Assembly: GCF_014203225.1 (NCBI RefSeq)
Contig: NZ_JACHIO010000027.1
Location: forward strand, 1-64,000
Length of the DNA stretch: 64,000 nt
Direction of reading: 5' to 3'
DNA from: Granulicella mallensis
GTDB lineage: Bacteria > Acidobacteriota > Terriglobia > Terriglobales > Acidobacteriaceae
Positions 1 through 64,000 of this stretch are shown here, piece after piece (positions within the stretch are counted from its first letter, which is position 1; the number at the start of each line of letters is the position of its first letter). The position numbers and the translations under genes were made by a program. A model generated the notes under the pieces. That model worked only from the letters and a program-made list of their open reading frames with translations. It searched no databases and had not been told where the DNA came from.

Positions 1-225
1 TTTTTTTTTTTTTTGCGGGCTCCCGGGTTTTTGGCACAAAGGCGTAGGGTCGGGGCCCCCCCCGCTCCAAACCTTTTTTTTTTCTCGCCTTTTGGTCTGC
101 CGCAGGCCCCCCCCCCCCACGACAAAAGGGGGAACTTGGAGAGCACCTTATCGGCACGGTTGAAACCGTGCCCTTCCGTTCGTACCACTAGCGAAAACGC
201 TATAGTCCAACCAGGGAGAACCCAT
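1..225. other. Low-quality contig end and leader of first gene
   Basis: The first 120 bases hold a run of 14 T, a run of 10 T and C runs of up to 11, a pattern of homopolymer inflation seen at unpolished contig ends rather than in real coding DNA of this GC content. From about 150 the sequence looks normal; a small palindrome ACGGTTGAAACCGT lies near 158-171, just after CACCTTATCGGCA, which recurs near 43970. The frame of the first gene is open back to base 13, but no reliable coding is seen before the TTG at 226. Confidence 0.6.
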
Positions 226-3200
226 TTGCCGAACACGATCGCCGCACTTGCGCTTGGCATTTCTTCAACACGGCTCAGTGCCTTCGATCTAACGCTGGTG
301 GCGATCTACCTCATAGGCATCACGCTCTTCGGCCTGCGCTTCCGCGGCAAGTCCGGCGGCGCGAAAGCGGACCGTTCGCTCAAAAACTACTTCCTCGCCA
401 ATAACACGATTCCCTGGTGGGCCATCGCGCTCTCCATCGTGTCGGCCGAGACGTCCACACTCACCATCATCTCCATCCCCGGCGTCGCCTTCGCCGGGGA
501 CTTCGGCTTCCTGCAGGTCGTCATCGGCTACATGCTGGGCCGCATCGTCGTGGCGGCGCTGTTCCTGCCGCGTTACTTCGCGGGCGAGATGCTCACCGCC
601 TATCAACTCATCGACCAGCGCTTCGGCCCCGTGCTGCACAAGGTAACGGCGGCCCTCTTCCTGCTGACACGCGCCGCCGCCGAAGGCGTGCGCGTCTTCG
701 CGGTCTCCATCGTCGTCGGCATCGCCATAGGCACCCGCGACATCCTGAGCATCGCCATCATCTCCGCCCTGACGCTGCTCTATACCTTTGAAGGCGGCAT
801 GGCAGCGGTCATCTGGACCGACGTCGTGCAGATGGCGATCTACGTCGGCGGCACGCTCGTCGCTCTGCTCACGCTGGGCTCTCACGTCAACGGAGGCTGG
901 GCTCATATCCATGCCGTAGCCTCAGCCGCGGGCAAGTTCCACATGCTCGACTTCAGCATGAACCTTACGAAGAACTACACCTTCTGGGCCGGCGTGCTCG
1001 GCGGAACATTCCTGACGATGGCCTCGCACGGCACCGACCAGTTGATGGTGCAGCGCATGCTGGCCGCACGCAACCTGCGCGAATCTCGCCTGGCCATCCT
1101 CAGCTCCGGCGTCGTGATCTTTGCGCAGTTCGCGTTCTTCCTGCTAATCGGCGTGGGGCTCTATGTGTTCTACGGCCAGCATCCCGCGACCTTCGCCAGC
1201 TCCGACCGCATCTTCCCGACCTTCATCGTTCGCGAGATGCCGATAGGCATCGCCGGTCTGCTCGTCGCGGCGATCCTCGCGGCGGCGATGTCGAATCTCT
1301 CCGCCGCGCTCAACTCCTTATCGTCAACCACCGTCGTCGACTTCTACATGCACCTGCGCCCGCAGGCCGACGATCGCGAACGAGCGATCATTTCGAAGTC
1401 TTCGACGGTGCTGTGGGCGCTGGTGCTCTTCGCCATTGCGGTCTACTCGGTCGGTGTCGGAGGCAAGGGGCATGTGGTCGAGATCGGCCTCTCCATCGCA
1501 TCGGTCGCCTACGGCTGCCTGCTGGGAGTCTTCCTGCTCGGCACCCTCACCCGCTTCGCCACCGAGATCGGAGCGATCATCGGCATGGTCTGCGGCTTCG
1601 CCCTGAATCTCTGGCTCTGGCAAGGAGTGTTTCCCGTGCATCTTGGTTCTATCACTGTCCCGCATGTTGCCTTCACCTGGTACGTCCTCATCGGTGCCCT
1701 CGCGACCTTTGCCATCGGCTCCCTCTCCAGTCTCATCTTCCGCAAGCAATCGCAGCAGAGCCGCATGGCTCTAGCCAACGCACTACCGCTCCTGTTCTTG
1801 CCTTTGCTTTTCTTGTTGTCATTCCGAGGCGTAGCCGAGGAACCTGCTGTCCGCCAGGGACCAGCACCCATGCAGACCACCACCGCCGACTTCACCCCCA
1901 TCTCCACGCTCCTCAACGACGCCATCGCCGCGCATAAACTCCCCGGTGCTGTCGTCGTGGTGGGCCACGGCGGCCACATCGTCTTCAAGCAGGCCTACGG
2001 CGTTCGCAAGCTCGCCGGAGAACCCGGCCTCGACGGCAACCCCTCCCCCGCCGAACCCATGACCGAAGACACGATCTTCGACATGGCCTCGCTCACCAAG
2101 TGCCTCTCCACCGCCACCGCCGTAATGCAGCTCTACGAGCAGGGCAAGCTGCAGTTCGACGACCCCATCCAGAAGTACCTGCCCGCGTTCAATGCCACGA
2201 ATGACGCCCAGCGCGCGCAGGTGACGATCCGCATGCTGCTCACCCACACCTCCGGCGAAGCTCCCGACGTCAACCAGAAGGACGCCTGGGGACTGGCAGC
2301 ACCGGACAAAGCCGAAGGCTTCCACCGTGCGCTTACAACGCCGCTACAGTCCGCGCCGGGCGCAGTATTCCGCTATTCGGATATCAACTTCATCCTGCTC
2401 GGCGACCTCGTTGAAACGCTCAGCGGCGAATCGCTCGATGTCTACGCGCAGGAGCACATCTACAAGCCGCTGGGGATGACGGAGACCCGCTATCTTCCTC
2501 TCGCAAAGGCCTGCGGCCCGCATCAAGTCATCGGCTCCGCCATTGCATGGCAGCGCACACCGCCGGGGCATATGCTGTTCGCCTGCCCCCAGGGAGACTG
2601 GAGCACCTCGCTCCTGTCGCGCATCGCTCCTACCGCGCACGATGATGAAGGCAAATCCGATCCTGCCACCAACCCCGACTTCGATCGTCTGCTGCGCGGC
2701 TCGGTACACGATCCCAGCACCCGCCGCATGGGAGGCGTCGCAGGCCACGCCGGCGTCTTCTCCACCGCCGCCGACGTCTCGCTCTTCGCCCAGGGCTTAC
2801 TGGATCGTCTCGCGGGCCGCCCCAGCAACTTCCCGCTGAAGCAATCGACGCTCGAGCTAATGACCACCCCCGAGCAGCCTGGGCACAACTCCCAGCAGCT
2901 CACCAAAGCCAATGCAGCTGAGCGTGCAGCTATCGCCGCAGGAATGAAGCCATCGGCTCCACTGCTGGCGCCGATGTATCCCGCCATCAAAGAGCAGGAC
3001 CTGCGCGGCTACGGCTGGGACATCGATACAGCCTTCTCCAAGCCACGCGGCAGTGTCTTTCCCATCGGCAGCTTCGGACACACCGGCTTTACCGGCACCA
3101 CGCTCTGGATGGACCCCGGCTCCAACACCTATGTCATTCTGCTGGCAAACGCGATCCATCCGCGCGGCAATCCGCCAATCTCGAATCTGCGCGGTGAGTT

Positions 3201-4635
3201 CGCCTCTGCTGCCGCCAAGGCTCTTCATCTCTACGAGTCAGGAACCACTGCCGGCATCCCATCCTCCCACACGCTCACCGGCATCGATGTCCTCGAGCAA
3301 ACCCACAACGCCGCGCTGCGCGAACTCGCGAGCAGACATCACGGGCAAGCCCGTCTTGGGCTCCTCACCAACCAGACAGGCCTCGACAGTCAGGGCCGGA
3401 GAACGGTAGACATCCTCCACAGCCCTGACCTCAGCGAAGACAAGATCCACCTCGTCACGCTCTTCTCTCCCGAGCACGGCATCTTCGGCAAACAGGACAC
3501 CACCTCCATCGCCGCGGAAGTCGACCCTGCCACGGGCCTGCACGTCACCAGCCTCTACGGCGCGAAAGATGTAGACCGCCGTCCTTCGCACGAGCAGTTG
3601 AAAGATCTCGACGCCGTGGTGATCGACCTGCAGGATGCTGGAGTTCGTTTCTACACCTACGAAGCCGTCACCGGATACTTCCTCGAAGCTGCCGCACGCG
3701 AGAAGAACGAGTTCCACCACGACCTCGAGATCCTCGTGCTCGACCGTCCGAACCTCATCGGCGGCGAGCAAGTGCAGGGACCCATCTCTGACGCGGGTCT
3801 TGAGTCCTACACCGATTACATGCCGCTCCCCGTGCGCAACGGGCTCACGCTGGGCGAGCTCGCGCAGTACATCAACGGTGAAGCGACCTCGACGCTCACG
3901 CATACCGACGCGCTCTTCGCCCCCACAGAGCCTGCACAAAATACAAGCAGCCCACGCGCCACCCATACGCCGTCCCGACCGTTCAAGGCTGCGGCCTCCG
4001 GCAAAGGGCTCGGCGCACACCTTACCGTGATTCCAATGCAGCATTGGACACGAGCTGCATACTTCGACGAAACAGGCCTGCCCTGGGTCAATCCCAGTCC
4101 CAACCTGCGCAGCGTGACCGCCGCGACACTCTATCCGGGGATCGGACTTCTGGAGACGACCAACGTCTCCGTAGGACGCGGCACCGCAACGCCCTTCGAA
4201 CTCTTCGGCGCGGGTGTGCCTGCCAGAGACTCGAAGACCGGCGCACAGAAGCCTGCCTGGTTTAAAGCCGCCGACGTTGCGGCAGCTCTCAATGCGCGGA
4301 ATATTCCCGGCGTGACATTCACCGCAACAACAGCCGCGATCGCCGAAGACACCAACCACTACCCCTTCCACGCCCAGACAATCGAAGCGGTGCGCGTGAC
4401 TCTCACCGACCGCAAAGCACTCGACTCCCCCGCAATGGGCATCGAGATTCTCAGCGTGCTGCATCGCTTATACCCTGAGCAGTTTCAAGTGGAGAAAGCC
4501 ATGCGTCTCGTCGTGAATCGCGCCACCATGGACGCCCTCGAACGTGGCGATGATCCACGCACGATAGTCGCATCATGGCAGCCTTCTCTCCACGACTTCA
4601 TGGACCGGCGTGCGGCTTATTTGCTCTATCAATAA
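226..4635 (+). CDS. Symporter / serine hydrolase / NamZ three-part fusion
   Basis: Single open frame of 1469 residues. Residues about 10-520 are a sodium:solute symporter (SSS family) with about 13 membrane spans. Residues about 545-1010 are a class C beta-lactamase-fold serine hydrolase with SLTK (Ser622, Lys625), YSD (Tyr717) and HTG (His952). Residues about 1020-1469 are a DUF1343/NamZ domain with FSPEHG (Glu1083), the acidic residue expected for exo-beta-N-acetylmuramidases. In Bacillus subtilis AmiE (same hydrolase fold) and NamZ act in one pathway releasing N-acetylmuramic acid, so transport plus two hydrolytic steps may be joined here; the substrate is inferred. The TTG at 226 is chosen because AGGGAGA precedes it by about 6 bases; the frame is open further upstream into poor sequence. 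An alternative is a separate hydrolase start at ATG 1765, but no stop separates the parts. Confidence 0.75.
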   Translation: MPNTIAALALGISSTRLSAFDLTLVAIYLIGITLFGLRFRGKSGGAKADRSLKNYFLANNTIPWWAIALSIVSAETSTLTIISIPGVAFAGDFGFLQVVIGYMLGRIVVAALFLPRYFAGEMLTAYQLIDQRFGPVLHKVTAALFLLTRAAAEGVRVFAVSIVVGIAIGTRDILSIAIISALTLLYTFEGGMAAVIWTDVVQMAIYVGGTLVALLTLGSHVNGGWAHIHAVASAAGKFHMLDFSMNLTKNYTFWAGVLGGTFLTMASHGTDQLMVQRMLAARNLRESRLAILSSGVVIFAQFAFFLLIGVGLYVFYGQHPATFASSDRIFPTFIVREMPIGIAGLLVAAILAAAMSNLSAALNSLSSTTVVDFYMHLRPQADDRERAIISKSSTVLWALVLFAIAVYSVGVGGKGHVVEIGLSIASVAYGCLLGVFLLGTLTRFATEIGAIIGMVCGFALNLWLWQGVFPVHLGSITVPHVAFTWYVLIGALATFAIGSLSSLIFRKQSQQSRMALANALPLLFLPLLFLLSFRGVAEEPAVRQGPAPMQTTTADFTPISTLLNDAIAAHKLPGAVVVVGHGGHIVFKQAYGVRKLAGEPGLDGNPSPAEPMTEDTIFDMASLTKCLSTATAVMQLYEQGKLQFDDPIQKYLPAFNATNDAQRAQVTIRMLLTHTSGEAPDVNQKDAWGLAAPDKAEGFHRALTTPLQSAPGAVFRYSDINFILLGDLVETLSGESLDVYAQEHIYKPLGMTETRYLPLAKACGPHQVIGSAIAWQRTPPGHMLFACPQGDWSTSLLSRIAPTAHDDEGKSDPATNPDFDRLLRGSVHDPSTRRMGGVAGHAGVFSTAADVSLFAQGLLDRLAGRPSNFPLKQSTLELMTTPEQPGHNSQQLTKANAAERAAIAAGMKPSAPLLAPMYPAIKEQDLRGYGWDIDTAFSKPRGSVFPIGSFGHTGFTGTTLWMDPGSNTYVILLANAIHPRGNPPISNLRGEFASAAAKALHLYESGTTAGIPSSHTLTGIDVLEQTHNAALRELASRHHGQARLGLLTNQTGLDSQGRRTVDILHSPDLSEDKIHLVTLFSPEHGIFGKQDTTSIAAEVDPATGLHVTSLYGAKDVDRRPSHEQLKDLDAVVIDLQDAGVRFYTYEAVTGYFLEAAAREKNEFHHDLEILVLDRPNLIGGEQVQGPISDAGLESYTDYMPLPVRNGLTLGELAQYINGEATSTLTHTDALFAPTEPAQNTSSPRATHTPSRPFKAAASGKGLGAHLTVIPMQHWTRAAYFDETGLPWVNPSPNLRSVTAATLYPGIGLLETTNVSVGRGTATPFELFGAGVPARDSKTGAQKPAWFKAADVAAALNARNIPGVTFTATTAAIAEDTNHYPFHAQTIEAVRVTLTDRKALDSPAMGIEILSVLHRLYPEQFQVEKAMRLVVNRATMDALERGDDPRTIVASWQPSLHDFMDRRAAYLLYQ
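1797..1862 (+). repeat. Single arm of palindromic repeat inside the fusion gene
   Basis: This stretch matches one arm of the long palindromes at 38907-39104 and 60647-60846: TTTGCTTTTC, then TTGTCATTCCGAG, then GAACCTGCTGTC. A similar arm lies at 36215-36258. Here the second arm is absent and the repeat is read in frame, giving the hydrophobic LPLLFLLSF followed by RGVAEEPAVRQ between the symporter and hydrolase domains. Confidence 0.8.
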
Positions 4636-4663
4636 ATGGAGCTTTCAGCCCTTTGCTTTTGTT

Positions 4664-4892
4664 GTTGCTTGTTTTTCGTCGTCATCCTGAGCCGTAGGCG
4701 AAGGACCCCCGCATTTTGTGGCGGCACGTATGCAAAGCGCACCACAAGCGCTGAGGCGTTTCGCTTTGCGCCCGTGGCCGCACAGACGAGAAGCGCACTA
4801 CAAACATTAACGGGTTTCGCCTGGCGTTCGTGGTGGCATCAATGCGGGGGTCCTTCGCCTACGGCTCAGGATGACGACGAAAAACAAGCAAC
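4664..4892. repeat. Perfect 52-bp inverted repeat element (GTCATCC family)
   Basis: Arms 4664-4715 and 4841-4892 are exact reverse complements over 52 bases, centred on GTCATCCTGAGC and GAAGGACCCCC, with a 125-base middle. The element fills most of the 412-base gap between the fusion gene and the DUF4126 gene. Short open frames across it are not credible genes. As RNA it would form a very stable hairpin and could end transcription from the left. Confidence 0.9.
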
Positions 4893-5047
4893 GACGAAAA
4901 ACAAACAACAACCTCAGGCTCGACTAGCCAGCAAGCTAAAAACCTTCTGGCCCTCTCCCTCAACTCGCTGTAGGATGGGTCAGCCTTAAACTACATCCAC
5001 TGCAGGCAGTCAGGCTGAATAAGAACTCCACATCAAAGGAGACCCCC

Positions 5048-5509
5048 ATGCACGTGATCATCCTCGCACTCCTGATCGGCATCATCGCCGGACTCCGCGC
5101 CTTTACCGCTCCTACCGCCGTAAGCTGGGCTGCACGCTGCGGTCTGCTTCCCCTCGCAGGCACGCATCTGGCCTTCCTCGGTAACCTCATCACGGTCTGC
5201 ATCCTCACGCTCCTTGCCTTGTTTGAGCTGGTCAATGACAAGCTGCCCAAGACTCCCAGCCGCAAAGCTCCTCCCTCGTTCATCGTGCGTATCGTCTTCG
5301 GAGCCTTCTCCGGTGCGGCCATCGGTCTGGGCGTTGGTTCCGTCTGGACCGGCATGGTCTGCGGCGCCATCGGAGCGGTCATCGGAACCCTGGGTGGTGC
5401 CGCCGTTCGCGGCGCACTCGCCGCGGCCTTCGGCAAGGATCTCCCAGCGGCTCTGCTGGAAGACGCCGTCGCCATCGTTGGCAGCTATCTCATCGTGACG
5501 CACATCTAA
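5048..5509 (+). CDS. DUF4126 family membrane protein
   Basis: A 153-residue, very hydrophobic protein with about four membrane segments (roughly 3-20, 40-62, 80-105, 112-150) and many small residues (GAFSGAAIG, GAIGAVIGTLGGAA) that suggest tight helix packing. The start with MHVIILALL and the central SRKAPPSF loop fit the DUF4126 family, whose function is unknown. AAAGGAG lies about 7 bases before the ATG. It sits 46 bases before the flavoprotein gene on the same strand and may be co-transcribed with it. Confidence 0.75.
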   Translation: MHVIILALLIGIIAGLRAFTAPTAVSWAARCGLLPLAGTHLAFLGNLITVCILTLLALFELVNDKLPKTPSRKAPPSFIVRIVFGAFSGAAIGLGVGSVWTGMVCGAIGAVIGTLGGAAVRGALAAAFGKDLPAALLEDAVAIVGSYLIVTHI

Positions 5510-5555
5510 CGAAACGGAAGAAAGCAAAACTACCAACCGCAGGAAGCAGGAAACG

Positions 5556-6932
5556 ATGCAGACGTTCGACGCCATCATCATTGGGGCCGGTCAGGCCGGC
5601 CCCTCGCTCGCCAGCCGCCTTACAGAAGCAGGCATGACCGTCGCCTTCGTGGAGCGCAAACTCTTCGGCGGAACCTGCGTCAACACAGGCTGCACCCCGA
5701 CGAAGGCCATGGTCGCCAGCGCCTACGCAGCCCACACCGCCCGCCGCGCGGCAGAGTATGGTGTCAAGCTCAACGGCCCCGTCGAAATCGATATGAAGGC
5801 CGTCATCGCGCGCCGCGAAGCGATCGTCGCGAAGTCACGAAACGGCGTCGAGAACTCCCTGCGCAAGAATCCGCGCTGCACCGTCTTCACCGGCACCGCC
5901 AGCTTTGAATCTCGGCACACAGTCAAGGTCGGAGACGATCGTCTCGAAGCCAAACAGATCTTCCTCAACGTCGGCGGACGTGCCACAATCCCCAACTTCC
6001 CCGGCATCCACGAAGTTCCCTTCCTCACCAACACCAGCCTGCTCGCGCTGGAGACTCTGCCCAAACATCTCATCATCGTGGGCGGCAGTTACATCAGCAT
6101 CGAGTTCGGCCAGATGTATCGCCGCTTCGGCAGCGAAGTGACGATCATCGAGAAAGCCTCACGGCTCGTACAGCACGAGGATGAAGACGTCTCCGCGGCC
6201 GTGCTCGACATCCTGCAGGGCGAAGGCATCCATGTTCGACTGGACGCCGAGTGCATCAGCCTTGCCCCGCACGACGAGGGAGTCAGCGTAGGCGTGCAAT
6301 GCAACAGCGGCGAACCTGCGTCCGTCGGATCGCATGTGCTGCTCGCCGTAGGACGCACGCCCAACACACAGGACCTCGGCCTGGAGCGCGCCGGCGTAGC
6401 CACCGACGAACGCGGCTACGTCCTCGTCGACGATCAGCTTCACACCAACGTCGAAGGCATCTATGCCATGGGTGACTGCAACGGCAAGGGAGCTTTCACC
6501 CACACGGCCTACAACGACTTCGAGATCGTCGCCGCCAACCTGCTCGACAACGATCCCCGTCGCGTCAGCGATCGCATCCCCTGCTACGCGATGTACATGG
6601 ACCCGCCGCTGGCGCGTATCGGCATGAACGAGACGGAGGTCCGCAAGAGCGGCAAGCGCGCTCTCATCGGCACACGGCCGATGACCCGCGTTAACCGCGC
6701 CGTCGAGAAGGGCGAGAGCCTCGGCTTCATGAAGGTGCTGGTCGACGCCGAGAGCAAGAAGATCCTCGGCGCGTCGCTACTGGGTGTCGGTTGCGACGAA
6801 GCCATCCACTGCCTGCTGGACACCATGTACGCGGACGCCCCCTATTCGACCGTCCAACGCGCGGTACATATTCATCCCACGGTGTCGGAGCTGATTCCCA
6901 CCTTGCTGGGGAGCTTGAAGCCGTTGGATTGA
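5556..6932 (+). CDS. FAD-dependent pyridine nucleotide-disulfide oxidoreductase, mercuric-reductase-like
   Basis: 458 residues with the class I disulfide oxidoreductase layout: FAD-binding GAGQAGPSLA near 10-19, redox-active GGTCVNTGC (Cys41, Cys46), NAD(P)-binding region around 170-200 (IIVGGSYISIEFG), second FAD motif YAMGDCNGKGAF near 305, and a dimerisation domain ending with HIHPTVSE, where the His-Pro segment supplies the partner active site. There is no N-terminal heavy-metal domain and no C-terminal Cys pair of true MerA, so mercury reduction is unlikely. Proteins of this group are often named mercuric reductase or SoxF-like oxidoreductase; the natural substrate is not evident. Confidence 0.82.
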   Translation: MQTFDAIIIGAGQAGPSLASRLTEAGMTVAFVERKLFGGTCVNTGCTPTKAMVASAYAAHTARRAAEYGVKLNGPVEIDMKAVIARREAIVAKSRNGVENSLRKNPRCTVFTGTASFESRHTVKVGDDRLEAKQIFLNVGGRATIPNFPGIHEVPFLTNTSLLALETLPKHLIIVGGSYISIEFGQMYRRFGSEVTIIEKASRLVQHEDEDVSAAVLDILQGEGIHVRLDAECISLAPHDEGVSVGVQCNSGEPASVGSHVLLAVGRTPNTQDLGLERAGVATDERGYVLVDDQLHTNVEGIYAMGDCNGKGAFTHTAYNDFEIVAANLLDNDPRRVSDRIPCYAMYMDPPLARIGMNETEVRKSGKRALIGTRPMTRVNRAVEKGESLGFMKVLVDAESKKILGASLLGVGCDEAIHCLLDTMYADAPYSTVQRAVHIHPTVSELIPTLLGSLKPLD

Positions 6933-6981
6933 GGCGGTAATGCGGGTACCTACACAGCATTTTGCTTACCCATCACAGATG

Positions 6982-7202
6982 CGTCATCCTGAGCGGAGCG
7001 TCCCTGCATTTGGGGACGCGGAGTCGAAGGACCCCGAAGGTTTCCATCTTGTCCATGCCTTTCGGACCTTTTCTACCTCAAGCGCTCGAGCCTGAACTTT
7101 CGTACTGGAAAAGGTCCCAAGATCATGGGCAAGATGAAGTCCCTCGGGGTCCTTCGACTACGCAACTCGCAAAAAGCGCGAGGTGCTCCGCTCAGGATGA
7201 CG
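6982..7202. repeat. Palindromic element (GTCATCC family)
   Basis: Outer arms GTCATCCTGAGCGGAGC near 6983 and GCTCCGCTCAGGATGAC near 7185 are reverse complements, and inner arms carrying GTCGAAGGACCCC and GGGGTCCTTCGAC pair as well. It occupies most of the 358-base gap between the convergent flavoprotein and cupredoxin-like genes, so it may stop transcription in both directions. Its core is shared with 4664-4892. Confidence 0.85.
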
Positions 7203-7290
7203 TCTCTGTGGTGAGGTAAAAGTACCTCGATCTTGATTTCAAGCTAAATCGTCTGGGCTGATGCTATGCGCTCGTGCTCAACCAACAACT

Positions 7291-8028
7291 CTAATACGGA
7301 TCCTTCGCCACCGGAGCATAGCTCTCGCCAAATTTATTCTCATGGTGTCCCATAATGTCGCCGCTGGTCTGCAGGCGAAGCGTTCCCAGTTCGTTATCGT
7401 GATCCGTAATTTCAACAGTACGGCTCAACCCATTCAAAAGATCGCGACTGACATTTTCCGCCCAGACGTTCAGCCGATAGCTGCCTGGCGGAACATCATG
7501 CAGCACCACAGCCCCATCGGGCGTCGATACCCCATAGAAGGGAGTGCTGAGAGAAACCACCACAGCGCCCATCTCAGGGTGGATGTTGCAGAAGATGTAG
7601 GAGACGCCTTCCTTGTCGAACTGCACGACGCGGCGCGTGTGGGCTTCGTAGAGGCCTAGGTCGAATCGCTTGCCGTCGAACAGTGAAAACACGTTATGGA
7701 AGAACGGGTCGAGATTGGGAAAGTTGATACTGCTTCCCGTAGGAACCACCAGGATGTGCGGCGTAAACTGCTTGTTCTTCTGCGCCAGCGTGTACACCTG
7801 CTTATGCGGCTCGGGAAGATGCTGCAGCTTCTGCAGCGGCGTGAGCCATACGACCACATCGCCCGATGCAGCATGCATCGGGCTCTCATGCCGATGCTGA
7901 TGCGTCACTTCGACGAGGGCCGTGACCTCCACAACCTCCTGCGCCATCCCGATCGAGACTGCCGCCATCGCGCACAGCACGGCAGCGCTCAACCAACGAA
8001 CATGGATTTTCGTCGCACAAAAGCTCAA
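7291..8028 (-). CDS. Secreted cupredoxin-like / methylamine-utilisation-type protein
   Basis: 245 residues with a signal peptide ending near GMAQ (about 30). The middle (about 95-165) resembles a cupredoxin fold, with IPVGTSINFPN-like text (VVPTGSSINFPNLDPFFHNVFS) and FCNIHPEMGAVV, giving His and Met residues typical of a type 1 copper site. Residues 175-230 look like a small beta-sandwich of the carboxypeptidase-regulatory type (PPGSYRLNVWAE). Such proteins are often labelled methylamine utilisation protein without proof. Its start overlaps the stop of the upstream outer-membrane gene by 4 bases, so it is the last gene of the kinase-porin operon. Copper binding is inferred. Confidence 0.65.
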   Translation of the reverse strand: MSFCATKIHVRWLSAAVLCAMAAVSIGMAQEVVEVTALVEVTHQHRHESPMHAASGDVVVWLTPLQKLQHLPEPHKQVYTLAQKNKQFTPHILVVPTGSSINFPNLDPFFHNVFSLFDGKRFDLGLYEAHTRRVVQFDKEGVSYIFCNIHPEMGAVVVSLSTPFYGVSTPDGAVVLHDVPPGSYRLNVWAENVSRDLLNGLSRTVEITDHDNELGTLRLQTSGDIMGHHENKFGESYAPVAKDPY

Positions 8029-9734
8029 AATTGATACCCCACGCTGAGGGTGAAGATATTGGCAATATTCGCAGGTCCCATATAACGCCAGGTCTGGAGA
8101 CGCCGGTATTCAGGCGAGAAGATCAGGGAGCTCTTAGGCCGAAAGACAAGATTGCCGATAACGGAACTGTTGCGCGCACCCACCTGGGCATTGGTTGGGT
8201 TCATGAGAATCAGATTGTCGAAGTTGCTGGTGAAGGTATCGTCAAGACCATAAGCCGCATTGGCCTCGAGCGTCGGGAGAAAGTGGATCTTCAACTGGCT
8301 CCAGCCGCCGGCAGTCTCCACTCCCTCGCTTTTGGGAAGACCGGTGACAGGGTCCGTGCCGGAGAGCATGTCTTTATAGCCACCCCCGCCAAGACCGCCC
8401 AGCGCTCGCCCCCGATAGACCTCACCAGTCAAGTCGAACCACTTGTACAGGGGGATCTGCCAGTCCCCTGTAACCGCCCAGGCGTGGACATGGATATCCC
8501 CGTCGTAGAACTGGCTGGCCGTATAGGTTCCCACTCCAACCGCAAAGGGTCTGTCGCTTGCACCCAGGTTCGAGCGATAGGACACGCGCCCTTCGACACC
8601 AGGACGGCGCGAGGCCTCAACTGGACTATCTAGTTGAGTCGCCGTATACCCGATCGATTGCGGAGAGATCAGCCCCGCTTCCAAAGCAAAGCCACGCTGC
8701 CCCGAGATCGGGACCCGCTGCTCGACACGAAGCTGGGGAGACCACTCCCAAAGATTGCCCGAACCCGACAGTGCAGGCTGGGCGACTGTCGCATAGGATG
8801 TCGGCGAAAGGGGCGAAATCAGCGGCTCAGTATATCCGACCTGAACGGTAGTCTTGTTCCAGTCGAGGCCCATCTGCGCATAGCGCAGGCGCACCACGCC
8901 GCTGGTCGAGTTGTAGCCATAGGTATTGGAAGAGGAACCGCCAAAGAAGTCGACACTGAGTGCGGCATAGCTGCGTGCGCCGTTAATCGTGGGTCCCGTT
9001 GCCTCTACCCCAATCAGCGACTGCCGCACCGTACCGCCCAGGCTTCCATGTGAGTCCCCCGCAATGCGAGGCATGGCAAGCGTCGGCAGCTCAACGTTGT
9101 CCACAACGCCGGCATTCGAAAAGGCATTGAAGAGTGCCAGTCCCGTGACGCGCAAACGATATTTGGAAGCCGTCTCGACCTTGATCTGATCGTGCTGCTT
9201 GACCTCGGCCTGCAGCATCCCTACCTGCTCCCGGAGAGCATCGATATCTTCACTGGTCGATCCGCTGCTGCTGACAGCGGGCTGCGGCTGCCCGGTGGCA
9301 ACGACCGATTCCGGAGTCTTTTCTATACCTCCCGGAATATTTCCAGGAACACTTCCCGCAACGGTGCCTTCTGGAGCCGTGCCATGCAGCTTCGCCTGCT
9401 CCGCGCGTAAAGCATCCAGTTGAGCACGGAGCCGCTGAATCTCAAGCAGGGATTGCTGCAGGGTTTGCTGCGTCTGCGTAAGAGCATCGGTCACCTCGTT
9501 GAGGCGCTTCTCCATATCGGCCAGATGCTGGGCGTTATCTGCCGCCGGCATACTGCTGGAAGTGGCTGGAGGCGTTGTCGTCTGGGCAAAAAGCCGGCAG
9601 CCGCTAAAAGCAGGCAAGAGTAAGCTGGCGAAGAACAGACCTGTCAAAACATAGGGAGCGCGATGTCGCGAACGGGAGAAGCAACAGGTCGCAGCTTGGC
9701 CCCCTGTCGTTCGGGTCTCCGATGTTCGGTTCAT
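8025..9734 (-). CDS. Outer-membrane porin-like protein with N-terminal coiled coil
   Basis: 569 residues: a signal-type hydrophobic stretch at about 27-50, then a coiled coil near 70-125 rich in Leu, Gln and Glu (heptads such as LADMEKRLNEV), a proline/serine linker, and a C-terminal half made of alternating hydrophobic beta strands ending in FTLSVGYQF, whose terminal Phe is the usual outer-membrane barrel signal. The coiled coil may be a periplasmic anchor as in OprP/DcaP-type porins. Start overlaps the kinase stop by 4 bases (ATGA). The transported substrate is not evident. Confidence 0.72.
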   Translation of the reverse strand: MNRTSETRTTGGQAATCCFSRSRHRAPYVLTGLFFASLLLPAFSGCRLFAQTTTPPATSSSMPAADNAQHLADMEKRLNEVTDALTQTQQTLQQSLLEIQRLRAQLDALRAEQAKLHGTAPEGTVAGSVPGNIPGGIEKTPESVVATGQPQPAVSSSGSTSEDIDALREQVGMLQAEVKQHDQIKVETASKYRLRVTGLALFNAFSNAGVVDNVELPTLAMPRIAGDSHGSLGGTVRQSLIGVEATGPTINGARSYAALSVDFFGGSSSNTYGYNSTSGVVRLRYAQMGLDWNKTTVQVGYTEPLISPLSPTSYATVAQPALSGSGNLWEWSPQLRVEQRVPISGQRGFALEAGLISPQSIGYTATQLDSPVEASRRPGVEGRVSYRSNLGASDRPFAVGVGTYTASQFYDGDIHVHAWAVTGDWQIPLYKWFDLTGEVYRGRALGGLGGGGYKDMLSGTDPVTGLPKSEGVETAGGWSQLKIHFLPTLEANAAYGLDDTFTSNFDNLILMNPTNAQVGARNSSVIGNLVFRPKSSLIFSPEYRRLQTWRYMGPANIANIFTLSVGYQF

Positions 9735-11572
9735 AGACGCTCCCGTTCAAGTTCGTGTCCAGTCTTTGCTTCCGCACCTTCCTGCTCCGCGGTGCGCTCA
9801 CCCAGATACGATTCCGACTGATTCTGCCCCAGGGCCTGGAGCGCTTTCTTGAACAGGAGAATGCTGAAGATCGTCCGCCCCGGCTCTGATTTTTCCAGCC
9901 GGACCTCTCCACCATGTTCCTGAGCGACATGCTGCGCCACCGTGAGCCCTAGACCGGTACCATTCACTTTACCGGAGCTTACGAAAGGCTGGAAGAGCGT
10001 ACCGCGAATGGCTGCAGGAACTCCCTTCCCAGTGTCGCAGATTGCAATGCGTATCTTCTCCGCATCCTCAGAGAGCGTGATGGTGACGGTCGGAGGCACC
10101 GTTCCAGTCTTCGTGGCCTGACAGGCGTTCAGAACAAGATTGTAGAGAGCACGGCCCAGCTTGACACTATCCACCCACGCATCAACAGATTCGAGCTCCG
10201 CAATCATCACCTGAACCGTCCGGCACTCCGGATTCTGACGCACGGAGTGGACCGTGCGCTCCACCAGATGAGCGATCGACTCGTACTGCACATGGAGCAC
10301 CTGGCCGGTTCGACCGAAGAGCAGCAGCGATTCGACAAGGTCGGTCATCCCCTGCACCGCCTCTTTCACTTCAAGGAGCAGTTCAAGACGCTCTTCGTTC
10401 CCGGTGCCGTCCAGGCTCATGAACTCGGCGTTCGCATAGATCGCGGAGAGATGATGGCGCAGATCGTGCGAGACCGAACTGGCCATTCTGCCGATCGTGG
10501 CAAGGCGATCGGACTCCAGCAGCTCTCGCTGCGTGCGCTTTAACTCCCCGCGCATACGATCGAAGGCCAGCCCCAACTCGCGCACCTCGACGGCACCCTC
10601 TGTACTGAGGCCATAGTTGAAGTCGCCCTGTCCCAGCGCGCGAGCCCCGGCCACAAGCGTCTCCAGCGGACGAGTCACCGTGCGCGAGATGGCCATCGCC
10701 AGCAGCACCCCAATCGGCAGCGCAGAGAGGCCCAGCACCAGAATCCATTGGTTGACGCGGCGAAGATACATGCTGGCGCGGTCGTAGGACTTGAGCACCA
10801 CGAGCTGGGCATGGGTGCTCCCGGCTACCGTGAGCGCCGACGCCGAGGCCACATAGGCCTCGCGTTGCAGTTGGATCTTTTGCGGAGCCGCACTCGTAGC
10901 ATCGAGCATCTGGCTGCGCAGTTGCAGATCGGATAGCCTGTCAGCAGGCAGTGTCGTCGCCAGGACATTGCCGTCGACGATAAAGGCAACATCGGCTGAG
11001 GCGACCTCGCTCACCTGGCGGGCTACCGCATGATCGATGGCATAGCCAATGATGACGTAGCCCAGCTGGGAACCATTTGCCGGCGGCCCAAAGTACACCG
11101 GCTGGATGGAAAGCTCATAGAGGCTCTGCCCGAAGGCGACCATGCAGGTATCTTCGGCGTCCACCATGCAGGACTGCACCCCGCTCTCGACGAGCGTGTC
11201 GTCAAGCGCGGCACCACGATTCAAATGGGTAAAGAGCTTGCCGGCTGGCGAGGCAAGCGCAAAGAAATCGCTGCCGCTGGTGGTCCAGAACTCGCCGCTG
11301 CCGTCCTGGATGGTGCGCGCATCCTGGGTCGACATCGTCGACTTGAGATAAGGCAGGTCGGCAAGCAGGGCCGCTTCGCGCATCAGCATCTCATTGCGCT
11401 GGCTGGCAGTATTGCGAAAGGTACTGAGCGAGTGGTTGAGATCCGAATCCAGGCCCCTGCGGATCTCCTGCTCCACACTGACCCGGATGATCAGCAGGCA
11501 CGTCGCCGTAAGCCCGAGGGAGACCGCCAGGAGCGAGACCATCAAGGTCGTACGCATGCGCCACTGTTTCAT
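9731..11572 (-). CDS. Sensor histidine kinase with extracytoplasmic sensor, HAMP
   Basis: 613 residues. A membrane segment at about 8-30 and another at 275-298 enclose a ~240-residue periplasmic region that looks like a double-Cache sensor. HAMP follows (about 299-352), then a dimerisation domain with His369 in SHDLRHHLS, and the ATP-binding domain with N box NLVLNACQA, G1 DTGKGVP and G2 GTGLGL. It should autophosphorylate and pass phosphate to the response regulator encoded 37 bases upstream. Its stop overlaps the porin gene start, which suggests the sensor controls or monitors something handled by the porin and the cupredoxin-like protein. Confidence 0.9.
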   Translation of the reverse strand: MKQWRMRTTLMVSLLAVSLGLTATCLLIIRVSVEQEIRRGLDSDLNHSLSTFRNTASQRNEMLMREAALLADLPYLKSTMSTQDARTIQDGSGEFWTTSGSDFFALASPAGKLFTHLNRGAALDDTLVESGVQSCMVDAEDTCMVAFGQSLYELSIQPVYFGPPANGSQLGYVIIGYAIDHAVARQVSEVASADVAFIVDGNVLATTLPADRLSDLQLRSQMLDATSAAPQKIQLQREAYVASASALTVAGSTHAQLVVLKSYDRASMYLRRVNQWILVLGLSALPIGVLLAMAISRTVTRPLETLVAGARALGQGDFNYGLSTEGAVEVRELGLAFDRMRGELKRTQRELLESDRLATIGRMASSVSHDLRHHLSAIYANAEFMSLDGTGNEERLELLLEVKEAVQGMTDLVESLLLFGRTGQVLHVQYESIAHLVERTVHSVRQNPECRTVQVMIAELESVDAWVDSVKLGRALYNLVLNACQATKTGTVPPTVTITLSEDAEKIRIAICDTGKGVPAAIRGTLFQPFVSSGKVNGTGLGLTVAQHVAQEHGGEVRLEKSEPGRTIFSILLFKKALQALGQNQSESYLGERTAEQEGAEAKTGHELERERL

Positions 11573-11608
11573 TACTTCACGATCTCTTCGAGCATCTCCA
11601 GAACCACC

Positions 11609-12292
11609 TTACGCCTGCGGCACAAACTTATAGCCGAACCCGTGCACGGTCCGAAAGTGAACCGGATTCGCCGGGTCTGCTTCAAGCTTCTGGCGCAACT
11701 TCAATATCTGGTTGTCCACAGTGCGCGTCGTAAGGTGGAAGTTCAAACCCCAGACACCGCTCAACAGCTCATCGCGGGCGATAGCACGTCCGGGATTGTC
11801 GAGGAAGAAGCGCAGCAGCTTGAACTCGTGCGCGGTGAGCGGCACCAGGGAACCAGCCTTGTAGACCTCCATCTTGAGAAAGTCGACCGTGACATTCCCA
11901 AAGTTGAGCGGCGGTTCCTGGACTGTCCTGCGTGTGCGCCGCATCGCGGCCTGTACACGGGCGAGCAGCTCTCGCGGACTGAAAGGCTTGGTTACATAGT
12001 CATCGGCGCCGGTCTCCAGTAGAAGCACCTTATCGGCGACTTCACTGATCGCGCTCAGGATGATGACTGGAGTGTCCGGGGACCAGGCCTTGATCTCCTT
12101 GCAGACCTCGCGGCCGGAGAGGCCCGGTAGCATCAGGTCGAGCACGACGGTCGCGGGCCGCATATTCTTGCACGCGGTAAGACCGGCGGGCCCTTCGCCC
12201 TCGATGTGGACTTCGTAACCTTCTGCGGTGAACTGTCTTTTCAGGGCTCGTTGGATACGCGGATCATCTTCAATGACAAGAATCAGACTCAT
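11609..12292 (-). CDS. OmpR/PhoB-family response regulator
   Basis: 227 residues. The receiver domain (1-120) has acidic EDD at 7-9, phospho-acceptor Asp52 in VVLDLMLPG, Thr/Ser near 80 and Lys in TKPFSP. The C-terminal winged helix (about 130-227) has LTAHEFKLLRFFLDNPG and the recognition region ending FRTVHGFGYKF. It is first in the operon regulator-kinase-porin-cupredoxin and probably controls that operon itself. No binding site was identified in the 146 bases upstream. Confidence 0.93.
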   Translation of the reverse strand: MSLILVIEDDPRIQRALKRQFTAEGYEVHIEGEGPAGLTACKNMRPATVVLDLMLPGLSGREVCKEIKAWSPDTPVIILSAISEVADKVLLLETGADDYVTKPFSPRELLARVQAAMRRTRRTVQEPPLNFGNVTVDFLKMEVYKAGSLVPLTAHEFKLLRFFLDNPGRAIARDELLSGVWGLNFHLTTRTVDNQILKLRQKLEADPANPVHFRTVHGFGYKFVPQA

Positions 12293-12438
12293 ACACTTCC
12301 TCAGTTATATCCCCGTGAAAACAAAAGGAGTGTGACAACTTCTTCTCCTGATGCTCACCATCATAGGGCTTTCTTCCAAAAGATTTCACTCAAGACTAGA
12401 GATGTGGCATTGAAGCTAACAAACAGAAATAACAGCAT

Positions 12439-13710
12439 CTATCGATCAAGTCCGTCTACATAGTGCTGCCAGCGGGTGGACTCCCACAGATAGCGCAGTC
12501 CCTCCACAAGATGAAAACGCAACCGAAGCAGGGTGAAATACGTCTGCCGGGCTCTGCGAACGAGACGCGCCCGCAGAGTTTCGTTCGCCGAGCCCAGCGC
12601 AATCGCCGGCGGCAACCGGTTGGGCAGCAGCGCCTGGCGCAACGACCGCTTGGACCTCAGACCCGCGCGCTCCAGCTCCTGTTGCAACAGCAGATAAAGT
12701 TTGCCGCCGGGATGGCTGGCAACGGCGGAGCGGCGGCCATATCTTTCGACCCATAACCGTATCCGGACAGGCAGCCGGTCGACCGTCCAGCAGGTAAGCC
12801 CCTCCGGTGCAAAATCGCCCATCGTATGCGAGGTCAGCAGCGTAATGACGCCCAGTCCGACAGAGGCCCGCAGATTGCCTTCGGCGAGCTTCCGTAGCTC
12901 CTGCCAGAAGGCCGCGTCGTGATACCGCGCCAGAACGTGCCGCCGAAACTCAATCAGGTGGGCAGAGCGCCAGAACTCTTCGCAAACATGCTTGTACAGA
13001 TGCAGCCCCTGTCCCAGGAAGAGGTCGACCGGATGGAGGACCGGCATACAGACATCGTGAAAGCAGAGCTTCTCCGTGCGGGCCAGGAGAGAATCCGGCC
13101 CCAGGTCATCCGCCTCCAGATGCAGCTCCACGGAGCGATGCGGCGTGGACTTGTAAAGACTCTCCAGCGAAGCCTTGCCGGGCTCACTCGTTTTGAACTC
13201 CCAGCTCCTGCCGCTGATGGCTTTCAGACGAAACCCTCTGGCTTCAAGAATCCGCCGCGCCTCAGGGGCGCACCGTGCAGAGATCAGGAAGTCCAGATCC
13301 AGCTGCGAGCGCAGCTCCGGCTTGGGCACGGAGACCGGCCACAAGGAAAATCCCTTCAACGCCGCATAGGAAAGACCGGCGTTCTGGAAACTGAGATGGA
13401 TCGCGTTCGATTCAGCGATCATGCCACCGGTGCGCTCCGTATTGTCCAGCAGATTCTGCTGCAACCGCGCCAACACCTCCAGCGGAAGCATCTCGCACCG
13501 CCCCAATTCCGTGAGGCGATCGAGAAAGTACAGGGCCGTTCCGCTGGTATCGAGCCACGTCAGCAGAGACCTCCACTCTCGGCCGGAAAGACTCTGCAGC
13601 CGCTCGCACTCCGCAGGCATGGGGTCGCAGAAGGTCAGCAGAACGGCTTCGCGCAGTTGCTGTGCCCGGCTAAGGGGATAATCCTCAGGATTTGTGTGCA
13701 AGCGCTGCAT
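12439..13710 (-). CDS. Nucleotidyltransferase-like protein (PF14907 type)
   Basis: 423 residues. The core (about 95-230) has YAALKGFSLWP, LDLDFLIS and VELHLE, matching the uncharacterised nucleotidyltransferase family PF14907, in which the DxD pair of LDLDF is the expected metal site. No signal peptide or membrane span is seen. Family members occur in exopolysaccharide loci and beside lasso-peptide gene sets that also encode HPr-kinase homologues; here an HPr-kinase-like gene lies three genes upstream. It is last in the minus-strand locus, separated by 104 bases from the GDPD-HEAT gene. The molecule it modifies is unknown. Confidence 0.65.
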   Translation of the reverse strand: MQRLHTNPEDYPLSRAQQLREAVLLTFCDPMPAECERLQSLSGREWRSLLTWLDTSGTALYFLDRLTELGRCEMLPLEVLARLQQNLLDNTERTGGMIAESNAIHLSFQNAGLSYAALKGFSLWPVSVPKPELRSQLDLDFLISARCAPEARRILEARGFRLKAISGRSWEFKTSEPGKASLESLYKSTPHRSVELHLEADDLGPDSLLARTEKLCFHDVCMPVLHPVDLFLGQGLHLYKHVCEEFWRSAHLIEFRRHVLARYHDAAFWQELRKLAEGNLRASVGLGVITLLTSHTMGDFAPEGLTCWTVDRLPVRIRLWVERYGRRSAVASHPGGKLYLLLQQELERAGLRSKRSLRQALLPNRLPPAIALGSANETLRARLVRRARQTYFTLLRLRFHLVEGLRYLWESTRWQHYVDGLDR

Positions 13711-13814
13711 AGACTCAATCCGATCCTATGCAGCCTTCGGCTCGGGGTTGTCATAACGCTGTAAGGCAATTGTCACCACTTTGTCGCGGGGCGTCAGGAG
13801 CGACCAAAGGCAAC

Positions 13815-15578
13815 CTACACCTTCGGATGAAGGCTCTCGATCTTCTCGATCGCCCACGCTACCAGCGCCGCATTCGCCGCATCCGTCTTCTGCATCGTCC
13901 GCAGCGTCTCCAGCGACTCCGTATCCCCCTGCCAGGCCACGATCCGAATCGCCCGCTCACGGACCACCGGCTTCTCGCTGCCAAGGGCCTTCCGCACATC
14001 CGGCAGCACGGCTTGTCCGGCCTGCACCAACATCCACTCCGTGCGGTCCGCCATCTGGCTATCGCTCGACCCCAAAGCATCTATGGCCGGTTGTGCGTCC
14101 GCACCGATCCTGTCCCACAGCTTGAACCCGGCCACCATGCCGTCAAACTGCGTGAAACCCTCGGCTGGCTGGAAGGCCAGCGCCTCCAGAGCCTGGAGGC
14201 CTCCCGGCACCTTCAGCAGAGAGATCGCCTGCACCATCTTCATCTGGCTGCGAAAATGGCTCGTAATATCCTCGGTCTCCGCCGGTGTCAGCTGCGGGTG
14301 GCCGCGCCGTTCATAGTCCTCTCCCAGCTTCAGAGAGGCCTTCATCTCCACCTGCATCTGCGCCGGAATGGCCTTGAGCGCCACCTCGGGCTGATGTTGT
14401 GCCAGCGCCAGGGCCGCTGCTCCACGCACGGCCGGAGTCTCATTCGACAACAGCGGCAGCAGCGTCGCGGCGCTTACATCGCCGGGAGCACGTGCCAGAG
14501 CCATCAACGTCTCCTGCAGCACACGCGGGTCTTTGTCCTGCAACAGCGGGACCAATGCGCTCGCGGGAGCGTGGAGTATTCCCAGGGCCCACACCGCATT
14601 CGCCCGGACATCCGAATGCTCCGACCGCAGCGCTTCGGCAAACACCGGCACCGTCGCCTGTGGCCGTGCCGTCACCAGCGCCAGTGCCGCCGCCCGCGAA
14701 ACAGGGTCGTCGGCGTCCAGCAGCCAGTGCGCAAACTTCTCCTGGAGAGGAAAGCCGCGATACTTCGATAGCGCCAGAATGGCCTTCGCTCGCGACAGGC
14801 TCTCGCCGGAGTTCGCCTGAACCTCCAGCTCACTGATCTTCCGCTCCACCGGACGCCCCACCGCATCCGCGCCCAGCCGTGGGTAGTCCACGTTGATGCC
14901 ATCCACGCCAGCGGCCACGGCAGCTTTCATAGCCGCCAGATCCAGCTGGTGATCGTTGGCAGAAAAATTCGCTACAACGGCCTCGCCCTCGCGATGAGCC
15001 GCCTTTACCTGCTCCGCCGTCACTCCGGGCTGCACCCACGTCGTTCCTGAGCCTGCATCCGTCGCCGCCGGATAGAGCTGCTTTACATCCGACCACTCGC
15101 CGTTAAACTGCACACGCTCCAGCATGCCTTCGCGCTGCAGCAGCTCCAGGACATCCGCGCCCATGCCCTTCGTCTTCATATCCACGATCAGACGAATATC
15201 CATCTTGCGCGCCAGGCTCAGTGCATCCTCAAACCTGGCGATTCGCAATCCGGTGAACCGGTCACCCATCCATCCGCCGAGATCGCGCAGTTGCAGATCG
15301 CCGGAGTAGGTCTGTTCGGTTTCGCCGATGCCATCCGTCAGCCGTTCCAGAATGCCGTCATGGTTCAATACCAGCTCTCCATCCAGCGTGCGCCGCACAT
15401 CGAGCTCCACCACGTTGCAGCCCAGCAGTGCCGCCTGTTCCAGCGACTCCAGCGTGTTCTCCGGCACATCCTGGTTCGCCGTGCGATGGCACAGAAGCTG
15501 CACCCCCGGCTGCAAGGCATTGGCCCTTACGGCAGCCGCGCACATCATCACAAGAAGCACAGCACAGACGCGTTTCAT
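13815..15578 (-). CDS. Secreted glycerophosphodiester phosphodiesterase with HEAT repeats
   Basis: 587 residues with a signal peptide (about 1-20, VMMCAAAVRA). Residues 25-265 are a GDPD TIM barrel: CHR with ENT, VELDV, NHDG and VDMKT provide the catalytic His pair and metal ligands. From about 280 to 575 the protein is a chain of HEAT-like helical repeats (for example VRANAVWALGIL and VRERAIRIVAWQG). A phosphodiesterase fused to a HEAT scaffold suggests action on a glycerophosphodiester attached to a larger partner. Its start overlaps the MFS stop by 4 bases, so the two are probably translationally coupled. Confidence 0.8.
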   Translation of the reverse strand: MKRVCAVLLVMMCAAAVRANALQPGVQLLCHRTANQDVPENTLESLEQAALLGCNVVELDVRRTLDGELVLNHDGILERLTDGIGETEQTYSGDLQLRDLGGWMGDRFTGLRIARFEDALSLARKMDIRLIVDMKTKGMGADVLELLQREGMLERVQFNGEWSDVKQLYPAATDAGSGTTWVQPGVTAEQVKAAHREGEAVVANFSANDHQLDLAAMKAAVAAGVDGINVDYPRLGADAVGRPVERKISELEVQANSGESLSRAKAILALSKYRGFPLQEKFAHWLLDADDPVSRAAALALVTARPQATVPVFAEALRSEHSDVRANAVWALGILHAPASALVPLLQDKDPRVLQETLMALARAPGDVSAATLLPLLSNETPAVRGAAALALAQHQPEVALKAIPAQMQVEMKASLKLGEDYERRGHPQLTPAETEDITSHFRSQMKMVQAISLLKVPGGLQALEALAFQPAEGFTQFDGMVAGFKLWDRIGADAQPAIDALGSSDSQMADRTEWMLVQAGQAVLPDVRKALGSEKPVVRERAIRIVAWQGDTESLETLRTMQKTDAANAALVAWAIEKIESLHPKV

Positions 15579-16897
15579 CCCCCTACCTCGATCCCTTCAA
15601 GCGAACCAGCTTCAGGCTGCGATTGCGTCGGCACGCGGCGATCCATAGGCCCGATCAGTAACCAGAACAGCATCGCCACCGCAAAGGCCAGTGCCGCAAC
15701 CCCCATCAACACATGCGGATATCCAAATCGGACGAACAGAATTCCCGCGCCTGCAGTTGTTCCCGACGCAACCACAGCATTGCAGAACAATGCCCCCGAA
15801 GCCGCCGTGCTGCGTTCTTCGTCCGGCACCTTGCTCATTAGCAGGTTGTACAGGCCTGGAGAGCTCATCCATTGCAACGCGGAAAAGCCGAGATAGAACC
15901 CCACCGCCGCCTGGCTATTGTGTGTTGCTGCCAAACATAACAGCGTCACGGCTGTAGCAATCTGGGTCACAACGATCCCGGGAACCATCCCCAAACGTCG
16001 AAACAACACAGGCGTCAGCAACCCGGTAAAAAACTGCACAACCTGGGCCACGGAAAAGATAAGCCCAATGCGCGACATCGGAACATGCAGGTTCTTCGAC
16101 AGGTACACATTGGCAAACGGCGTGAACGCCACCAGCACCACCGTCCATAAAGCCATCGCCGGCAGATACCGCAGCAGGAAGGGGTGCGGCACCCAGCGCT
16201 TGCGTTGACGCCCCAGAGGTTCCTCCTCCTGCAGAATCGCGGGCATCTCCAGACGCAGCACCGCGACCAGCCCCATCGCGACGATGGCACAGGAAGACAG
16301 CAGGATGATCCGTTTCACCTCGACAGGCTGCAACACGAACCCGGCCATCTTCAGCCACTGCTGCAGGTAGCCGCACACAATACCGCCCAGGGCGGCCGTA
16401 CCGATGCTCACCGAAAAGATCAGGCTGAAAGCCGAGGCGCGATTGTCCTCTGTCGTAAGCCGTGCCACTGCCGGCAAAAAGCACACGCCCCACAGGCACA
16501 TCGCCAACCCGCTCAGAAAGCCCAGAACCAGCTGTGCGCTCTCCCACACGATCACCACACGCAAAGCGCAAAGCACCGAGGAGGCGATAAAACAAACGAT
16601 CATCAGCGGACGAATCCCGATCTTCCGCGCCAGCACGCCCGCAGGCAGAGTCCCCACCACCGAACCCAGCGTCACGGCGCCGCCGATCAATCCCATGGCC
16701 CGCTCGTTGAAGTGGAAGTCCAGCAGGTAGAGATTGAAGAGAAAGACGTAGACCGAAAATCCAAAATCAAGAAAGAACGCGGCCGTAAAAAAGATCCAGA
16801 AGCCCCGGCTTAGTTTCTTCTCCCGCAGCCACGCGGCGGGGCTCTTCCAGAAAGGCGTTCCCTTCCCGGCTCCAGCCTGGCTCAGCAACAGTTCCAC
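15575..16897 (-). CDS. MFS transporter in polysaccharide locus
   Basis: 440 residues with about 12 membrane spans in two halves joined by a charged loop near 220-245 (LQEEEPLGRQRKR). The span 2-3 loop has GVLARKIGIRP, a form of the MFS signature. Translation starts at GTG; the sequence TAGTG joins it to the stop of the HPr-kinase-like gene with a 1-base overlap, and its own stop overlaps the GDPD start. Tight coupling with a kinase and a phosphodiesterase suggests export or uptake of a phosphorylated or glycerol-linked compound, but the substrate is not visible. Confidence 0.78.
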   Translation of the reverse strand: MELLLSQAGAGKGTPFWKSPAAWLREKKLSRGFWIFFTAAFFLDFGFSVYVFLFNLYLLDFHFNERAMGLIGGAVTLGSVVGTLPAGVLARKIGIRPLMIVCFIASSVLCALRVVIVWESAQLVLGFLSGLAMCLWGVCFLPAVARLTTEDNRASAFSLIFSVSIGTAALGGIVCGYLQQWLKMAGFVLQPVEVKRIILLSSCAIVAMGLVAVLRLEMPAILQEEEPLGRQRKRWVPHPFLLRYLPAMALWTVVLVAFTPFANVYLSKNLHVPMSRIGLIFSVAQVVQFFTGLLTPVLFRRLGMVPGIVVTQIATAVTLLCLAATHNSQAAVGFYLGFSALQWMSSPGLYNLLMSKVPDEERSTAASGALFCNAVVASGTTAGAGILFVRFGYPHVLMGVAALAFAVAMLFWLLIGPMDRRVPTQSQPEAGSLEGIEVGG

Positions 16898-17904
16898 TAT
16901 CGTCCCTCCCGGACCAGCCGTTGCAAACGCTCGATGCCCCAGTCCAGATCGGTATAACGAAGCTCAAAGATCTCGGCTTCGAGCAAACGTTCGATCGTCT
17001 CACGGTGCTTCTTGCGCATCTCCGGCAGCTCATAAAACATCTGCTGCATGGCGTACCGGGCTACGTCCTTGCGATAGGGTCTGAGCTCCGGGGAACCTCC
17101 CGTGTGCCTGTTCACGAACACGATGTAATCCACCTGTGCCGTCTGCGCGCAGGAGATATGCGGCATCTGCGCTGTAGGAAGCTCGATCGAAGGTTTCCCG
17201 GCAGCCCGCGGCGTAATCTCCAACCCCTTCAGCTCTGGAAATAGCTCCGCTGTTGCCGGACGGAAGCGCACCCGATGGCAATCGCCTGTCACCATGCGGT
17301 CTTCGCGATCGTTGACCAGGTAGCTCCCGTCATCCGCAATATACGTCCATCCCGCCCGGGCGCACGCATAGGAGAGCGTCGACTTGCCCGCGCCCGAGTC
17401 GCCGCACAGCAGCACGCCCTTTCCATGCAGTGCGACGCACCCCGCATGTACCGGTGTCGTGAATCGTGCTGCAACGTGGGTCACGGGCGCTCCCAGAAAA
17501 AAGTAGCCCGCGTACATTCTGCTTTGGAGTGCCGCACGAGAGATCGTAATCTGCGACTTGGTTCGCTGGAAGTCGCTGATGCAGTAGTTGTCTCCGTCCG
17601 CAACCCCCAGGAGCAGCGGCTGCATGAACCGGTATGTCGGGGCAGGAGGGCACTCGGTGGAACTACCCTCCACTACATGAACGTCCGCAAGAATCGGCTC
17701 TGTGTCGTGCTGTTTCTCGAACTTCCCCCAGAGGTCTTCCATGATCTCCAGCACCTCGGCGGAGTTGGTGCTCACCTCGGCAGGAAAGCCAAACGGATAA
17801 AACATCTTCTTCAGCGAAAGCTCGGGAGCCTCGATGTCATGCCTGGGAAATTCCGGGGTCTGCGACGCCTCGCACGCGGCTTCGATCTCTTGAATCGTCA
17901 TCAT
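16897..17904 (-). CDS. HPr-kinase-like P-loop protein
   Basis: 335 residues. The C-terminal half carries a P-loop GDSGAGKST (about 168-176) followed by WTYIADDGSYLV, the arrangement of the HPr kinase/phosphorylase catalytic domain. The N-terminal ~150 residues do not resemble the HprK N-domain, and no HPr or PTS gene is nearby. Similar stand-alone kinases act in lasso-peptide maturation and occur in exopolysaccharide loci. It is coupled to the MFS gene by a 1-base overlap. The phosphorylated target is unknown. Confidence 0.72.
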   Translation of the reverse strand: MMTIQEIEAACEASQTPEFPRHDIEAPELSLKKMFYPFGFPAEVSTNSAEVLEIMEDLWGKFEKQHDTEPILADVHVVEGSSTECPPAPTYRFMQPLLLGVADGDNYCISDFQRTKSQITISRAALQSRMYAGYFFLGAPVTHVAARFTTPVHAGCVALHGKGVLLCGDSGAGKSTLSYACARAGWTYIADDGSYLVNDREDRMVTGDCHRVRFRPATAELFPELKGLEITPRAAGKPSIELPTAQMPHISCAQTAQVDYIVFVNRHTGGSPELRPYRKDVARYAMQQMFYELPEMRKKHRETIERLLEAEIFELRYTDLDWGIERLQRLVREGR

Positions 17905-17944
17905 CCTTTGCTCCGTAGTCGATACGACTGAACAGTATTCCTAC

Positions 17945-18029
17945 AAGACTCAGGGCATAGTGCATAGGGTTTAGGGCTCAGAAAGCTTTGTGTTCTGAAC
18001 CCTGGCCCCTGAGCCCTATGCCCTGGTCC
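17945..18029. repeat. Inverted pair of 7-bp arrays, family H3 (CTNNNCC)
   Basis: Left array units AGGGCAT, AGTGCAT, AGGGTTT, AGGGCTC (17952-17979) and right array units CTGAACC, CTGGCCC, CTGAGCC, CTATGCC, CTGGTCC (17995-18029) have a strict 7-base period and are roughly inverted to each other around a 15-base spacer. The stop codon of the GT9 gene (18016-18018, TAG on the minus strand) is part of the CTATGCC unit, and its last codons fall in the array. Confidence 0.8.
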
Positions 18030-19182
18030 CTTCAATGGCCAATACCCGAACCGCTGCCCGAAAGACCTCCTCCACCTCAATCCTCGTTATGCACGAATCG
18101 GATGGCCGCACACACGCCCTCTGTGTGCAGGGATGACAAGGGTAGTCTCCAATGTGATGAAAGGTTTCGCTCTTCTCGCTCAAGGGACGCCAGACATTCG
18201 ACTCACCCGGCCCGAACAATGCCAGCACCGGCACATTCATAAGAGCAGCCGCGTGCATGGGCCCGGAGTCCAATCCGATGAAGAGACTGGCCGTTGCCAT
18301 CGTGTCCAGTAGTCCTTGAAAGTTCGTCACCACGATTTCAATGGGCTGGGCAAGCCGTTCAGAAAGTTGATGGCATAACTCCCTCTCTCCCGGCCCTGCA
18401 ATCAGCACTGTTCGCACGCCAGGCAGTTGTTGCAGCTCACCGATCAGAGCGGCCCATCGCGCCTCATCCCACCGCCGATAGACCCAGCCGGCTCCGGGAT
18501 GAAGCACGATCGTTGACTCTCCCTTCTCCGGCGGCTGTACCCTGTGTCTCAAAAGAGCAGGCAAATGCAGCTCAGGCATAAAGCCCAGGAGTGGCTTGAG
18601 GGCATTCAGATTTCTGAGGTAGCGATGCTGAACCGTGGGATCATCCAGAGGTTCACTGAGCAACAACCCTCTCAGATGAATATTGGAACCTACATAGGTG
18701 GTGTAGCCGATCCTCTGTGTGCAACCCGCCAGCAGCATCAGCGCCTGGCTGCGAATGTCGCCACGAGTATCGATGGCAATGTCGGGACGATAAGCGCGCA
18801 TCTCGCGGCAACTGCGCAGCACCGTCAGCCATTGAGAGAGAGTTCCGCGTTTGCTGCTTCGGCTGGACCACGGAAAAGGGCCGTGCACAATTCTGTGAAT
18901 ACGCAGGTCGTCCTGGTAGAGGTGGGCGTTCCTGCTATGGCACCAGACGAAAATCTTCGCGCCTGGAAAGCGCTCCCGCAGAGGAGCGATCATTACCGCC
19001 AGCGATAGAACATCGCCCATCTGAAAAGGCTCTACGAGGACCACCGTAGGCGACGTAATAGCGTGCGAGTCTTTCGGAGCTGTGCGAAGCAATACGGGCT
19101 TGAAGAGCGCGAGGATACGTTCCAGCACCCGTGAAGCGATAACTTTCCGCTGAGAATATTGCAGCAAAGGTGACTCTCCCAA
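18016..19182 (-). CDS. Glycosyltransferase family 9 (heptosyltransferase-like)
   Basis: 388 residues. Two-domain GT-B architecture: the N-terminal domain opens with FQMGDVLSLAVMIAPLRERFPGAKI, and the C-terminal donor domain has IVLHPGAGWVYRRWDEARWAALI and MATASLFIGLDSGPMHAAALMNVPVLALFG, the family 9 nucleotide-sugar site with the DSGPMHAA motif. The tail has several Cys residues (HPCTQRACVRPSDSC). It probably adds a heptose or related sugar to the lipid-linked or surface glycan made here. The final residues IEGTRA and the stop are encoded by the heptamer array. Confidence 0.85.
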   Translation of the reverse strand: MGESPLLQYSQRKVIASRVLERILALFKPVLLRTAPKDSHAITSPTVVLVEPFQMGDVLSLAVMIAPLRERFPGAKIFVWCHSRNAHLYQDDLRIHRIVHGPFPWSSRSSKRGTLSQWLTVLRSCREMRAYRPDIAIDTRGDIRSQALMLLAGCTQRIGYTTYVGSNIHLRGLLLSEPLDDPTVQHRYLRNLNALKPLLGFMPELHLPALLRHRVQPPEKGESTIVLHPGAGWVYRRWDEARWAALIGELQQLPGVRTVLIAGPGERELCHQLSERLAQPIEIVVTNFQGLLDTMATASLFIGLDSGPMHAAALMNVPVLALFGPGESNVWRPLSEKSETFHHIGDYPCHPCTQRACVRPSDSCITRIEVEEVFRAAVRVLAIEGTRA

Positions 19183-19289
19183 ACTGCTTGTAGAGCGAAT
19201 TTCATTAAGAGCACAGACTTAGCCGCACCTTAACAAAACCCTGCTACAGAAACAGCCATCCGACAGAATTCATGGCCCGGCCACACAAC

Positions 19290-20129
19290 TCAACGTGCCG
19301 GCGGAGACTTGACCCAGGCAGGCTGCGGGACCTCATGCGGCCTCGGATTGGTCTGCGGTGGATAGGATCTCAGGCCCAGCAGTTGCAGCGTGATCGAAAA
19401 CAGGAATGAAGGATTGTTGCGCAGATAACGCCTCCAAAGATGCTTGGGGTCCTGGAGCAGCCGGTGGAACCACTGCAGTCCGTAGCGCTTGATCCACTCC
19501 GCGCAGTCGGCGATTCGGCCCGTATGGAAATCAAAGGCCGCGCCGACTCCAAACATCAGCGTGGTGTTGAGCAGGGGAAGATACCGCTCCATAAAGAGCT
19601 CCTGCTTGGGAGTGCTGATGCCGACCCAGATCATATCCGGCTTCAAACGATCTACCTGCTCGATAAGCTCTTTCTCCTGTTCCTCAGAGAGAGGCCCGAA
19701 GGGAGGCGTATACGTCCCAACGATCTTTACATGCGGAAAACGGGCGACAAGCTGATCGCGCAGCTCTCCGGCAATGCCTTCTTTTCCTCCGCAGAAAAAG
19801 TGGGTGTACTCGCGGAACTCCTTGCGCTGAATGATCTCCAGCATCAGATCGGGTCCGGTAACGCGCTCCATCTGCAGATAACCCTGGTAGTGCCCGACCC
19901 ACACGGTAGGCATGCCGTCGGGAACCGTTAGCGCAGAGTTCGACAGCACCCTTGCCATCTCAGGATTGCGCTGCGCCTCCATCACCCCATGCACCCCCGT
20001 GAGGCAGACATACCCCTTGCGCCGCGCTTCCAGCTCCTCTGCCACCCGTGCGAGAGCCTGCTGCATATTAACCGCATCGACGCCGATGCCCAATACATTT
20101 GCTTTTCTTCTGTGTGGCTGGGCACTCAA
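19290..20129 (-). CDS. WecG/TagA/CpsF family glycosyltransferase
   Basis: 279 residues. Family 26 glycosyltransferase signatures are clear: GIGVDAVNMQQAL near 15, TVPDGMPTVW near 88-97, RVTGPDLM near 110, and DMIWVGISTPKQELFMERYLP near 185. Members transfer N-acetylmannosaminuronic acid or N-acetylmannosamine to a lipid-linked acceptor, an early step in surface polymers; the exact sugar here is unknown. The C-terminal WFHRLLQDPKHLWRRYL is a typical membrane-associating region. The start overlaps the upstream GT4 stop by 4 bases. Confidence 0.88.
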   Translation of the reverse strand: MSAQPHRRKANVLGIGVDAVNMQQALARVAEELEARRKGYVCLTGVHGVMEAQRNPEMARVLSNSALTVPDGMPTVWVGHYQGYLQMERVTGPDLMLEIIQRKEFREYTHFFCGGKEGIAGELRDQLVARFPHVKIVGTYTPPFGPLSEEQEKELIEQVDRLKPDMIWVGISTPKQELFMERYLPLLNTTLMFGVGAAFDFHTGRIADCAEWIKRYGLQWFHRLLQDPKHLWRRYLRNNPSFLFSITLQLLGLRSYPPQTNPRPHEVPQPAWVKSPPAR

Positions 20130-21304
20130 GAGCGACCTCTTTCCAGGGATGGGACCAGGTGGTTATGGTTCTCGACCACGGACGTGCCGTGAAGGAGATG
20201 GGTATAGAGCTGGAGGTAGGCTTCAACGATCCGGGAACTCGAAAAACGTTCCGCCGAGCCGACACGAAATTGCACATCTTTGAGAGCGTTGCGAACCGCA
20301 GCGATAAAAGCAGCTTCCGGATAAGGCTGCAGAGAGGCGTAATGGCAATACGCACCCCCCACTTCGCGAAAGGCAGGGATGTCGGAGCAGACGACCCGGC
20401 AGTGATGCAGCATCGCCTCTACGACCGGAAGCCCGAAGCCCTCAATGCTCGAAAGCGCGAGCAGAAGTTCGCAGTGCGCATAGCACCACTCCATCTCCGC
20501 ATCTTCGATTCCGTGCAATAAAACAACGTGACGCCCAAGATCGTTGTCATAAATAAAACGCCGGATGAAAGCCGTCTCCGGTCCTTCAATCCCGATAATG
20601 ACCAGGCGGGTATTGGGTCTTATGTCGCCATGTTGCAGCAGTTGCTGAAATACCTGCATGCCGAGAACGATGTTCTTGCTGCGGCGATGCTGGGCAACGC
20701 AGAGGAAAAATGGCTCGTCGTTCCACCCGGGAATAGGGCTCTGGCTCGCCATGGCGGGACCGGGGTCGACGCAGTTATAGATCGTCGCCGCCTTCAGCCT
20801 TGCGACGTCCGGCATATGCATATCGAGCCGCCGGAGCGTGCTCTCCGAGACGCAGGCAACAGCATCCACCTCATGCAGACACTTCTTCAGCAGGATGCGA
20901 TTGAACATCATCTTCAGAAATCCGAAGTTGTCCGGAAAGTCGTAAGGGTAGAGATCGTGCAACGTTACGGCGACCTTGCAACCGAAGGCCGACCGCTTCA
21001 ATACCATGGGGCAGGACAGGTGAACGATGTCCACTGCAAACTGATTCGCCAGGCCAGGAAGTTCGTTGTAGTACCAGCGGTTGAGGTTGAATGCCTTGCG
21101 GCGAACCTCGACCTGATGGATCTTCAGCCTTCTATCGGCAAGCGGCAGCATGGAGCGGAACGCGTCATACTGCCACGAACCGACTACAAGATGAATCTCC
21201 GAGATCTCAGAGCGCGTGAGCTGGCAACGAACCATATTCACGGCATGCCGCGATACTCCTGAGATGTGCTCGGACGCGATGACAGCAGCGATCAGAACTT
21301 TCAT
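20126..21304 (-). CDS. Glycosyltransferase family 4
   Basis: 392 residues with GT-B fold. The N-terminal domain includes a glycine-poor acceptor region and HDLYPYDFPDNFGF near 115. The donor-binding domain has FLCVAQHRRSKNI (about 210), and SSIEGFGLPVVEAMLHHCRVVCSDIPAFREVGG (about 290-325), the E-x7-E retaining family 4 signature. It overlaps both neighbours by 4 bases, so flippase, GT4 and WecG-type genes form one coupled block. Likely adds one residue of the repeat unit; donor and linkage are unknown. Confidence 0.88.
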   Translation of the reverse strand: MKVLIAAVIASEHISGVSRHAVNMVRCQLTRSEISEIHLVVGSWQYDAFRSMLPLADRRLKIHQVEVRRKAFNLNRWYYNELPGLANQFAVDIVHLSCPMVLKRSAFGCKVAVTLHDLYPYDFPDNFGFLKMMFNRILLKKCLHEVDAVACVSESTLRRLDMHMPDVARLKAATIYNCVDPGPAMASQSPIPGWNDEPFFLCVAQHRRSKNIVLGMQVFQQLLQHGDIRPNTRLVIIGIEGPETAFIRRFIYDNDLGRHVVLLHGIEDAEMEWCYAHCELLLALSSIEGFGLPVVEAMLHHCRVVCSDIPAFREVGGAYCHYASLQPYPEAAFIAAVRNALKDVQFRVGSAERFSSSRIVEAYLQLYTHLLHGTSVVENHNHLVPSLERGRS

Positions 21305-22626
21305 AGGTCCTCACAGACTGGGTGGAGGCCCGTTGCAGGAAGAGAGGTCTTCGAAGCTCTGAACAGAATGCGAACAAGCGGGAAGTACATCAGCAGGGTG
21401 ATCAGGCCATAGACCAGTCGTGCGATCGCAACGCCACGAATACCCGTACGCGGCAGCAGCCAGGCCATCAAGGCCAGCATGGCAGCGCCGCCCACCAGGT
21501 TGAGCCAGGTAACGGAGCGCACATGGCCTAGCGCCAGCAACGAGTAGTAGCCGGTAACTCCGAGCCCCAGCAGCGCAAAGCTCCACACGATAGGAGCCAG
21601 CACCACGGAGGCGCTCTGGGCAATCGCCGGACCTACCCAGGCGTTGAGCAACGGACGTCCGAAGAAAAGAACGGCAGCCGTACTGACAACGATGAAGGCC
21701 AGGTTTGCAGCAAAGGCGATCAGAACATTTTTTCTCAACGCACCCGGCTGTGAGATAGCCTGACGCGCAGCCAGATACGGAAATAGAAAATGCAATCCAG
21801 CGGCGGCGATACCGTAGATAGGCTGTGCCAGTTGCACGCAGAGCGCATAGGAAGTAACGGTGGCTGCGCCCAGAGAAACCCCGAGGATCAACCGGTCTGC
21901 CTGATTGAAGAGCACGGTTGATACAGCCATCAACCAGCTAAAGATTCCGAATTCAAATAAAGCTGACGTAGCTTGCTTATCGAAGGCGGGCCACAACGAC
22001 GAAGCTCCGAGCCGCCGCTTCAGCTGGACAAGCTGCGCCAGCGTTCCCAGCGTCATGAGCACAAAGGTGAAGACCATGATGCTGATCACGCCATAGCCAT
22101 AGCGTGTGATGACAACCGCAGCCGCAATCGTAACCACTCGCACCAGGATGCTGATGCGCACGGCCTCGCCATAACGCTCAAAAGCTCGCTGCGTGCTGAC
22201 GCAAACGCTCTCAATAGCACGCACGAGCATGAGCACACTCGCGATGCGGAGAGACCAGAGACACGCCTGGTACAGGCTTCCGCTCAACGCTGCCACATGA
22301 TGCGAGATCATCGGCACGAAGGCCAGTGAGATCAGGGCGAAGACACAGCCCAGCAGAAGGTTGATGCCGAGCATGCTGCGTACCGCGTGCAGGGTCGCTT
22401 CCTTGTTGCCGAGACTGTTCATGCTGGCGACATACTGAATATTGGCGTCGCCAAAGCCCGCCGCAATAATGGCTCCTGTACTTACCGCCGCCGTGCAGAC
22501 GACCCACACTCCATACTGCGCCACACCGAGATGGTGCAGCAATGCCGGTGCCGCCGCCAGCATGGCGACGGGATATGCTGCATAGTCCAGCACACCATAA
22601 GCGGCATTGGAGAGATGAGCCCTCAC
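21301..22626 (-). CDS. Oligosaccharide flippase, Wzx-like
   Basis: 441 residues with 12-14 predicted membrane helices and the polysaccharide-export/MATE-like pattern of paired helices (for example FGIFSWLMAVSTVLFNQADRLILGVSLG at about 230-260, where the FNQADR segment is typical for Wzx). It should move lipid-linked oligosaccharide across the inner membrane. It starts directly next to the Wzz stop and overlaps the GT4 start by 4 bases. Confidence 0.85.
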   Translation of the reverse strand: MRAHLSNAAYGVLDYAAYPVAMLAAAPALLHHLGVAQYGVWVVCTAAVSTGAIIAAGFGDANIQYVASMNSLGNKEATLHAVRSMLGINLLLGCVFALISLAFVPMISHHVAALSGSLYQACLWSLRIASVLMLVRAIESVCVSTQRAFERYGEAVRISILVRVVTIAAAVVITRYGYGVISIMVFTFVLMTLGTLAQLVQLKRRLGASSLWPAFDKQATSALFEFGIFSWLMAVSTVLFNQADRLILGVSLGAATVTSYALCVQLAQPIYGIAAAGLHFLFPYLAARQAISQPGALRKNVLIAFAANLAFIVVSTAAVLFFGRPLLNAWVGPAIAQSASVVLAPIVWSFALLGLGVTGYYSLLALGHVRSVTWLNLVGGAAMLALMAWLLPRTGIRGVAIARLVYGLITLLMYFPLVRILFRASKTSLPATGLHPVCEDL

Positions 22627-23916
22627 CTACGAGTTCCTCCGCTCTGGGATGAAACCCTGCGTGCGAGCGCGGATGCTGGCGGCAATCTGCTGAGCAAGCA
22701 CCTTGCGCGGATCGTCGGCAGCTACCTGCTCCCAGGAGTTCTGAAGAATAAGAATGGTCGCCGCGATCCCGACAAAAAATATCGTCAGCAGAAGCATCAT
22801 CGGCACGCGAGGAGGAAACGACTTCTTCTCCGCCAGCAGCGGCTGTTCGAACACGCTGACGACCGGCGTGTCTTTCGCCTCTTCAATCCTCGCCAGTTCA
22901 TACTGCTGCGAGAGCAGCTCAAACACGGTCTCCTGAATACGGACATCGCGATAGAGATTGGCATAGGGAACGGCAAGGCGCGGAATCTGCCGCAGCGAAG
23001 GGTACATGCTCGAGCTGTTCGGGTCGCTCTTCGCGTCCCGCGCAGGAACTTCCACGCTGCTGCCGCTCATCTTCTGCAGTTCGCCCTGCAGATCGGCAAT
23101 ACGCGCTCGTGCGGCACGTACGCGCACATTGTCATCTCCATAGATCTGCTTCAGGGAGGCCAGCTCAGACTGGCCGACGATCATCTCTGCCTGCAGCTTG
23201 GAGCCTGCATCGACCATGGCACGGGTCTGCTCTTTGATATCAAGCGTGGTGTTGACACTGGAAAAATCGCTCAGCGCCTTCTCTGCCGTCAGCAGCGAAT
23301 CCTGCACCGTAACCAACCGCTTCTCGATGAACTCCCGCTCCTGGTGCGCAGACGAGACGCTCGTATGCGTAAGCAGGTTGTTCAACTCTTCGATATACGC
23401 GGCTGCAATTGCGCGGGCGCGCTCTGCGTTGGTGTCGGTGAAGGTAAGAGTGACAACGCCGCTCTTCTTGTCCTCTTCCACCTTCGTGTGACGCACCAGG
23501 TACTTCACCGTATCGATGCGATAGCGCTTGTGATACACGTGCTGCAAGTCAAAACGATCGATAATATGATCGTTGATCGCGCGGCTATGCAGCAGGTCGA
23601 TGTAGAGTGCGCTCGAGGACTTCGCGCCCAGCAGACTGCCGGCGAGACTACCCAGACCACCCAGTCCCCCGAGCGAACGGCCCGCCAGCGCAGCCAGCAT
23701 CGCCGCACCCGAGCTGCCCTGCTCGGGAGGCATAAGCCGTGCCGTGGACTGATATTGCTTTGGGATAGTGAAGGCGATAATTCCGCTCAAAACGAGCGAG
23801 ATTACGCCCACGCGAAAGAGCGTGCGGCGGCGAGTCCACAGGAACGTGGCATTGGTAACCCAATTGGCCGTAGGCTTAGTCGCCACAGGGGTCGAGATGT
23901 GATCCGTGCTGGACAC
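22627..23916 (-). CDS. Chain-length determinant Wzz-like protein
   Basis: 429 residues. An N-terminal membrane helix (about 35-52, VGVISLVLSGIIAFTIP) is followed by PKQYQSTARLMPPEQ, a large periplasmic coiled-coil region (about 170-350) and a second membrane helix (about 375-395, VPMMLLLTIFFVGIAATILI) preceded by PPRVP, as in PCP/Wzz proteins. There is no cytoplasmic tyrosine kinase domain. Translation starts at GTG, overlapping the Wzi stop by one base (TAGTG). Confidence 0.88.
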   Translation of the reverse strand: MSSTDHISTPVATKPTANWVTNATFLWTRRRTLFRVGVISLVLSGIIAFTIPKQYQSTARLMPPEQGSSGAAMLAALAGRSLGGLGGLGSLAGSLLGAKSSSALYIDLLHSRAINDHIIDRFDLQHVYHKRYRIDTVKYLVRHTKVEEDKKSGVVTLTFTDTNAERARAIAAAYIEELNNLLTHTSVSSAHQEREFIEKRLVTVQDSLLTAEKALSDFSSVNTTLDIKEQTRAMVDAGSKLQAEMIVGQSELASLKQIYGDDNVRVRAARARIADLQGELQKMSGSSVEVPARDAKSDPNSSSMYPSLRQIPRLAVPYANLYRDVRIQETVFELLSQQYELARIEEAKDTPVVSVFEQPLLAEKKSFPPRVPMMLLLTIFFVGIAATILILQNSWEQVAADDPRKVLAQQIAASIRARTQGFIPERRNS

Positions 23917-25628
23917 TAGAAGCTCCTCGGCGCAGGCCGGTATGAGAGTTGTATGGTTGCCGCCAGGTTATGCGTGGGTGTATTGGAAAGAAGAGGAAAC
24001 CACCAACGTTCCTCCTGCGCGGTAGCACGCAGTTGCCAGTCCCTCTTGAGCGCAATATCGGCGGAGAGACTGAGATCGAGGAGGTTTCCTCCGTGGAGAA
24101 ATTGAGCGCTCTGGGTGGCATGGCGAACGCTGGCCTGGAGCGACGAACGCGATGAAAGCCACCACGTGCTCCAGAGCTGGAATCCATCGGACTCGCGCCC
24201 GATCCAGCTCCCCATCAGCTCGCGGTTATTCGTATAGCCGCTGAGATAGTGAACGTTGAAGTAATAGAAGCCCGGAAAATAAATCCGGCGCGGCGTGAGA
24301 AAGCCCTCAACCCGAACGTCCAGGTGCGAGAGATGCGGCACATGCGAAAGATAGAGTCCGGGCGACCAAGCGCTCTTCGACGGGTAGACGAGAGGAAACG
24401 GCTCATCGTCGCTAAAGGCATCGATATAACCCGTCAGCCAGTTGCGCAATCCGGGAAGGCGGTACTGTGCGTCGATTGCGACGCGCCTGTCTCCCGGATC
24501 GGTCTGGCCGTTGGCCGTGCTGACGGAGAAGAGGCTGTTCAAAAAACTGTGCGTCGTGAAGGGCGCGCCCTTCCCTGCAAAGATCGTGGTTCGTGAGACG
24601 CTGAACTCAAAGTCCGGCGTGGGCTTGAACGAGGCCTTCTCTCCATGAATGAAGGGCTGGTCGCTGAAGGACACACCGGATTGCCCGACAGACACTCCGT
24701 CGACATCGATAAATTGCTGGCCCGTAAGCCGTCCCACAAATGCCTGTAAGCGAATCGGACCGAGGAGCCGTCCAGGACCTGGAATCTCAAAGGGACGCAC
24801 ACGGTCGTAGCGCAGCATCGTTAGCGGTGCCGCATTGTTACTCATCAACAGCGGGCCGCCGTTGCCTGGTCCCCACCAGAGACTCTGCTTGCCGAACGTA
24901 AATTGGTTATCGTGCAACGTGTAGGAGACGTACGCCTCGATCACCCTGCCGCCCGTAAAGCCGGTGTGCTGCCCAAGCGCGGCCGTAGGAGTAAAGTCGG
25001 CCGCAGCAATCGCTGCATCCGCCGTCGCCGGGGCCTGCGGCGCCAGCGCACTCTGTTGCGCCTCAGCCCGAATGTACGCGGCGAAAGGGCCGTAGGTCGC
25101 ACGAGCCGTAAGACCGGTGTACGAGTTTTCGCCTTTGCCGTAAGCGCGTCCATAGTCGTTCACGATGGTCTGCGCAGTGTGAAAGCCGTCCGTCAACGGT
25201 GTGCCGTGAATAGTCGTGCTGCGAAAGTCGATGGACTCGATGCGCGCTTCCCTGTTGCGCTCGCCATCCTGCCGCCGAAGCTCGGGTGCGAACTCGAGAG
25301 ACAGGTCCTTCATCAGTCCGAGGATCTGCGGATCGATCTGCTCTTCAAATCCTGCATCGGAGCGCTGTTCCTGGGCCTCGACGATCAGCCGTGCAAAGTC
25401 CATGCGCGTCCAGGGACGCAGTCCCACAAACGCGGTCTGAATATATCCCGCGGCCGCCAGCCGATCGACAGCCGAGTAAACCCAGCTCTCGATCGGCATA
25501 TAGGTGGACGCCATGCCCGACGCCTCCATCTCTCCACCTGAAGGCGCAGCGGGCTGGACGCGGGTTTGCGCCTGGCCTTGCAGCAACGGGATGAGAGCGA
25601 GTAGAAGCATCGTAAGCCTGCGCATCAT
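23916..25628 (-). CDS. Capsule assembly Wzi-like outer-membrane protein
   Basis: 570 residues with a signal peptide (about 1-20, LLALIPLLQGQAQ). Residues 40-110 carry MPIESWVYSAVDRLAAAGYI, an SLH-like helical region, and the rest is a beta-barrel pattern with FTFGKQSLWWGPGNGGPLLMSNNAAP near 240-265, diagnostic for the Wzi family, which holds exported capsule at the cell surface. The end (LSYRPAPRSF) finishes on Phe, as outer-membrane barrels do. It follows the SLBB gene with only 3 bases between and overlaps the Wzz gene. Confidence 0.85.
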   Translation of the reverse strand: MMRRLTMLLLALIPLLQGQAQTRVQPAAPSGGEMEASGMASTYMPIESWVYSAVDRLAAAGYIQTAFVGLRPWTRMDFARLIVEAQEQRSDAGFEEQIDPQILGLMKDLSLEFAPELRRQDGERNREARIESIDFRSTTIHGTPLTDGFHTAQTIVNDYGRAYGKGENSYTGLTARATYGPFAAYIRAEAQQSALAPQAPATADAAIAAADFTPTAALGQHTGFTGGRVIEAYVSYTLHDNQFTFGKQSLWWGPGNGGPLLMSNNAAPLTMLRYDRVRPFEIPGPGRLLGPIRLQAFVGRLTGQQFIDVDGVSVGQSGVSFSDQPFIHGEKASFKPTPDFEFSVSRTTIFAGKGAPFTTHSFLNSLFSVSTANGQTDPGDRRVAIDAQYRLPGLRNWLTGYIDAFSDDEPFPLVYPSKSAWSPGLYLSHVPHLSHLDVRVEGFLTPRRIYFPGFYYFNVHYLSGYTNNRELMGSWIGRESDGFQLWSTWWLSSRSSLQASVRHATQSAQFLHGGNLLDLSLSADIALKRDWQLRATAQEERWWFPLLSNTPTHNLAATIQLSYRPAPRSF

Positions 25629-25631
25629 GAG

Positions 25632-28600
25632 TTAGAGAAGCCCTGCAACCGCCGCCGTAATGGCAATGGAGGAACTAAGTTGAGCGACCGTGAGTAAGTT
25701 CTGCCAGAAGATAGAGCTGCCGATCACCTTCTGCGGAACGACGATGACATCACCGGGATTGAGGTGCGTCGAAAGAACGTTGCCGGAGTACCACTCACCC
25801 GAGTGCTTGCCGACGACGATTCCATTCGCGCGAATGATGAAGATCTCGCTCTTGTTGGCAACCCCGTTCACGCCACCAGCCCGACGGAGATACCAACTGG
25901 CTTCCTTGCCGGGAACGAAGGTAATCGCCGAGCCGTTGTAGACCTGCCCGGTGACCAGCACGAAGCCGGGCCGTTTGGGCACGCTCAGCACATCGCCGCG
26001 GCGCATCTCGATATCGTCCGGAGTATTGGCCCAGCTATCGATATCCGCGCTGACATGGATGACCATGCGGCCAACCACAGGCTGCGTGCGCAACTGCTTC
26101 AGGATCTCTGTCTGCTGCGCTTGAGCAGCCTGCAGGATCGCACCCTGGTTCTGCGGATTGAGGCTGGTAGGAACACGTGCCGCGACCGACTGCGACTCGA
26201 TCTGGCGGATGAGCTCATCTCTACTCTTCTCCTCCAGCTCCTTGACCCCTGTGCGTATGAGCACCGCGCCATCCGGATAAGCCGTGCCGCGGAAACCGCC
26301 TGCGCGACGCAGAACAGAACTCAGTCGTTCGCCCTCCTGCAGACCATAGCTTCCGGGGTAGGTGACCTCTCCGTTGAGCTTGATGGAAGAGCCGATGTCA
26401 CTCCATCCGGAGATCTGATGAACAGTCAGAATGTCGCCGGCCTTCAAGGGAACATCCGCAGTGCGGTCATTGCCCTGCACCGCTGCCCCGATGCCGATAG
26501 CCGTACGATCGCTGACGACCTTCTTGCCGCCCTGAACGGTGTAACTCGTAAGGTCAGCCGACTCAAGCAGAGCATCACGCTTGAATCCACCGGCCATCTT
26601 CACCAACTGGGCCGCCGTCATGCCCTCGGAGAGCGCATATTGACCGGGGCGCAGGACCTCGCCGCGAATGACCACCTGCGGAGAATCAACCTCATATCGT
26701 CCGAAGATCCGAATCGTATCGAAGGGCTGCAGCGTCAGCGTGGAGTTGCCGATCATGGCGTCAGCCACATCGAACTCGATCGTCTCCGCATGCAGGTCCG
26801 GCGGAACCAGGCGAATGATATCGCCCTTCGCCGCAGGCTCCGGCAGCAGGTCCTGATAGCTGTGAATCACATCGCCCAGCTTCATGCCGTCGCGATAGGG
26901 ATACTTCCCAGGACGAACGACATGCCCCTCTACATAGATCGCGTGTTCGCTGTACGGAAGAATCGCGCCAACATGAATGCGATCTCCATCCTTGACGTGG
27001 AATTCTTTGATGCCTTGACGAGAAGCCTCAGGCGTATTTGAAGCACCCGCAGCAGCCGGGTCGAGTGTAATCGTCTCGCGCTCCTGGTTCGGCTTGATAC
27101 GTTCGACCGTAATGTGGTCCAGAGCTGCCGCCACGGTCGCGCCGCCTGCGTCATCCAGCATCTCCGCCAGCGTGGAGTCAGGTTTCGCTCCATCGGCGGC
27201 GATCTTCATCTCGTAGATCGCGGGCCGCTTCACCATGCCGTAGATAGCGACCTCGGCTCCTGCAGGAGGAATCAGCAGGGTATCGCCCGACTCCAGCCGC
27301 TCACCATCGATCCGCACACCATGCAGCAAGAAGTCATAGAGGTCGACATCGTTGACCAGCTTCCCACCACGATAGTGGCGCACCGTGCGCAGAGAACCAA
27401 CAGAGGTCGGCCCACCGGCTGCATACAAAGCATTCAGAGGCGTCGAGAGCGAACTCAGGTCATAAGCGCCAGGCCGCTGTACATCGCCGACAACATAGAC
27501 CCTCAGCGTGCGCAGACGCGCAACCGTCACATCGATGCGCGCATCGCGGAACTGGCTCTTCAGCGCGCTCTGAATCGAGGCCTGCGCATGCTCCAGCGTC
27601 ATGCCGGCGACGACAAGTGCTCCGGCTTCCGGCAGGATGATCTTGCCTTCGCGATCGACAACGCGCGTAAGGCTCTGCGAGAGACCGCCCCAGAGATTGA
27701 TCGTGAGCCCATCGCCCGGACCGAGCACATAGTCAGGGCCTACTGGAAGATCGAGCGGCACCGTGGTCTGGCCGCCGCTCGCACGCATGGCAGTCGAGTT
27801 AGCGCGGTTGAGAAAGACATCGGAGCCGAAGCGCCTGAGCTTCGTATCATCCTGCGGGATCTGCGTGTAAAGATCGCGCATGGCGAGAAGATTGTAGGGT
27901 GCAGGAACACGCAGAACCGCAGGCGCATCGGTAATATTGCGACGCCTGTCGAGTGGGCCGGTCCTCTGCGCCATCGTTGAACCGGAGCTTGTACTGCTGA
28001 TGGAAGTGGAAGAAGAAGTACTATCCGTCGTCGGACTCGTCGGGAAGGCGCCGCTCCCAAGACCTGCTCCCGGCAACGTGGCAAGCGAGTCAAGGCCGGG
28101 CGTGGAGCGCTGATCGACATCCGCGCCCGCCAGCGAACGATGCAGATCGTCCTCCGAGATATAGCCGCGCGAAAGCATCCACTGCGTAATGCTCGCGCGC
28201 AGGCTGGGGCTGGTGGCAATCTGCCGGTACAGCATATCGTCCGTGATTGAATCGGCCTGAACCGCGGTTCCCTGCTGCTGAAGCTGATCGGCGATCAGCT
28301 GCTTCAGCTCCGGAACCAGCTCCGGCCGCTGCTGAAGAATGTCGTCGATCTCGGCAGCCGTCAGAGAGTCGTGCGAAGTGAGGCTGCTGCTGGAACCCAG
28401 GCCTGTACTGAGGTCCGTACTCGAAGCTCCCATCGTGTTCTGGGTATCGGTAGAGTCGGAGTCCGTGGCGTCCGAGGAAGAAGCGGAAGATCCCAGACCC
28501 AATCCCAGACCGAATCCCGTACCCGTCGAGGAGGACGAGGACGATCCCGCCGTACCATCCGTGGGTGGCGCGCCAGTCGGCGTGGAGGGCTGCTGTTGAG

Positions 28601-28694
28601 CCTGCAGCAAGCCGCACATTGCGGCAAACACGGTTAGGCACAGCATCAGATTGCGGCTGCGGCGTACCCATCGAACTGTCGTTTGCTTCGTCAT
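25632..28694 (-). CDS. SLBB-domain polysaccharide export protein, Wza-like, unusually long
   Basis: 1020 residues, well over twice the length of E. coli Wza. After a signal sequence (about 12-33) comes a low-complexity Ser/Thr/Gly/Asp segment (about 35-115), a helical region (120-200), a second Ser-rich stretch (210-245), then the polysaccharide-export domain (VGPDYVLGPGDGLTINLWGG near 325) and about six SLBB-type domains, each with a VYVVGDV/GEV-RPG-Y pattern. The C-terminus has a hydrophobic helix (ITAAVAGLL). It should form the outer-membrane/periplasmic channel for the glycan. It is first in the locus; a hairpin at 28739-28770 separates it from the cytochrome gene. Confidence 0.88.
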   Translation of the reverse strand: MTKQTTVRWVRRSRNLMLCLTVFAAMCGLLQAQQQPSTPTGAPPTDGTAGSSSSSSTGTGFGLGLGLGSSASSSDATDSDSTDTQNTMGASSTDLSTGLGSSSSLTSHDSLTAAEIDDILQQRPELVPELKQLIADQLQQQGTAVQADSITDDMLYRQIATSPSLRASITQWMLSRGYISEDDLHRSLAGADVDQRSTPGLDSLATLPGAGLGSGAFPTSPTTDSTSSSTSISSTSSGSTMAQRTGPLDRRRNITDAPAVLRVPAPYNLLAMRDLYTQIPQDDTKLRRFGSDVFLNRANSTAMRASGGQTTVPLDLPVGPDYVLGPGDGLTINLWGGLSQSLTRVVDREGKIILPEAGALVVAGMTLEHAQASIQSALKSQFRDARIDVTVARLRTLRVYVVGDVQRPGAYDLSSLSTPLNALYAAGGPTSVGSLRTVRHYRGGKLVNDVDLYDFLLHGVRIDGERLESGDTLLIPPAGAEVAIYGMVKRPAIYEMKIAADGAKPDSTLAEMLDDAGGATVAAALDHITVERIKPNQERETITLDPAAAGASNTPEASRQGIKEFHVKDGDRIHVGAILPYSEHAIYVEGHVVRPGKYPYRDGMKLGDVIHSYQDLLPEPAAKGDIIRLVPPDLHAETIEFDVADAMIGNSTLTLQPFDTIRIFGRYEVDSPQVVIRGEVLRPGQYALSEGMTAAQLVKMAGGFKRDALLESADLTSYTVQGGKKVVSDRTAIGIGAAVQGNDRTADVPLKAGDILTVHQISGWSDIGSSIKLNGEVTYPGSYGLQEGERLSSVLRRAGGFRGTAYPDGAVLIRTGVKELEEKSRDELIRQIESQSVAARVPTSLNPQNQGAILQAAQAQQTEILKQLRTQPVVGRMVIHVSADIDSWANTPDDIEMRRGDVLSVPKRPGFVLVTGQVYNGSAITFVPGKEASWYLRRAGGVNGVANKSEIFIIRANGIVVGKHSGEWYSGNVLSTHLNPGDVIVVPQKVIGSSIFWQNLLTVAQLSSSIAITAAVAGLL

Positions 28695-28738
28695 AGGATC
28701 AACTTTTGAGATCAGGATGCGATCGAGAATCAGGACCC

Positions 28739-28770
28739 GCGGGGATGGCTGCTACAGCAGCCATCCCCGC
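28739..28770. terminator. Strong hairpin between cytochrome c and SLBB genes
   Basis: A perfect 14-bp GC-rich stem (GCGGGGATGGCTGC and its complement) with TACA loop starts 10 bases past the cytochrome c stop. On the minus strand no T run follows, so it may be a processing or Rho-assisted terminator; CTTTGTT follows it on the plus strand. Confidence 0.65.
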
Positions 28771-28779
28771 CTTTGTTAG

Positions 28780-29265
28780 TTAGTGCGAATACATCTCAGG
28801 CTCGCCGGCACTTCCGGCGGGCGGCAGATGGCGAAGAAAGAGGACGATGGACCAGATCTCGTCATCGCTGAGCGTGCCCTTGGAAGCAGGCATGCCAGAG
28901 GGAGAGAGACCGTTGTCGATGACCCACTTCAACTGTCCGTCGGTGTAGCTCTGGACCTCAGGCGCAGTCAGTGGAGGAAGCGGAGGCGACATTCTGTCCG
29001 CGAATGGAACACCGGTGTTCTGACCATCCATCCCGTGGCAGGCGACGCAATAGTGTCCGAAGGCTTCCTTGCCAGTCGCAAGATTGTCGGCCGTGTAAGG
29101 AATGGGGTTCTTCTCGGACTTATTGCCCACCGTCACGTGATGCTTGGTGGCCACAACGATGCTCTTTTCCAGCTTCGACGGCGTACCAACCTTGCAGCCG
29201 CCAACCAGGGACACAGCGCCCAGAAGCGCTGTGCCCGACAAAGCGATAGAGAGAAGTCGCCGCAT
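28780..29265 (-). CDS. Lipoprotein cytochrome c, monoheme
   Basis: 161 residues when started at MRRLLSIALS; an open frame extends 22 codons upstream but would overlap the CuA gene and lack a signal peptide at its start. A lipobox VGGC puts the acylated Cys at 24. Heme attachment CVACH is at 73-77 and the distal ligand is probably Met in SPSGMPASKG near 132. The start lies within 2 bases of the CuA gene stop, so the two are translationally coupled. It should be a membrane-tethered periplasmic electron carrier; donor and acceptor are unknown. Confidence 0.85.
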   Translation of the reverse strand: MRRLLSIALSGTALLGAVSLVGGCKVGTPSKLEKSIVVATKHHVTVGNKSEKNPIPYTADNLATGKEAFGHYCVACHGMDGQNTGVPFADRMSPPLPPLTAPEVQSYTDGQLKWVIDNGLSPSGMPASKGTLSDDEIWSIVLFLRHLPPAGSAGEPEMYSH

Positions 29266-29267
29266 GA

Positions 29268-29633
29268 TTACTCCGTCACGTGCAGCGTCATCTTCATGCC
29301 GCCGTGGCCCGATCCGCAGAACACAGAGCACTGCCCGACAAACGTGCCTGTCTGCGTCGGGGTGAAGTTGATCTCTTTGGTCTCACCCTTCTTGGAAGCG
29401 ACCACGAGGTTGAGTTCCTTGAACTTGACGCCGTGCGATACATCCTGGCTGGTGAAGGCGATGACAACCGGAACACCCTTCTTGAGGGTGATGTCCCCGG
29501 GGGTAAAGTCAAAGCGCTTGGCGACGATCTCGATGCGGCGGGGAGCTTCCTGCGCATTGGAACGATGCGCAAAGAAGAGGACGGTGGCGAGTACGGCAAG
29601 GACAAACGATGACGTTAAGGCCTTGAATTTCAT
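29268..29633 (-). CDS. Stand-alone CuA-type cupredoxin (cytochrome oxidase subunit II-like)
   Basis: 121 residues: an N-terminal hydrophobic signal/anchor (about 6-27) and a small cupredoxin domain. His67 (SHGVKF), Cys102 and Cys106 (QCSVFC), His110 and Met113 (GSGHGGM) give the full CuA ligand set, while the usual Glu between the Cys residues is Val. It lacks the two-helix hairpin of true oxidase subunit II and no subunit I gene is adjacent. AGGAGAG precedes the ATG. With the coupled cytochrome it may form a periplasmic electron wire. Confidence 0.8.
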   Translation of the reverse strand: MKFKALTSSFVLAVLATVLFFAHRSNAQEAPRRIEIVAKRFDFTPGDITLKKGVPVVIAFTSQDVSHGVKFKELNLVVASKKGETKEINFTPTQTGTFVGQCSVFCGSGHGGMKMTLHVTE

Positions 29634-29759
29634 GAGTTGCTCTCTCCTGTGTTGGGTCGCTCAGGTACAAACTGGGCTTGCAACCTCAAGCTAACAATCC
29701 GCACAGAGGGGAGTGTCAGGGCACTGTCATCTAAATGTCATTGGTTTGTAAGCGCACCG

Positions 29760-29985
29760 TTGTCTTTGCTTCTGAGATAGGTCCGGGCTTTAGCCCGGAC
29801 ATTCAAAACAGCCAACAAATGGGGCTTCGGCCCCTGGGATAGGCTCTCCTCACCACAGGAATAAATGCCAAGGGATAGGAAAGCTTGTCCCAGGGGCTAA
29901 AGCCCCTTTCACCTTTGCCCATAGCACCCGGGCTGAAGCCCGGGCCTATCTCAGAGACAACAGCAAGAGCATCGCGGTCGATTCG
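29760..29985. repeat. Nested palindromic element (GGGCTTTAGCCC family)
   Basis: This element fills much of the 455-base gap 29634-30088. Outer arms TCTGAGATAGG near 29771 and CCTATCTCAGA near 29945 pair, with inner self-complementary units CCGGGCTTTAGCCCGG and GGGGCTTCGGCCCC. ATTCGTCAAACACT near 29981 resembles the outer end of the sister element at 47155-47428. No gene is seen in the gap. Confidence 0.85.
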
Positions 29986-30088
29986 TCAAACACTGCATCT
30001 CCCCACTTTCACAGGATTTTGCGGCCACAGATGCTATTCTTCCCGGAAACAGTGTCTGAGGGTTTTTCGTTCCAAGAGGTGAGGTTGG

Positions 30089-31186
30089 ATGGCGTCACAG
30101 GATTGGCATACACCGGAAACAGCGGCCCGGGCTTCTATCTCAGCTTATGAACTTCGTCCGCTCTCCGTCGGAGAAGTCCTGGACCGAACCTTTTCGATCT
30201 ATCGGTCAAGGTTCTGGTTATTCGCCGGAATCTCCGCCCTGTCGGGATCAGTACAACTGGTCACCCAGGGATTCGGATTATTCATCCATCATCTAGTGCT
30301 GGTCCACTACGGGCGCAGCGCAGCGCTGGTTGGGACCGAGATCGTCAACGTTGCGGCGATCTTCATCTTCCTTCTGGCGACAGCAGTAACGCAGGCAGCC
30401 ACAGTCTATGCACTTAGCGAGGTCTACCTGGGACGAATCGCGACCGTCGGCCTGTCGCTCAAGGGCACGATTGGACAATGGTATAGATACCTGGGAATCG
30501 CCCTGTGGCAGACAGGGAGCATGATCTGGGTCGCATTGCTGCTGGTGACGCCCGCCATCGTTCTCTTTGCGATGAAGCTGACTGCTTTTTACTGGCTGGC
30601 TATCCTGCTGGCGCTCCTGGCAGGCTTCGGCGGTCTGGCCTATGGCTTCTATGCCTACCTTCGGAACTCGCTGGGCGTGCAGATCGCTGTGGTCGAGCAG
30701 GCGACGGTACGGTCGTCGATGCGCAGAAGCAAACTTCTTTCCAACGGCGCCAAGGGCCGGGTCTTTCTTGTCCTGCTGATTGCAGCAGGATTGTTCTGGG
30801 TAGCAGGCATGATTCAGTTCCCCTTCTTGATCCTTATCGGACGCTCCCCGCTCGAAGAACATGTACTGGCGCAAGGCGCGATCCTGCTGGTGAGTTTCTT
30901 CGCGCACACGCTGGTCTCTCCCGTGGCACTGATCGGGCTGTCTCTGGTCTACTTCGATCAACGGGTGCGCAAGGAAGCCTTCGACCTGCTGATGCTGCTG
31001 GGCCCGGAGACCGCGCCGCAGCAGGCCGTCGTGACGGAGGCAGTCTATCCAGTGGTAGCGTCTCCTCAGGCAGAAGTGGCCTATCCTCAAACAATGTCCG
31101 TAACAGATAACGTTGCGCCGGCCCCTCCGGCAACCGTCATAAGCGAAGAGGATGCAGGCCAAATTGGCGATGCAACGAAACTCTAA
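30089..31186 (+). CDS. Membrane protein, glycerophosphoryl diester phosphodiesterase membrane-domain type
   Basis: 365 residues. After a soluble N-terminal 30 residues with LRPLSVGEVLDRTFSIYRSRF, a start shared by many proteins annotated with the GDPD membrane domain, there are about six membrane helices to residue 300, and a disordered Pro/Ala/Val tail. No catalytic residues of a phosphodiesterase are visible. GAGGTGAGG precedes the ATG. It opens the cluster with DUF4129, DUF4350, MoxR, DUF58, SpoIIM and RDD, and its end overlaps the next gene. Confidence 0.75.
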   Translation: MASQDWHTPETAARASISAYELRPLSVGEVLDRTFSIYRSRFWLFAGISALSGSVQLVTQGFGLFIHHLVLVHYGRSAALVGTEIVNVAAIFIFLLATAVTQAATVYALSEVYLGRIATVGLSLKGTIGQWYRYLGIALWQTGSMIWVALLLVTPAIVLFAMKLTAFYWLAILLALLAGFGGLAYGFYAYLRNSLGVQIAVVEQATVRSSMRRSKLLSNGAKGRVFLVLLIAAGLFWVAGMIQFPFLILIGRSPLEEHVLAQGAILLVSFFAHTLVSPVALIGLSLVYFDQRVRKEAFDLLMLLGPETAPQQAVVTEAVYPVVASPQAEVAYPQTMSVTDNVAPAPPATVISEEDAGQIGDATKL

Positions 31187-32195
31187 AAATCTAACCAGGA
31201 ACGCGGCTTTCGCAGCATCGCTGGCTCTCTGCGCAGCCACAGCGATGGCCGCACCTGCGCTCAGAAGCGTCTCTCCGGCACAGCTTCGTTCCGATATCTC
31301 GCAGCTTCAGAGCCTGGTCTCCGCCTGCGCGTCTCAGTCAGCCTCGTGCGACAACGCCAAGGTCGTGAGCGACGAACAGATCGGCGATCCCGCCCACCCC
31401 GGCGGCTTTGAGATGCATTGGGATTGGCTGCGAACCGCCCTCAACGACGCAAAGACCGCTAAGCCGGAAGACCGTAAAGTTCTACTGCACGATGCCGCCG
31501 CTCAACTCGACGAGCTGGCCCAGGACGAAACCTCCCCGAACGGCACCCCTGCAAACGAGTTCGACAAAGCCCGGACCCAGACCAACAACATACTTTCCAG
31601 GCCGGAGTTCCAGGGAGACGACGGGCCTACCTGGTGGGAGCGCCAGAAGACCAAACTGCTCTACGGGCTGGAACGAATCTTTGAAGGCGTCTCCCGTATC
31701 GGCTCCGCCGCCCCCTGGCTTGGCACGCTGCTGGAGTGGCTGCTGTTTACCTCCGCAGCAGGCCTGCTGCTCTTCTTCGTGCTGCGGGGTCTGGCCCGGC
31801 AGAGACTGCGCGTCGCCCTGGGCGAGGGCGCGACAAAAGCCACAGCCTGGGACCGCGAAGCCACGGACTGGGCAAAGATGGCCGAAGCCCACGCCGCTAA
31901 ACACGAGTGGCGCGAGGCCGTGCACTGCCTCTATTGGGCCGCTATCGTGTCGCTGGAGTCGCGACGCGCCTGGACGCATAACCCCACGCGCACTCCCAGA
32001 GAGTACGTTCGTCTGCTGAAGCCGGGGTCTCCGCAGCAGCAGGGACTTCGTGGTCTGACCCAGATCTTCGAACGCGTCTGGTACGGCCTTCGCGAGGCCG
32101 ACGGTGAAGAATACAGCCGCGTCCGCGCGCTCTACGACAACCTTGCCGCCAACGAGATCGGTTCCTCTGCCGCCACTCCCGGGGAGGCAGCATGA
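31152..32195 (+). CDS. DUF4129 domain protein
   Basis: Up to 347 residues; an alternative start MQRNSKN lies six codons later (31170) and both overlap the previous gene. A signal peptide ends near AMAAP. A predicted periplasmic helical region (40-190) is followed by one membrane helix (about 195-218, TLLEWLLFTSAAGLLLFFVL), and the cytoplasmic C-terminal DUF4129 domain (about 240-335) has EWREAVHCLYWAAIVSLE and TPREYVRLL. Function is unknown; in this conserved cluster it sits beside a MoxR ATPase system. Confidence 0.8.
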   Translation: MQAKLAMQRNSKNLTRNAAFAASLALCAATAMAAPALRSVSPAQLRSDISQLQSLVSACASQSASCDNAKVVSDEQIGDPAHPGGFEMHWDWLRTALNDAKTAKPEDRKVLLHDAAAQLDELAQDETSPNGTPANEFDKARTQTNNILSRPEFQGDDGPTWWERQKTKLLYGLERIFEGVSRIGSAAPWLGTLLEWLLFTSAAGLLLFFVLRGLARQRLRVALGEGATKATAWDREATDWAKMAEAHAAKHEWREAVHCLYWAAIVSLESRRAWTHNPTRTPREYVRLLKPGSPQQQGLRGLTQIFERVWYGLREADGEEYSRVRALYDNLAANEIGSSAATPGEAA

Positions 32196-33409
32196 ACCTG
32201 GGCGAAGGAAAAAGCGACCGTAAGCTGCTGCTGATCCTCACCGGCATCATGGTCGCGCTGATCGTGGGAGTCAGCATCCTGTCGCCCACGACTGCGGACA
32301 AAGACCCGCGTCCAACCAGCTACAACGCCGCTCCCGGCGGAGCCAAAGCCGCCTACCTGGTCCTCGAAGATCTCACGCACTCCCAGGGACGGTCCATCTC
32401 GCGCTGGAAGCAGCCCCTGCATGAGCTTGCCAATCTGCAGGCTGACCGCACAACGCTAATCCTGGCAGAGCCTCGTTATGCCGCGACCGACAGAAATACG
32501 TTTGCCGCGGACATCAAGAGCTTTCTGGAGCGCGGCGGGCACGTTCTCACGACCGATTCCGCCGGCGCTCTGCTGCTGCCGGGCGGAGCCGTCAAGCCTC
32601 GCGGCATGCTGCGCGGAGGATTGTGCGAAAGCACTCCCGAAGGCCCCGGAGCCCTTGCCCGCAGCGGCCAGGTGGAGTTCGACGAGCACGATCAATGGGA
32701 CGGCGAAGGACCGCAGTATCGTGTGCAGCAACGCTGCGGCGCAGACGCCGTCGTCGTGAGCTACGCCGTCGGCAAGGGCGAGGCCCTATGGTGGACCTCC
32801 GCCTCGCCACTGAGCAACAGCGGGCTCAAGCACGATGCCAATCTGCGGCTGCTGCTGGCCAGTGTCGGTGAAGGGCGCGATGTGGTCTTCGACGAATCGC
32901 TGCACGAAGAGATCATTCCCTCCCTGTGGGACACGGCCAGGGGCCTTCCCCTGGGCTGGCTTTCCTTACAGGCGATAGCCCTGTTCGTCCTGCTGGTGTT
33001 GAGCTTCAGCCGCAGGCGCGGTCCACTGCGGATGCCGGTCACTCTCCCGCGCAGTTCGCCGGTGGAGTTCGCCGAGTCCATGGGCGATCTCTACGAAAAG
33101 GGCCGAGCCACCAGCGCGGCCACCGAAGCCGCTCGCCGCAGGCTGCTGCGCGTGCTGACGCGTGAGGCGGGAGTCTCACAGGCTGCGGTACAGCAAGGCC
33201 CGGAGGCTATCGCCGAGGCACTGCAGACGCGCCTCGGAAACGAGGTCAAAACTTTAGCGGCGACGATTGCCGCACATCTGCGCGATGCGGAAGATGTGCG
33301 GAGAACATCCATCTCGGCCCACAGCGCCCTGACACTGGTCCAGGCTCTAAACGGAGACGCCGAAGCCGTACGGGCGAAGCTCCGAGTCGGAGAGCGGGCG
33401 ATCGCATGA
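32192..33409 (+). CDS. DUF4350 domain membrane protein
   Basis: 405 residues. An N-terminal membrane helix (about 12-32), then DPRPTSYNAAPGGAKAAYLVLEDL, the beginning of the DUF4350 Rossmann-like domain (about 45-235), then a second helix (about 255-275, LGWLSLQAIALFVLLVLSF) next to RRRGPLRMP, and a helical cytoplasmic tail that includes SSPVEFAESMGDLYEK, which is typical for this family. Its ATG overlaps the DUF4129 stop by 4 bases. Confidence 0.8.
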   Translation: MNLGEGKSDRKLLLILTGIMVALIVGVSILSPTTADKDPRPTSYNAAPGGAKAAYLVLEDLTHSQGRSISRWKQPLHELANLQADRTTLILAEPRYAATDRNTFAADIKSFLERGGHVLTTDSAGALLLPGGAVKPRGMLRGGLCESTPEGPGALARSGQVEFDEHDQWDGEGPQYRVQQRCGADAVVVSYAVGKGEALWWTSASPLSNSGLKHDANLRLLLASVGEGRDVVFDESLHEEIIPSLWDTARGLPLGWLSLQAIALFVLLVLSFSRRRGPLRMPVTLPRSSPVEFAESMGDLYEKGRATSAATEAARRRLLRVLTREAGVSQAAVQQGPEAIAEALQTRLGNEVKTLAATIAAHLRDAEDVRRTSISAHSALTLVQALNGDAEAVRAKLRVGERAIA

Positions 33410-33455
33410 ACAGAATCAAGATGCAATTTAAAGAATTTCGTACACGGAGACCGGA

Positions 33456-34424
33456 ATGAGCGGAAACGGCATGGGCGTAGCGGCAACCACAGAGTTGTTC
33501 ACACGAGGGCAGGAGCAGATCGGGCGCGTCATCGCCGGCCAGCAGGAGGCCGTCGCGCAGGCTCTGCTGACGATGCTGTGCGGAGGCCATGCACTGATCG
33601 AAGGCGTCCCCGGCGTAGCCAAGACGCTGGCCGTAAAGATGCTGGCGCGCTTCCTCGCGCTCGACTTCAGGCGCGTGCAGGGAACGCCCGACATGATGCC
33701 CGCCGACATCCTGGGTACCAACGTCTTCTCTCCCAAGACCGGAGACTTTGGCTTCCACAAAGGCCCCGTATTCACGCAGTTCCTGCTGACCGACGAGATC
33801 AACCGCATGCCGCCTCGCACCCAGGCCGCGCTGCTGGAGTCCATGGAAGAGCGGCAGGTCACCGCCGACGGAGAGCGGCACCAACTGGACGAGTACTTCA
33901 CCGTCTTCGCCACCCAGAATCCCGTCGAGTTCGAAGGCACCTATCCCCTGCCCGAGGCGCAGCTCGATCGCTTCCTCCTGAAGATCAAAGTCGAGTACCC
34001 GGAACTGGCCGACGAACGCACCGTCCTCGAACGGCACCACGCGGCACACACCGGCACAGGACTCTCCGACATCGCCATCGAGCCGATCCCCTTCGAGCTG
34101 CTGGCAGCCGCACGGCGCGAGATTCGCTCCGTGCAGGTGGAGGGAGCGATCTTCGACTATCTCCTCGCCCTGGTACGGCGCACCCGCGAGTGGCCGTCCC
34201 TGGCCCTCGGCGCAAGCCCCCGCGCCAGCGCCAGCCTTCTGCTGGTAGCCAAAGCCTTCGCCGCTCGCGAAGGCCGCGACTTCGTGATCCCCGACGACGT
34301 AAAAGAAGCCGCCATCCCCGTCCTGCGCCACCGCCTGACGCTAAGGCCCGAAGCCGAACTGGAAGGCTTCGACACCGACCGCGTCGTAAGAGACGTGCTC
34401 GCCGCAACCCAGGTTCCGAAGTAG
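33456..34424 (+). CDS. MoxR-family AAA+ ATPase
   Basis: 322 residues. Walker A-like GVPGVAKTLAVK near 52-63, Walker B FLLTDEINRMPP near 108, sensor 1 FATQNPVEFEGTYPLPEAQLDRF near 150-172 and the C-terminal lid with SPRASASLLLVAKAFAA near 255 define a MoxR protein. MoxR ATPases are thought to act as chaperones for partner proteins, often a DUF58/vWA protein such as the one encoded next. The gene is followed at once by a heptamer array at 34430, which contains TGA and TAA in several frames. Confidence 0.93.
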   Translation: MSGNGMGVAATTELFTRGQEQIGRVIAGQQEAVAQALLTMLCGGHALIEGVPGVAKTLAVKMLARFLALDFRRVQGTPDMMPADILGTNVFSPKTGDFGFHKGPVFTQFLLTDEINRMPPRTQAALLESMEERQVTADGERHQLDEYFTVFATQNPVEFEGTYPLPEAQLDRFLLKIKVEYPELADERTVLERHHAAHTGTGLSDIAIEPIPFELLAAARREIRSVQVEGAIFDYLLALVRRTREWPSLALGASPRASASLLLVAKAFAAREGRDFVIPDDVKEAAIPVLRHRLTLRPEAELEGFDTDRVVRDVLAATQVPK

Positions 34425-34429
34425 TACGA

Positions 34430-34557
34430 GTGATAAGTGATAAGTGGTAAGTGGTAAGTGGCAAGTGACAAGTGACAAAGAATTTTCTTGCCGCAACCCA
34501 ATACAGCCCGAACCACCCAATCTCTCTACTTATCACTTGCCACTTGTCACTTATCAC
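34430..34557. repeat. Inverted pair of 7-bp arrays, family H1 (GTGRYAA)
   Basis: Seven tandem units GTGATAA, GTGATAA, GTGGTAA, GTGGTAA, GTGGCAA, GTGACAA, GTGACAA span 34430-34478. Four inverted units TTATCAC, TTGCCAC, TTGTCAC, TTATCAC span 34530-34557, with a 51-base spacer. The spacer repeats GCCGCAACCCA from the end of the MoxR gene. The array replaces any normal ribosome-binding site before the DUF58 ATG. Confidence 0.92.
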
Positions 34558-34565
34558 TCTCTTCT

Positions 34566-36053
34566 ATGCAGACACTGATCCCACAACCCGCGACCGCAAC
34601 TGCCAAGCCACTGGGCAAGACAGGCCGCGTGCTCGGCTTCGGTCTCACGCCGCTCGCGCTGCTGCTGATAGCAGCGGGGCTGCTCATGGCGATCCCCGCG
34701 TTCTTCCACATCCGCCGGATCGGGTTCATGCTCGGCTGGGACGCGTTACTAGCCGTGCTCATCCTGATCGACGCCCTGCGGCTTCCCCGCCCTGAAGATT
34801 TCACGATCACCCGCAGCTTCATCGACTCGCCGCAGCTCGGACAGCCCACCCGCATCGAGCTCGCGGTCCGGATGGAGTCCGACGCCGTGCTCGATGTACG
34901 CCTGGTGGACGACCTGCACTCCGCACTCGTAGCCGCTCCCACAGAACAGCGCCTCGAAGTCTTTCCACGCGAAGAGGTCGTCAGCGCGGCAACGATCTAT
35001 CCCAGCCAGCGCGGTGACTTCGCCCTCGGGCGCGTCTTTCTGCGCTATCGCGGAGCCTTCCGCCTGGTGGAGCGCTGGGCCGCCGCGGAGCCTGTCGTCA
35101 AAACGCTCGGCGGCGACGAGCCACACAAGCCGCAACGAGTACGCGTCTTTCCCGCGCACGAAGACAGCCGCGAGCGCACGCAGTTCTACCTCCTGCGCGC
35201 CCGCCAGATCGAGATGCAGAAGCGCAAGTTGCGTCTGCGCGGCGTAGGCCGCGAGTTTGAGAGCATGCGCGACTACCAGCAGGGCGACGAGCTGCGCAAC
35301 GTCTCGTGGACGGCTACAGCCCGCCGCGGCAAGCTCGTCACACGCCAGTTCACGGTAGAGCGATCACAACAGGTCTGGATGGTACTCGACGCCGGACGGC
35401 TCTCCCGCACAGCGTTTGAAGTCAAACGAGACTCCACGGAAGCCTTCGCCGAAACCACTTCCGAGCGCGAAGCCGCGCATCTGCTGACCGTCACTCAACT
35501 CGACCAGGCCGCGACAGCAGCGACAATGCTCGCCCAGGTCATCAACGGCTCCGGCGACAAGTTCGGCCTGATGGCCTATGGCCGGGACGTCCAACAGCTC
35601 CTGCCTCCGGGCGCGGGCGCGTCGCACGTGCGGCTGATGATCGACCTGTTGAGCCAGACGCGCAGCGAAGCCTCCGAGGCCGACCATCTAAACGCCGTAG
35701 CCCGTCTGAAGACCGCGCAACGCCGCCGTGGTCTGATCGTCTGGATCACCGAACTGGTCGACAGCGCCGGACGCCCTGAACTGGTAACCGCCGCCTCGGA
35801 GTTGGTGCGGCGTCACCTGGTCGTGCTGGTACTGCTGAAGCATCCCGAACTGGATGAACTCGCCGCACGTACCCCCAAGATAAGCAGCGAGATGTTCCAC
35901 ACCGCAGCCGCCCAGGAGATGCTGGAACGCCGCCGAGAGACCATCGCACAACTGGAACGGCAAGGGGTACTGATCGTAGAAACCACCGCAGCCGAAGTCG
36001 GCATGCGCGCCGTAAGCAAGTACCTCGAAGTCAAGGCATCAGGCCTGCTGTAG
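34566..36053 (+). CDS. DUF58 domain protein
   Basis: 495 residues from the ATG at 34566. Two membrane helices (about 25-47 and 53-70) precede a beta-rich region and the DUF58 core, with YQQGDELRNVSWTATARRGKLVTRQF near 250-280, which is the family signature, followed by a vWA-like fold (VWMVLDAGRL near 290). Members are usual partners of MoxR ATPases. The frame stays open upstream through the inverted heptamer array to a TTG at 34488, so the start is uncertain; no Shine-Dalgarno sequence is visible before the ATG. Confidence 0.85.
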   Translation: MQTLIPQPATATAKPLGKTGRVLGFGLTPLALLLIAAGLLMAIPAFFHIRRIGFMLGWDALLAVLILIDALRLPRPEDFTITRSFIDSPQLGQPTRIELAVRMESDAVLDVRLVDDLHSALVAAPTEQRLEVFPREEVVSAATIYPSQRGDFALGRVFLRYRGAFRLVERWAAAEPVVKTLGGDEPHKPQRVRVFPAHEDSRERTQFYLLRARQIEMQKRKLRLRGVGREFESMRDYQQGDELRNVSWTATARRGKLVTRQFTVERSQQVWMVLDAGRLSRTAFEVKRDSTEAFAETTSEREAAHLLTVTQLDQAATAATMLAQVINGSGDKFGLMAYGRDVQQLLPPGAGASHVRLMIDLLSQTRSEASEADHLNAVARLKTAQRRRGLIVWITELVDSAGRPELVTAASELVRRHLVVLVLLKHPELDELAARTPKISSEMFHTAAAQEMLERRRETIAQLERQGVLIVETTAAEVGMRAVSKYLEVKASGLL

Positions 36054-36060
36054 GAAAGAC

Positions 36061-36095
36061 AGAGTGTAGAGAGTAGAGGATAGAGTGTAGACGGC
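36061..36095 (+). repeat. 7-bp array, family H2, after DUF58 gene
   Basis: Five tandem units AGAGTGT, AGAGAGT, AGAGGAT, AGAGTGT, AGACGGC begin 8 bases after the DUF58 stop. Three of the four unit joins form TAG, so stops recur every 7 bases in changing frames. The inverted partner is at 37052-37079, on the far side of the transposase unit. Confidence 0.88.
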
Positions 36096-36155
36096 AAAGA
36101 CAGAAGCAAACCCACCTCTCCTGTTTTTGCTGTTGTTGCCTTTGCTGTTGTGTTG

Positions 36156-36258
36156 CCTTTCTTGCTTTGTCATTCCCGCAGGGAATCTGCTTTTGCGGTT
36201 GCGGTTGTCTTCGCCGTTCTGGTTGTCATTCCGAGCGCAGCGAGGAACCTGCTGTCTG
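36156..36258 (+). repeat. Two half-elements of the GTCATTCC family
   Basis: Two single arms lie in tandem: 36156-36194 with GTCATTCCCGCAGGGAATCTGCT and 36215-36258 with GTCATTCCGAGCGCAGCGAG followed by GAACCTGCTGTC. Neither has an opposing arm nearby. Together with the transposase arm they fill the 394-base gap 36054-36447; no gene is seen there. Confidence 0.8.
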
Positions 36259-36313
36259 CCGGTGCAGGCACAAATGCTTGCCTTCTCCACGAACGCACAC
36301 GCCACCGAAGACA

Positions 36314-37000
36314 CAGCGCGAAGCGCCATCCGTGACGCTTTAGCGTCGCGGTATGGAGGGTAAGGGAGGCAATCGCCTTCAAGCCCCTGAAATAGGATTA
36401 GCAAAAATGCGGCCTTTAGGCCCGGGCCTTTCGTTTATGCTGCCCACATGGATCGCGCTCCACAGGAAACCCGAACTTACCACCTCACTGCTGTTACGGC
36501 TCAACGCCGAAGCCTCTTTCAGGTCACGGCGACGGCTGAACTATTGCAACAAACAATCTTTGATTACCGGGGTCAAGGCAGGTTCCTACTGCACGCGTTC
36601 GTCATCATGCCCGATCACTTCCACGCGCTGATCACACCTGCCCATGATGTTTCGCTCGAAAAGACCGTGCAGTTCATCAAGGGAGGATTTTCTTTCCGCC
36701 TGAAGAGCAAGTTCGATGTCTGGACGAGAAGCTTCAACGAAACCCAGATCCTGGACGAAGAAAAGTTCCTGACCTGCGTGCGATATATCGAAGACAATCC
36801 TGTTCATGAGAGGCTCGCTCAAACACCGGAGGTCTACCCCTACACCTCCGCAGGACGTGGCCCGCTGGACCCCATGCCGCTCCACCTCCGGGCCTAAAGG
36901 CCACATTTTGGGTGGTCTTAATTCAGGGGCCTGAAGGCGATTGCCTCCCTTACCCTCCGTCTCCGCGACGCTAAAGCGTCACGGTTGGCGCTTCGCGCTG
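36314..37000. mobile_element. REP-transposase unit with 112-bp inverted arms
   Basis: Arms 36314-36425 and 36888-37000 are imperfect inverted repeats of about 112 bases, closely matching across most of their length. Each arm contains smaller palindromes: GACGCTTTAGCGTC, GGCAATCGCC, and GGCCTTTAGGCC. They enclose the tyrosine transposase gene. The unit lies between the convergent DUF58 and SpoIIM genes, and in turn between inverted H2 heptamer arrays. Confidence 0.88.
36448..36897 (+). CDS. REP-associated tyrosine transposase (RAYT)
   Basis: 149 residues of the Y1 transposase (IS200-like) fold. The metal-binding HUH motif is HFH at 57-59 in MPDHFHALI, and the catalytic Tyr is Tyr113 in CVRYIEDNPV. 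Such proteins cut and join single-stranded REP hairpins. The gene is intact. Its TAA stop (36895-36897) lies within the right-arm palindrome GGCCTAAAGGCC, so gene and repeat are fused units. It interrupts the otherwise conserved MoxR-DUF58-SpoIIM-RDD gene order. Confidence is high for family, moderate for activity. Confidence 0.92.
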   Translation: MDRAPQETRTYHLTAVTAQRRSLFQVTATAELLQQTIFDYRGQGRFLLHAFVIMPDHFHALITPAHDVSLEKTVQFIKGGFSFRLKSKFDVWTRSFNETQILDEEKFLTCVRYIEDNPVHERLAQTPEVYPYTSAGRGPLDPMPLHLRA

Positions 37001-37051
37001 CATCGGCAAGATGAAACACCCAAACGCCCAACGAAGCGCTACGATGCCTTC

Positions 37052-37079
37052 TCTACGCTCTACTCTCTACACTCTGCTT
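37052..37079 (-). repeat. 7-bp array, family H2, encoding the SpoIIM C-terminus
   Basis: Units TCTACGC, TCTACTC, TCTACAC, TCTGCTT read on the plus strand. On the minus strand they encode SVESRA and the TAG stop of the SpoIIM gene (37053-37055). It is the inverted partner of 36061-36095. Confidence 0.88.
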
Positions 37080-38033
37080 TCCAACCCTCTGCCGTCCACC
37101 CTCGCTCAACCACACCACCAACCCCGTAAACAGCACCGCGCAGACCGCAAACTTAAGCGCCATGGGAGCATGAGTCGGCGAGAGAAAAGCCTCAAGCGTA
37201 CCCGCAACGATCAGCAAAGGAATCGTCCCCGAGATCAGTTGCACCGCCTCATTCCCCGCCAGAGCCAGAGCCTCGCGACGCCGCAGCATCCCCGGAAAGA
37301 GAATCCCCGCACCGAGCCGCAGACCGGCGGCCCCGGCGATCATGATGCTCGGAATCTCCAGCGCCCCATGCGCAGCCATGAAGCTCACCAGGTTAAGCGC
37401 CATATGGTGCTGCGCGCAGCAGGTCAGCACCACCGCGATCTCCAGGCCGTTATTGAAGAGCAGAAATAGCGTGCCGAGGCCCGCCAGAATCCCCCCGGCA
37501 AACGTCATGAAGCAGACGCCGATATTGTTCGTCATAATCGCCGACGACGCCTGCGGCTTCGCGCTCAATACGCTATCGGTCCACATCTTATGCTGCTGAA
37601 TCGTGTCCATCATCTGCGGACCGAGCATCATCGTTGCGAAGTCCGGGCGAACAATCGTAATCAGCGTTCCCAGCAACCCCGCGAGCAGGAAGACAGCGGT
37701 CGCCGCCGTCACATAGCCCGACAGCCGCCGCAGCAGCCGGGGATAGCCATAGGCAAAGAACCGCCACACACTCGCAGCAGAGATGCGCTGCCCCGAATAG
37801 ACATAGTTATGCGCGCGCCCCACCAGACGGTTGAGATACTGCTCCAGCGCCCGCGAGCTGCGGTCGGCACGCGCCGAGCTCAAGTCCGCCGCGCCCTGGC
37901 GATAGAGCAGGCCCAGCTCGCGCAGCTCCGCAGGGTCGAGCGACTTCACGCCATGGCTCTCGACCTGACGCACGAGCACGTCGAGCCGGTTCCAGTTATT
38001 CTTACGAAGATCTATCCAGAGGTTTGAGATCAT
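37053..38033 (-). CDS. SpoIIM-family (stage II sporulation protein M) membrane protein
   Basis: 326 residues. The N-terminal 100 residues are soluble and start with MISNLWIDLRKNNWNRLDVLV, the usual opening of this family in non-spore-formers. About six membrane helices follow from 105 to 310, including NNIGVCFMTFAGGILAGLGTLFLLFNNG and HGALEIPSIMIAGAAGLRLG. In this context it is a member of the MoxR/DUF58 cluster, not a sporulation factor. Its start codon shares bases with that of the divergent RDD gene (CATG at 38031-38034). Its last residues come from the heptamer array. Confidence 0.85.
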   Translation of the reverse strand: MISNLWIDLRKNNWNRLDVLVRQVESHGVKSLDPAELRELGLLYRQGAADLSSARADRSSRALEQYLNRLVGRAHNYVYSGQRISAASVWRFFAYGYPRLLRRLSGYVTAATAVFLLAGLLGTLITIVRPDFATMMLGPQMMDTIQQHKMWTDSVLSAKPQASSAIMTNNIGVCFMTFAGGILAGLGTLFLLFNNGLEIAVVLTCCAQHHMALNLVSFMAAHGALEIPSIMIAGAAGLRLGAGILFPGMLRRREALALAGNEAVQLISGTIPLLIVAGTLEAFLSPTHAPMALKFAVCAVLFTGLVVWLSEGGRQRVGKQSVESRA

Positions 38034-38874
38034 GTCGACTTTCGAGAGAATCGGCTTCGAGGATCAGCTTAACATTGACACACCGGAACAGGTGGACCTG
38101 CGTTTCAATGTGGCTGGCATTGGCAGCCGTTTCGTGGCGCTCCTGTTGGATATGCTGGCGATCTCCGCCGTCTATCTGATCGAATTCTTTGGCCTTCTGG
38201 CATTCGCCTCCACGCTTCCGCACGTCAGCGGCCACACCAATCTGGATACCGCGGGCAAGTGGGTTCTCGCCCTGTTCATCTTCTTCCAGTTCCTGCTGTA
38301 CTGGGGCTACTTCGCGCTGTTTGAGGCCTTCTGGCAGGGACAGACGCTGGGCAAGCGCGTCATGAAACTGCGCGTCATCAAAGACTCCGGACGCCAGATC
38401 ACCTTCTTTGAGGCACTCGCACGCAATCTGCTGCGCATCGTCGACTATATGCCCGCGCTTTACCTGGTCGGCGTAATCACCATGGTCTGCAATAAACGCA
38501 ACAAGCGGCTGGGCGACTTCGCCGCAGGCACGCTGGTTGTGCACGAACGCATGGACGAGCAGCCTCTGCTGTACCAGACCAGCACGACGATTCTGGCGCC
38601 CACGGCCCTGCCCATGCAAACCCCGTGGCAGCAGAGTGTGCCATCGCTCTTCCCTGCCGATGCCATAACACGCCTGAACACCCAGGACCTGCTGATCATC
38701 GACACCTTCTTCGCGCGCATGCTCGATCTGCCGATGGAGACCAGGGCAACCATGGCCTACCGCATCGCCGGACAGATGGCAACGAAGATGGGCCAGCCTC
38801 TACCAGAGGGCAACCCTGAGCGGATACTGGAATCTATCGCGTACCAGATGCGCGGCAGCGGGCGCGGGTTTTAG
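38032..38874 (+). CDS. RDD-family membrane protein
   Basis: 280 residues. After DQLNIDTPEQVDLRFNVAGIGSRFVALLLD, the typical opening of RDD proteins in this cluster (with Arg and two Asp positions of the family name), there are three to four membrane helices up to about 155, then a soluble tail with helical segments to 280. QTLGKRVMKLRVI near 108 is a second family motif. AGAGG lies about 9 bases before the ATG. The promoter must lie inside the SpoIIM reading frame, since the two genes start on the same four bases. Confidence 0.85.
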   Translation: MSTFERIGFEDQLNIDTPEQVDLRFNVAGIGSRFVALLLDMLAISAVYLIEFFGLLAFASTLPHVSGHTNLDTAGKWVLALFIFFQFLLYWGYFALFEAFWQGQTLGKRVMKLRVIKDSGRQITFFEALARNLLRIVDYMPALYLVGVITMVCNKRNKRLGDFAAGTLVVHERMDEQPLLYQTSTTILAPTALPMQTPWQQSVPSLFPADAITRLNTQDLLIIDTFFARMLDLPMETRATMAYRIAGQMATKMGQPLPEGNPERILESIAYQMRGSGRGF

Positions 38875-38906
38875 GGAAGATTACAGACCAGGCTTAAGCT
38901 CTAGCT

Positions 38907-39104
38907 TTGCTTTTCTGGCTTGTCATTCCGAGCGCAGCGAGTGAATCTGCTGTCTCCCGTTTTTTGCCAGGGACTTCACAAAGGTTGTGGGCTAGCTCCA
39001 ACGTAGCTCCAGTTCTAGATCACTTGTTTTCTGGTCGGTACGAACGAAGAACGGGAGACAGCAGATTCACTCGCTACGCTCGGAATGACAAGCCAGAAAA
39101 GCAA
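38907..39104. repeat. 55-bp inverted repeat element (GTCATTCC family)
   Basis: Arms 38907-38961 and 39050-39104 are reverse complements with one mismatch over 55 bases, containing TTGCTTTTCTGG, GTCATTCCGAGCGCAGCGAG and TGCTGTCTCCCGTT. It lies between the convergent RDD and AraC genes and could end transcription from both sides. Confidence 0.9.
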
Positions 39105-39137
39105 GAACAAAAACAAACCCTACCCACCGACGTATTA

Positions 39138-39938
39138 CTAAACCAACCGTCGCCGAAACTCCGTAGGACTCACCTTACAAAGCGCCCGAAACACTCTCGC
39201 AAAGTGCTGCTGCGTCTGGAACCCACAAGCCAGCGCCACATCAAGCACACGCGCCTCCCGGCTTACCAACAACTCCTTGGCCCGCTCCACCCGCGCCCTC
39301 AGGACAAACTGATGCGGGGCCAGCCCCGCCGACTGCCGAAACATCTGCGAGAAGTACGATGGGCTCAGTCCGGCCGCCTCTGCCATCTGCAGCAGGCTCA
39401 GGTCTTCATGCAGATGTTCGTAGACGAAGCTGGTCACCCGGCGAAGCTGCACCGGCGTAAGTCCTCCACGATAAGTGCGCGGAGCACGCAACGTTCCTCG
39501 CGATTGCAGCAACGCCGCAGCCAGCGCACGCCCAAGGGAGTCCGCATAGACTCTCCCGGCCGGAGACCCCGCCGCCTGTTCAGCTTCGGCAGCCGTCACC
39601 AGCGCGCGGATTCGTTCATCCTCAAAGCGCGGTGTCTCATGCAGCTCCCGCGAACCGTTCCCCATCTCTTCGGCGACCGAGAGCATCGTGTCATCCGGTA
39701 CCGTGATCAACAGCATCTGGATCGAGCTGCGCCAACGCACCCACTCTTCGATGTTTCTCCGGCACAGAATCATCTCTCCGGGCGCATAGCGGCATCGCGA
39801 GAGGTCGTACGTCCCCAGCCCGAACTCAAACTCAGCCGGAGTCAGAACCTTCGCCAGCACCTGGCTTTCGAAGAGCTGACAAACCGGCTCGGGGGAGATC
39901 TCACCGGCGATTCGCTGAAGATGGAGTGCGGAGCCCAT
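39138..39938 (-). CDS. AraC-family transcriptional regulator
   Basis: 266 residues. The N-terminal 160 residues form a likely ligand-sensing domain without a clear cupin motif. The C-terminal 100 residues carry two helix-turn-helix units: LSLLQMAEAAGLSPSYFSQMFRQSAGLAPHQF and VLDVALACGFQTQQHFARVFRALCKVSPTEFRR, the AraC signature. It is divergent from the cupin gene 399 bases away and may regulate it; that gap also contains a palindromic repeat. Confidence 0.9.
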   Translation of the reverse strand: MGSALHLQRIAGEISPEPVCQLFESQVLAKVLTPAEFEFGLGTYDLSRCRYAPGEMILCRRNIEEWVRWRSSIQMLLITVPDDTMLSVAEEMGNGSRELHETPRFEDERIRALVTAAEAEQAAGSPAGRVYADSLGRALAAALLQSRGTLRAPRTYRGGLTPVQLRRVTSFVYEHLHEDLSLLQMAEAAGLSPSYFSQMFRQSAGLAPHQFVLRARVERAKELLVSREARVLDVALACGFQTQQHFARVFRALCKVSPTEFRRRLV

Positions 39939-40016
39939 ACCTCAATCTTAGAACCGTTCCATATAGAGGCAGAAGGCTTTCCCTAAAGCTACCTCATGAA
40001 CTACCTACCCATACAT

Positions 40017-40183
40017 TGTCATCTCGACCGAAGGGGCGTTCTTTGCCGTCGTCCATTCGACTTCGCTCAGGACGGAGAGACCTGCAGCTTGCTCGTGCGG
40101 GCAGTATCGCCTCCATTCGCAAGCCTGCAGGTCTCTCCACTGCGCATGACATAAAGCCGTCATGCTACGGTCGAGATGACAAT
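40017..40183. repeat. Palindromic element (GTCATCTCGACCG)
   Basis: Outer arms TTGTCATCTCGACCG and CGGTCGAGATGACAA pair exactly, and inner arms GAGAGACCTGCAG near 40076 and CTGCAGGTCTCT near 40125 pair as well. It fills the middle of the 398-base gap between the AraC and cupin genes. No small gene is seen there. Confidence 0.85.
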
Positions 40184-40336
40184 TTGTGGTGAAGCCGATA
40201 GCTAAAGAGAAGTGCTCTGAACGCCCGCAAAGAAACCGGACGATTGGACACAGAAGCGAAGAATCAGACAAATCTCCCGATCTCATCTGCGGTGTCATGG
40301 ACTTGTAGTTCCAGATCCCCAAAGGAAACCCTTTTC

Positions 40337-40837
40337 ATGAGCACCCTCCCCACCGCCCCCACACACCCTACCTACAACGTTCTCGGAGTCCTGCTTCAGT
40401 TCCTCACCACGCCCGAACAGGTCAACGACCCGATCACCGTCATGCGCGGCACCGTTCCCCCCGGAGTCGTCATTCCGCTCCATAGCCACGCCGATCCCGA
40501 AGTCTTCTACGTGCTGGACGGCGCTCTCGAAGTCTTCCAGGCCGAAGGCCCGACCGCAGGCTGGCAAACCGTGACGGCTGGCGAAATCGTTACAATCCCC
40601 GGCAACATCCGGCACGCCCTCCGCAACACCTCTCCCGCTCCAACCACCTCGATCACGGTGAGCAAGCAGGAGCTCTACAACTTCTTCCGCGAACTCGCCC
40701 AGCCCTTCGATCCCTCTGTGCCTCCCGCACCGCCCACTCCCGAGGCGATGCAGCAGCTCTTTCAGCTCGCGGCGAAGTATAAGTTCTGGCTCGCCTCGCC
40801 TGACGAAAACGCAGCGATCGGCATCTCGCTCGGATAA
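40337..40837 (+). CDS. Cupin-domain protein
   Basis: 166 residues from the ATG at 40337, which has AAGGAAA about 9 bases upstream; the frame is open 31 codons further but that part is not protein-like. A single beta-barrel cupin spans about 15-120: GVVIPLHSHADPEVFYVLDG gives the first motif (His, His, Glu) and IPGNIRHALRN the second His. The C-terminal 50 residues are helical. Likely a small metal-dependent enzyme or sensor of unknown substrate, possibly under the divergent AraC regulator. Confidence 0.85.
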   Translation: MSTLPTAPTHPTYNVLGVLLQFLTTPEQVNDPITVMRGTVPPGVVIPLHSHADPEVFYVLDGALEVFQAEGPTAGWQTVTAGEIVTIPGNIRHALRNTSPAPTTSITVSKQELYNFFRELAQPFDPSVPPAPPTPEAMQQLFQLAAKYKFWLASPDENAAIGISLG

Positions 40838-40908
40838 TCCAATCGGCCGCCCCTTCCGAGGGCGGCCGAGCCGTATCTGCCGGACAGAATCGGTGATAGA
40901 AATCAGAT

Positions 40909-41400
40909 ATGTCCACCTCCGGCCTCACCACGGAAATGCTCGACCTTCTCTCCGATATCCGGCAGCTAGCTGCCACCGCACCAACGCTCGAACCCCTCCA
41001 GCAAGGCATCGTCACGGCCATCACGCAACGTCTCCCCTATTACAACTGGACCGGCTTCTACATGCTCGATCCCCACGATCCCGAGACCCTCGTGCTCGGG
41101 CCGTTCGTAGGTGCTCCGACCACCCACGTCCGCATTCCCGTAACGGAGGGCATCTGCGGCGCAGCCGTGGCCTCTGGCGAGACCGTCATCGTCGACGACG
41201 TACACTCCGATCCCCGCTACCTGTCCTGCTCCATCGACACCAGGTCCGAGATCGTCGTCCCCATCTACGTCCAGGGGAAGGTGATTGGCGAGATCGATAT
41301 CGACAGCCACGACTCCGCCGCCTTCACCAACGCGGACCGCGATTTTCTCGAAGAAGCCGCACAGATCGTCGGAGCCTATATCGAGCAGCATCCCGCTTAG
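40909..41400 (+). CDS. GAF-domain protein, free methionine-(R)-sulfoxide reductase-like
   Basis: 163 residues made of one GAF domain. YNWTGFYMLD, VRIPVTEGICGAAVASGE and RSEIVVPIYVQGKVIGEIDIDS align with fRMsr (E. coli MsrC/YebR). Of the three conserved cysteines of that enzyme, Cys83 (GICG) and Cys107 (YLSCS) are present but the one before VRIP is Thr. It may therefore be an fRMsr with altered resolving chemistry or a sensor derivative. The location near MsrB supports a role with oxidised methionine. Confidence 0.75.
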   Translation: MSTSGLTTEMLDLLSDIRQLAATAPTLEPLQQGIVTAITQRLPYYNWTGFYMLDPHDPETLVLGPFVGAPTTHVRIPVTEGICGAAVASGETVIVDDVHSDPRYLSCSIDTRSEIVVPIYVQGKVIGEIDIDSHDSAAFTNADRDFLEEAAQIVGAYIEQHPA

Positions 41401-41528
41401 TGATCCCCTCCTGAAAACCAAATCGCCCCCAAATCCGTAACCAAAGAGGGCGTTGGTGCGTCAGATATCCGCGGACAGGAAAGACCCTCCCTCCGCAGTT
41501 CCCCTTTGCGAAGGGTCAAAAGGAATGG

Positions 41529-43298
41529 GTGAAACCCATGCTCTTACTTCTACTGGCGTACTTTGGTGGCATCCTCACCATTCTCAGCCCGTGCATTCTG
41601 CCGGTGCTTCCATTCGTATTCGCGCGTTCCGACCAGCCCTTTCGTAAGAGCGGACTTCCTCTGCTGGCGGGCATGGTCGTCACCTTTGCGCTGATCGCCA
41701 GCCTCGCCACCGTCGGAGGCGGCTGGGCCATCCGCGCCAACCAGTTCGGTCGCGCGGCAGCCTTGGTTCTCTTCGGAATCTTCGGCCTCACGCTGCTCTT
41801 CTCCTCGCTCGCCGAGCGCCTCTCGCGCCCCTTCGTTCGCCTTGGCAACAGCCTCTCGCAGGGCTCCGGCGCAGGCCCCAGCGTCGCCAACTCGTTTCTG
41901 CTCGGCATCGGCACCGGCCTGCTCTGGGCGCCTTGCGCCGGACCGATCCTTGGACTGATCCTCACCGGTGCTGCCCTCGGCGGAGCCAGCGCCCACACCA
42001 CCGTCCTGCTCCTCGCCTACGCCGCAGGTGCCGCCACCTCCCTGACGCTCGCGCTGCTCGCCGGTGGCCGCGTCTTCTCTGCGATGAAGCGCTCGCTGGG
42101 AGCCGAAGAGTGGATTCGCCGCATCCTCGGCGTCGCCGTCCTCGCCGGCGTCGTTGCCGTGGCCTTCGGCCTCGACCGCGGAGTCCTCACCCGCCTCTCG
42201 CTCGCCAGCACCTCCGGCCTGGAGCAGCGGCTCGTCGACCGCCTGCACTCCCAGAACGACCAGATGATGGCCCGCAACCCACAGGGCACACCCGTCTCAA
42301 GCGAGATGACCGGCCCCTCAACTGGCGGTTCCGCCTCCGGCGATGCTCTCTCCCAGATCAACGGCGCGACGGCGTGGATCAACTCTCCCCCGCTGACGCC
42401 GGATTCCCTGCGCGGCAAGGTTGTGCTCGTCGACTTCTGGACCTACTCCTGCATCAACTGCATCCGCAGCCTGCCCTACATCAAGGCCTGGTATGCCAAG
42501 TACAAGGACGACGGCCTCGTCGTCATCGGCGTCCACACCCCCGAGTTCCCGTTCGAGAAGGATGAGGCCAACGTTCAGAAGGCCGTGCGCGATCTCGGCG
42601 TTCTCTACCCCGTCGCGATGGACAACGACTACCGTATCTGGCGCAACTTCAACAACCAGTACTGGCCCGCGCATTACTTCATCGACGCCACCGGCCACAT
42701 CCGCTACCACCACTTCGGCGAGGGCAACTACGACGAGTCGGAGAAGTGGATTCGCGGCCTGCTCGAAGAGGCCAACCACAAGCCACTGCCCGATGCCGCC
42801 ACCCAGGTAGCGGCCACCGGAGCCGAGGCCGCAGCCTCCGACGACACGCAGTCTCCGGAGACCTACATCGGGTACGAGAGAGCGCAGAACTTTGCCTCCC
42901 CCGATGGGTTTAACCAGGACGACATGCAGCTCTATCGAGCCCCGGCCAAACTCCAGAAAAATCAGTGGGCGCTTGAGGGCAACTGGCTTGACGAAAGCCA
43001 GATCGCCACGTCTCTCGCGCCGGCAGGCGGCAGCATCCTCTACCGCTTCCACGCACGCGACCTGCATCTCGTCCTGGGTCCATCAAAGGACGGCAAACCC
43101 ATCCGCTTCCGCGTCACACTGGACGGCAAAGCCCCCGGCGCGGACCACGGTGTAGACACAGACGCGGAGGGCTATGGCACGGTGACGGAAAACCGTCTCT
43201 ACCAGTTGATCCGCCAGCAGGGCTCCATCCAGGACCGCACCTTCCGCATCGAGTTTCTCGTTCCCGGCGTTCAGGCGTACGCCTTCACCTTCGGCTAA
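41529..43298 (+). CDS. DipZ-like thiol exporter: CcdA domain, thioredoxin domain, C-terminal beta domain
   Basis: 589 residues. Residues 1-235 are a CcdA-type membrane domain with about six helices and the redox pair Cys22 (LSPCILPVLPF) and Cys136 (WAPCAGP). A periplasmic thioredoxin-like domain (about 275-415) has SCINC with Cys308 and Cys311. The C-terminal ~150 residues resemble the carbohydrate-binding-like domain of mycobacterial DipZ. It should carry electrons from cytoplasmic thioredoxin to periplasmic substrates. GTG is preferred because AAGGA is 5 bases before it; ATG 41538 is an alternative. The MsrB gene follows after 39 bases. Confidence 0.88.
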   Translation: MKPMLLLLLAYFGGILTILSPCILPVLPFVFARSDQPFRKSGLPLLAGMVVTFALIASLATVGGGWAIRANQFGRAAALVLFGIFGLTLLFSSLAERLSRPFVRLGNSLSQGSGAGPSVANSFLLGIGTGLLWAPCAGPILGLILTGAALGGASAHTTVLLLAYAAGAATSLTLALLAGGRVFSAMKRSLGAEEWIRRILGVAVLAGVVAVAFGLDRGVLTRLSLASTSGLEQRLVDRLHSQNDQMMARNPQGTPVSSEMTGPSTGGSASGDALSQINGATAWINSPPLTPDSLRGKVVLVDFWTYSCINCIRSLPYIKAWYAKYKDDGLVVIGVHTPEFPFEKDEANVQKAVRDLGVLYPVAMDNDYRIWRNFNNQYWPAHYFIDATGHIRYHHFGEGNYDESEKWIRGLLEEANHKPLPDAATQVAATGAEAAASDDTQSPETYIGYERAQNFASPDGFNQDDMQLYRAPAKLQKNQWALEGNWLDESQIATSLAPAGGSILYRFHARDLHLVLGPSKDGKPIRFRVTLDGKAPGADHGVDTDAEGYGTVTENRLYQLIRQQGSIQDRTFRIEFLVPGVQAYAFTFG

Positions 43299-43337
43299 AA
43301 ATTAGCCTCAAGCGTCTATAGAAAAGAGGAATCAATC

Positions 43338-43967
43338 ATGACAGACCATCGGCAAGAGCAGTCAGATCTTCAGATGACTGGAGCGACGCACACACAGCGT
43401 CCCAGCCGCCGCACCTTCCTCGCCACGGCAGCAGGGGCCTGCGGAGCCGTCGCACTCTGGTCGCTCCACAAGTCGTCCCCCCTCGCAGTAGAAGCCAAGG
43501 GGGAAAGCCAAACAGGCCCCGTCACCCTCATCCAGTTCTCGGATGCCGGGAAGAAGATCGGCAAAGTCACTGTCCCCCGCGTCGTAAAGACGGACGCTGA
43601 ATGGAAGCAGCAGCTTTCGCCGATCTCCTATGACGTGACGCGCCACGCAGGCACCGAGCGCGCCTACACCGGCAACTCCTGGGATCTCCACGACCGGGGC
43701 CTCTTCCGCTGCATCTGCTGCGACAACGCAATCTTCACCTCAGATACCAAGTTCGACTCCGGCACCGGCTGGCCCAGTTTCTGGATGCCCATCGCCAAGG
43801 AGAACATCATCGAAAATACCGACAGCACCTTCGGCATGGACCGGACAGCCGTCTCCTGCCGCCAGTGCGACGCCCACCTGGGCCACGTCTTCGACGACGG
43901 CCCCCGCCCCACCGGCCTGCGCTACTGCATGAACTCAGCCGCCATGCGCTTCGTAAAATTCGCATAG
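43338..43967 (+). CDS. msrB: Tat-exported peptide-methionine (R)-S-oxide reductase
   Basis: 209 residues. A twin-arginine signal (SRRTFLATAAGA, Arg24-Arg25) is followed by a hydrophobic stretch. The MsrB domain (about 85-209) has both zinc Cys pairs (CICC and CRQC) and catalytic Cys197 in RYCMNSAAMRF. It repairs R-sulfoxides of methionine in exported proteins. Reducing power probably comes from the DipZ-like protein encoded just upstream. GAGGAAT lies near the ATG. A heptamer-array hairpin follows the stop. Confidence 0.93.
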   Translation: MTDHRQEQSDLQMTGATHTQRPSRRTFLATAAGACGAVALWSLHKSSPLAVEAKGESQTGPVTLIQFSDAGKKIGKVTVPRVVKTDAEWKQQLSPISYDVTRHAGTERAYTGNSWDLHDRGLFRCICCDNAIFTSDTKFDSGTGWPSFWMPIAKENIIENTDSTFGMDRTAVSCRQCDAHLGHVFDDGPRPTGLRYCMNSAAMRFVKFA

Positions 43968-43981
43968 GCACCTTATCGGCA

Positions 43982-44050
43982 AAGAGCTACGAGAGATTCA
44001 GCACCGAGGCAATCAATCCTCAACGCTGAATTCCTCGTAGCTCTTAGCTC
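43982..44050. repeat. Inverted 7-bp motif pair, family H4 (CTCNTAG), hairpin
   Basis: AAGAGCTACGAG at 43982-43993 pairs with CTCGTAGCTCTT at 44034-44045, and GATTCAGC pairs with GCTGAATT inside. The right side reads CTCGTAG, CTCTTAG, CTCAACA at 7-base spacing. It lies between the convergent MsrB and CHY-zinc-finger genes and could act as a two-way terminator, though no T run is present. Confidence 0.75.
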
Positions 44051-44092
44051 AACAGTCCCCTTCTACCTCCGCAGCCGTTACCCGCACCGAAC

Positions 44093-44425
44093 TCACTCCG
44101 CCCCAAAATAATCCCGATAATGATGGCGACACCCCGGATTAAACCCTGCACCACAGTTCGGGCACACATTACCGCAATCCATATACTCCCGCACGCTGAG
44201 CACCTCCCCGCACGCCCCACACAACACCGCTGGCTCGTCCCACTCGCTGCGAGGCCACACCTCGATCTCATGCTCTGCCAGCGCATGATGGCAGTCTTTG
44301 CACGCGTAGAAGACGCCGCAGCACTTCATCTTGATCGCGATAATGTCGACCGAACTGTTGTAATGCGCACAACGGGTCTGCGCGTCCAGATCGATTCCGT
44401 GTACTTGAGGCCGAGAATCGGGCAT
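44093..44425 (-). CDS. CHY zinc-finger protein
   Basis: 110 residues from ATG 44425; the open frame extends further but would overlap the M24 gene. It has nine Cys and several His residues in CHY-finger order: CAHYNSSVDIIAIKMKCC, YACKDCHHALAEH, CGACG and CPNCGAGFNPGCRHH. The protein should bind three zinc ions. Bacterial members are uncharacterised; yeast relatives act in mitochondrial import and plant relatives in ubiquitin ligases. It is divergent from the M24 peptidase gene. Confidence 0.88.
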   Translation of the reverse strand: MPDSRPQVHGIDLDAQTRCAHYNSSVDIIAIKMKCCGVFYACKDCHHALAEHEIEVWPRSEWDEPAVLCGACGEVLSVREYMDCGNVCPNCGAGFNPGCRHHYRDYFGAE

Positions 44426-44475
44426 GCCTTTAGAGTAGAACCTGAAGCCAATATTCTCTATCCCGGAGACCCAGG

Positions 44476-45165
44476 ATGACCGTAACGGAAGACCAACGAG
44501 CCGCAGAGCTGCTCGAAGCACAGACCAAGGCGGCACAGCTCTTCCGCGAAGTGGAAGCCCGCGGGCTGGTCCGTCCCGGCATCACCGAGAGCCGCCTGAA
44601 CGAAGAGATCTACACCCTGGCGAAGGAGCTTTTCGGCATCTCAACCTACTGGCATAAGCGCATCGTTCGTGCCGGTAAAAATACCCTGCTCCCCTATGCT
44701 GAAAACCCTCCCGACCTTGCCCTCGGCGAAGACGATATCCTCTTCCTCGACCTGGGCCCCGTCTTCGAGCAGTGGGAGGCCGACTTCGGCCGCACCTTCG
44801 TGCTCGGCTCCGACCCCGCAAAGCTCAAGATGCAGCGCGACATCGCCCAGGCCTTTGCAGAGGGCAAGAAGCACTTCCAGGAGACGCCGGATATCACCAG
44901 CAGCGAGCTCTTCCACTACGCCCACTCCCTGGCGGCAAAGTTCGGCTGGGAGTTCGGAGGCCCCATCGCCGGACACCTGATCGGTCAGTTCCCTCACGAA
45001 CGCATCGCCGACGACAAGGTAACGCTCTACGTTCATCCCAAAAGCAACCTGACCATGCGCTCCCAGGACGAAGAAGGCCGGCAGCGACACTGGATTCTGG
45101 AGATTCATTTTGTGGATAGGGAACGCCAGATCGGCGGCTTCTTCGAAGAGCTGCTTACCGTCTGA
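44476..45165 (+). CDS. M24 family metallopeptidase (aminopeptidase P-like)
   Basis: 229 residues, the length of a bare pita-bread catalytic domain without the N-terminal half of aminopeptidase P. DLGPVFEQWEADFGRTF supplies two Asp ligands, GHLIGQFPHE the His, and WILEIHFVD a Glu. The second Glu of the five-ligand set is not obvious near the C-terminus (FFEELL is a candidate), so activity is uncertain. ATG follows CCCAGG. An H4 heptamer array follows the stop at 45182. Confidence 0.75.
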   Translation: MTVTEDQRAAELLEAQTKAAQLFREVEARGLVRPGITESRLNEEIYTLAKELFGISTYWHKRIVRAGKNTLLPYAENPPDLALGEDDILFLDLGPVFEQWEADFGRTFVLGSDPAKLKMQRDIAQAFAEGKKHFQETPDITSSELFHYAHSLAAKFGWEFGGPIAGHLIGQFPHERIADDKVTLYVHPKSNLTMRSQDEEGRQRHWILEIHFVDRERQIGGFFEELLTV

Positions 45166-45181
45166 CCGGCAATAGATTGAA

Positions 45182-45217
45182 CTCTCTGCTCAACCCCTCA
45201 TAGCTCTTAGCTGATTG
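45182..45217 (+). repeat. 7-bp array, family H4
   Basis: CTCTCTG, CTCAACC, one extra C, CTCATAG, CTCTTAG, CTGATTG follow the M24 stop by 16 bases. The CTCTTAG unit is shared with 44041. The rest of the 471-base gap to the GH18 gene has a likely promoter and a leader with no recognised RNA structure. Confidence 0.7.
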
Positions 45218-45334
45218 AAACCCCACCGAGTGCATTCTCAGCCAAGACCTACAAAGAACTGAGTACTTCTTCGCGGGCGCGGCATCGTTTATTTAAAACG
45301 CTGTCAGACAAGCGTTAGTCTAGAAGAAATTCTA

Positions 45335-45362
45335 TTGACACACGGATTCCCCACCTGATAGT
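45335..45362 (+). promoter_or_regulatory. Likely sigma-70 promoter upstream of GH18 gene
   Basis: TTGACA at 45335-45340 and GATAGT at 45357-45362 are 16 bases apart. The leader to the ATG at 45637 would be about 270 bases, long enough for leader regulation, but no known riboswitch was recognised. Confidence 0.45.
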
Positions 45363-45636
45363 GTTCCGCTACCAAAAGTTTTTAATGTTCCTTTAGCAAC
45401 CCTGACTCCACCTTCCCGAAGGAGCAGCAACGATGCAGGCCGCACCCGTTTCCAGAAAACGAAATATCGGCAGCTAAGTCATCCTCTCGCTCCACCAGAG
45501 CAGATGATTCCGTTTCATCCCGAAAATGCCAGACCCCGAGCTCTCTTCTCGTCGGGCCATAAGGAGTCCTGTGCTCAAGGACTGCTCTCTTCTATGGCAT
45601 AACCACCCTCTCTACCCACAGCAAGAAGGAGGCAAT

Positions 45637-47058
45637 ATGTCACGCATCCGCATGGCCGCAGGTTCCTTTGTTGAGTTGCTCGGTCAACGCTGCTTCATCT
45701 CCCGGTTCGTTCTCTTCCTCGCAATGGCCTTACTGGCTCCCTTCACCCTGTTGCACGCGCAAACCACCTACGAAGGCAACGCCAGCGCCAACGCGCTTGA
45801 GGGCACGGCTGTATCAGAAGCCTGTTCCGGATGTCTGAACGGCACGCGTATCGGCAATATCGGAAACGGCAACGCCAACTATCTCCGCATCAAGAACATC
45901 AGTGTTCCTACCACCGGCACCTACACGGTCACGCTGTACTACACGGAAGGCAGCGACGGCGGAGCCCGCTCCTTCACCCTCCAAATCAATAATGGCGCAG
46001 GGCCGACTCTAACCAATCTGACGGGCAGCAGTTGGACAGCTCCCGCAGCCCCGGTCACCTTCCAGGCCAACTTCACCGCCGGCAGCGGTAATTCCGTAGG
46101 ATTCTTCAATGCGACAGGCTCTGCCCCCGATGTCGACCACATCGTAGTAAGCGCCAGCAGCGGCGGCGGTGGCGGCACGACCGGTTCCCCGTTGCTGATC
46201 GGCTATGTGCCTGACTACAACGGAAGCTTCGCCACCTATGCAACAAGCATTAACTTCTCCAAGATGACGCATCTGAATCTCGCGTTTGGAGTTCCGCCAA
46301 CCTGCAGCGGCACCTGCACCGCGAGCAGCAATATGACCTTCTCCCTCAACCAGAGTGACTCCGCTATCGCCGCGCTCGTCAACGCAGCCCACGCAGCCGG
46401 AGTCAAGGTGCTGCTCTCCATCGGCGGTGGTGGCGGCGACCAGCAGATTATTCAGTTCTACAACGCGGGCCTTTCAACGCAGCTAGTGAACTCGCTCGCG
46501 ACGTATCTCACTGCGCATAACCTGGACGGAGTCGATCTGGACATCGAAGACCCCAATAACATGGGCACTCCCTACGGCACCTTTGTAAGCGCACTCGTCT
46601 CCAAGTTCCGGCCGGAGGGCAAAGTAATCTCCGCTGCTGTAGCGGAATATCTCCAGAGCGCGATGCCGGACTCAGCCCTGCATCAATTTGATTTCGTCAA
46701 CGTCATGGTCTATTCGAACTACTCCGACGCCCAGGCTGGCCTGCAATACTACGCGGTAACAAAGTCCGTACCGAAGAATCAGATCACACTCGGAGTACCA
46801 TTCTTCGGCCAAAGCTCCGACGGCAATACGGAAGAGGAATACAACACCATCCTGGCGGCTTATCCCAACGCCTGGCAGTCGGACGAAGTTAGCGGCGGCT
46901 CACTCGATGGCGGAGAGGCTCTCTTCTACGTCGGTGAATCAACAATGGCGCAAGAGACGCAGCTAGGCGCACAATACGGCGGCGTGATGATCTGGGAACT
47001 CACAGGAGACGCCCCAGCTCCCCATTCCCTGTTGACTGTAGTCCAAAACAACCTATAG
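45637..47058 (+). CDS. Secreted GH18 chitinase-like enzyme with N-terminal CBM
   Basis: 473 residues from the ATG at 45637, chosen because AAGGAGG lies just before it; the frame is open further upstream. A signal peptide ends near LLHAQ (about 44). Residues 45-180 form a beta-sandwich like CBM6/35 (YEGNASANALEGTA, NYLRIKNISV), then a Gly/Thr linker. The GH18 barrel (about 190-473) has KVLLSIGGGGG and the catalytic DGVDLDIED with Glu304. It should cleave chitin or a related N-acetylglucosamine polymer outside the cell. Confidence 0.9.
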   Translation: MSRIRMAAGSFVELLGQRCFISRFVLFLAMALLAPFTLLHAQTTYEGNASANALEGTAVSEACSGCLNGTRIGNIGNGNANYLRIKNISVPTTGTYTVTLYYTEGSDGGARSFTLQINNGAGPTLTNLTGSSWTAPAAPVTFQANFTAGSGNSVGFFNATGSAPDVDHIVVSASSGGGGGTTGSPLLIGYVPDYNGSFATYATSINFSKMTHLNLAFGVPPTCSGTCTASSNMTFSLNQSDSAIAALVNAAHAAGVKVLLSIGGGGGDQQIIQFYNAGLSTQLVNSLATYLTAHNLDGVDLDIEDPNNMGTPYGTFVSALVSKFRPEGKVISAAVAEYLQSAMPDSALHQFDFVNVMVYSNYSDAQAGLQYYAVTKSVPKNQITLGVPFFGQSSDGNTEEEYNTILAAYPNAWQSDEVSGGSLDGGEALFYVGESTMAQETQLGAQYGGVMIWELTGDAPAPHSLLTVVQNNL

Positions 47059-47063
47059 CCCGC

Positions 47064-47102
47064 AGCGGTGGGGCGGAGAGATTCGAACTCCGCCCCACCG
47101 CT
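47064..47102. terminator. Perfect 15-bp hairpin after GH18 gene
   Basis: Stem AGCGGTGGGGCGGAG pairs exactly with 47088-47102 around a 9-base loop, starting 5 bases past the GH18 stop. No T run follows. Part of it matches tRNA-Pro (see the 47070 repeat), so it may have been built from a tRNA fragment. Confidence 0.7.
47070..47091 (+). repeat. 22-bp copy of the tRNA-Pro 3' part (possible att site)
   Basis: Bases 47070-47091 are identical to 53975-53996 inside tRNA-Pro, covering acceptor-stem and T-loop sequence including GATTCGAACTCC, in direct orientation. This is the arrangement left when an element integrates in a tRNA 3' end. The span between is 6.9 kb; no integrase gene is present. Confidence 0.6.
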
Positions 47103-47154
47103 TAGAGCAAAACCTCAATGTAATTTCTTCGACAAACTAACGACTCATCCCACC

Positions 47155-47428
47155 AGGTAGTGTCTGACGAATCGACGGCTACGTTTTTGCTGTTGTCTCT
47201 GAGATAGGCCCGGGCTTTAGCCTGGGCATTATGGAATAAACACGAATGGGGCTTCAGCCCCTGGGATAGCCTTCCTCTCTTGGCCTCTCTACCTGCGGAG
47301 AGGAGAGCCTATCCCAGGGGCTGAAGCCCCATTTATCGCCTGTCTGAATATCCGGGCTAAAGCCCGGACCTATCTCAGAAGCAAAGACAAAAACAAAAGC
47401 CCTATCTCCGATTCGTCAGACACTACCT
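47155..47428. repeat. Nested palindromic element (GGGCTTTAGCCC family) with perfect 20-bp ends
   Basis: Terminal arms 47155-47174 and 47409-47428 are exact inverted repeats (AGGTAGTGTCTGACGAATCG). Inside are paired TCTGAGATAGG/CCTATCTCAGA and GGGGCTTCAGCCCC units. It is a sister of 29760-29985. The TAG stop of the GH29 gene (47427-47429) overlaps the right end. It accounts for most of the 368-base gap after the GH18 gene. Confidence 0.9.
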
Positions 47429-48785
47429 AAAGCATCCTCAGTGCAATGACACTGACGTCTTTGTCAGGTGCCTGCGGCGGGAGTGTAATCTGCAAACCGC
47501 TATCCGACTGTTGGAAAACGAGTCTCTGATTGTTGCTCAGCAGTCGTGCTGAAACAACCTTTGGCTTAACGCCGGTGATCGTGAGCGATGCCGAGGGCCA
47601 ATCGAAGACGTGAAGAAATAGAACATTGTCTTTCGCCGTAGTACGAAAGCCAGCATTACCCTGGATCGGTCCAAAGGTAGTTCCGTAGATGGACTCACCA
47701 TTGACGGTCAGCCAATCGCCAACACGGCGTAAGCGCTCCTGAAACTCTGCCTGAATCGTCCCATCGGGCTGTGGACCAACGTTGAGAAGGAAGTTGCCAC
47801 CACGGCTGACGACTTCGACAAGGGCACGAATAAGATCCTGCGCCGATTTGTAGTGATGATCATGCGCGTTATAGGCCCACGTGTCGTTGATCGTCATGCA
47901 GGTCTCCCAAAGCTGAAAATCTGCCTGTCTGGGTGCGCTTAGGGGAGATCCCTTTTCAAGGTCGGCGCCAGGACCATGCGCACGCATTCCCTTCGTGGGA
48001 ATCACCTTCGGGATGAACTGCTCAGGGGTAACAAAGTCGCCGGGAACACCGATGCGATCGTTGACGAGGGTCGCAGGCTGCAGCGTACGGATCATGTCGA
48101 GCACGCGCCGGCCATCATACTTTTCCTGGTGATCGAGACCGTCGAACCATATCACCTTCACATCGCCATAACGTGTGAGCAACTCGGTCAGTTGCAGCTG
48201 CATGTACTGCAGATACGTAGGCCATTCAGGGCGCTCAGGCTGACCATGCCAGGTCTCACTCGCCGGCCTGGAGGTATCGCGAAAGCCGGGATGATGCAGG
48301 TCAGGAGGAGAATAGTACAAACCAAGAGGCATCGATCGCCGGGCGCAGGCGTCCGCGAGTTGCTTGACGATGTCTTTCCCATAGGGCGTGTTGGTGATCT
48401 TGTAGTCGGTATAGGCTGAATCGAACATGCAGAAACCGTCATGGTGTTTGGTGGTAAAGACCATGTACTGCTGACCGGCTGCACGTGCCAGATCGATGAA
48501 GCTGTCGGGATCGTAGTTGACGGGATTGAATCGCTTGTGAAGAGCGACATACTCAGCTTCGCTGATCCCTCCCGGTTTTGGAGTCATGATGGGCCAGGAG
48601 GCCTCAACACTAGCGAGCGAGTAAGGCCCCCAATGAATAAACATGCCGAACTTCGCCGCGCGATACCAGGCGGTACGCACGTCCTCCGGACATTCTCCGA
48701 AGGCCAAATGCGGGATAAACGGCAGTGAAGCTGTAGCGAGGGAGCGACGAAGAAATTGGCGACGGCTTGCAATATAAGCGCTCAT
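47427..48785 (-). CDS. Tat-exported GH29 alpha-L-fucosidase
   Basis: 452 residues with a twin-arginine signal (SRRQFLRRSLATA). The GH29 barrel has MFIHWGPYSLASVEASW near 48, YMVFTTKHHDGFCMFDS near 107, and VIWFDGLD near 211-218, where Asp215 is the expected nucleophile. The C-terminal ~80 residues form a beta-sandwich. It should release terminal fucose from glycans outside the cytoplasm. Its base composition is like the host genes, unlike the next block to the right. Confidence 0.9.
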   Translation of the reverse strand: MSAYIASRRQFLRRSLATASLPFIPHLAFGECPEDVRTAWYRAAKFGMFIHWGPYSLASVEASWPIMTPKPGGISEAEYVALHKRFNPVNYDPDSFIDLARAAGQQYMVFTTKHHDGFCMFDSAYTDYKITNTPYGKDIVKQLADACARRSMPLGLYYSPPDLHHPGFRDTSRPASETWHGQPERPEWPTYLQYMQLQLTELLTRYGDVKVIWFDGLDHQEKYDGRRVLDMIRTLQPATLVNDRIGVPGDFVTPEQFIPKVIPTKGMRAHGPGADLEKGSPLSAPRQADFQLWETCMTINDTWAYNAHDHHYKSAQDLIRALVEVVSRGGNFLLNVGPQPDGTIQAEFQERLRRVGDWLTVNGESIYGTTFGPIQGNAGFRTTAKDNVLFLHVFDWPSASLTITGVKPKVVSARLLSNNQRLVFQQSDSGLQITLPPQAPDKDVSVIALRML

Positions 48786-48949
48786 GCGCTATCGACAATA
48801 TCTTTCGAAAGCGTCGATCGTCAAACGAACCCGCCACAAACAGGAACATCCGAGAAACACACCTAAAGCGGCCCGATCAAAATATTGAATTGAGCGCTCA
48901 AATCATTCAATACCTGGGCGGGTGGTCCAGGTCTGAGCCGGAAAAAAAT

Positions 48950-49093
48950 GGGTGCCCCACATCTCGTTTTGAGATGTGGGTTGTAGGACATGCCGAGGGT
49001 TTTGTTGGATAACAGCCGATGAATCGAACATTGCGCTCAGGAGATCATGCCACGTCAAACGCCCACGTCTCAGAAGCGAGACGTGGGGCACCC
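48950..49093. repeat. Inverted pair of palindromic units (GGGTGCCCCAC)
   Basis: GGGTGCCCCACATCTC at 48950 and its inverted relative ending GTGGGGCACCC at 49093 bracket about 75 bases. Each unit is itself a hairpin (CCCACATCTCG/GAGATGTGGG and CCCACGTCTC/GAGACGTGGG). It accounts for part of the 514-base gap 48786-49299; nothing else recognisable was found there. Confidence 0.85.
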
Positions 49094-49299
49094 ACATCTG
49101 TAGCGCAAGTTGAGATCTTGGCCATCCGCCCTCTCGACTTTCTGGGCAGGCCCAGAGACCATCGCGCGCGTCGTTCGCCAGGGCCTCTACGCTGCGAACC
49201 CGTCGTCAAACGAAAAGTCGCAAGTCCCAATATGGAACGGCACAAGTAAGAAGCAGGGTGAATTAGGTTTCAGTCGCGCAGGCCTGATAGAACGTTTGC

Positions 49300-50055
49300 A
49301 TGTCTACGTTCCAGTTCTCCGACGCTTCAAAACTGCTTTTACCCGCCGCAGTATCGCTTATGGTTGCGGTAATTGGGGCGATACTCACTTGGGCAAGAGA
49401 TCTTGGCCGCAGCGCTAGACGACTCCGTCTACTCGACGAATCCACTAAGCGCATAGAGTTTTGGCATCGCTGGTTGGAGACATTGGGAACAACTTCGAAC
49501 GCGACTCTCCAGGATAAAAGAATGGCAGAAGCTGACATCCGGCGAACCGCCAGTTTAGTCAAGAAAGTTTTTGACAGTTGGCCTCTTCCAAAGGAATGGA
49601 CAGCAGAAAGCTTCCTGAGCTACCGCGCAAATCTATCCGCATGGCGTAGAGCTTTGCTTATTTATCGGCAGCCTATTTTGGAAGCTCATTTTTATCGCAC
49701 GATGGCATTCACAATGTTTGCCTCTTTTGCGTTCATTGTCATGGGCATAGTATTCCTTAGCGCGCATCCAACTCATCGCATGAGAGTGCAAACATATCCT
49801 TGGGAGAGCCTCACCGTTTCGGCGGTGTACCTAATGCTCTCATTAGCTTTTCGCACCTCCGCCGTTCGCAGGGAAACTGCAATCTTAGTGAAGAAAAGCA
49901 ATCAGGAGTTAATGTTTGAACGCTCCCCTGCGCCCAAATCGAATTTGGAGAAAGAGCTTCAAAGGCGAAGATTGAAAGATCTCTACCAAAGGGAGCGTAG
50001 CCAGCCACCCGCCACTGAACATATAGAAATTGCTCCCAATGAATTAAATCCATGA
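49300..50055 (+). CDS. Hypothetical membrane protein
   Basis: 251 residues, not recognised. One hydrophobic helix at about 11-30, a charged helical segment (35-125), two more helices at about 133-155 and 172-188, and a basic, Glu/Arg-rich tail. No catalytic motif is visible. GC content and codon choice (more A/T-ending codons) differ from neighbouring chromosomal genes, suggesting transfer. No clear ribosome-binding site precedes the ATG. It opens the accessory block beside tRNA-Pro. Confidence 0.55.
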   Translation: MSTFQFSDASKLLLPAAVSLMVAVIGAILTWARDLGRSARRLRLLDESTKRIEFWHRWLETLGTTSNATLQDKRMAEADIRRTASLVKKVFDSWPLPKEWTAESFLSYRANLSAWRRALLIYRQPILEAHFYRTMAFTMFASFAFIVMGIVFLSAHPTHRMRVQTYPWESLTVSAVYLMLSLAFRTSAVRRETAILVKKSNQELMFERSPAPKSNLEKELQRRRLKDLYQRERSQPPATEHIEIAPNELNP

Positions 50056-50114
50056 ACATGCGAACAGTAAAGTTTGCATGTTTCTGTTGTATCTTAGAGA
50101 ACGCCAACACTTAC

Positions 50115-51389
50115 TTAATCTGAATCGTTGAATATCTGGCAGTAATGCCAGATTCCGGCGGAAGCTGCGGGTGGTTGCAACCACATACACATCCGAAAGT
50201 GATGTATAGTTCCAGCGTCTTTGTAAGTGATTTCGTTCAATACAAACGCAATCTTTGTACCAGTTTTCAATGCGTCAAGATCATCTTGAGTAAACGCAAT
50301 ACGTTCCCATGTGTCAGACCATTCAGAGTCCGTAATAAATTCCTCTGTCCCGGCCCCGACCGTGTGAACGTTTGAGGCATCTGGTTTCGGCCCGTTAAAA
50401 GCCTTCTTTTCTCTCTTGACTTCCTCTGCAAATTGAGTCAAAACGGCTTTTTGTGTTTCGGGTTTATAGTCGTCTTTCAAGAATGCGACCGCTGCTTGAT
50501 CTACCAGTTGAATCGAGTTCGGCCCTGTATTTTTATAATGGATATTGAACGCAATTGCTGATCCTGCGATAAAGTCACTACCCTCTATCCCTGCGGTATT
50601 CGGCCCCGTAAATTTTGGACCTCCAGCAAGAACAATGTAGCTTCTGGGCGATGGTACTGCTGTTCGGGAGACTTCTTCTGAAACCGTCCAATTTTCACCT
50701 AAATCATGCAATTTTTCTTTCATCCATGCAGCGGGTGGCATCTTCGTGCCAGCTAGAATCTCAGGATCAATCGGATCATGCGAAAGTATATATTCATTAC
50801 GCAACGTAGTTTCGATTCCACGTCTACGATCAGCCTCGGTCATACGACCAGTCCCCCGCTCCTCGATCAGGAAATTGCTGAGCTTTGTGTTTTGACTGCC
50901 GACTGCATCCAACTTTGCCCCCAAGGTATTGATTTCTGCTTTATGAGAATTCTCACCCCGGAGACGAACGGCGGTGAGTACAGCAGTTCCTACCAATGCG
51001 ATGACTATGAGAACAAAGCAGGCGACGATGTGTGCGGTTTCCTTCTTGGGCGGGATGAAGGACATAATTATCCCCACAATCGCCAACAAAATCGGAGTTG
51101 AATCTGCGAGAACAGGAAGTGAAAGGTCTGTCCCGAAGTGGTGCCACAATAGTGCCGCAACACAAAACAGCCCAAGGGAAATTGAGCCCAAGATCTTGAA
51201 GACCTTGTGGAGATACCGAAAGCAGATCCGCCAGCGCAGAAGGCGTAGGTATGCCGACCTTTGCACGTAATGGCTATCTATCATGCGAGCTATCCTCGCA
51301 TGGCGCACGCCACACGTAAAGGCGATAATCTTCATCCCCAGGTCATAGGTTCGCCAGATCTGAACATAGGCATCCACGGCAACATCCAT
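50115..51389 (-). CDS. Hypothetical membrane protein with exposed C-terminal domain
   Basis: 424 residues, not recognised. A basic N-terminus (about 1-65) precedes three hydrophobic helices (about 66-84, 93-110, 118-140), then a short coiled coil (LGAKLDAVGSQNTKLSNFL), and a ~230-residue domain with beta-rich text such as GSAIAFNIHYKNTGPNSIQLVDQAAVAFL, resembling an Ig-like or CARDB-like fold. Proteins at 51935 and 52975 have a similar helix-plus-beta layout. AT-rich codon use points to transfer. Confidence 0.55.
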   Translation of the reverse strand: MDVAVDAYVQIWRTYDLGMKIIAFTCGVRHARIARMIDSHYVQRSAYLRLLRWRICFRYLHKVFKILGSISLGLFCVAALLWHHFGTDLSLPVLADSTPILLAIVGIIMSFIPPKKETAHIVACFVLIVIALVGTAVLTAVRLRGENSHKAEINTLGAKLDAVGSQNTKLSNFLIEERGTGRMTEADRRRGIETTLRNEYILSHDPIDPEILAGTKMPPAAWMKEKLHDLGENWTVSEEVSRTAVPSPRSYIVLAGGPKFTGPNTAGIEGSDFIAGSAIAFNIHYKNTGPNSIQLVDQAAVAFLKDDYKPETQKAVLTQFAEEVKREKKAFNGPKPDASNVHTVGAGTEEFITDSEWSDTWERIAFTQDDLDALKTGTKIAFVLNEITYKDAGTIHHFRMCMWLQPPAASAGIWHYCQIFNDSD

Positions 51390-51425
51390 CGTGCATTCAG
51401 ATCGCTTCGGTAAAGCATTAAAATC

Positions 51426-51459
51426 AAAGAGGCCATCCCATAACGGACTGGCCTCTTTT
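51426..51459. terminator. Hairpin AAAGAGGCCA...TGGCCTCTTT between divergent genes
   Basis: A 10-bp stem with flanking A and T runs is a classical intrinsic terminator working both ways, yet it sits between divergent gene starts where no transcript should end. A related hairpin lies at 52917-52945. Confidence 0.75.
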
Positions 51460-51509
51460 CGTGTTCGGGATACCGGAAAGCGACGGAAGTCTTCCGCGAG
51501 TGTGAGAGT

Positions 51510-51884
51510 ATGGCTGACATGCTCGCCCCTCTACTCATGCTCGCTCTCAGTGCCAACTCCCCGACTATCCCGGAAAATGACCGTGGCTCTTACCTATATC
51601 GGGCCTGCCAGGGCGCAATACGTTATAACGACGCCGGATCGTCGGGAACTACCTCCGATGCCATGCAATCCATTCGATGCGTTAGTTATTTGAGTGGCTT
51701 CCTCGACGCGATGGACCTCGCTGGTCTTAAGGCCATCTGCGCTAATGGTGCATCGATGGGTACTGTAGCGCGCGTTTACATTGCTTACATGACAGCTCAT
51801 CCCAAACTCATGGACGTGGAGATACCAGTTGGTGTGAGTGAATCGCTGCTGGATGCCTATCCCTGCGCAGTTCCTAAGAAGTGA
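51510..51884 (+). CDS. Rap1a/Tai-like immunity-type protein
   Basis: 124 residues with a short signal-like N-terminus (MLAPLLMLALSANS). The rest fits the Rap1a/Tai fold: YLYRACQGA and IRCVSYLSGFLDAMD with Cys pairs, ICANGASMGTVARVYIAYMTAHPKLMD, and SESLLDAYPC at the C-terminus. Rap1a/Tai proteins neutralise amidase effectors of type VI secretion in the periplasm, but many homologues lie alone and have unknown roles. No effector gene is nearby. An alternative start is ATG 51519. Confidence 0.7.
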   Translation: MADMLAPLLMLALSANSPTIPENDRGSYLYRACQGAIRYNDAGSSGTTSDAMQSIRCVSYLSGFLDAMDLAGLKAICANGASMGTVARVYIAYMTAHPKLMDVEIPVGVSESLLDAYPCAVPKK

Positions 51885-51934
51885 GTGGACCTTCGAGGAA
51901 CAGCCGAAGTATCTGTTGAGGCGGGGTGGATGCC

Positions 51935-52885
51935 CTAGCTCGGACTTTGATCATTAGAGTCAAAGCCATCTTTGGGGACTGGACAGTTCGTCCACCCCCT
52001 CAATGAAGCAACAGGCAGCAAGTCCAGACCATCCCTCGAAAACACTTTTCCCAGTCGCCAAATCTTGAATATGTATCCAAACTGAATGAGATGTGTGCCC
52101 CCAAAGACGTCCTCATAGTTACACGTACCCCAGAGATGAATGTGTAAGTTTTTGGCGAGCGGAACTAGAGAACTCCATATGGTCGAAGAGATGGGCAGAG
52201 TGACTTTGGCTGACTCAGTGTTGGCGAGCACTATGCTAACGCCGGACGAGTCTCGCTTTTCAGAATTAGGTCTATCTTCGCTATCGGAGATCTCGCACCA
52301 CGTCTCAAGCCTGACATTGAGAGCGTGGGTGTATCCATAGTTCCGAATATTCACATCTATGGTGTCCCAAGGAATGTCCATCTGGAATTCCGTAATGTTC
52401 TGTGGCTCCAACGTGAGACGCGCTCGCTCCTTACTGATCATCAGATCGCTCTGTTCTTTCAACAAATCGGCTTGCCGCCGAATAGCATCGAGAGTGTTTT
52501 GGGCAGTAATTGCAGCGTCAGCAGCAGACTTGCGAGCGTCCTTGGCTTGGGTATCCATGAGATCGGCTTGACGCTTGATGGGCTTAAAGGTGAGCCAAGC
52601 TATGAAAGCATAGAGCGCCGTGATGTACACAATGACCCATTCGGGCCTTTCAAACCTTGGCAGGGACTTCTCAGCAAACGCTTCAGGCTTGATAGGGGTT
52701 GGGGGTTGGCTATCAGAGACGGGAAGCGGTGGGTCAATAACCACATGCGTTGGCGGAACTGGCTGCTGGGGTTGACTGGGCTTGCTCTGTGCCGCGTTAC
52801 TACCACCCTTTTGCTGTTCAAAGGCGTATAGCCGTCCACACAGGCATGTGACGAACACGACCGCTAGAACCAATCGCTTCAGCAT
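51935..52885 (-). CDS. Hypothetical membrane protein with signal peptide
   Basis: 316 residues from MLKRLVLAVVF; an earlier in-frame start adds 8 residues before the signal peptide. The signal ends near LYAFE. A Pro/Gln-rich stretch (22-70), one membrane helix (about 82-100, WVIVYITALYAFIAWLTF), a coiled coil (105-150, RQADLMDTQAKDARKSAADA), then a ~150-residue beta-rich domain (LTLEPQNITEF, IDVNIRNYGYTHALNVRLE). This layout is common in uncharacterised Acidobacteriota and Proteobacteria proteins. Function unknown. Confidence 0.6.
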   Translation of the reverse strand: MLKRLVLAVVFVTCLCGRLYAFEQQKGGSNAAQSKPSQPQQPVPPTHVVIDPPLPVSDSQPPTPIKPEAFAEKSLPRFERPEWVIVYITALYAFIAWLTFKPIKRQADLMDTQAKDARKSAADAAITAQNTLDAIRRQADLLKEQSDLMISKERARLTLEPQNITEFQMDIPWDTIDVNIRNYGYTHALNVRLETWCEISDSEDRPNSEKRDSSGVSIVLANTESAKVTLPISSTIWSSLVPLAKNLHIHLWGTCNYEDVFGGTHLIQFGYIFKIWRLGKVFSRDGLDLLPVASLRGWTNCPVPKDGFDSNDQSPS

Positions 52886-52916
52886 GATTTCGTAATTGTA
52901 CTCAAACACCGTGAAT

Positions 52917-52945
52917 CAAAGGCCAGCCCAGAGGAATTGGCCTTT
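52917..52945 (-). terminator. Hairpin CAAAGGCCA...TGGCCTTT
   Basis: An 8-bp stem 30 bases past the stop of the 52975 gene, with A and T flanks, fits a terminator of that gene. Its flanks AATCAAAG and TTCGT match those of 51426-51459, so the two hairpins look like diverged copies. Confidence 0.6.
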
Positions 52946-52974
52946 CGTTGTGTTCTGCCGGATTCGTTCTATTT

Positions 52975-53676
52975 TCAGAATACTATTGCTCTCTCTACAG
53001 GAGCGGGCACGGCGACAGGGCCGTGGGTACCTCCAAGTGTGTCTGAAACAGTAATCGCGAAGCGGTTAGAGTCAGTCTGTCCATCGGCAATTGAGGCAAT
53101 TCCTGGAAATGCCAACCACCCAACTTCACGTTTTCCTCTTGGGAGCAATGGCGGGGCACTACGCAGAAGGTTTTCGACACGCAGTATCCCGATCTTTTCG
53201 GCTGTTACGACGCCACTTTCATTCCCTTGCACGCTGATTTGTTTCACCGAAGAGTCATAGAGACTCACGGCCAGAAATGCTTCATTTGCGTGGATTTCAT
53301 TGTCTGTAGCTCTGTCGTGGTCAATCAACCGAGCTGACCTCATTCCAGATTCAATCAGCGAGCGATTTACTAGCGAACACTCTACAAAAAGAAAAGCGTT
53401 CTGCTGTGAGTACACAGACCGCACAATCTCAAGGTGAAACTTTGGACCATTGTTCTTCTCAATCTCTATGAGCAGCTTTGCATGTTCGTCTCTCCACGCC
53501 AAAGCTAAAGCAACGATTATGGATAAATCGGCTATGGCGAAGGAAGATCTAATGAGCCAATGATTGTCTTTTTGAAGTGCGAGGGCGTACATGCCGACGA
53601 TATTGGATACGGCGCAACCCATAAGCGCCCACCAATGACTCAGGGTTGCACGGAACAAATCTTTGATCCATCGCAT
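52975..53676 (-). CDS. Hypothetical membrane protein
   Basis: 233 residues, not recognised. Two hydrophobic helices at about 12-33 and 41-61, then a ~165-residue domain with alternating beta text (HLEIVRSVYSQQNAFLFVECSLVNRSLIESGM, EAFLAVSLYDSSVKQISVQG). The layout matches the neighbouring minus-strand hypotheticals: helices first, then a beta domain. Codon use is AT-richer than flanking chromosomal genes. Nothing points to a biochemical role. Confidence 0.55.
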   Translation of the reverse strand: MRWIKDLFRATLSHWWALMGCAVSNIVGMYALALQKDNHWLIRSSFAIADLSIIVALALAWRDEHAKLLIEIEKNNGPKFHLEIVRSVYSQQNAFLFVECSLVNRSLIESGMRSARLIDHDRATDNEIHANEAFLAVSLYDSSVKQISVQGNESGVVTAEKIGILRVENLLRSAPPLLPRGKREVGWLAFPGIASIADGQTDSNRFAITVSDTLGGTHGPVAVPAPVERAIVF

Positions 53677-53969
53677 ACTGCCGATAGTCGCAGCACAACC
53701 CCTATCCGGTCAAAACATTCCTGAATCCGTGATGCAAGGCCGTGACGTCCGCTTCGCGGCTGCGTGCTCGATCAGGGAGCCGGTAGCGAGCCGCCGAAGC
53801 CTGACGGACGTATCCCGAGGCCTACCTGCGGGTATGGCCTAGCGGGCTACCCAAGGGCTACCCGAAATCAGCATTCCGGCGTATAACGGCGGGTAACGCT
53901 CGATAACGAGCCAAACACGCCAAAACCGCATGTCTATTGGGTTTTATGAGGATTTACAGGGAATCTAGA
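53677..53969. other. Non-coding tRNA-proximal stretch with phased TAACG repeats
   Basis: No gene is seen. TAACG recurs at 53884, 53894 and 53904, exactly one helical turn apart, and GGGCTACCC occurs twice near 53849-53868. Such phased short repeats next to a tRNA end resemble protein-binding arm sites of integrases, but this is inference. Confidence 0.45.
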
Positions 53970-54046
53970 TGGTCGGGGCGGAGAGATTCGAACTCCCGAC
54001 CCTCTGCTCCCAAAGCAGATGCGCTACCAGGCTGCGCTACGCCCCG
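53970..54046 (-). tRNA. tRNA-Pro (UGG)
   Basis: 77 bases on the minus strand with encoded CCA. The acceptor stem CGGGGCG pairs with CGCCCCG; the anticodon stem-loop is TCTGC-TTTGGGA-GCAGA, giving anticodon TGG; the T arm has GTTCGAATC. Its 3' part is duplicated at 47070-47091. Confidence 0.97.
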
Positions 54047-54107
54047 ACTTCCACCATTATCGCATTTGAAAACAGGCTTGACCACACCCTGCTACCGTGA
54101 CCGAGTA

Positions 54108-54150
54108 AGAAGCAGATTCCCTGCGGGAATGACAACCGGAAAAACAAGAA
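54108..54150 (-). repeat. Half-element of GTCATTCC family
   Basis: AGCAGATTCCCTGCGGGAAT followed by GACAACCGGAAAAACAAG is the inverted single arm also seen at 36156-36194. No opposing arm is nearby. Confidence 0.75.
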
Positions 54151-54191
54151 CGTCAAACACTATCCCTCAACAGCTTTGGACACAGCCATAC

Positions 54192-54237
54192 TCTCGGTCT
54201 TTTTACCACCCATTCTCGGTCTTTCTTTACCACCCAT
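54192..54237 (-). repeat. Tandem duplication of the DUF4112 gene end
   Basis: TCTCGGTCTTTTTACCACCCAT (54192-54213) and a 24-base variant (54214-54237) are direct repeats. The right copy encodes the last residues and the TAA stop of the DUF4112 gene on the minus strand. Confidence 0.8.
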
Positions 54238-54769
54238 ACGTCCGCACATCATGCGCCAGCGCATGGCCGATCCACAGCAGCAGCAGGAACGGCAGCATCG
54301 CCAGCGCGATCAGTCCCAGTGCGAGAAGCCCCATGAACAGCCAGTCGTGCCAGGTGTCGCGTGCAGGCCCGTACAGGCTGCTCTCCAGCAGATGGTAGTT
54401 GCGCCGGTTCGCTCGCCAGCCGATGTCGAACAGATTGCCCAGCACCGGCACCATGCCCACGCCGACCTCGATCACCAGGTTCACCACCATGCGGGCGATC
54501 GTGACCATCGGCACTCCGCGAAAGAACGCCGCCAGCACGATGATGCAGCTCGCCGCTCCCCCGGCAAAGTCTCCTATGCCGGGGACGAACCCGATAATGC
54601 CGTCGAGCCCGAAGCGGATGCTCGTGCCGGGGATGCGGAACCAGGTGTCCAGCACCCGGGAGAGCAGGTCCAGGTTCTCGTCGCGGAACGCCCCGCCCCC
54701 GCCGCCAAAGCGTTTGTGAGGAGCCTGGCCCGGCGTGAAAATCTCAGGTTCTGTCGTCTTCCGGTTCAT
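54227..54769 (-). CDS. DUF4112 membrane protein
   Basis: 180 residues from ATG 54769; an earlier in-frame start adds 16 residues of poor quality. The N-terminal 35 residues are disordered with a run of five Gly. The DUF4112 core (about 40-150) has LLSRVLDTWFRIPGTSIRFGLDGIIGFVPGIGDFAGG and GMVPVLGNLFDIGWRANRRN, both diagnostic. Three to four membrane helices are present, the last at about 155-175. Function is unknown. Confidence 0.85.
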   Translation of the reverse strand: MNRKTTEPEIFTPGQAPHKRFGGGGGAFRDENLDLLSRVLDTWFRIPGTSIRFGLDGIIGFVPGIGDFAGGAASCIIVLAAFFRGVPMVTIARMVVNLVIEVGVGMVPVLGNLFDIGWRANRRNYHLLESSLYGPARDTWHDWLFMGLLALGLIALAMLPFLLLLWIGHALAHDVRTYGW

Positions 54770-54805
54770 CAGGGGGTCCCTCGCTTCGTTTCCACACCTG
54801 TTGGA

Positions 54806-54814
54806 TGCTACAAT
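54806..54814 (+). promoter_or_regulatory. Extended -10 element before tRNA-His
   Basis: TGCTACAAT lies 12 bases before the tRNA-His 5' end, the right place for an extended -10 box (TGn plus TACAAT). No good -35 box was found. Confidence 0.5.
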
Positions 54815-54826
54815 CATCTTCGATAC

Positions 54827-54902
54827 GGCGGCTATAGTTCAGTGGCAGAACGCCGCTCTGTGGCAGCGGATGTCGTGGGTTCGAACCCCACTAGCCGCCC
54901 CA
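54827..54902 (+). tRNA. tRNA-His (GUG)
   Basis: 76 bases with encoded CCA. The anticodon stem-loop CCGCT-CTGTGGC-AGCGG gives anticodon GTG. The 5' G at 54827 pairs with C73, the extra G-1:C73 pair unique to tRNA-His, and the acceptor stem GCGGCTA pairs with TAGCCGC. Confidence 0.97.
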
Positions 54903-54968
54903 ATCACTCTCTTCTTCTGTAAACCGACGCCCAGGTCGGCGATCCAGTCCAGCGTCCGAGAGACCTGC

Positions 54969-55772
54969 TTGCCGCGAGCCCCAAAATTCAACGCCGTTGT
55001 CGCTGCGTCGCTCGCGCCTTCGCCCGCCAATCTCTTCACAGGAACCTCCGGCTGGGCCTATCCCACATGGAAGCCTGAATTCTACGCGGCAGACGTACCC
55101 TCGCGTGCCTTTCTGCACGTCTACGCCTCCCTGCTGACCTCGGTTGAGGTGAACTACACCTTCCGCACGCTCCCCACACCGACGCAGCTACAGGGCTGGC
55201 TGGACGCAACGCCCCCTGGCTTTCGCTTCAGCTTCAAGGCTCCGCAGCGGATCACCCACTTTCAGCGGCTGCGTAACAGCCAGGAGGCCGTTGCCGAGTT
55301 CGTCGCAGCGCTCCAGCCTGCACGAGAGGCCGGCAAGCTCGGGCCGCTGCTGTTTCAGCTTCCTCCCAACTTCGCCGCCGATCCCGCAAGGCTGAAGGAC
55401 TTTCTCGCCCTGCCCGCGTTCGACGGCTCCCTGCCGCTCGCGTTTGAGTTCCGCCACCCAAGCTGGTTCAGCGAAGAGACCTACGAGATCCTCCGCCAGC
55501 ACAACGCCGCGCTCTGCGTCGCCGAAAGCAACGACCTGGCCAGCCCAGACGTCCGCACGGCAAAGCATCGCTGCTACCGTCTGCGGCGTGATGGCGGCTA
55601 CTCCCCTGCCGAGCTCAACGCCTTCGCGGCCCGTTTTACGGCACTCGCCAAAGAGGGCGAGGTCTTCGTCTACTTCAAACACGAGGACGAGCCCACAGGA
55701 GCCCTGAACGCGCTGGCGATGCTGCGCCGCGCCGCCGAACTTGCCGACTTATCCGGCGCGGGGGTGCGGTAA
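54969..55772 (+). CDS. DUF72 TIM-barrel protein
   Basis: 267 residues from a TTG start at 54969 (GAGAG about 9 bases upstream). No ATG or GTG start is available in frame between tRNA-His and the conserved core, and the open frame upstream runs through the tRNA. The DUF72 core has FTGTSGWAYPTWKPEFY, VEVNYTFRTLPTPTQLQGW, PPNFAADPARL and FEFRHPSWF. Function is unknown. The stop overlaps the next ATG (TAATG). Confidence 0.8.
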   Translation: MPRAPKFNAVVAASLAPSPANLFTGTSGWAYPTWKPEFYAADVPSRAFLHVYASLLTSVEVNYTFRTLPTPTQLQGWLDATPPGFRFSFKAPQRITHFQRLRNSQEAVAEFVAALQPAREAGKLGPLLFQLPPNFAADPARLKDFLALPAFDGSLPLAFEFRHPSWFSEETYEILRQHNAALCVAESNDLASPDVRTAKHRCYRLRRDGGYSPAELNAFAARFTALAKEGEVFVYFKHEDEPTGALNALAMLRRAAELADLSGAGVR

Positions 55773-56800
55773 TGGCATCGCCCCCCTGGCCTGCAGGCTA
55801 TCCCGAGTTCCAGACCCGGCGCTGGCTCTCCAACGGCCACCTGCAGACCATCTTCGGAAACTTCCTCCCCCGGCCCAACCACCTTCCCCGCCCCGTGGCG
55901 CAGTTGGTCGAAGTCTCCCCCGCGCACGGCACGCAGATCTCCAGCCAGGTGCTGTGCGAGTGCCACTGGCAGCCGCTGCCGGAGCGGCCTCAGCGTCCGA
56001 CGGCGATCATCGTGCATGGGCTGGAGGGCTCATCGCGCTCGCAGTACGTCGTCGGCAATGCGAACAAGCTGTGGCAGGCAGGCTGCAACGTGATCCGCAT
56101 GAACATGCGCAACTGCGGCGGCACCGAACGCCTCACGCCGACGCTCTACCACTCCGGCCTGTCGGGCGATGTGGGCCGCGTGCTGCGTTTCTTCATCGAG
56201 ACACAGGGGCTGCAGTCGGTCTCGCTCATCGGCTACTCGATGGGCGGCAACCTCGTGCTGAAACTTGCCGGCGAACTCGGCGCGGACGCACCCCCAGCCC
56301 TGCGCAGCGTGATCGGTGTTTCACCTGCGGTCGATCTGGGTGTCTCTGCGGACGCTCTGCATACATGGCAGAACCGCATCTATGAGCGCCGCTTCCTGAA
56401 CGCGCTGCTGAAGCGCTTCCGCCGCAAGGCGATGCTCTTTCCTCGCGCCTTCGATCCGCAGCGCGGCACGTACATCACCTCGGTGCGAGAGTTCGACGAC
56501 CGCATCACCGCGCTCTACTCCGGCTTCCGCAGCGCGGACGACTACTACTACCGCGCAGCAGCGGCTCGCGTGCTCGACCAGATCGCGGTTCCAGCGCTGC
56601 TGCTCCACGCCTGCGACGATCCCTTCATTCGCTTCACCGAGGAGACCCGCGCCGTCATCGCCGCCAATCCGCACCTCACGCTGCTCGAAACCGAGCACGG
56701 CGGCCACTGCGCCTTTCTCGCCCCGCCAGACCCCACGAACGGCAACGACGGCTACTGGGCCGAGCACACGGCCATGCGATTCGTTCTCGCCCACGCCTGA
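55772..56800 (+). CDS. Alpha/beta hydrolase, YheT-like
   Basis: 342 residues. The N-terminal FQTRRWLSNGHLQTIFGNFLPRP is the YheT-family lead. The catalytic set is Ser in GYSMGGN (about 154), Asp in HACDDPFI (about 285) and His in HGGHCAFL (about 311). HGLEGSSRSQYV forms the oxyanion region. It is likely an esterase; the substrate is unknown. The ATG overlaps the DUF72 stop by one base. Confidence 0.88.
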   Translation: MASPPWPAGYPEFQTRRWLSNGHLQTIFGNFLPRPNHLPRPVAQLVEVSPAHGTQISSQVLCECHWQPLPERPQRPTAIIVHGLEGSSRSQYVVGNANKLWQAGCNVIRMNMRNCGGTERLTPTLYHSGLSGDVGRVLRFFIETQGLQSVSLIGYSMGGNLVLKLAGELGADAPPALRSVIGVSPAVDLGVSADALHTWQNRIYERRFLNALLKRFRRKAMLFPRAFDPQRGTYITSVREFDDRITALYSGFRSADDYYYRAAAARVLDQIAVPALLLHACDDPFIRFTEETRAVIAANPHLTLLETEHGGHCAFLAPPDPTNGNDGYWAEHTAMRFVLAHA

Positions 56801-56853
56801 GTTAAGACCACACTGAGTTAAAGATTTTCCGGCTCTCTGCCGTATGCTAGAGA

Positions 56854-57519
56854 ATGATGCTCGCAGACTGGACCGCCGAATGCTCCGCCGACGCGCCAAC
56901 ACTTGTCGTTCCATGGTCCGATCCTGACAGCACGGCGCACTTCGTCGATCTGCGCGCCGAACCCTACGACATCGCCGAGATTCCTGAAGCCGAGCGATTC
57001 CCTCCCCTGGGCCGCGCCCTGCGAGCCCTGAACGCAACGCGCTCGCCCTTCCTCACCGCCAAGTGCGACACCTGGCAGATGTCCGCCACCTCCCATGCCG
57101 ACGATCTCGAGGCGCTACGGATGGAGCTCGACCTCGATCCCGAGGCCACCCACTTCGGCTTCGCAAGCTACATCGATCTGTTGTGGCGCGAGCGGCCTGT
57201 CTTCGCTTCGGCGCACCAACAGCAGGACAGGCTCGACCGCATCGTACGCCGCGCACAGCGCCTGCCGCACAACGCCGCCGCACTGGAGTGCGTGCTGCGC
57301 CCCGCCCTGCTCGACCTCAACGGCCCGCTTGAAGGCTTCGCCGTAACGCTGTATGTAACGGCTCTGGGAACCGACGCCGAAGAGGCTCTGCATCGCTGGG
57401 CGGCGGCGCTGGAAGATGTTGTTGCTTTGTTGCGCGGCAAAGAGCTTGAAGCAACGCGCGGCTCGGCTACAATCGATGGAGCGGATGCGTTCCCCTTGCG
57501 CGTCCGGCACGTCGGCTGA
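56854..57519 (+). CDS. Conserved hypothetical protein
   Basis: 221 residues, not recognised; an alternative start is the next codon (ATG 56857). It is a soluble mixed alpha/beta protein without signal peptide. The middle has ATRSPFLTAKCDTWQM and a helical stretch ATHFGFASYIDLLWRE, and the C-terminal half is regular helix and strand. High GC and host-like codon use mark it as a resident gene. It runs almost to tRNA-Arg, whose likely promoter lies inside its last codons. Confidence 0.6.
   Translation: MMLADWTAECSADAPTLVVPWSDPDSTAHFVDLRAEPYDIAEIPEAERFPPLGRALRALNATRSPFLTAKCDTWQMSATSHADDLEALRMELDLDPEATHFGFASYIDLLWRERPVFASAHQQQDRLDRIVRRAQRLPHNAAALECVLRPALLDLNGPLEGFAVTLYVTALGTDAEEALHRWAAALEDVVALLRGKELEATRGSATIDGADAFPLRVRHVG
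57446..57473 (+). promoter_or_regulatory. Likely promoter of tRNA-Arg
   Basis: TTGAAG at 57446-57451 and TACAAT at 57468-57473 are spaced 16 bases, inside the end of the upstream gene. The tRNA begins 64 bases after the -10 box, implying a short leader. Confidence 0.45.
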
Positions 57520-57536
57520 AATAAGCCACACCACAG

Positions 57537-57613
57537 GGGCGAGTAGCTCAACTGGATAGAGCACCGACCTTCTAAGTCGGGGGTTGCAGGTTCGAGACCT
57601 GCCTCGCCCACCA
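57537..57613 (+). tRNA. tRNA-Arg (UCU)
   Basis: 77 bases with encoded CCA. The acceptor stem GGGCGAG pairs with CTCGCCC; the anticodon stem-loop CCGAC-CTTCTAA-GTCGG gives anticodon TCT; the T arm has GTTCGAGAC. Confidence 0.97.
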
Positions 57614-57708
57614 TCTCAGCCCTGGCACTACGGCTGTATTGATTACAAACCCACCCAAAATCTTGTCATTTCGACCGACCAACGGGAGTGGGTTCCTATC
57701 TGCTGAGC

Positions 57709-58137
57709 CCTAGTGTCTGTCATCAAACTGCTTCCGGAATGAAGTGAAATGGCGCAAACAGCTTGTTTCGGCACTGTTTCGTTAAGGGCCTGGCTTCAGC
57801 CAGGCCACAAAGGCGGCTCCACAGGAGCGTACCGCTCTGCCGAAGGCGGGAGTGGAGGCGCAGCCGCAACGACTGAATTGCTTTCTTTGGTTGCTGCGAG
57901 ACGGGTAGCCACATCCACGAAGGTGTCTGGGTTGTTCCTTGTGCAATCTGGGCCGCACGAAGGAAGGCAATTCAATCGTTCCGGCTGCGCCTCCACTCTG
58001 GCCTTCGGCAGAAAGGTATGGCCTTTGGCCTGCTACTTATGGCATGGCTGAAGTCATGCCCTTAACGAAACAGTGCCACAGCAAACTATTTGCGCAGTCC
58101 GACTTCATCCCAGAAACAATTGGATGACAGACCCTAG
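57709..58137. repeat. Two diverged ~180-bp copies in inverted orientation
   Basis: The left copy begins CCCTAGTGTCTGTCAT and the right copy, read backwards, begins TGCCTAGGGTCTGTCAT. Shared internal blocks include GGCACTGTTTCGTTAAGGGC, GACTTCAGCC/GGCTTCAGCC, and GTGGAGGCGCAGCC. Overall similarity is clearly below that of the other palindromes. It fills most of the 520-base gap between tRNA-Arg and the MFS gene, which ends inside it. No gene is seen. Confidence 0.85.
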
Positions 58138-59417
58138 GCAATCTCCATCTCGCTCGGCGGGATGCTCGGCCCGCTCTGCGGATGTCTGCGGCTGTACCCC
58201 GTTGCGTGACGCACGCCGGCCAGAACGATCAGACCGATCTCCAGCGCGCAGACACCGTTCCACTCCCAGCGCGACCAGGCCAGGCTTGCCAGGGCTGAAC
58301 CGATCGCTCCGCCGATGAAGTACATCGTCATGTAAATCGTATTCAGTCTGCTTCGCGCCAACTCTCCCAGGCCGAAGATCCGTGTCTGGTTCCCCACCTG
58401 CATCATCTGCATGCCGAGATCCAGTGCCAGTACGCCGAACACCAGGAACACCATGTGCAGGGTCGTCGAGACATGAAAGCCCTCGCACAGCCAGATCCAC
58501 AGGTAGCAGAATGTCATGATCCCCCCGGCCAGCGTCACCACAAACCGCGTGCCATGCCGGTCGGAGAGCCTGCCCGCAAAGGGAGCCACCATGGCACCCG
58601 CGGCGCCCACCACACCAAAGGTCCCGGCAACGCCCGGCCCCATTCCATAGTGCTTTGAGAGCACGAACGCGAGCGTAGTCCAGAAGCAGCTGAAGGTCGC
58701 AAAGGTCAGGCCGCCGATCGTACCCGCCTCTCGCAGCAGGGGCTCGTCCCGAAACAGCGTCCAAAGAGACCGCAGGGTTTGCTTATAGGTCAAATCCTGA
58801 TGCGGCTGCGAACGCGGCATGACCTTGTACAGGACGGGCACAAAGATGGCATTCATCAGGGCAGCCGCAAAAAACACCGAACGCCAGCCGCCGATGCCGC
58901 TCACCCATCCCGCAAAGCTGCGCGCCAGTAGGACGCCCAGCAGCAGGCCCGTCATCACCGTGCCGATGGCCTGCCCGCGCCGCTCGTGCGGCACCAGCTC
59001 CGGAGCCATGGGCAGCACGATATGCGTCACCGAAGCCATCAGCCCGATGAGCACGCTCGCTATCAGCATCGTCGCCAGGTGATGCGACAGCGCCGCAATG
59101 AGCAGCGCCACACTGACGCCCGCATACATGCGCACCATGAGCTTGCGGCGGTCGGTGATATCACCGAGCGGGACGAAGGACATGATGCCGCAGGCATACC
59201 CTACCTGGGTGGCGACGGCGACGAAGCCCATCTCCTTGGCCGTCTGATGCAGACTCTGTCCCATGACCAGCAGCAACGGCTGGTTGTAGTAGATGGAACC
59301 CACGCCGACGGCGCACGCAACGCCTAGAAAAGGCAGTGCCCAGCGCCCTCCCATTCCGATCTGAGATTGTTTCTCCATTGAATGACTCGACATCGAGTCT
59401 ACACAGCTCCGGTTCAT
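58134..59417 (-). CDS. MFS transporter, YnfM-like
   Basis: Up to 427 residues; MSSHSMEKQ or MEKQSQ are alternative starts 8-13 codons in. About 12 membrane spans, with the loop signature GDITDRRKLMVRMY between spans 2 and 3 and GRLSDRHGTRFV in the second half. VGSIYYNQPLLL near span 1 is typical of the inner-membrane efflux group containing YnfM and arabinose-efflux-like proteins. Substrate unknown. The last codons (EMEIA) lie at the edge of the inverted repeat at 57709-58137. Confidence 0.85.
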   Translation of the reverse strand: MNRSCVDSMSSHSMEKQSQIGMGGRWALPFLGVACAVGVGSIYYNQPLLLVMGQSLHQTAKEMGFVAVATQVGYACGIMSFVPLGDITDRRKLMVRMYAGVSVALLIAALSHHLATMLIASVLIGLMASVTHIVLPMAPELVPHERRGQAIGTVMTGLLLGVLLARSFAGWVSGIGGWRSVFFAAALMNAIFVPVLYKVMPRSQPHQDLTYKQTLRSLWTLFRDEPLLREAGTIGGLTFATFSCFWTTLAFVLSKHYGMGPGVAGTFGVVGAAGAMVAPFAGRLSDRHGTRFVVTLAGGIMTFCYLWIWLCEGFHVSTTLHMVFLVFGVLALDLGMQMMQVGNQTRIFGLGELARSRLNTIYMTMYFIGGAIGSALASLAWSRWEWNGVCALEIGLIVLAGVRHATGYSRRHPQSGPSIPPSEMEIA

Positions 59418-59489
59418 TCCGAGAAGCTTCGCGCTTGTCGTTCTTCCATCTTAACGCGGACTGAAGATTTATCATGAATCAGGAGCTTT

Positions 59490-60617
59490 ATGCCGCTGAA
59501 CAACACCATTGCCGTAGCCATGTCCGGAGGAGTCGATTCCTCGGCAGTTGCAGCCCTTTTGCACGCCGAAGGGCGCGATCTAATCGGGCTGACGCTGCAG
59601 CTCTGGAACCAGCGCCGCCTGGCCGGCCGCGAGGGCATGCCCGAGACCGTACAGGGCCGCTGCTGCTCCATCGACGACGTCTATGACGCCCGCCGCGTCG
59701 CCGAGCAGATCGGCATTCCCTACTACCTCGTGAACGCGCAGGAGCGCTTCGAGAACGAGGTCGTGCGCCCGTTCGTCGACGAGTATCTCGCCGGACGCAC
59801 ACCGATCCCCTGCACGCTCTGCAATAACCACCTGAAGTTCGATCAACTGCTGCTGACTGCGCGGCAGATCGGCGCCGACCGCATCGCCACCGGCCACTAC
59901 GCGCGCAACCATTACGACGAAGCACGCGCGCGCTGGGTCCTTTCCCGGCCCGCCGACAAGTCCAAAGACCAGACCTACTTCCTCTTCGGCCTCACGCAGG
60001 ATCAGCTCTCACGCACGCTCTTTCCCCTGGGCGAGATGCAGAAGCCCGCGGTACGCTCGATGGCTGCCGACCATGGGCTGGAGCTGGCACAAAAGCCCGA
60101 TTCGCAGGAGATCTGCTTCATCCCCGGCGGCAGCTATTCGCAGTTTCTGAAGGCCTATCTCGATGAGCAGGGCCGCGAACTTCCCGACAGCTCGGGAGAG
60201 TTGGTCTCCGCGAGTGGAGAGGTTCTGGGACATCACGAGGGTATTCACGGCTTTACGGTCGGACAGCGCAAGGGCCTGGGGCTCAGCTCGCCGCAGCCGC
60301 TGTACGTGCTGAACATCCATCCCGACTCGCATGCGGTGCAGGTCGGAACGGACGACCAGCTTCTCTCGTGGACGCTCATCGCCGACCGCCTGAACTGGGT
60401 CTCGATCCTGGAGCCGGAGGAAGAGATCCGCGTCACGATCAAGATTCGCCATCGCCACGAGCCCGCCCCTGCGACGTTGCGCGTAACCGCATTCGACCGC
60501 GTGGAAGCGACGTTTGATGAGCCTCAGCGGGCGATCACACCAGGGCAATCAGCGGTGTTCTACCAGGGAGACGAGGTCGCAGGCGGCGGATGGATAACGG
60601 CAGAGGATAGAGAATAG
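59490..60617 (+). CDS. mnmA: tRNA-specific 2-thiouridylase MnmA
   Basis: 375 residues. PP-loop AMSGGVDSSA at 10-19 binds ATP; CTLCNNHLKF puts the nucleophilic Cys at 111, and Cys209 in SQEICFIPGG is the partner that forms the persulfide. C-terminal beta-barrel includes HGFTVGQRKGLGLS. It thiolates U34 in tRNAs for Lys, Glu and Gln. The last residues AEDRE and the TAG stop are encoded by H2 heptamers (AGAGGAT, AGAGAAT). Confidence 0.96.
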   Translation: MPLNNTIAVAMSGGVDSSAVAALLHAEGRDLIGLTLQLWNQRRLAGREGMPETVQGRCCSIDDVYDARRVAEQIGIPYYLVNAQERFENEVVRPFVDEYLAGRTPIPCTLCNNHLKFDQLLLTARQIGADRIATGHYARNHYDEARARWVLSRPADKSKDQTYFLFGLTQDQLSRTLFPLGEMQKPAVRSMAADHGLELAQKPDSQEICFIPGGSYSQFLKAYLDEQGRELPDSSGELVSASGEVLGHHEGIHGFTVGQRKGLGLSSPQPLYVLNIHPDSHAVQVGTDDQLLSWTLIADRLNWVSILEPEEEIRVTIKIRHRHEPAPATLRVTAFDRVEATFDEPQRAITPGQSAVFYQGDEVAGGGWITAEDRE

Positions 60618-60622
60618 GCGGT
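60602..60622 (+). repeat. 7-bp array, family H2, encoding MnmA C-terminus
   Basis: Units AGAGGAT, AGAGAAT, AGGCGGT. They encode the last codons of mnmA and the TAG stop. The inverted partner array is at 60894-60949. Confidence 0.8.
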
Positions 60623-60646
60623 CGAGGCCTCTATGCCTCCGTCGTC

Positions 60647-60846
60647 TTTGCTTTTCTGGTTGTCATTCCGAGCGCAGCGAGTGAACCTGCTGTCTCCCGC
60701 TCTTTGCTTACGCCACTACAAATGTTATGTGGTTACCCAAGCTCTGCCCGGCTATTCTGGCCTGCCTGCTTTCGCGGTAGTACAAGCGAAAAACGGGAGA
60801 CAGCAGGTTCACTCGCTGCGCTCGGAATGACAACCAGAAAAGCAAA
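60647..60846. repeat. Perfect 53-bp inverted repeat element (GTCATTCC family)
   Basis: Arms 60647-60699 and 60794-60846 are exact reverse complements over 53 bases, with the same TTGCTTTTCTGG, GTCATTCCGAGCGCAGCGAG and CTGCTGTCTCCCG blocks as 38907-39104. Together with the flanking heptamer arrays it fills the 319-base gap between convergent mnmA and the DUF948-like gene. Confidence 0.92.
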
Positions 60847-60893
60847 GGACAAAGAACGAAGGCGAAACGCGTGGCTTAGCGGACACTACTAAG

Positions 60894-60949
60894 TCTATCC
60901 TCTATCCTCTATCCTCTACTCTCTACACTCTGCTCTTTACTCTCTTCTC
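60894..60949 (-). repeat. 7-bp array, family H2, eight units
   Basis: TCTATCC three times, then TCTACTC, TCTACAC, TCTGCTC, TTTACTC, TCTTCTC with no slip in period. The TAA stop (60937-60939) and the last codons of the DUF948-like gene lie inside it on the minus strand. Confidence 0.93.
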
Positions 60950-61500
60950 TTCCCAAACGGCGAGAGCTTCACAAACGTCTCCAGCCCTGCCTTGAGCCCT
61001 GCAATAATTCCGGCCATCTGCTTCACGGGGACGCGAATCCCCTCCTGCACGACATGCGAGACCTGCTGAGTGGTGTGCAGCGCGTCCGTTACGAGGTCAT
61101 CCACGCGGGCTACCTGCGTGCGCGTCCTGTTGTTGGCGTCCACCACCGTGCGATTGATCTGGCTCAACGTCTCGCCGACCTCGTCGCACTTGGCGCGTAC
61201 CGTGTAGGACATCTGCTCGACGTTGGCGCTGATGCTGCGAATCTTCGGGGAGATCTCTTCCAGAACCTCAGTAGTCCTCGTAAGCAGAGGGCTGGTTCGC
61301 GCTTCGGTGCGTTCGGCAAGGCTCTCAAGCTTCAGCAGCAGCTTCGAGGCAAAGATCGCGGCCATCACAAACGCGAAGGCCTGTACCGCCAGCGCTACCG
61401 CGATGATGAGGACAAACCACATGATCAAGTGGATATCGTGATTATTCAAACTCTCGTTCGATTGCCACAAAAACATCATCAAGCCGCGAGTAGCTGGCAT
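60937..61500 (-). CDS. Membrane-anchored coiled-coil protein, DUF948-like
   Basis: 187 residues from ATG 61500, chosen because AGGAGA lies about 8 bases upstream; the frame is open further but upstream text is not protein-like. One membrane helix (about 27-50, LIMWFVLIIAVALAVQAFAFVMAAIF) is followed by a long coiled coil (55-160) of the kind seen in DUF948 and chemotaxis-like proteins, with LTRTTEVLEEISPKIRSISANVEQMSY. No signalling motif is present. It precedes the YtxH gene's stop by 166 bases; both may be envelope stress proteins. Confidence 0.7.
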   Translation of the reverse strand: MPATRGLMMFLWQSNESLNNHDIHLIMWFVLIIAVALAVQAFAFVMAAIFASKLLLKLESLAERTEARTSPLLTRTTEVLEEISPKIRSISANVEQMSYTVRAKCDEVGETLSQINRTVVDANNRTRTQVARVDDLVTDALHTTQQVSHVVQEGIRVPVKQMAGIIAGLKAGLETFVKLSPFGKRRE

Positions 61501-61666
61501 AAAACATCTCCTGTTGCCTCGCCCGGCGAATGCCTCGGATCGGCGATATTGAGCATTGCTCACTGTAGTGCTTCCAGGGCGAGGCCGCAAGACCCGCACA
61601 GAAAACGATGCCTGCAAAGCAAAGGGGGCCGGCGCCGCCGACCCCGCTTGCGGAAGAGCTCTGGGA

Positions 61667-62068
61667 CTACGAGTTTTCCAGCGGATCGCTGGAGGTCGAA
61701 GTCTTGATGTACGCTTCCTTGCCTGCATCGACAGCCGCGGCGACAGCCTCAGCCTGGGTCTGGACGAGGTCCTTACCCTTGTCTACATACTGGCTCCACT
61801 GGGTGCGACCCTTGTCGTAGTATTCCTTGCCTCTGTCGACATACTGGCCCGCTGTTTCCTTGCCGTGCTGTACGTACTGTCCAGCCTGTTCCAGGCCCTG
61901 ATTGTAGAGCTGATTGGCGCGGTCGCGCGCCTCCAGGGAACGGGCAACCAACTCATCGCGGGTCTCTCTTCCCGACTTCGGGGCATAGAGCACGCCTACC
62001 AGCGCACCCAGTCCGAGTCCCGCGAGGAACCATCCAAACCCACCAATACTGCTTTCGTTGTCCGCCAT
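61667..62068 (-). CDS. YtxH-domain envelope/stress protein
   Basis: 133 residues. The N-terminal GWFLAGLGLGALVGVLYAPKSGRETRDEL is the YtxH signature: one membrane helix followed by the APKSG motif. The rest is a helical repeat region with about four copies of a G-QYV-RGKE pattern (for example AGQYVQHGKETAGQYVDRGK), similar to LEA-like stress proteins. YtxH proteins are general-stress induced in Bacillus. GGAGAT lies before the ATG. Confidence 0.85.
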   Translation of the reverse strand: MADNESSIGGFGWFLAGLGLGALVGVLYAPKSGRETRDELVARSLEARDRANQLYNQGLEQAGQYVQHGKETAGQYVDRGKEYYDKGRTQWSQYVDKGKDLVQTQAEAVAAAVDAGKEAYIKTSTSSDPLENS

Positions 62069-62310
62069 TGCGATCTCCTTCGTCTAAACTTGCTGCGATG
62101 CTGAACGGGCTGCACGACCGATCGTATGGGAAGTGTCGCACCTATTCAAGGTGGATGCCGACCAAAGATGGGAGGTTGCGTCCAGCAGGCATACGCTCCC
62201 GGCAGTTTGATCGATATTTTCACAACTATCTCTATCGCAATCGCTTCCGGGCGCATCTTACGTGGATCAGCACAACTGACAGGGATTCAGCACGATATGG
62301 AGACCGCACG

Positions 62311-63327
62311 ATGACAACACAGACAACCGGCATCCTCCGGAATGCCTCCGCCTCAGCCGCCCTTTTTTGCGCCTTCGCCCTGCTTCCGCTCAGCGGTTGC
62401 AAAAAGCCCGTCGATGATGCCACGCTAACCAAAAACGTTCAAACCGCCCTTGCGGCCGACGACGCCATCAAGCAGCAGCCCGTACAGGTAGCCGTACAAA
62501 GCGGCGTCGTCACCCTCTCCGGCAACGTCAGCGACGATACGGCAAGCGCCGTCGCCGCCCAGGACGCCGCCAAGGTAGCGGAGGTCAAAGAGGTCGTGAA
62601 CAACCTCGCCATCGATGGCGTTCAGGTGGCTCCGACCGTCGTAACGCCAGCCGCGCCAACAACGCCGCGACAGACTACACCGGCGGAACGCACGGCCATC
62701 GCCCAGAATCAGCCTCTGCCGCCACCCCCGCCCAATAACCCTCCGCCACCGGCGCCCACTTACCGTGACGTAGCGATTCCGGCAGGGACCGCCATCCCTA
62801 CCCGCATCACGCAGACCCTCGACAGTGCGGTTACGCAGGCCGGAGCCCCCTTCAACGGTGTCGTAACGCGTGAGGTCGTCGTTGATGGCGCTGTCGTCAT
62901 CCCCGCAGGCTCTGCCGTCAGCGGAACCGTCGTAGAGGCCAAGGACGCCACCCACTTCAAGGGCAGTTCGCTGCTCTCGATCCAGTTGACGGCTCTGCGC
63001 CGCCACGGCAAACTGATCTCCATCTCGACAGACGCTTACTCGGTCGAAGGCAAGGGCCGCGGCAAGAACACCGCGCTCAAGGTCGGCGGCGGCGCGGCGA
63101 TCGGCGCGGTCCTCGGCGGCATCTTCGGCGGCGGCAAAGGTGCTGCCATCGGAGCGGCGGCAGGCGGCGGCGGTGGTGCGGTTGTCCAGGGTGTCACGAA
63201 AGGCGAGCAGGTACAGATTCCGTCCGAGAGCGTCATTCGCTTTCGTCTGACGAACTCGATTACCGTACGCACCTCGGAGACCCCCTCCAACTACGAACCC
63301 ACTCAGCCAGGACTTCAGACTCGCTGA
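62311..63327 (+). CDS. BON-domain lipoprotein with glycine-zipper region
   Basis: 338 residues from ATG 62311; the open frame reaches further but lacks a signal there. The lipobox LPLSGCKK gives an acylated Cys near 32. A single BON domain (about 38-105, VAVQSGVVTLSGNVSDD) is followed by a Pro-rich linker (about 140-170), a beta-rich domain with AIPAGTAIPTRI and VVIPAGSAVSGTVVEAK (about 175-260), and a Gly-rich stretch (AAIGAVLGGIFGGGKGAAIG) of glycine-zipper type. Likely an outer-membrane or periplasmic stability protein. A strong terminator follows. Confidence 0.82.
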   Translation: MTTQTTGILRNASASAALFCAFALLPLSGCKKPVDDATLTKNVQTALAADDAIKQQPVQVAVQSGVVTLSGNVSDDTASAVAAQDAAKVAEVKEVVNNLAIDGVQVAPTVVTPAAPTTPRQTTPAERTAIAQNQPLPPPPPNNPPPPAPTYRDVAIPAGTAIPTRITQTLDSAVTQAGAPFNGVVTREVVVDGAVVIPAGSAVSGTVVEAKDATHFKGSSLLSIQLTALRRHGKLISISTDAYSVEGKGRGKNTALKVGGGAAIGAVLGGIFGGGKGAAIGAAAGGGGGAVVQGVTKGEQVQIPSESVIRFRLTNSITVRTSETPSNYEPTQPGLQTR

Positions 63328-63354
63328 TCGATTTCACTCCTCGCAGTAAGAAAC

Positions 63355-63396
63355 AAAGGGCAAGTGTCGAAGGGAGACCTCCGATACTTGCCCTTT
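63355..63396 (+). terminator. Intrinsic terminator after BON gene
   Basis: AAAGGGCAAGTGTCG pairs with CGATACTTGCCCTTT (one mismatch) around an 11-base loop; TAT follows. It lies 28 bases past the BON stop. Confidence 0.85.
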
Positions 63397-63585
63397 ATAC
63401 AACTCGCAAACACTACTACGCATAGCGCGAACCATGACGGTTCCCTCATGGGCGTGTACCTCATGCTGAAAACTGACATCCAAAGGTAGACAGGGCGAAA
63501 ACTGGCTTTGCTCGCCCTGAAGTTGCACTCGAATCCTAATGTAAACTGACGGTGGATTGCAGCCTCCCACCGTAGCATGCGGAGT

Positions 63586-64000
63586 ATGTTCCGCCCCAGA
63601 CCACCCGGAAGGGGTATTCCTTTGAACGTCTCGACCACCAGACCGTCCGGTTTGCTGACCTTCACTCTGCACGCCCATCTTCCCTATGTGGTGAACCACG
63701 GGACCTGGCCGCATGGCATGGAATGGCTGCATGAAGCCGCAGCAGAGACCTACCTTCCGCTGCTCCGCGTTCTTGGCAACCTCGAGCGTGACGGAATCGC
63801 GCTGAACTGCAATCTGAATCTTTCTCCCATCCTTCTTGAGCAACTTGCCCATCCGGTCTTCAAGGCCGAGTTCCCCAAGTACGTGGAACGCAAGATCGTC
63901 GCCGCACGCGAAGATGAAGCGTTCTTCACCACCACGGGCGAGGCCCACTACGCCGAGACGGCCCGCTTCTGGCATCGGTTCTTCACGGATGCGCTGGATG
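63586..64000 (+). CDS. GH57 1,4-alpha-glucan branching enzyme-like, partial
   Basis: The start of a gene cut by the window end; 138 residues are visible. LLTFTLHAHLPYVVNHGTWPHGMEWLHEAAAETYLPLL is the family 57 opening with the conserved HAHLPYV, and LNLSPILLEQLAHPVFKAEF fits prokaryotic branching enzymes of the GH57 type. It should form alpha-1,6 branches in glycogen. ATG 63586 has GGAG only one base before it, so the TTG at 63622, preceded by GAAGGGG at 7 bases, is an equally good start. The 258-base gap before it holds only the BON terminator and a small hairpin near 63500. Confidence 0.85.
   Translation, partial: MFRPRPPGRGIPLNVSTTRPSGLLTFTLHAHLPYVVNHGTWPHGMEWLHEAAAETYLPLLRVLGNLERDGIALNCNLNLSPILLEQLAHPVFKAEFPKYVERKIVAAREDEAFFTTTGEAHYAETARFWHRFFTDALD

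What the first reader, a model, noticed from the sequence alone, without database searches (positions are those of the whole stretch)
17945..60949. A class of 7-bp tandem arrays at gene ends, with four sequence families
Arrays with strict 7-base period occur at 17945-18029, 34430-34557, 36061-36095, 37052-37079, 43982-44050, 45182-45217, 60602-60622 and 60894-60949. The unit sequence differs between sites but the period, the location at gene ends and the inverted pairing are shared. Since 7 is not a multiple of 3, an array whose units carry TAG or TAA gives stops in all three frames within 21 bases. Heptamer STRR repeats are known in heterocystous cyanobacteria; I know of no description in this phylum linked to stop codons.
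Basis: partly seen in the sequence, partly recalled or inferred. Interest (0 to 1): 0.85.

Follow-up and report, generated by a model that had tools for sequence, protein, structure and literature searches.

The report
Seven-base repeat hairpins at gene ends
This soil bacterium carries many small DNA hairpins built from repeated seven-letter words, packed tightly against the ends of genes, and related species can hold the same hairpin design at the same spot written in different words; similar seven-letter repeats are known from Xanthomonas and Nostoc, but what they do is unproven.

Summary
The arrays are real: 7 window regions pass a lag-7 threshold where 0.3 are expected, and exact patterns recur genome-wide (60, 66 and 108 matches; controls 1, 0 and 18). 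They are arms of hairpins with one polarity: 49 of 54 distinct neighbouring same-family pairs have the AG-core arm first. Arms facing a stop codon abut it (56 of 63 within 10 bp; random placement 4-18%); arms facing a start do not (7 of 52). Arms face starts nearly as often as stops, and stops inside units show no selection, so the stop-codon reading fails. Some orthologous spacers in relatives hold the same design in another heptamer family; others are array-free, in three relatives only 2-14 bp long. A G-rich counterpart with the same polarity and inverted pairs is published for Xanthomonas (PMC4692102, sections read). Here 0 of 77 arms of two families have four GGG tracts, so quadruplexes cannot be the common cause. 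Best reading: fast-turnover dispersed palindromic repeats, tolerated or used as mRNA 3'-end structures. Copying mechanism and function are not shown. New variant of a known kind.

The parts
17951..17978 (+). arm, YAGGG family, 3 perfect units; faces the start of the gene at 16897-17904 (-), 46 bp away
17998..18032 (-). partner arm, YAGGG family, 5 units; overlaps the end and supplies the TAG stop of the glycosyltransferase-9 gene 18016-19182 (-)
   Evidence: fold of 17945-18035 -50.7 kcal/mol, z -6.7
34428..34476 (+). arm, AAGTG family, 7 units, 3 bp after the MoxR stop
34532..34559 (-). partner arm, AAGTG family, 4 units, 6 bp before the DUF58 ATG
   Evidence: fold -58.7 kcal/mol, z -9.0; orthologous spacers of 2, 9 and 14 bp in three relatives
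36060..36087 (+). arm, TAGAG family, 4 units, 6 bp after the DUF58 stop
37049..37076 (-). partner arm, TAGAG family, 4 units; overlaps the end and supplies the stop of the SpoIIM-like gene 37053-38033 (-)
   Evidence: longest perfect inverted match 19
36448..36897 (+). Y1 (IS200-like) transposase, RAYT-type by its surrounding palindromes, lying in the loop between the two TAGAG arms
   Evidence: Pfam Y1_Tnp 2.6e-12; palindromes read by eye
43979..44048 (.). weak hairpin (GAGCTAC-like units), 31-nt arms 81% complementary
   Evidence: period weak
45182..45217 (.). weak period-7 stretch, no inverted partner found
60602..60617 (+). short arm, TAGAG family, two units; supplies the TAG stop of the MnmA-like gene 59490-60617
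60894..60950 (-). long arm, TAGAG family; overlaps the end and supplies the stop of gene 60937-61728 (-)
60646..60847 (.). different inverted repeat nested inside the TAGAG pair: 64-nt arms, 95% complementary, 74 nt apart

Best explanation
These are copies of a fast-turnover class of dispersed intergenic palindromes whose arms are tandem heptamers (core xAGNG in this genome, read outward from the gene). Each genome has its own few heptamer families. Shown: dispersal, fixed polarity, arm pairing, tight abutment on stop codons, short array-free spacers in relatives, and a different family at the same spacer in some relatives. Inferred: copies arrive as DNA (TAGAG arms share unit order between loci) and are reworked by slippage in 7-nt steps; at gene ends the hairpin can take over as the structure at the mRNA 3' end, so spacer DNA between it and the stop codon is lost, while start-side sequence needed for initiation is kept.
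For: Genome-wide families. 49 of 54 distinct neighbouring same-family arm pairs are in the order of a hairpin with the AG-core arm first; the 5 exceptions are 2 opposite-order and 3 same-strand pairs. Arms of one locus match each other better than arms of other loci: longest perfect stem mean 17.1 against 13.6 on permuting partners, p=0.0002, n=44. RNA folds of 6 elements: z -6.7 to -18.7. Stop-facing arms within 10 bp of the stop in 56 of 63, start-facing in 7 of 52. In all 10 convergent loci at most 20 bp of spacer is left outside the arms (median 5; background median 150; p=1.4e-5). Outer ends of the stems are followed by at least 5 T in 8 bases in 17 of 84 cases, background 5.7%, p=5e-6 (neighbouring stop codons TAA/TAG add T's). 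TAGAG unit order is shared between loci: 19 shared 4-unit words counted by locus pair, 2.9 expected. Short sites: the MoxR-DUF58 spacer is 141 bp here and 2, 9 and 14 bp in three relatives; a divergent spacer is 125 bp here and 44 in G140 (L106/L143). Same spacer, other family: L067/L137, L068/L136 (two spacers), L079/L166, window/L020 (two spacers). Own against G140: both 4, own only 5, G140 only 2, neither 30, p=0.015.
Against: Loops differ from locus to locus even where arms are identical, which is odd for transposition of a whole unit. I identified no transposase tied to the arms and no target duplication (looked for by eye only). Unit order is not shared between loci in the AAGTG and YAGGG families. 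Spacer types hosting pairs do not differ from background (27 codirectional, 10 convergent, 5 divergent of 42; background 382, 87, 88 of 557; p=0.35), so no enrichment at transcription ends. Intrinsic-terminator scans gave 0, 0 and 1 site (0.5 expected) at three elements, though that scan allows loops of 3-8 only and cannot see stems with long loops; 67 of 84 outer ends lack 5 T in 8. Terminator-like loops: 3 of 24 (0.47 expected). The site-sharing statistic is significant in G140 only at threshold 15, not at 16 or 17, and not in G064. Polarity is not absolute: 14 of 72 scorable arrays here and 7 of 34 in relatives point the other way from the nearest gene.
Confidence: 0.45

Rival explanations
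1. The arrays serve as back-up stop codons: units with TAG or TAA close all three frames behind the gene.
For: TAGAG arms close all three frames in 24 of 29 stop-facing rows; 11 of 63 stop-facing arms overlap the gene's own stop.
Against: 12 of 18 start-facing TAGAG arms do the same; YAGGG shows no TAG excess at stops (p=0.59); 14 of 17 AAGTG and 17 of 18 YAGGG stop-facing arms do not close three frames.
Confidence: 0.04
2. The arrays are selected as in-place bidirectional terminators or 3'-end stabilisers, grown where needed by slippage and not mobile.
For: Abutment on stops; long stems; T-rich outer ends in 17 of 84; orthologous spacers with different heptamers but the same design, in one case around a terminator-like loop (L068 8047; its G140 counterpart by eye).
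Against: Present in divergent spacers at about the background rate; most outer ends lack a T-tract; the MoxR-DUF58 spacer looks operonic (2-14 bp in three relatives); TAGAG arms share unit order between loci, which implies copying.
Confidence: 0.2
3. Neutral 7-nt slippage in unconstrained DNA, limited by coding sequence.
For: Period 7 is preferred whatever the sequence; unit order is random between loci in two families.
Against: Does not predict dozens of loci with the same heptamer, the fixed polarity, or paired arms that match each other.
Confidence: 0.12
4. G-quadruplexes on the G-rich strand, as proposed for Xanthomonas and Nostoc heptamers.
For: 34 of 41 YAGGG arms have four or more GGG tracts; same polarity as in PMC4692102.
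Against: 0 of 48 TAGAG and 0 of 29 AAGTG arms have four GGG tracts, yet polarity, pairing, commonest unit number and abutment are the same.
Confidence: 0.05
5. The outward strand is an RNA or DNA ladder for a multimeric protein that reads one xAG motif per seven bases.
For: Arrays with a scorable AG or CT core point AG outward in 58 of 72 here and 27 of 34 in relatives; 36 of 142 could not be scored (22 without a clear core, 14 inside called genes).
Against: No protein candidate was sought or found; units differ strongly between relatives.
Confidence: 0.08

Closest known systems
GGGAATC / GGGGA(C/T)T heptameric repeats of Xanthomonas and Nostoc (Rehm et al. 2015, PMC4692102; abstract, introduction, sections on xanthomonads, intergenic repeats, homology, transcriptome and discussion read; passages elsewhere)
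   Same: 7-nt units, most often four; intergenic; G-rich strand outward from genes (coding strand after stops, non-coding strand before starts); convergent inverted pairs in Xanthomonas (70 and 75 cases; few in Nostoc); close to or overlapping stops; site often kept while length varies.
   Different: Here three unrelated families share the geometry in one genome, two of them without G-tracts; relatives can hold a different family at the same spacer; the stop-side distance has a median of 2-3 bp per family.
TAACTGA direct repeats of Beggiatoaceae, cyanobacteria and Bacteroidetes (MacGregor 2015, PMC4679880; abstract and one section read)
   Same: Mostly intergenic heptamers, patchy in phylogeny, near gene boundaries, indels of 7 nt between close strains.
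   Different: One sequence; in the Beggiatoa genome mostly just before starts; [quoted passage not shown]
REP / BIME elements and RAYTs (PMC3733652; abstract start and passages only)
   Same: Dispersed extragenic palindromes, close to ORFs, termini may supply TAG stops.
   Different: REPs are 20-40 bp with a GTAG or CGTC tag, not heptamer arrays.
STRR heptamers of heterocystous cyanobacteria
   Same: Tandem heptamers, several families per genome.
   Different: Paired hairpin geometry not known to me.

Membership tests
Rehm-type G-rich heptameric repeats | period of 7 nt, mostly four units | tested here: met
   four units are commonest in all three families (20 of 48, 11 of 29, 23 of 41); arms below 3 units were not counted
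Rehm-type G-rich heptameric repeats | G-rich strand outward from the nearest gene; inverted pairs | tested here: met
   outward in 58 of 72 scorable arrays here
Rehm-type G-rich heptameric repeats | able to form a G-quadruplex (four G-tracts) | tested here: not met
   met by 34 of 41 YAGGG arms only; 0 of 77 arms of the other two families
Rehm-type G-rich heptameric repeats | under-represented between divergent genes | tested here: inconclusive
   5 of 42 pairs against 88 of 557 background spacers; all types together p=0.35
REP / RAYT palindromes | GTAG or CGTC tag at one end of a 20-40 bp palindrome | tested here: not met
   by eye: arm outer ends are mostly CAGAGTG, GAGTG or CAGGG after a short linker
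REP / RAYT palindromes | mobilised by a cognate RAYT | not testable with these tools
   one Y1 transposase gene lies in a loop; no link to the arms shown
Intrinsic terminators | GC-rich stem followed by a T-tract | tested here: inconclusive
   0, 0 and 1 sites at three elements, with a scan limited to loops of 3-8; at least 5 T in 8 after 17 of 84 stem ends, background 5.7%; terminator-like loops in 3 of 24
MITE | terminal inverted repeats with target-site duplication and conserved interior | tested here: inconclusive
   inverted arms yes; interiors differ by eye; duplications looked for by eye only

The most novel reading that the evidence does not exclude
One generator, shared across phyla, lays 7-nt repeats outward from gene boundaries whatever their sequence: Acidobacteriaceae, Xanthomonas and Nostoc arrays would be products of one process (for example templated extension of DNA 3' ends, or a protein reading one xAG motif per seven bases), with each genome holding its own heptamer vocabulary that is rewritten within a genus while the sites persist.
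Probability: 0.1. Interest if true: 0.85.

Novelty: new variant of a known kind. Interest (0 to 1): 0.5.

Why it matters
It removes the quadruplex as the general explanation of polar heptamer repeats, because two families without G-tracts obey the same geometry. It also gives natural experiments: orthologous spacers with no element, one family or another family, in the same gene context, so that effects on transcript ends can be compared directly.

Tried and rejected
Stop-codon function: tested and not supported. G-quadruplex as the common cause: rejected. RAYT-type gene in the loop as mobiliser: not supported, but only by reading one loop. Intrinsic terminator: three scans gave 0, 0 and 1 site, but the scan cannot see stems with long loops; a direct count afterwards showed a T excess at stem ends, so this stays open. 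A tempting reading, that relative G140 has a native terminator where this genome has a heptamer hairpin (L158 against L073), was not confirmed by the scan (one search found a different, weak site). Rfam: only three tRNAs at gathering scores in the window. First gene callers missed genes and were replaced by the one; it still leaves gaps (for instance 48.7-54.2 kb of the window) and its start codons are uncertain, so start-side distances are rough. Dropped rows: of 132 arms 14 lie inside called genes and 2 lack a neighbour, leaving 116, of which one array was counted twice in overlapping register, so 115 distinct; searches used the 116. Of 49 pairs 5 were dropped for an arm inside a called gene and 2 for a missing neighbour, leaving 42 (44). 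The YAGGG place list was cut at 100 of 108. The loci were chosen because they hold arrays, so only and the window give densities. G064 stretches L114-L125 were chosen because they hold TAGAG arrays, which inflates 'relative only' spacers there; those were chosen as orthologues of own array loci. Of 107 orthologous spacer pairs 106 were counted.
Full report
SOURCE. The window is part of contig 27 of a 6.47-Mb genome in 52 contigs. The four loci found by the DUF58 protein in named genomes are MAGs titled Granulicella or Acidobacteria, so an Acidobacteriaceae member is likely; the family name is my inference.

OBSERVATION. Period 7 is real. Seven regions in the window reach 19 of 28 lag-7 matches where a Markov model gives 0.3. 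Of the eight sites listed, five are clear, three are weak as arrays, and two of the weak ones still belong to inverted repeats. In 400 kb of relatives chosen without regard to arrays, period 7 gave 15 regions and periods 4, 5, 8, 10, 11 and 13 gave none; periods 6, 9 and 18 appear too, as expected of coding repeats. Eight of the 15 come from one stretch of G006 and 6 of the 15 lie in called genes; in the own genome 0 of 7 do. The arrays belong to families dispersed over the genome: TAGAGNN three times running 60 matches (control 1), AGTGNNN 66 (0), AGGGNNN 108 (18), CGAGNNA 4 (0).

ANATOMY. I took 132 arms of three or more units from 94 stretches; two overlap as one array. Neighbouring same-family arms are in the order plus then minus in 49 of 54 distinct cases; the others are 2 minus-plus and 3 same-strand pairs. 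So an element is a hairpin whose outward strand, read from the gene, carries xAG units. The outer unit is CAGAGTG in 30 of 47 TAGAG arms. In 20 stop-facing TAGAG arms with a linker of 1-10 bases, 68 of 69 linker bases are purines; in the other two families 65% and 70% are. Arms of one locus match each other better than arms of other loci (stem 17.1 against 13.6 bp, p=0.0002, n=44). Six elements fold with z from -6.7 to -18.7. Loops vary from 2 to 961 bp and are not alike by eye; 3 of 24 loops of 25-494 nt hold a terminator-like hairpin, 0.47 expected. Outer stem ends are followed by at least 5 T in 8 bases in 17 of 84 cases against 5.7% in background spacers (p=5e-6), partly because stop codons stand there.

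POSITION. Of 115 distinct arms with a called neighbour, 63 face a stop and 52 a start (p=0.35). The distances differ strongly: 56 of 63 stop-facing arms lie within 10 bp (11 overlap the stop), 7 of 52 start-facing arms do (p=1.5e-15, with one array counted twice). Random placement gives 4% (weighted by length) to 18% (equal spacers) for stops. In 10 of 10 convergent loci at most 20 bp remain outside the arms (median 5; background median 150; p=1.4e-5). Codirectional residues are also shorter than background (p=0.03), divergent ones too (p=0.009). Spacer types do not differ from background (p=0.35). TAA is commoner next to arms (27 of 45) than in the background (202 of 572, p=0.001).

STOP-CODON HYPOTHESIS. 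If arrays were kept for stops, stop-facing arms should carry more than start-facing ones. They do not: TAGAG 24 of 29 rows against 12 of 18 with three frames closed (p=0.29), YAGGG T:C 20:41 against 26:43 (p=0.59).

RELATIVES. The TAGAG pattern occurs in 5 of 150 genomes of the family including this one, and in quantity only here (60) and in one congener, G064 (33, control 10); the other three have 1-3 matches, no more than their control in two of them. Other family members have many other heptamers, such as TAGTGGT, CAGTTTG, GAGCTGT, TAGTACC; AG points outward in 27 of 34 scorable cases there and 58 of 72 here. Orthologous spacers are the most telling. MoxR-DUF58: AAGTG hairpin here, YAGGG hairpin in L020, spacers of 2, 9 and 14 bp in G064, G116 and L017, and array-free spacers in L018 and L019. 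DUF58-SpoIIM: TAGAG here, AAGTTCC array in L020, none seen in L017 and L018. L067 5826: TAGAG here, AGAGAT hairpin in G140. L068 2051: AGGGATT here and AGAGAT in G140. L068 8047: TAGAG here and YAGGG in G140, both around a terminator-like loop (here, there by eye). L079 3366: TAGAG here and in G064, YAGGG in G140. Against that, own array and none in the relative: with G140 L061 3795, L063, L073, L079 14290, L106; with G064 L061 9516, L073, L079 14290, L081, window; with G116 L066 (three spacers), window. Relative only: G064 at L040, L061 1567 and L092 4554 (where the own spacer has a weaker array of another family); G140 at L067 7467 and L092 6967. The table for G140 is both 4, own only 5, G140 only 2, neither 30 (p=0.015); for G064 1, 5, 3, 28 (p=0.52); for G116 0, 4, 0, 6; pooled 5, 14, 5, 64 (p=0.035); at thresholds 16 and 17 nothing is significant. 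So site sharing is suggestive, not proven; a different family at the same spacer is seen directly in single cases.

MECHANISM. Copying between loci is supported for TAGAG (19 shared 4-unit words by locus pair, 2.9 expected) and not for the other two families. Gain is supported by the short spacers of relatives. Non-homologous loops, and no transposase or target duplication noticed, speak against simple transposition. I infer that copies arrive, slip in 7-nt steps, and at gene ends become the structure next to the stop codon. That they end or protect transcripts is inferred; terminator evidence is mixed. In Xanthomonas, transcripts start or stop at quadruplex-capable repeats more often than at controls (PMC4692102, transcriptome section), which makes the test worthwhile.

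KNOWN AND NEW. The Xanthomonas GGGAATC repeats share period, unit number, polarity, inverted pairs and stop-codon closeness. New here are three families with one geometry in one genome, two unable to form quadruplexes by the four-GGG criterion, and a different family at orthologous spacers. My two searches joining Acidobacteria with heptanucleotide or heptamer repeats listed no paper describing such repeats in Acidobacteria. Subscription papers are mostly not covered.

Noticed in passing
window 48947-48982 and 49062-49093: Inverted dispersed repeat (GGTGCCCCACATCTC type) with many matches in congener G140; looks like another REP-like family.
   Followed up: no
window 36448-36897: Y1 (RAYT-type) transposase surrounded by palindromes of its own, nested between TAGAG arms that abut both convergent stops.
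   Followed up: partly
window 60646-60709 and 60784-60847: 64-nt inverted repeat, 95% complementary, nested inside the TAGAG pair; it contains a TCATTCCGAGCGCAGCGAG motif also present near 36224.
   Followed up: partly
L153 (20 kb of G006, another genus): Eight period-7 regions of several heptamer families in one stretch chosen without regard to arrays; that genome may be far richer.
   Followed up: no
window 1-64000: Local hot spot of arrays compared with 40 other stretches of the genome; cause unknown.
   Followed up: no
L092 6967-7040 and L162 3957-4058: Orthologous convergent spacer: by eye a terminator-like hairpin here; in G140 a terminator-like hairpin followed by a single ACTCNNA array next to the stop.
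   Followed up: no
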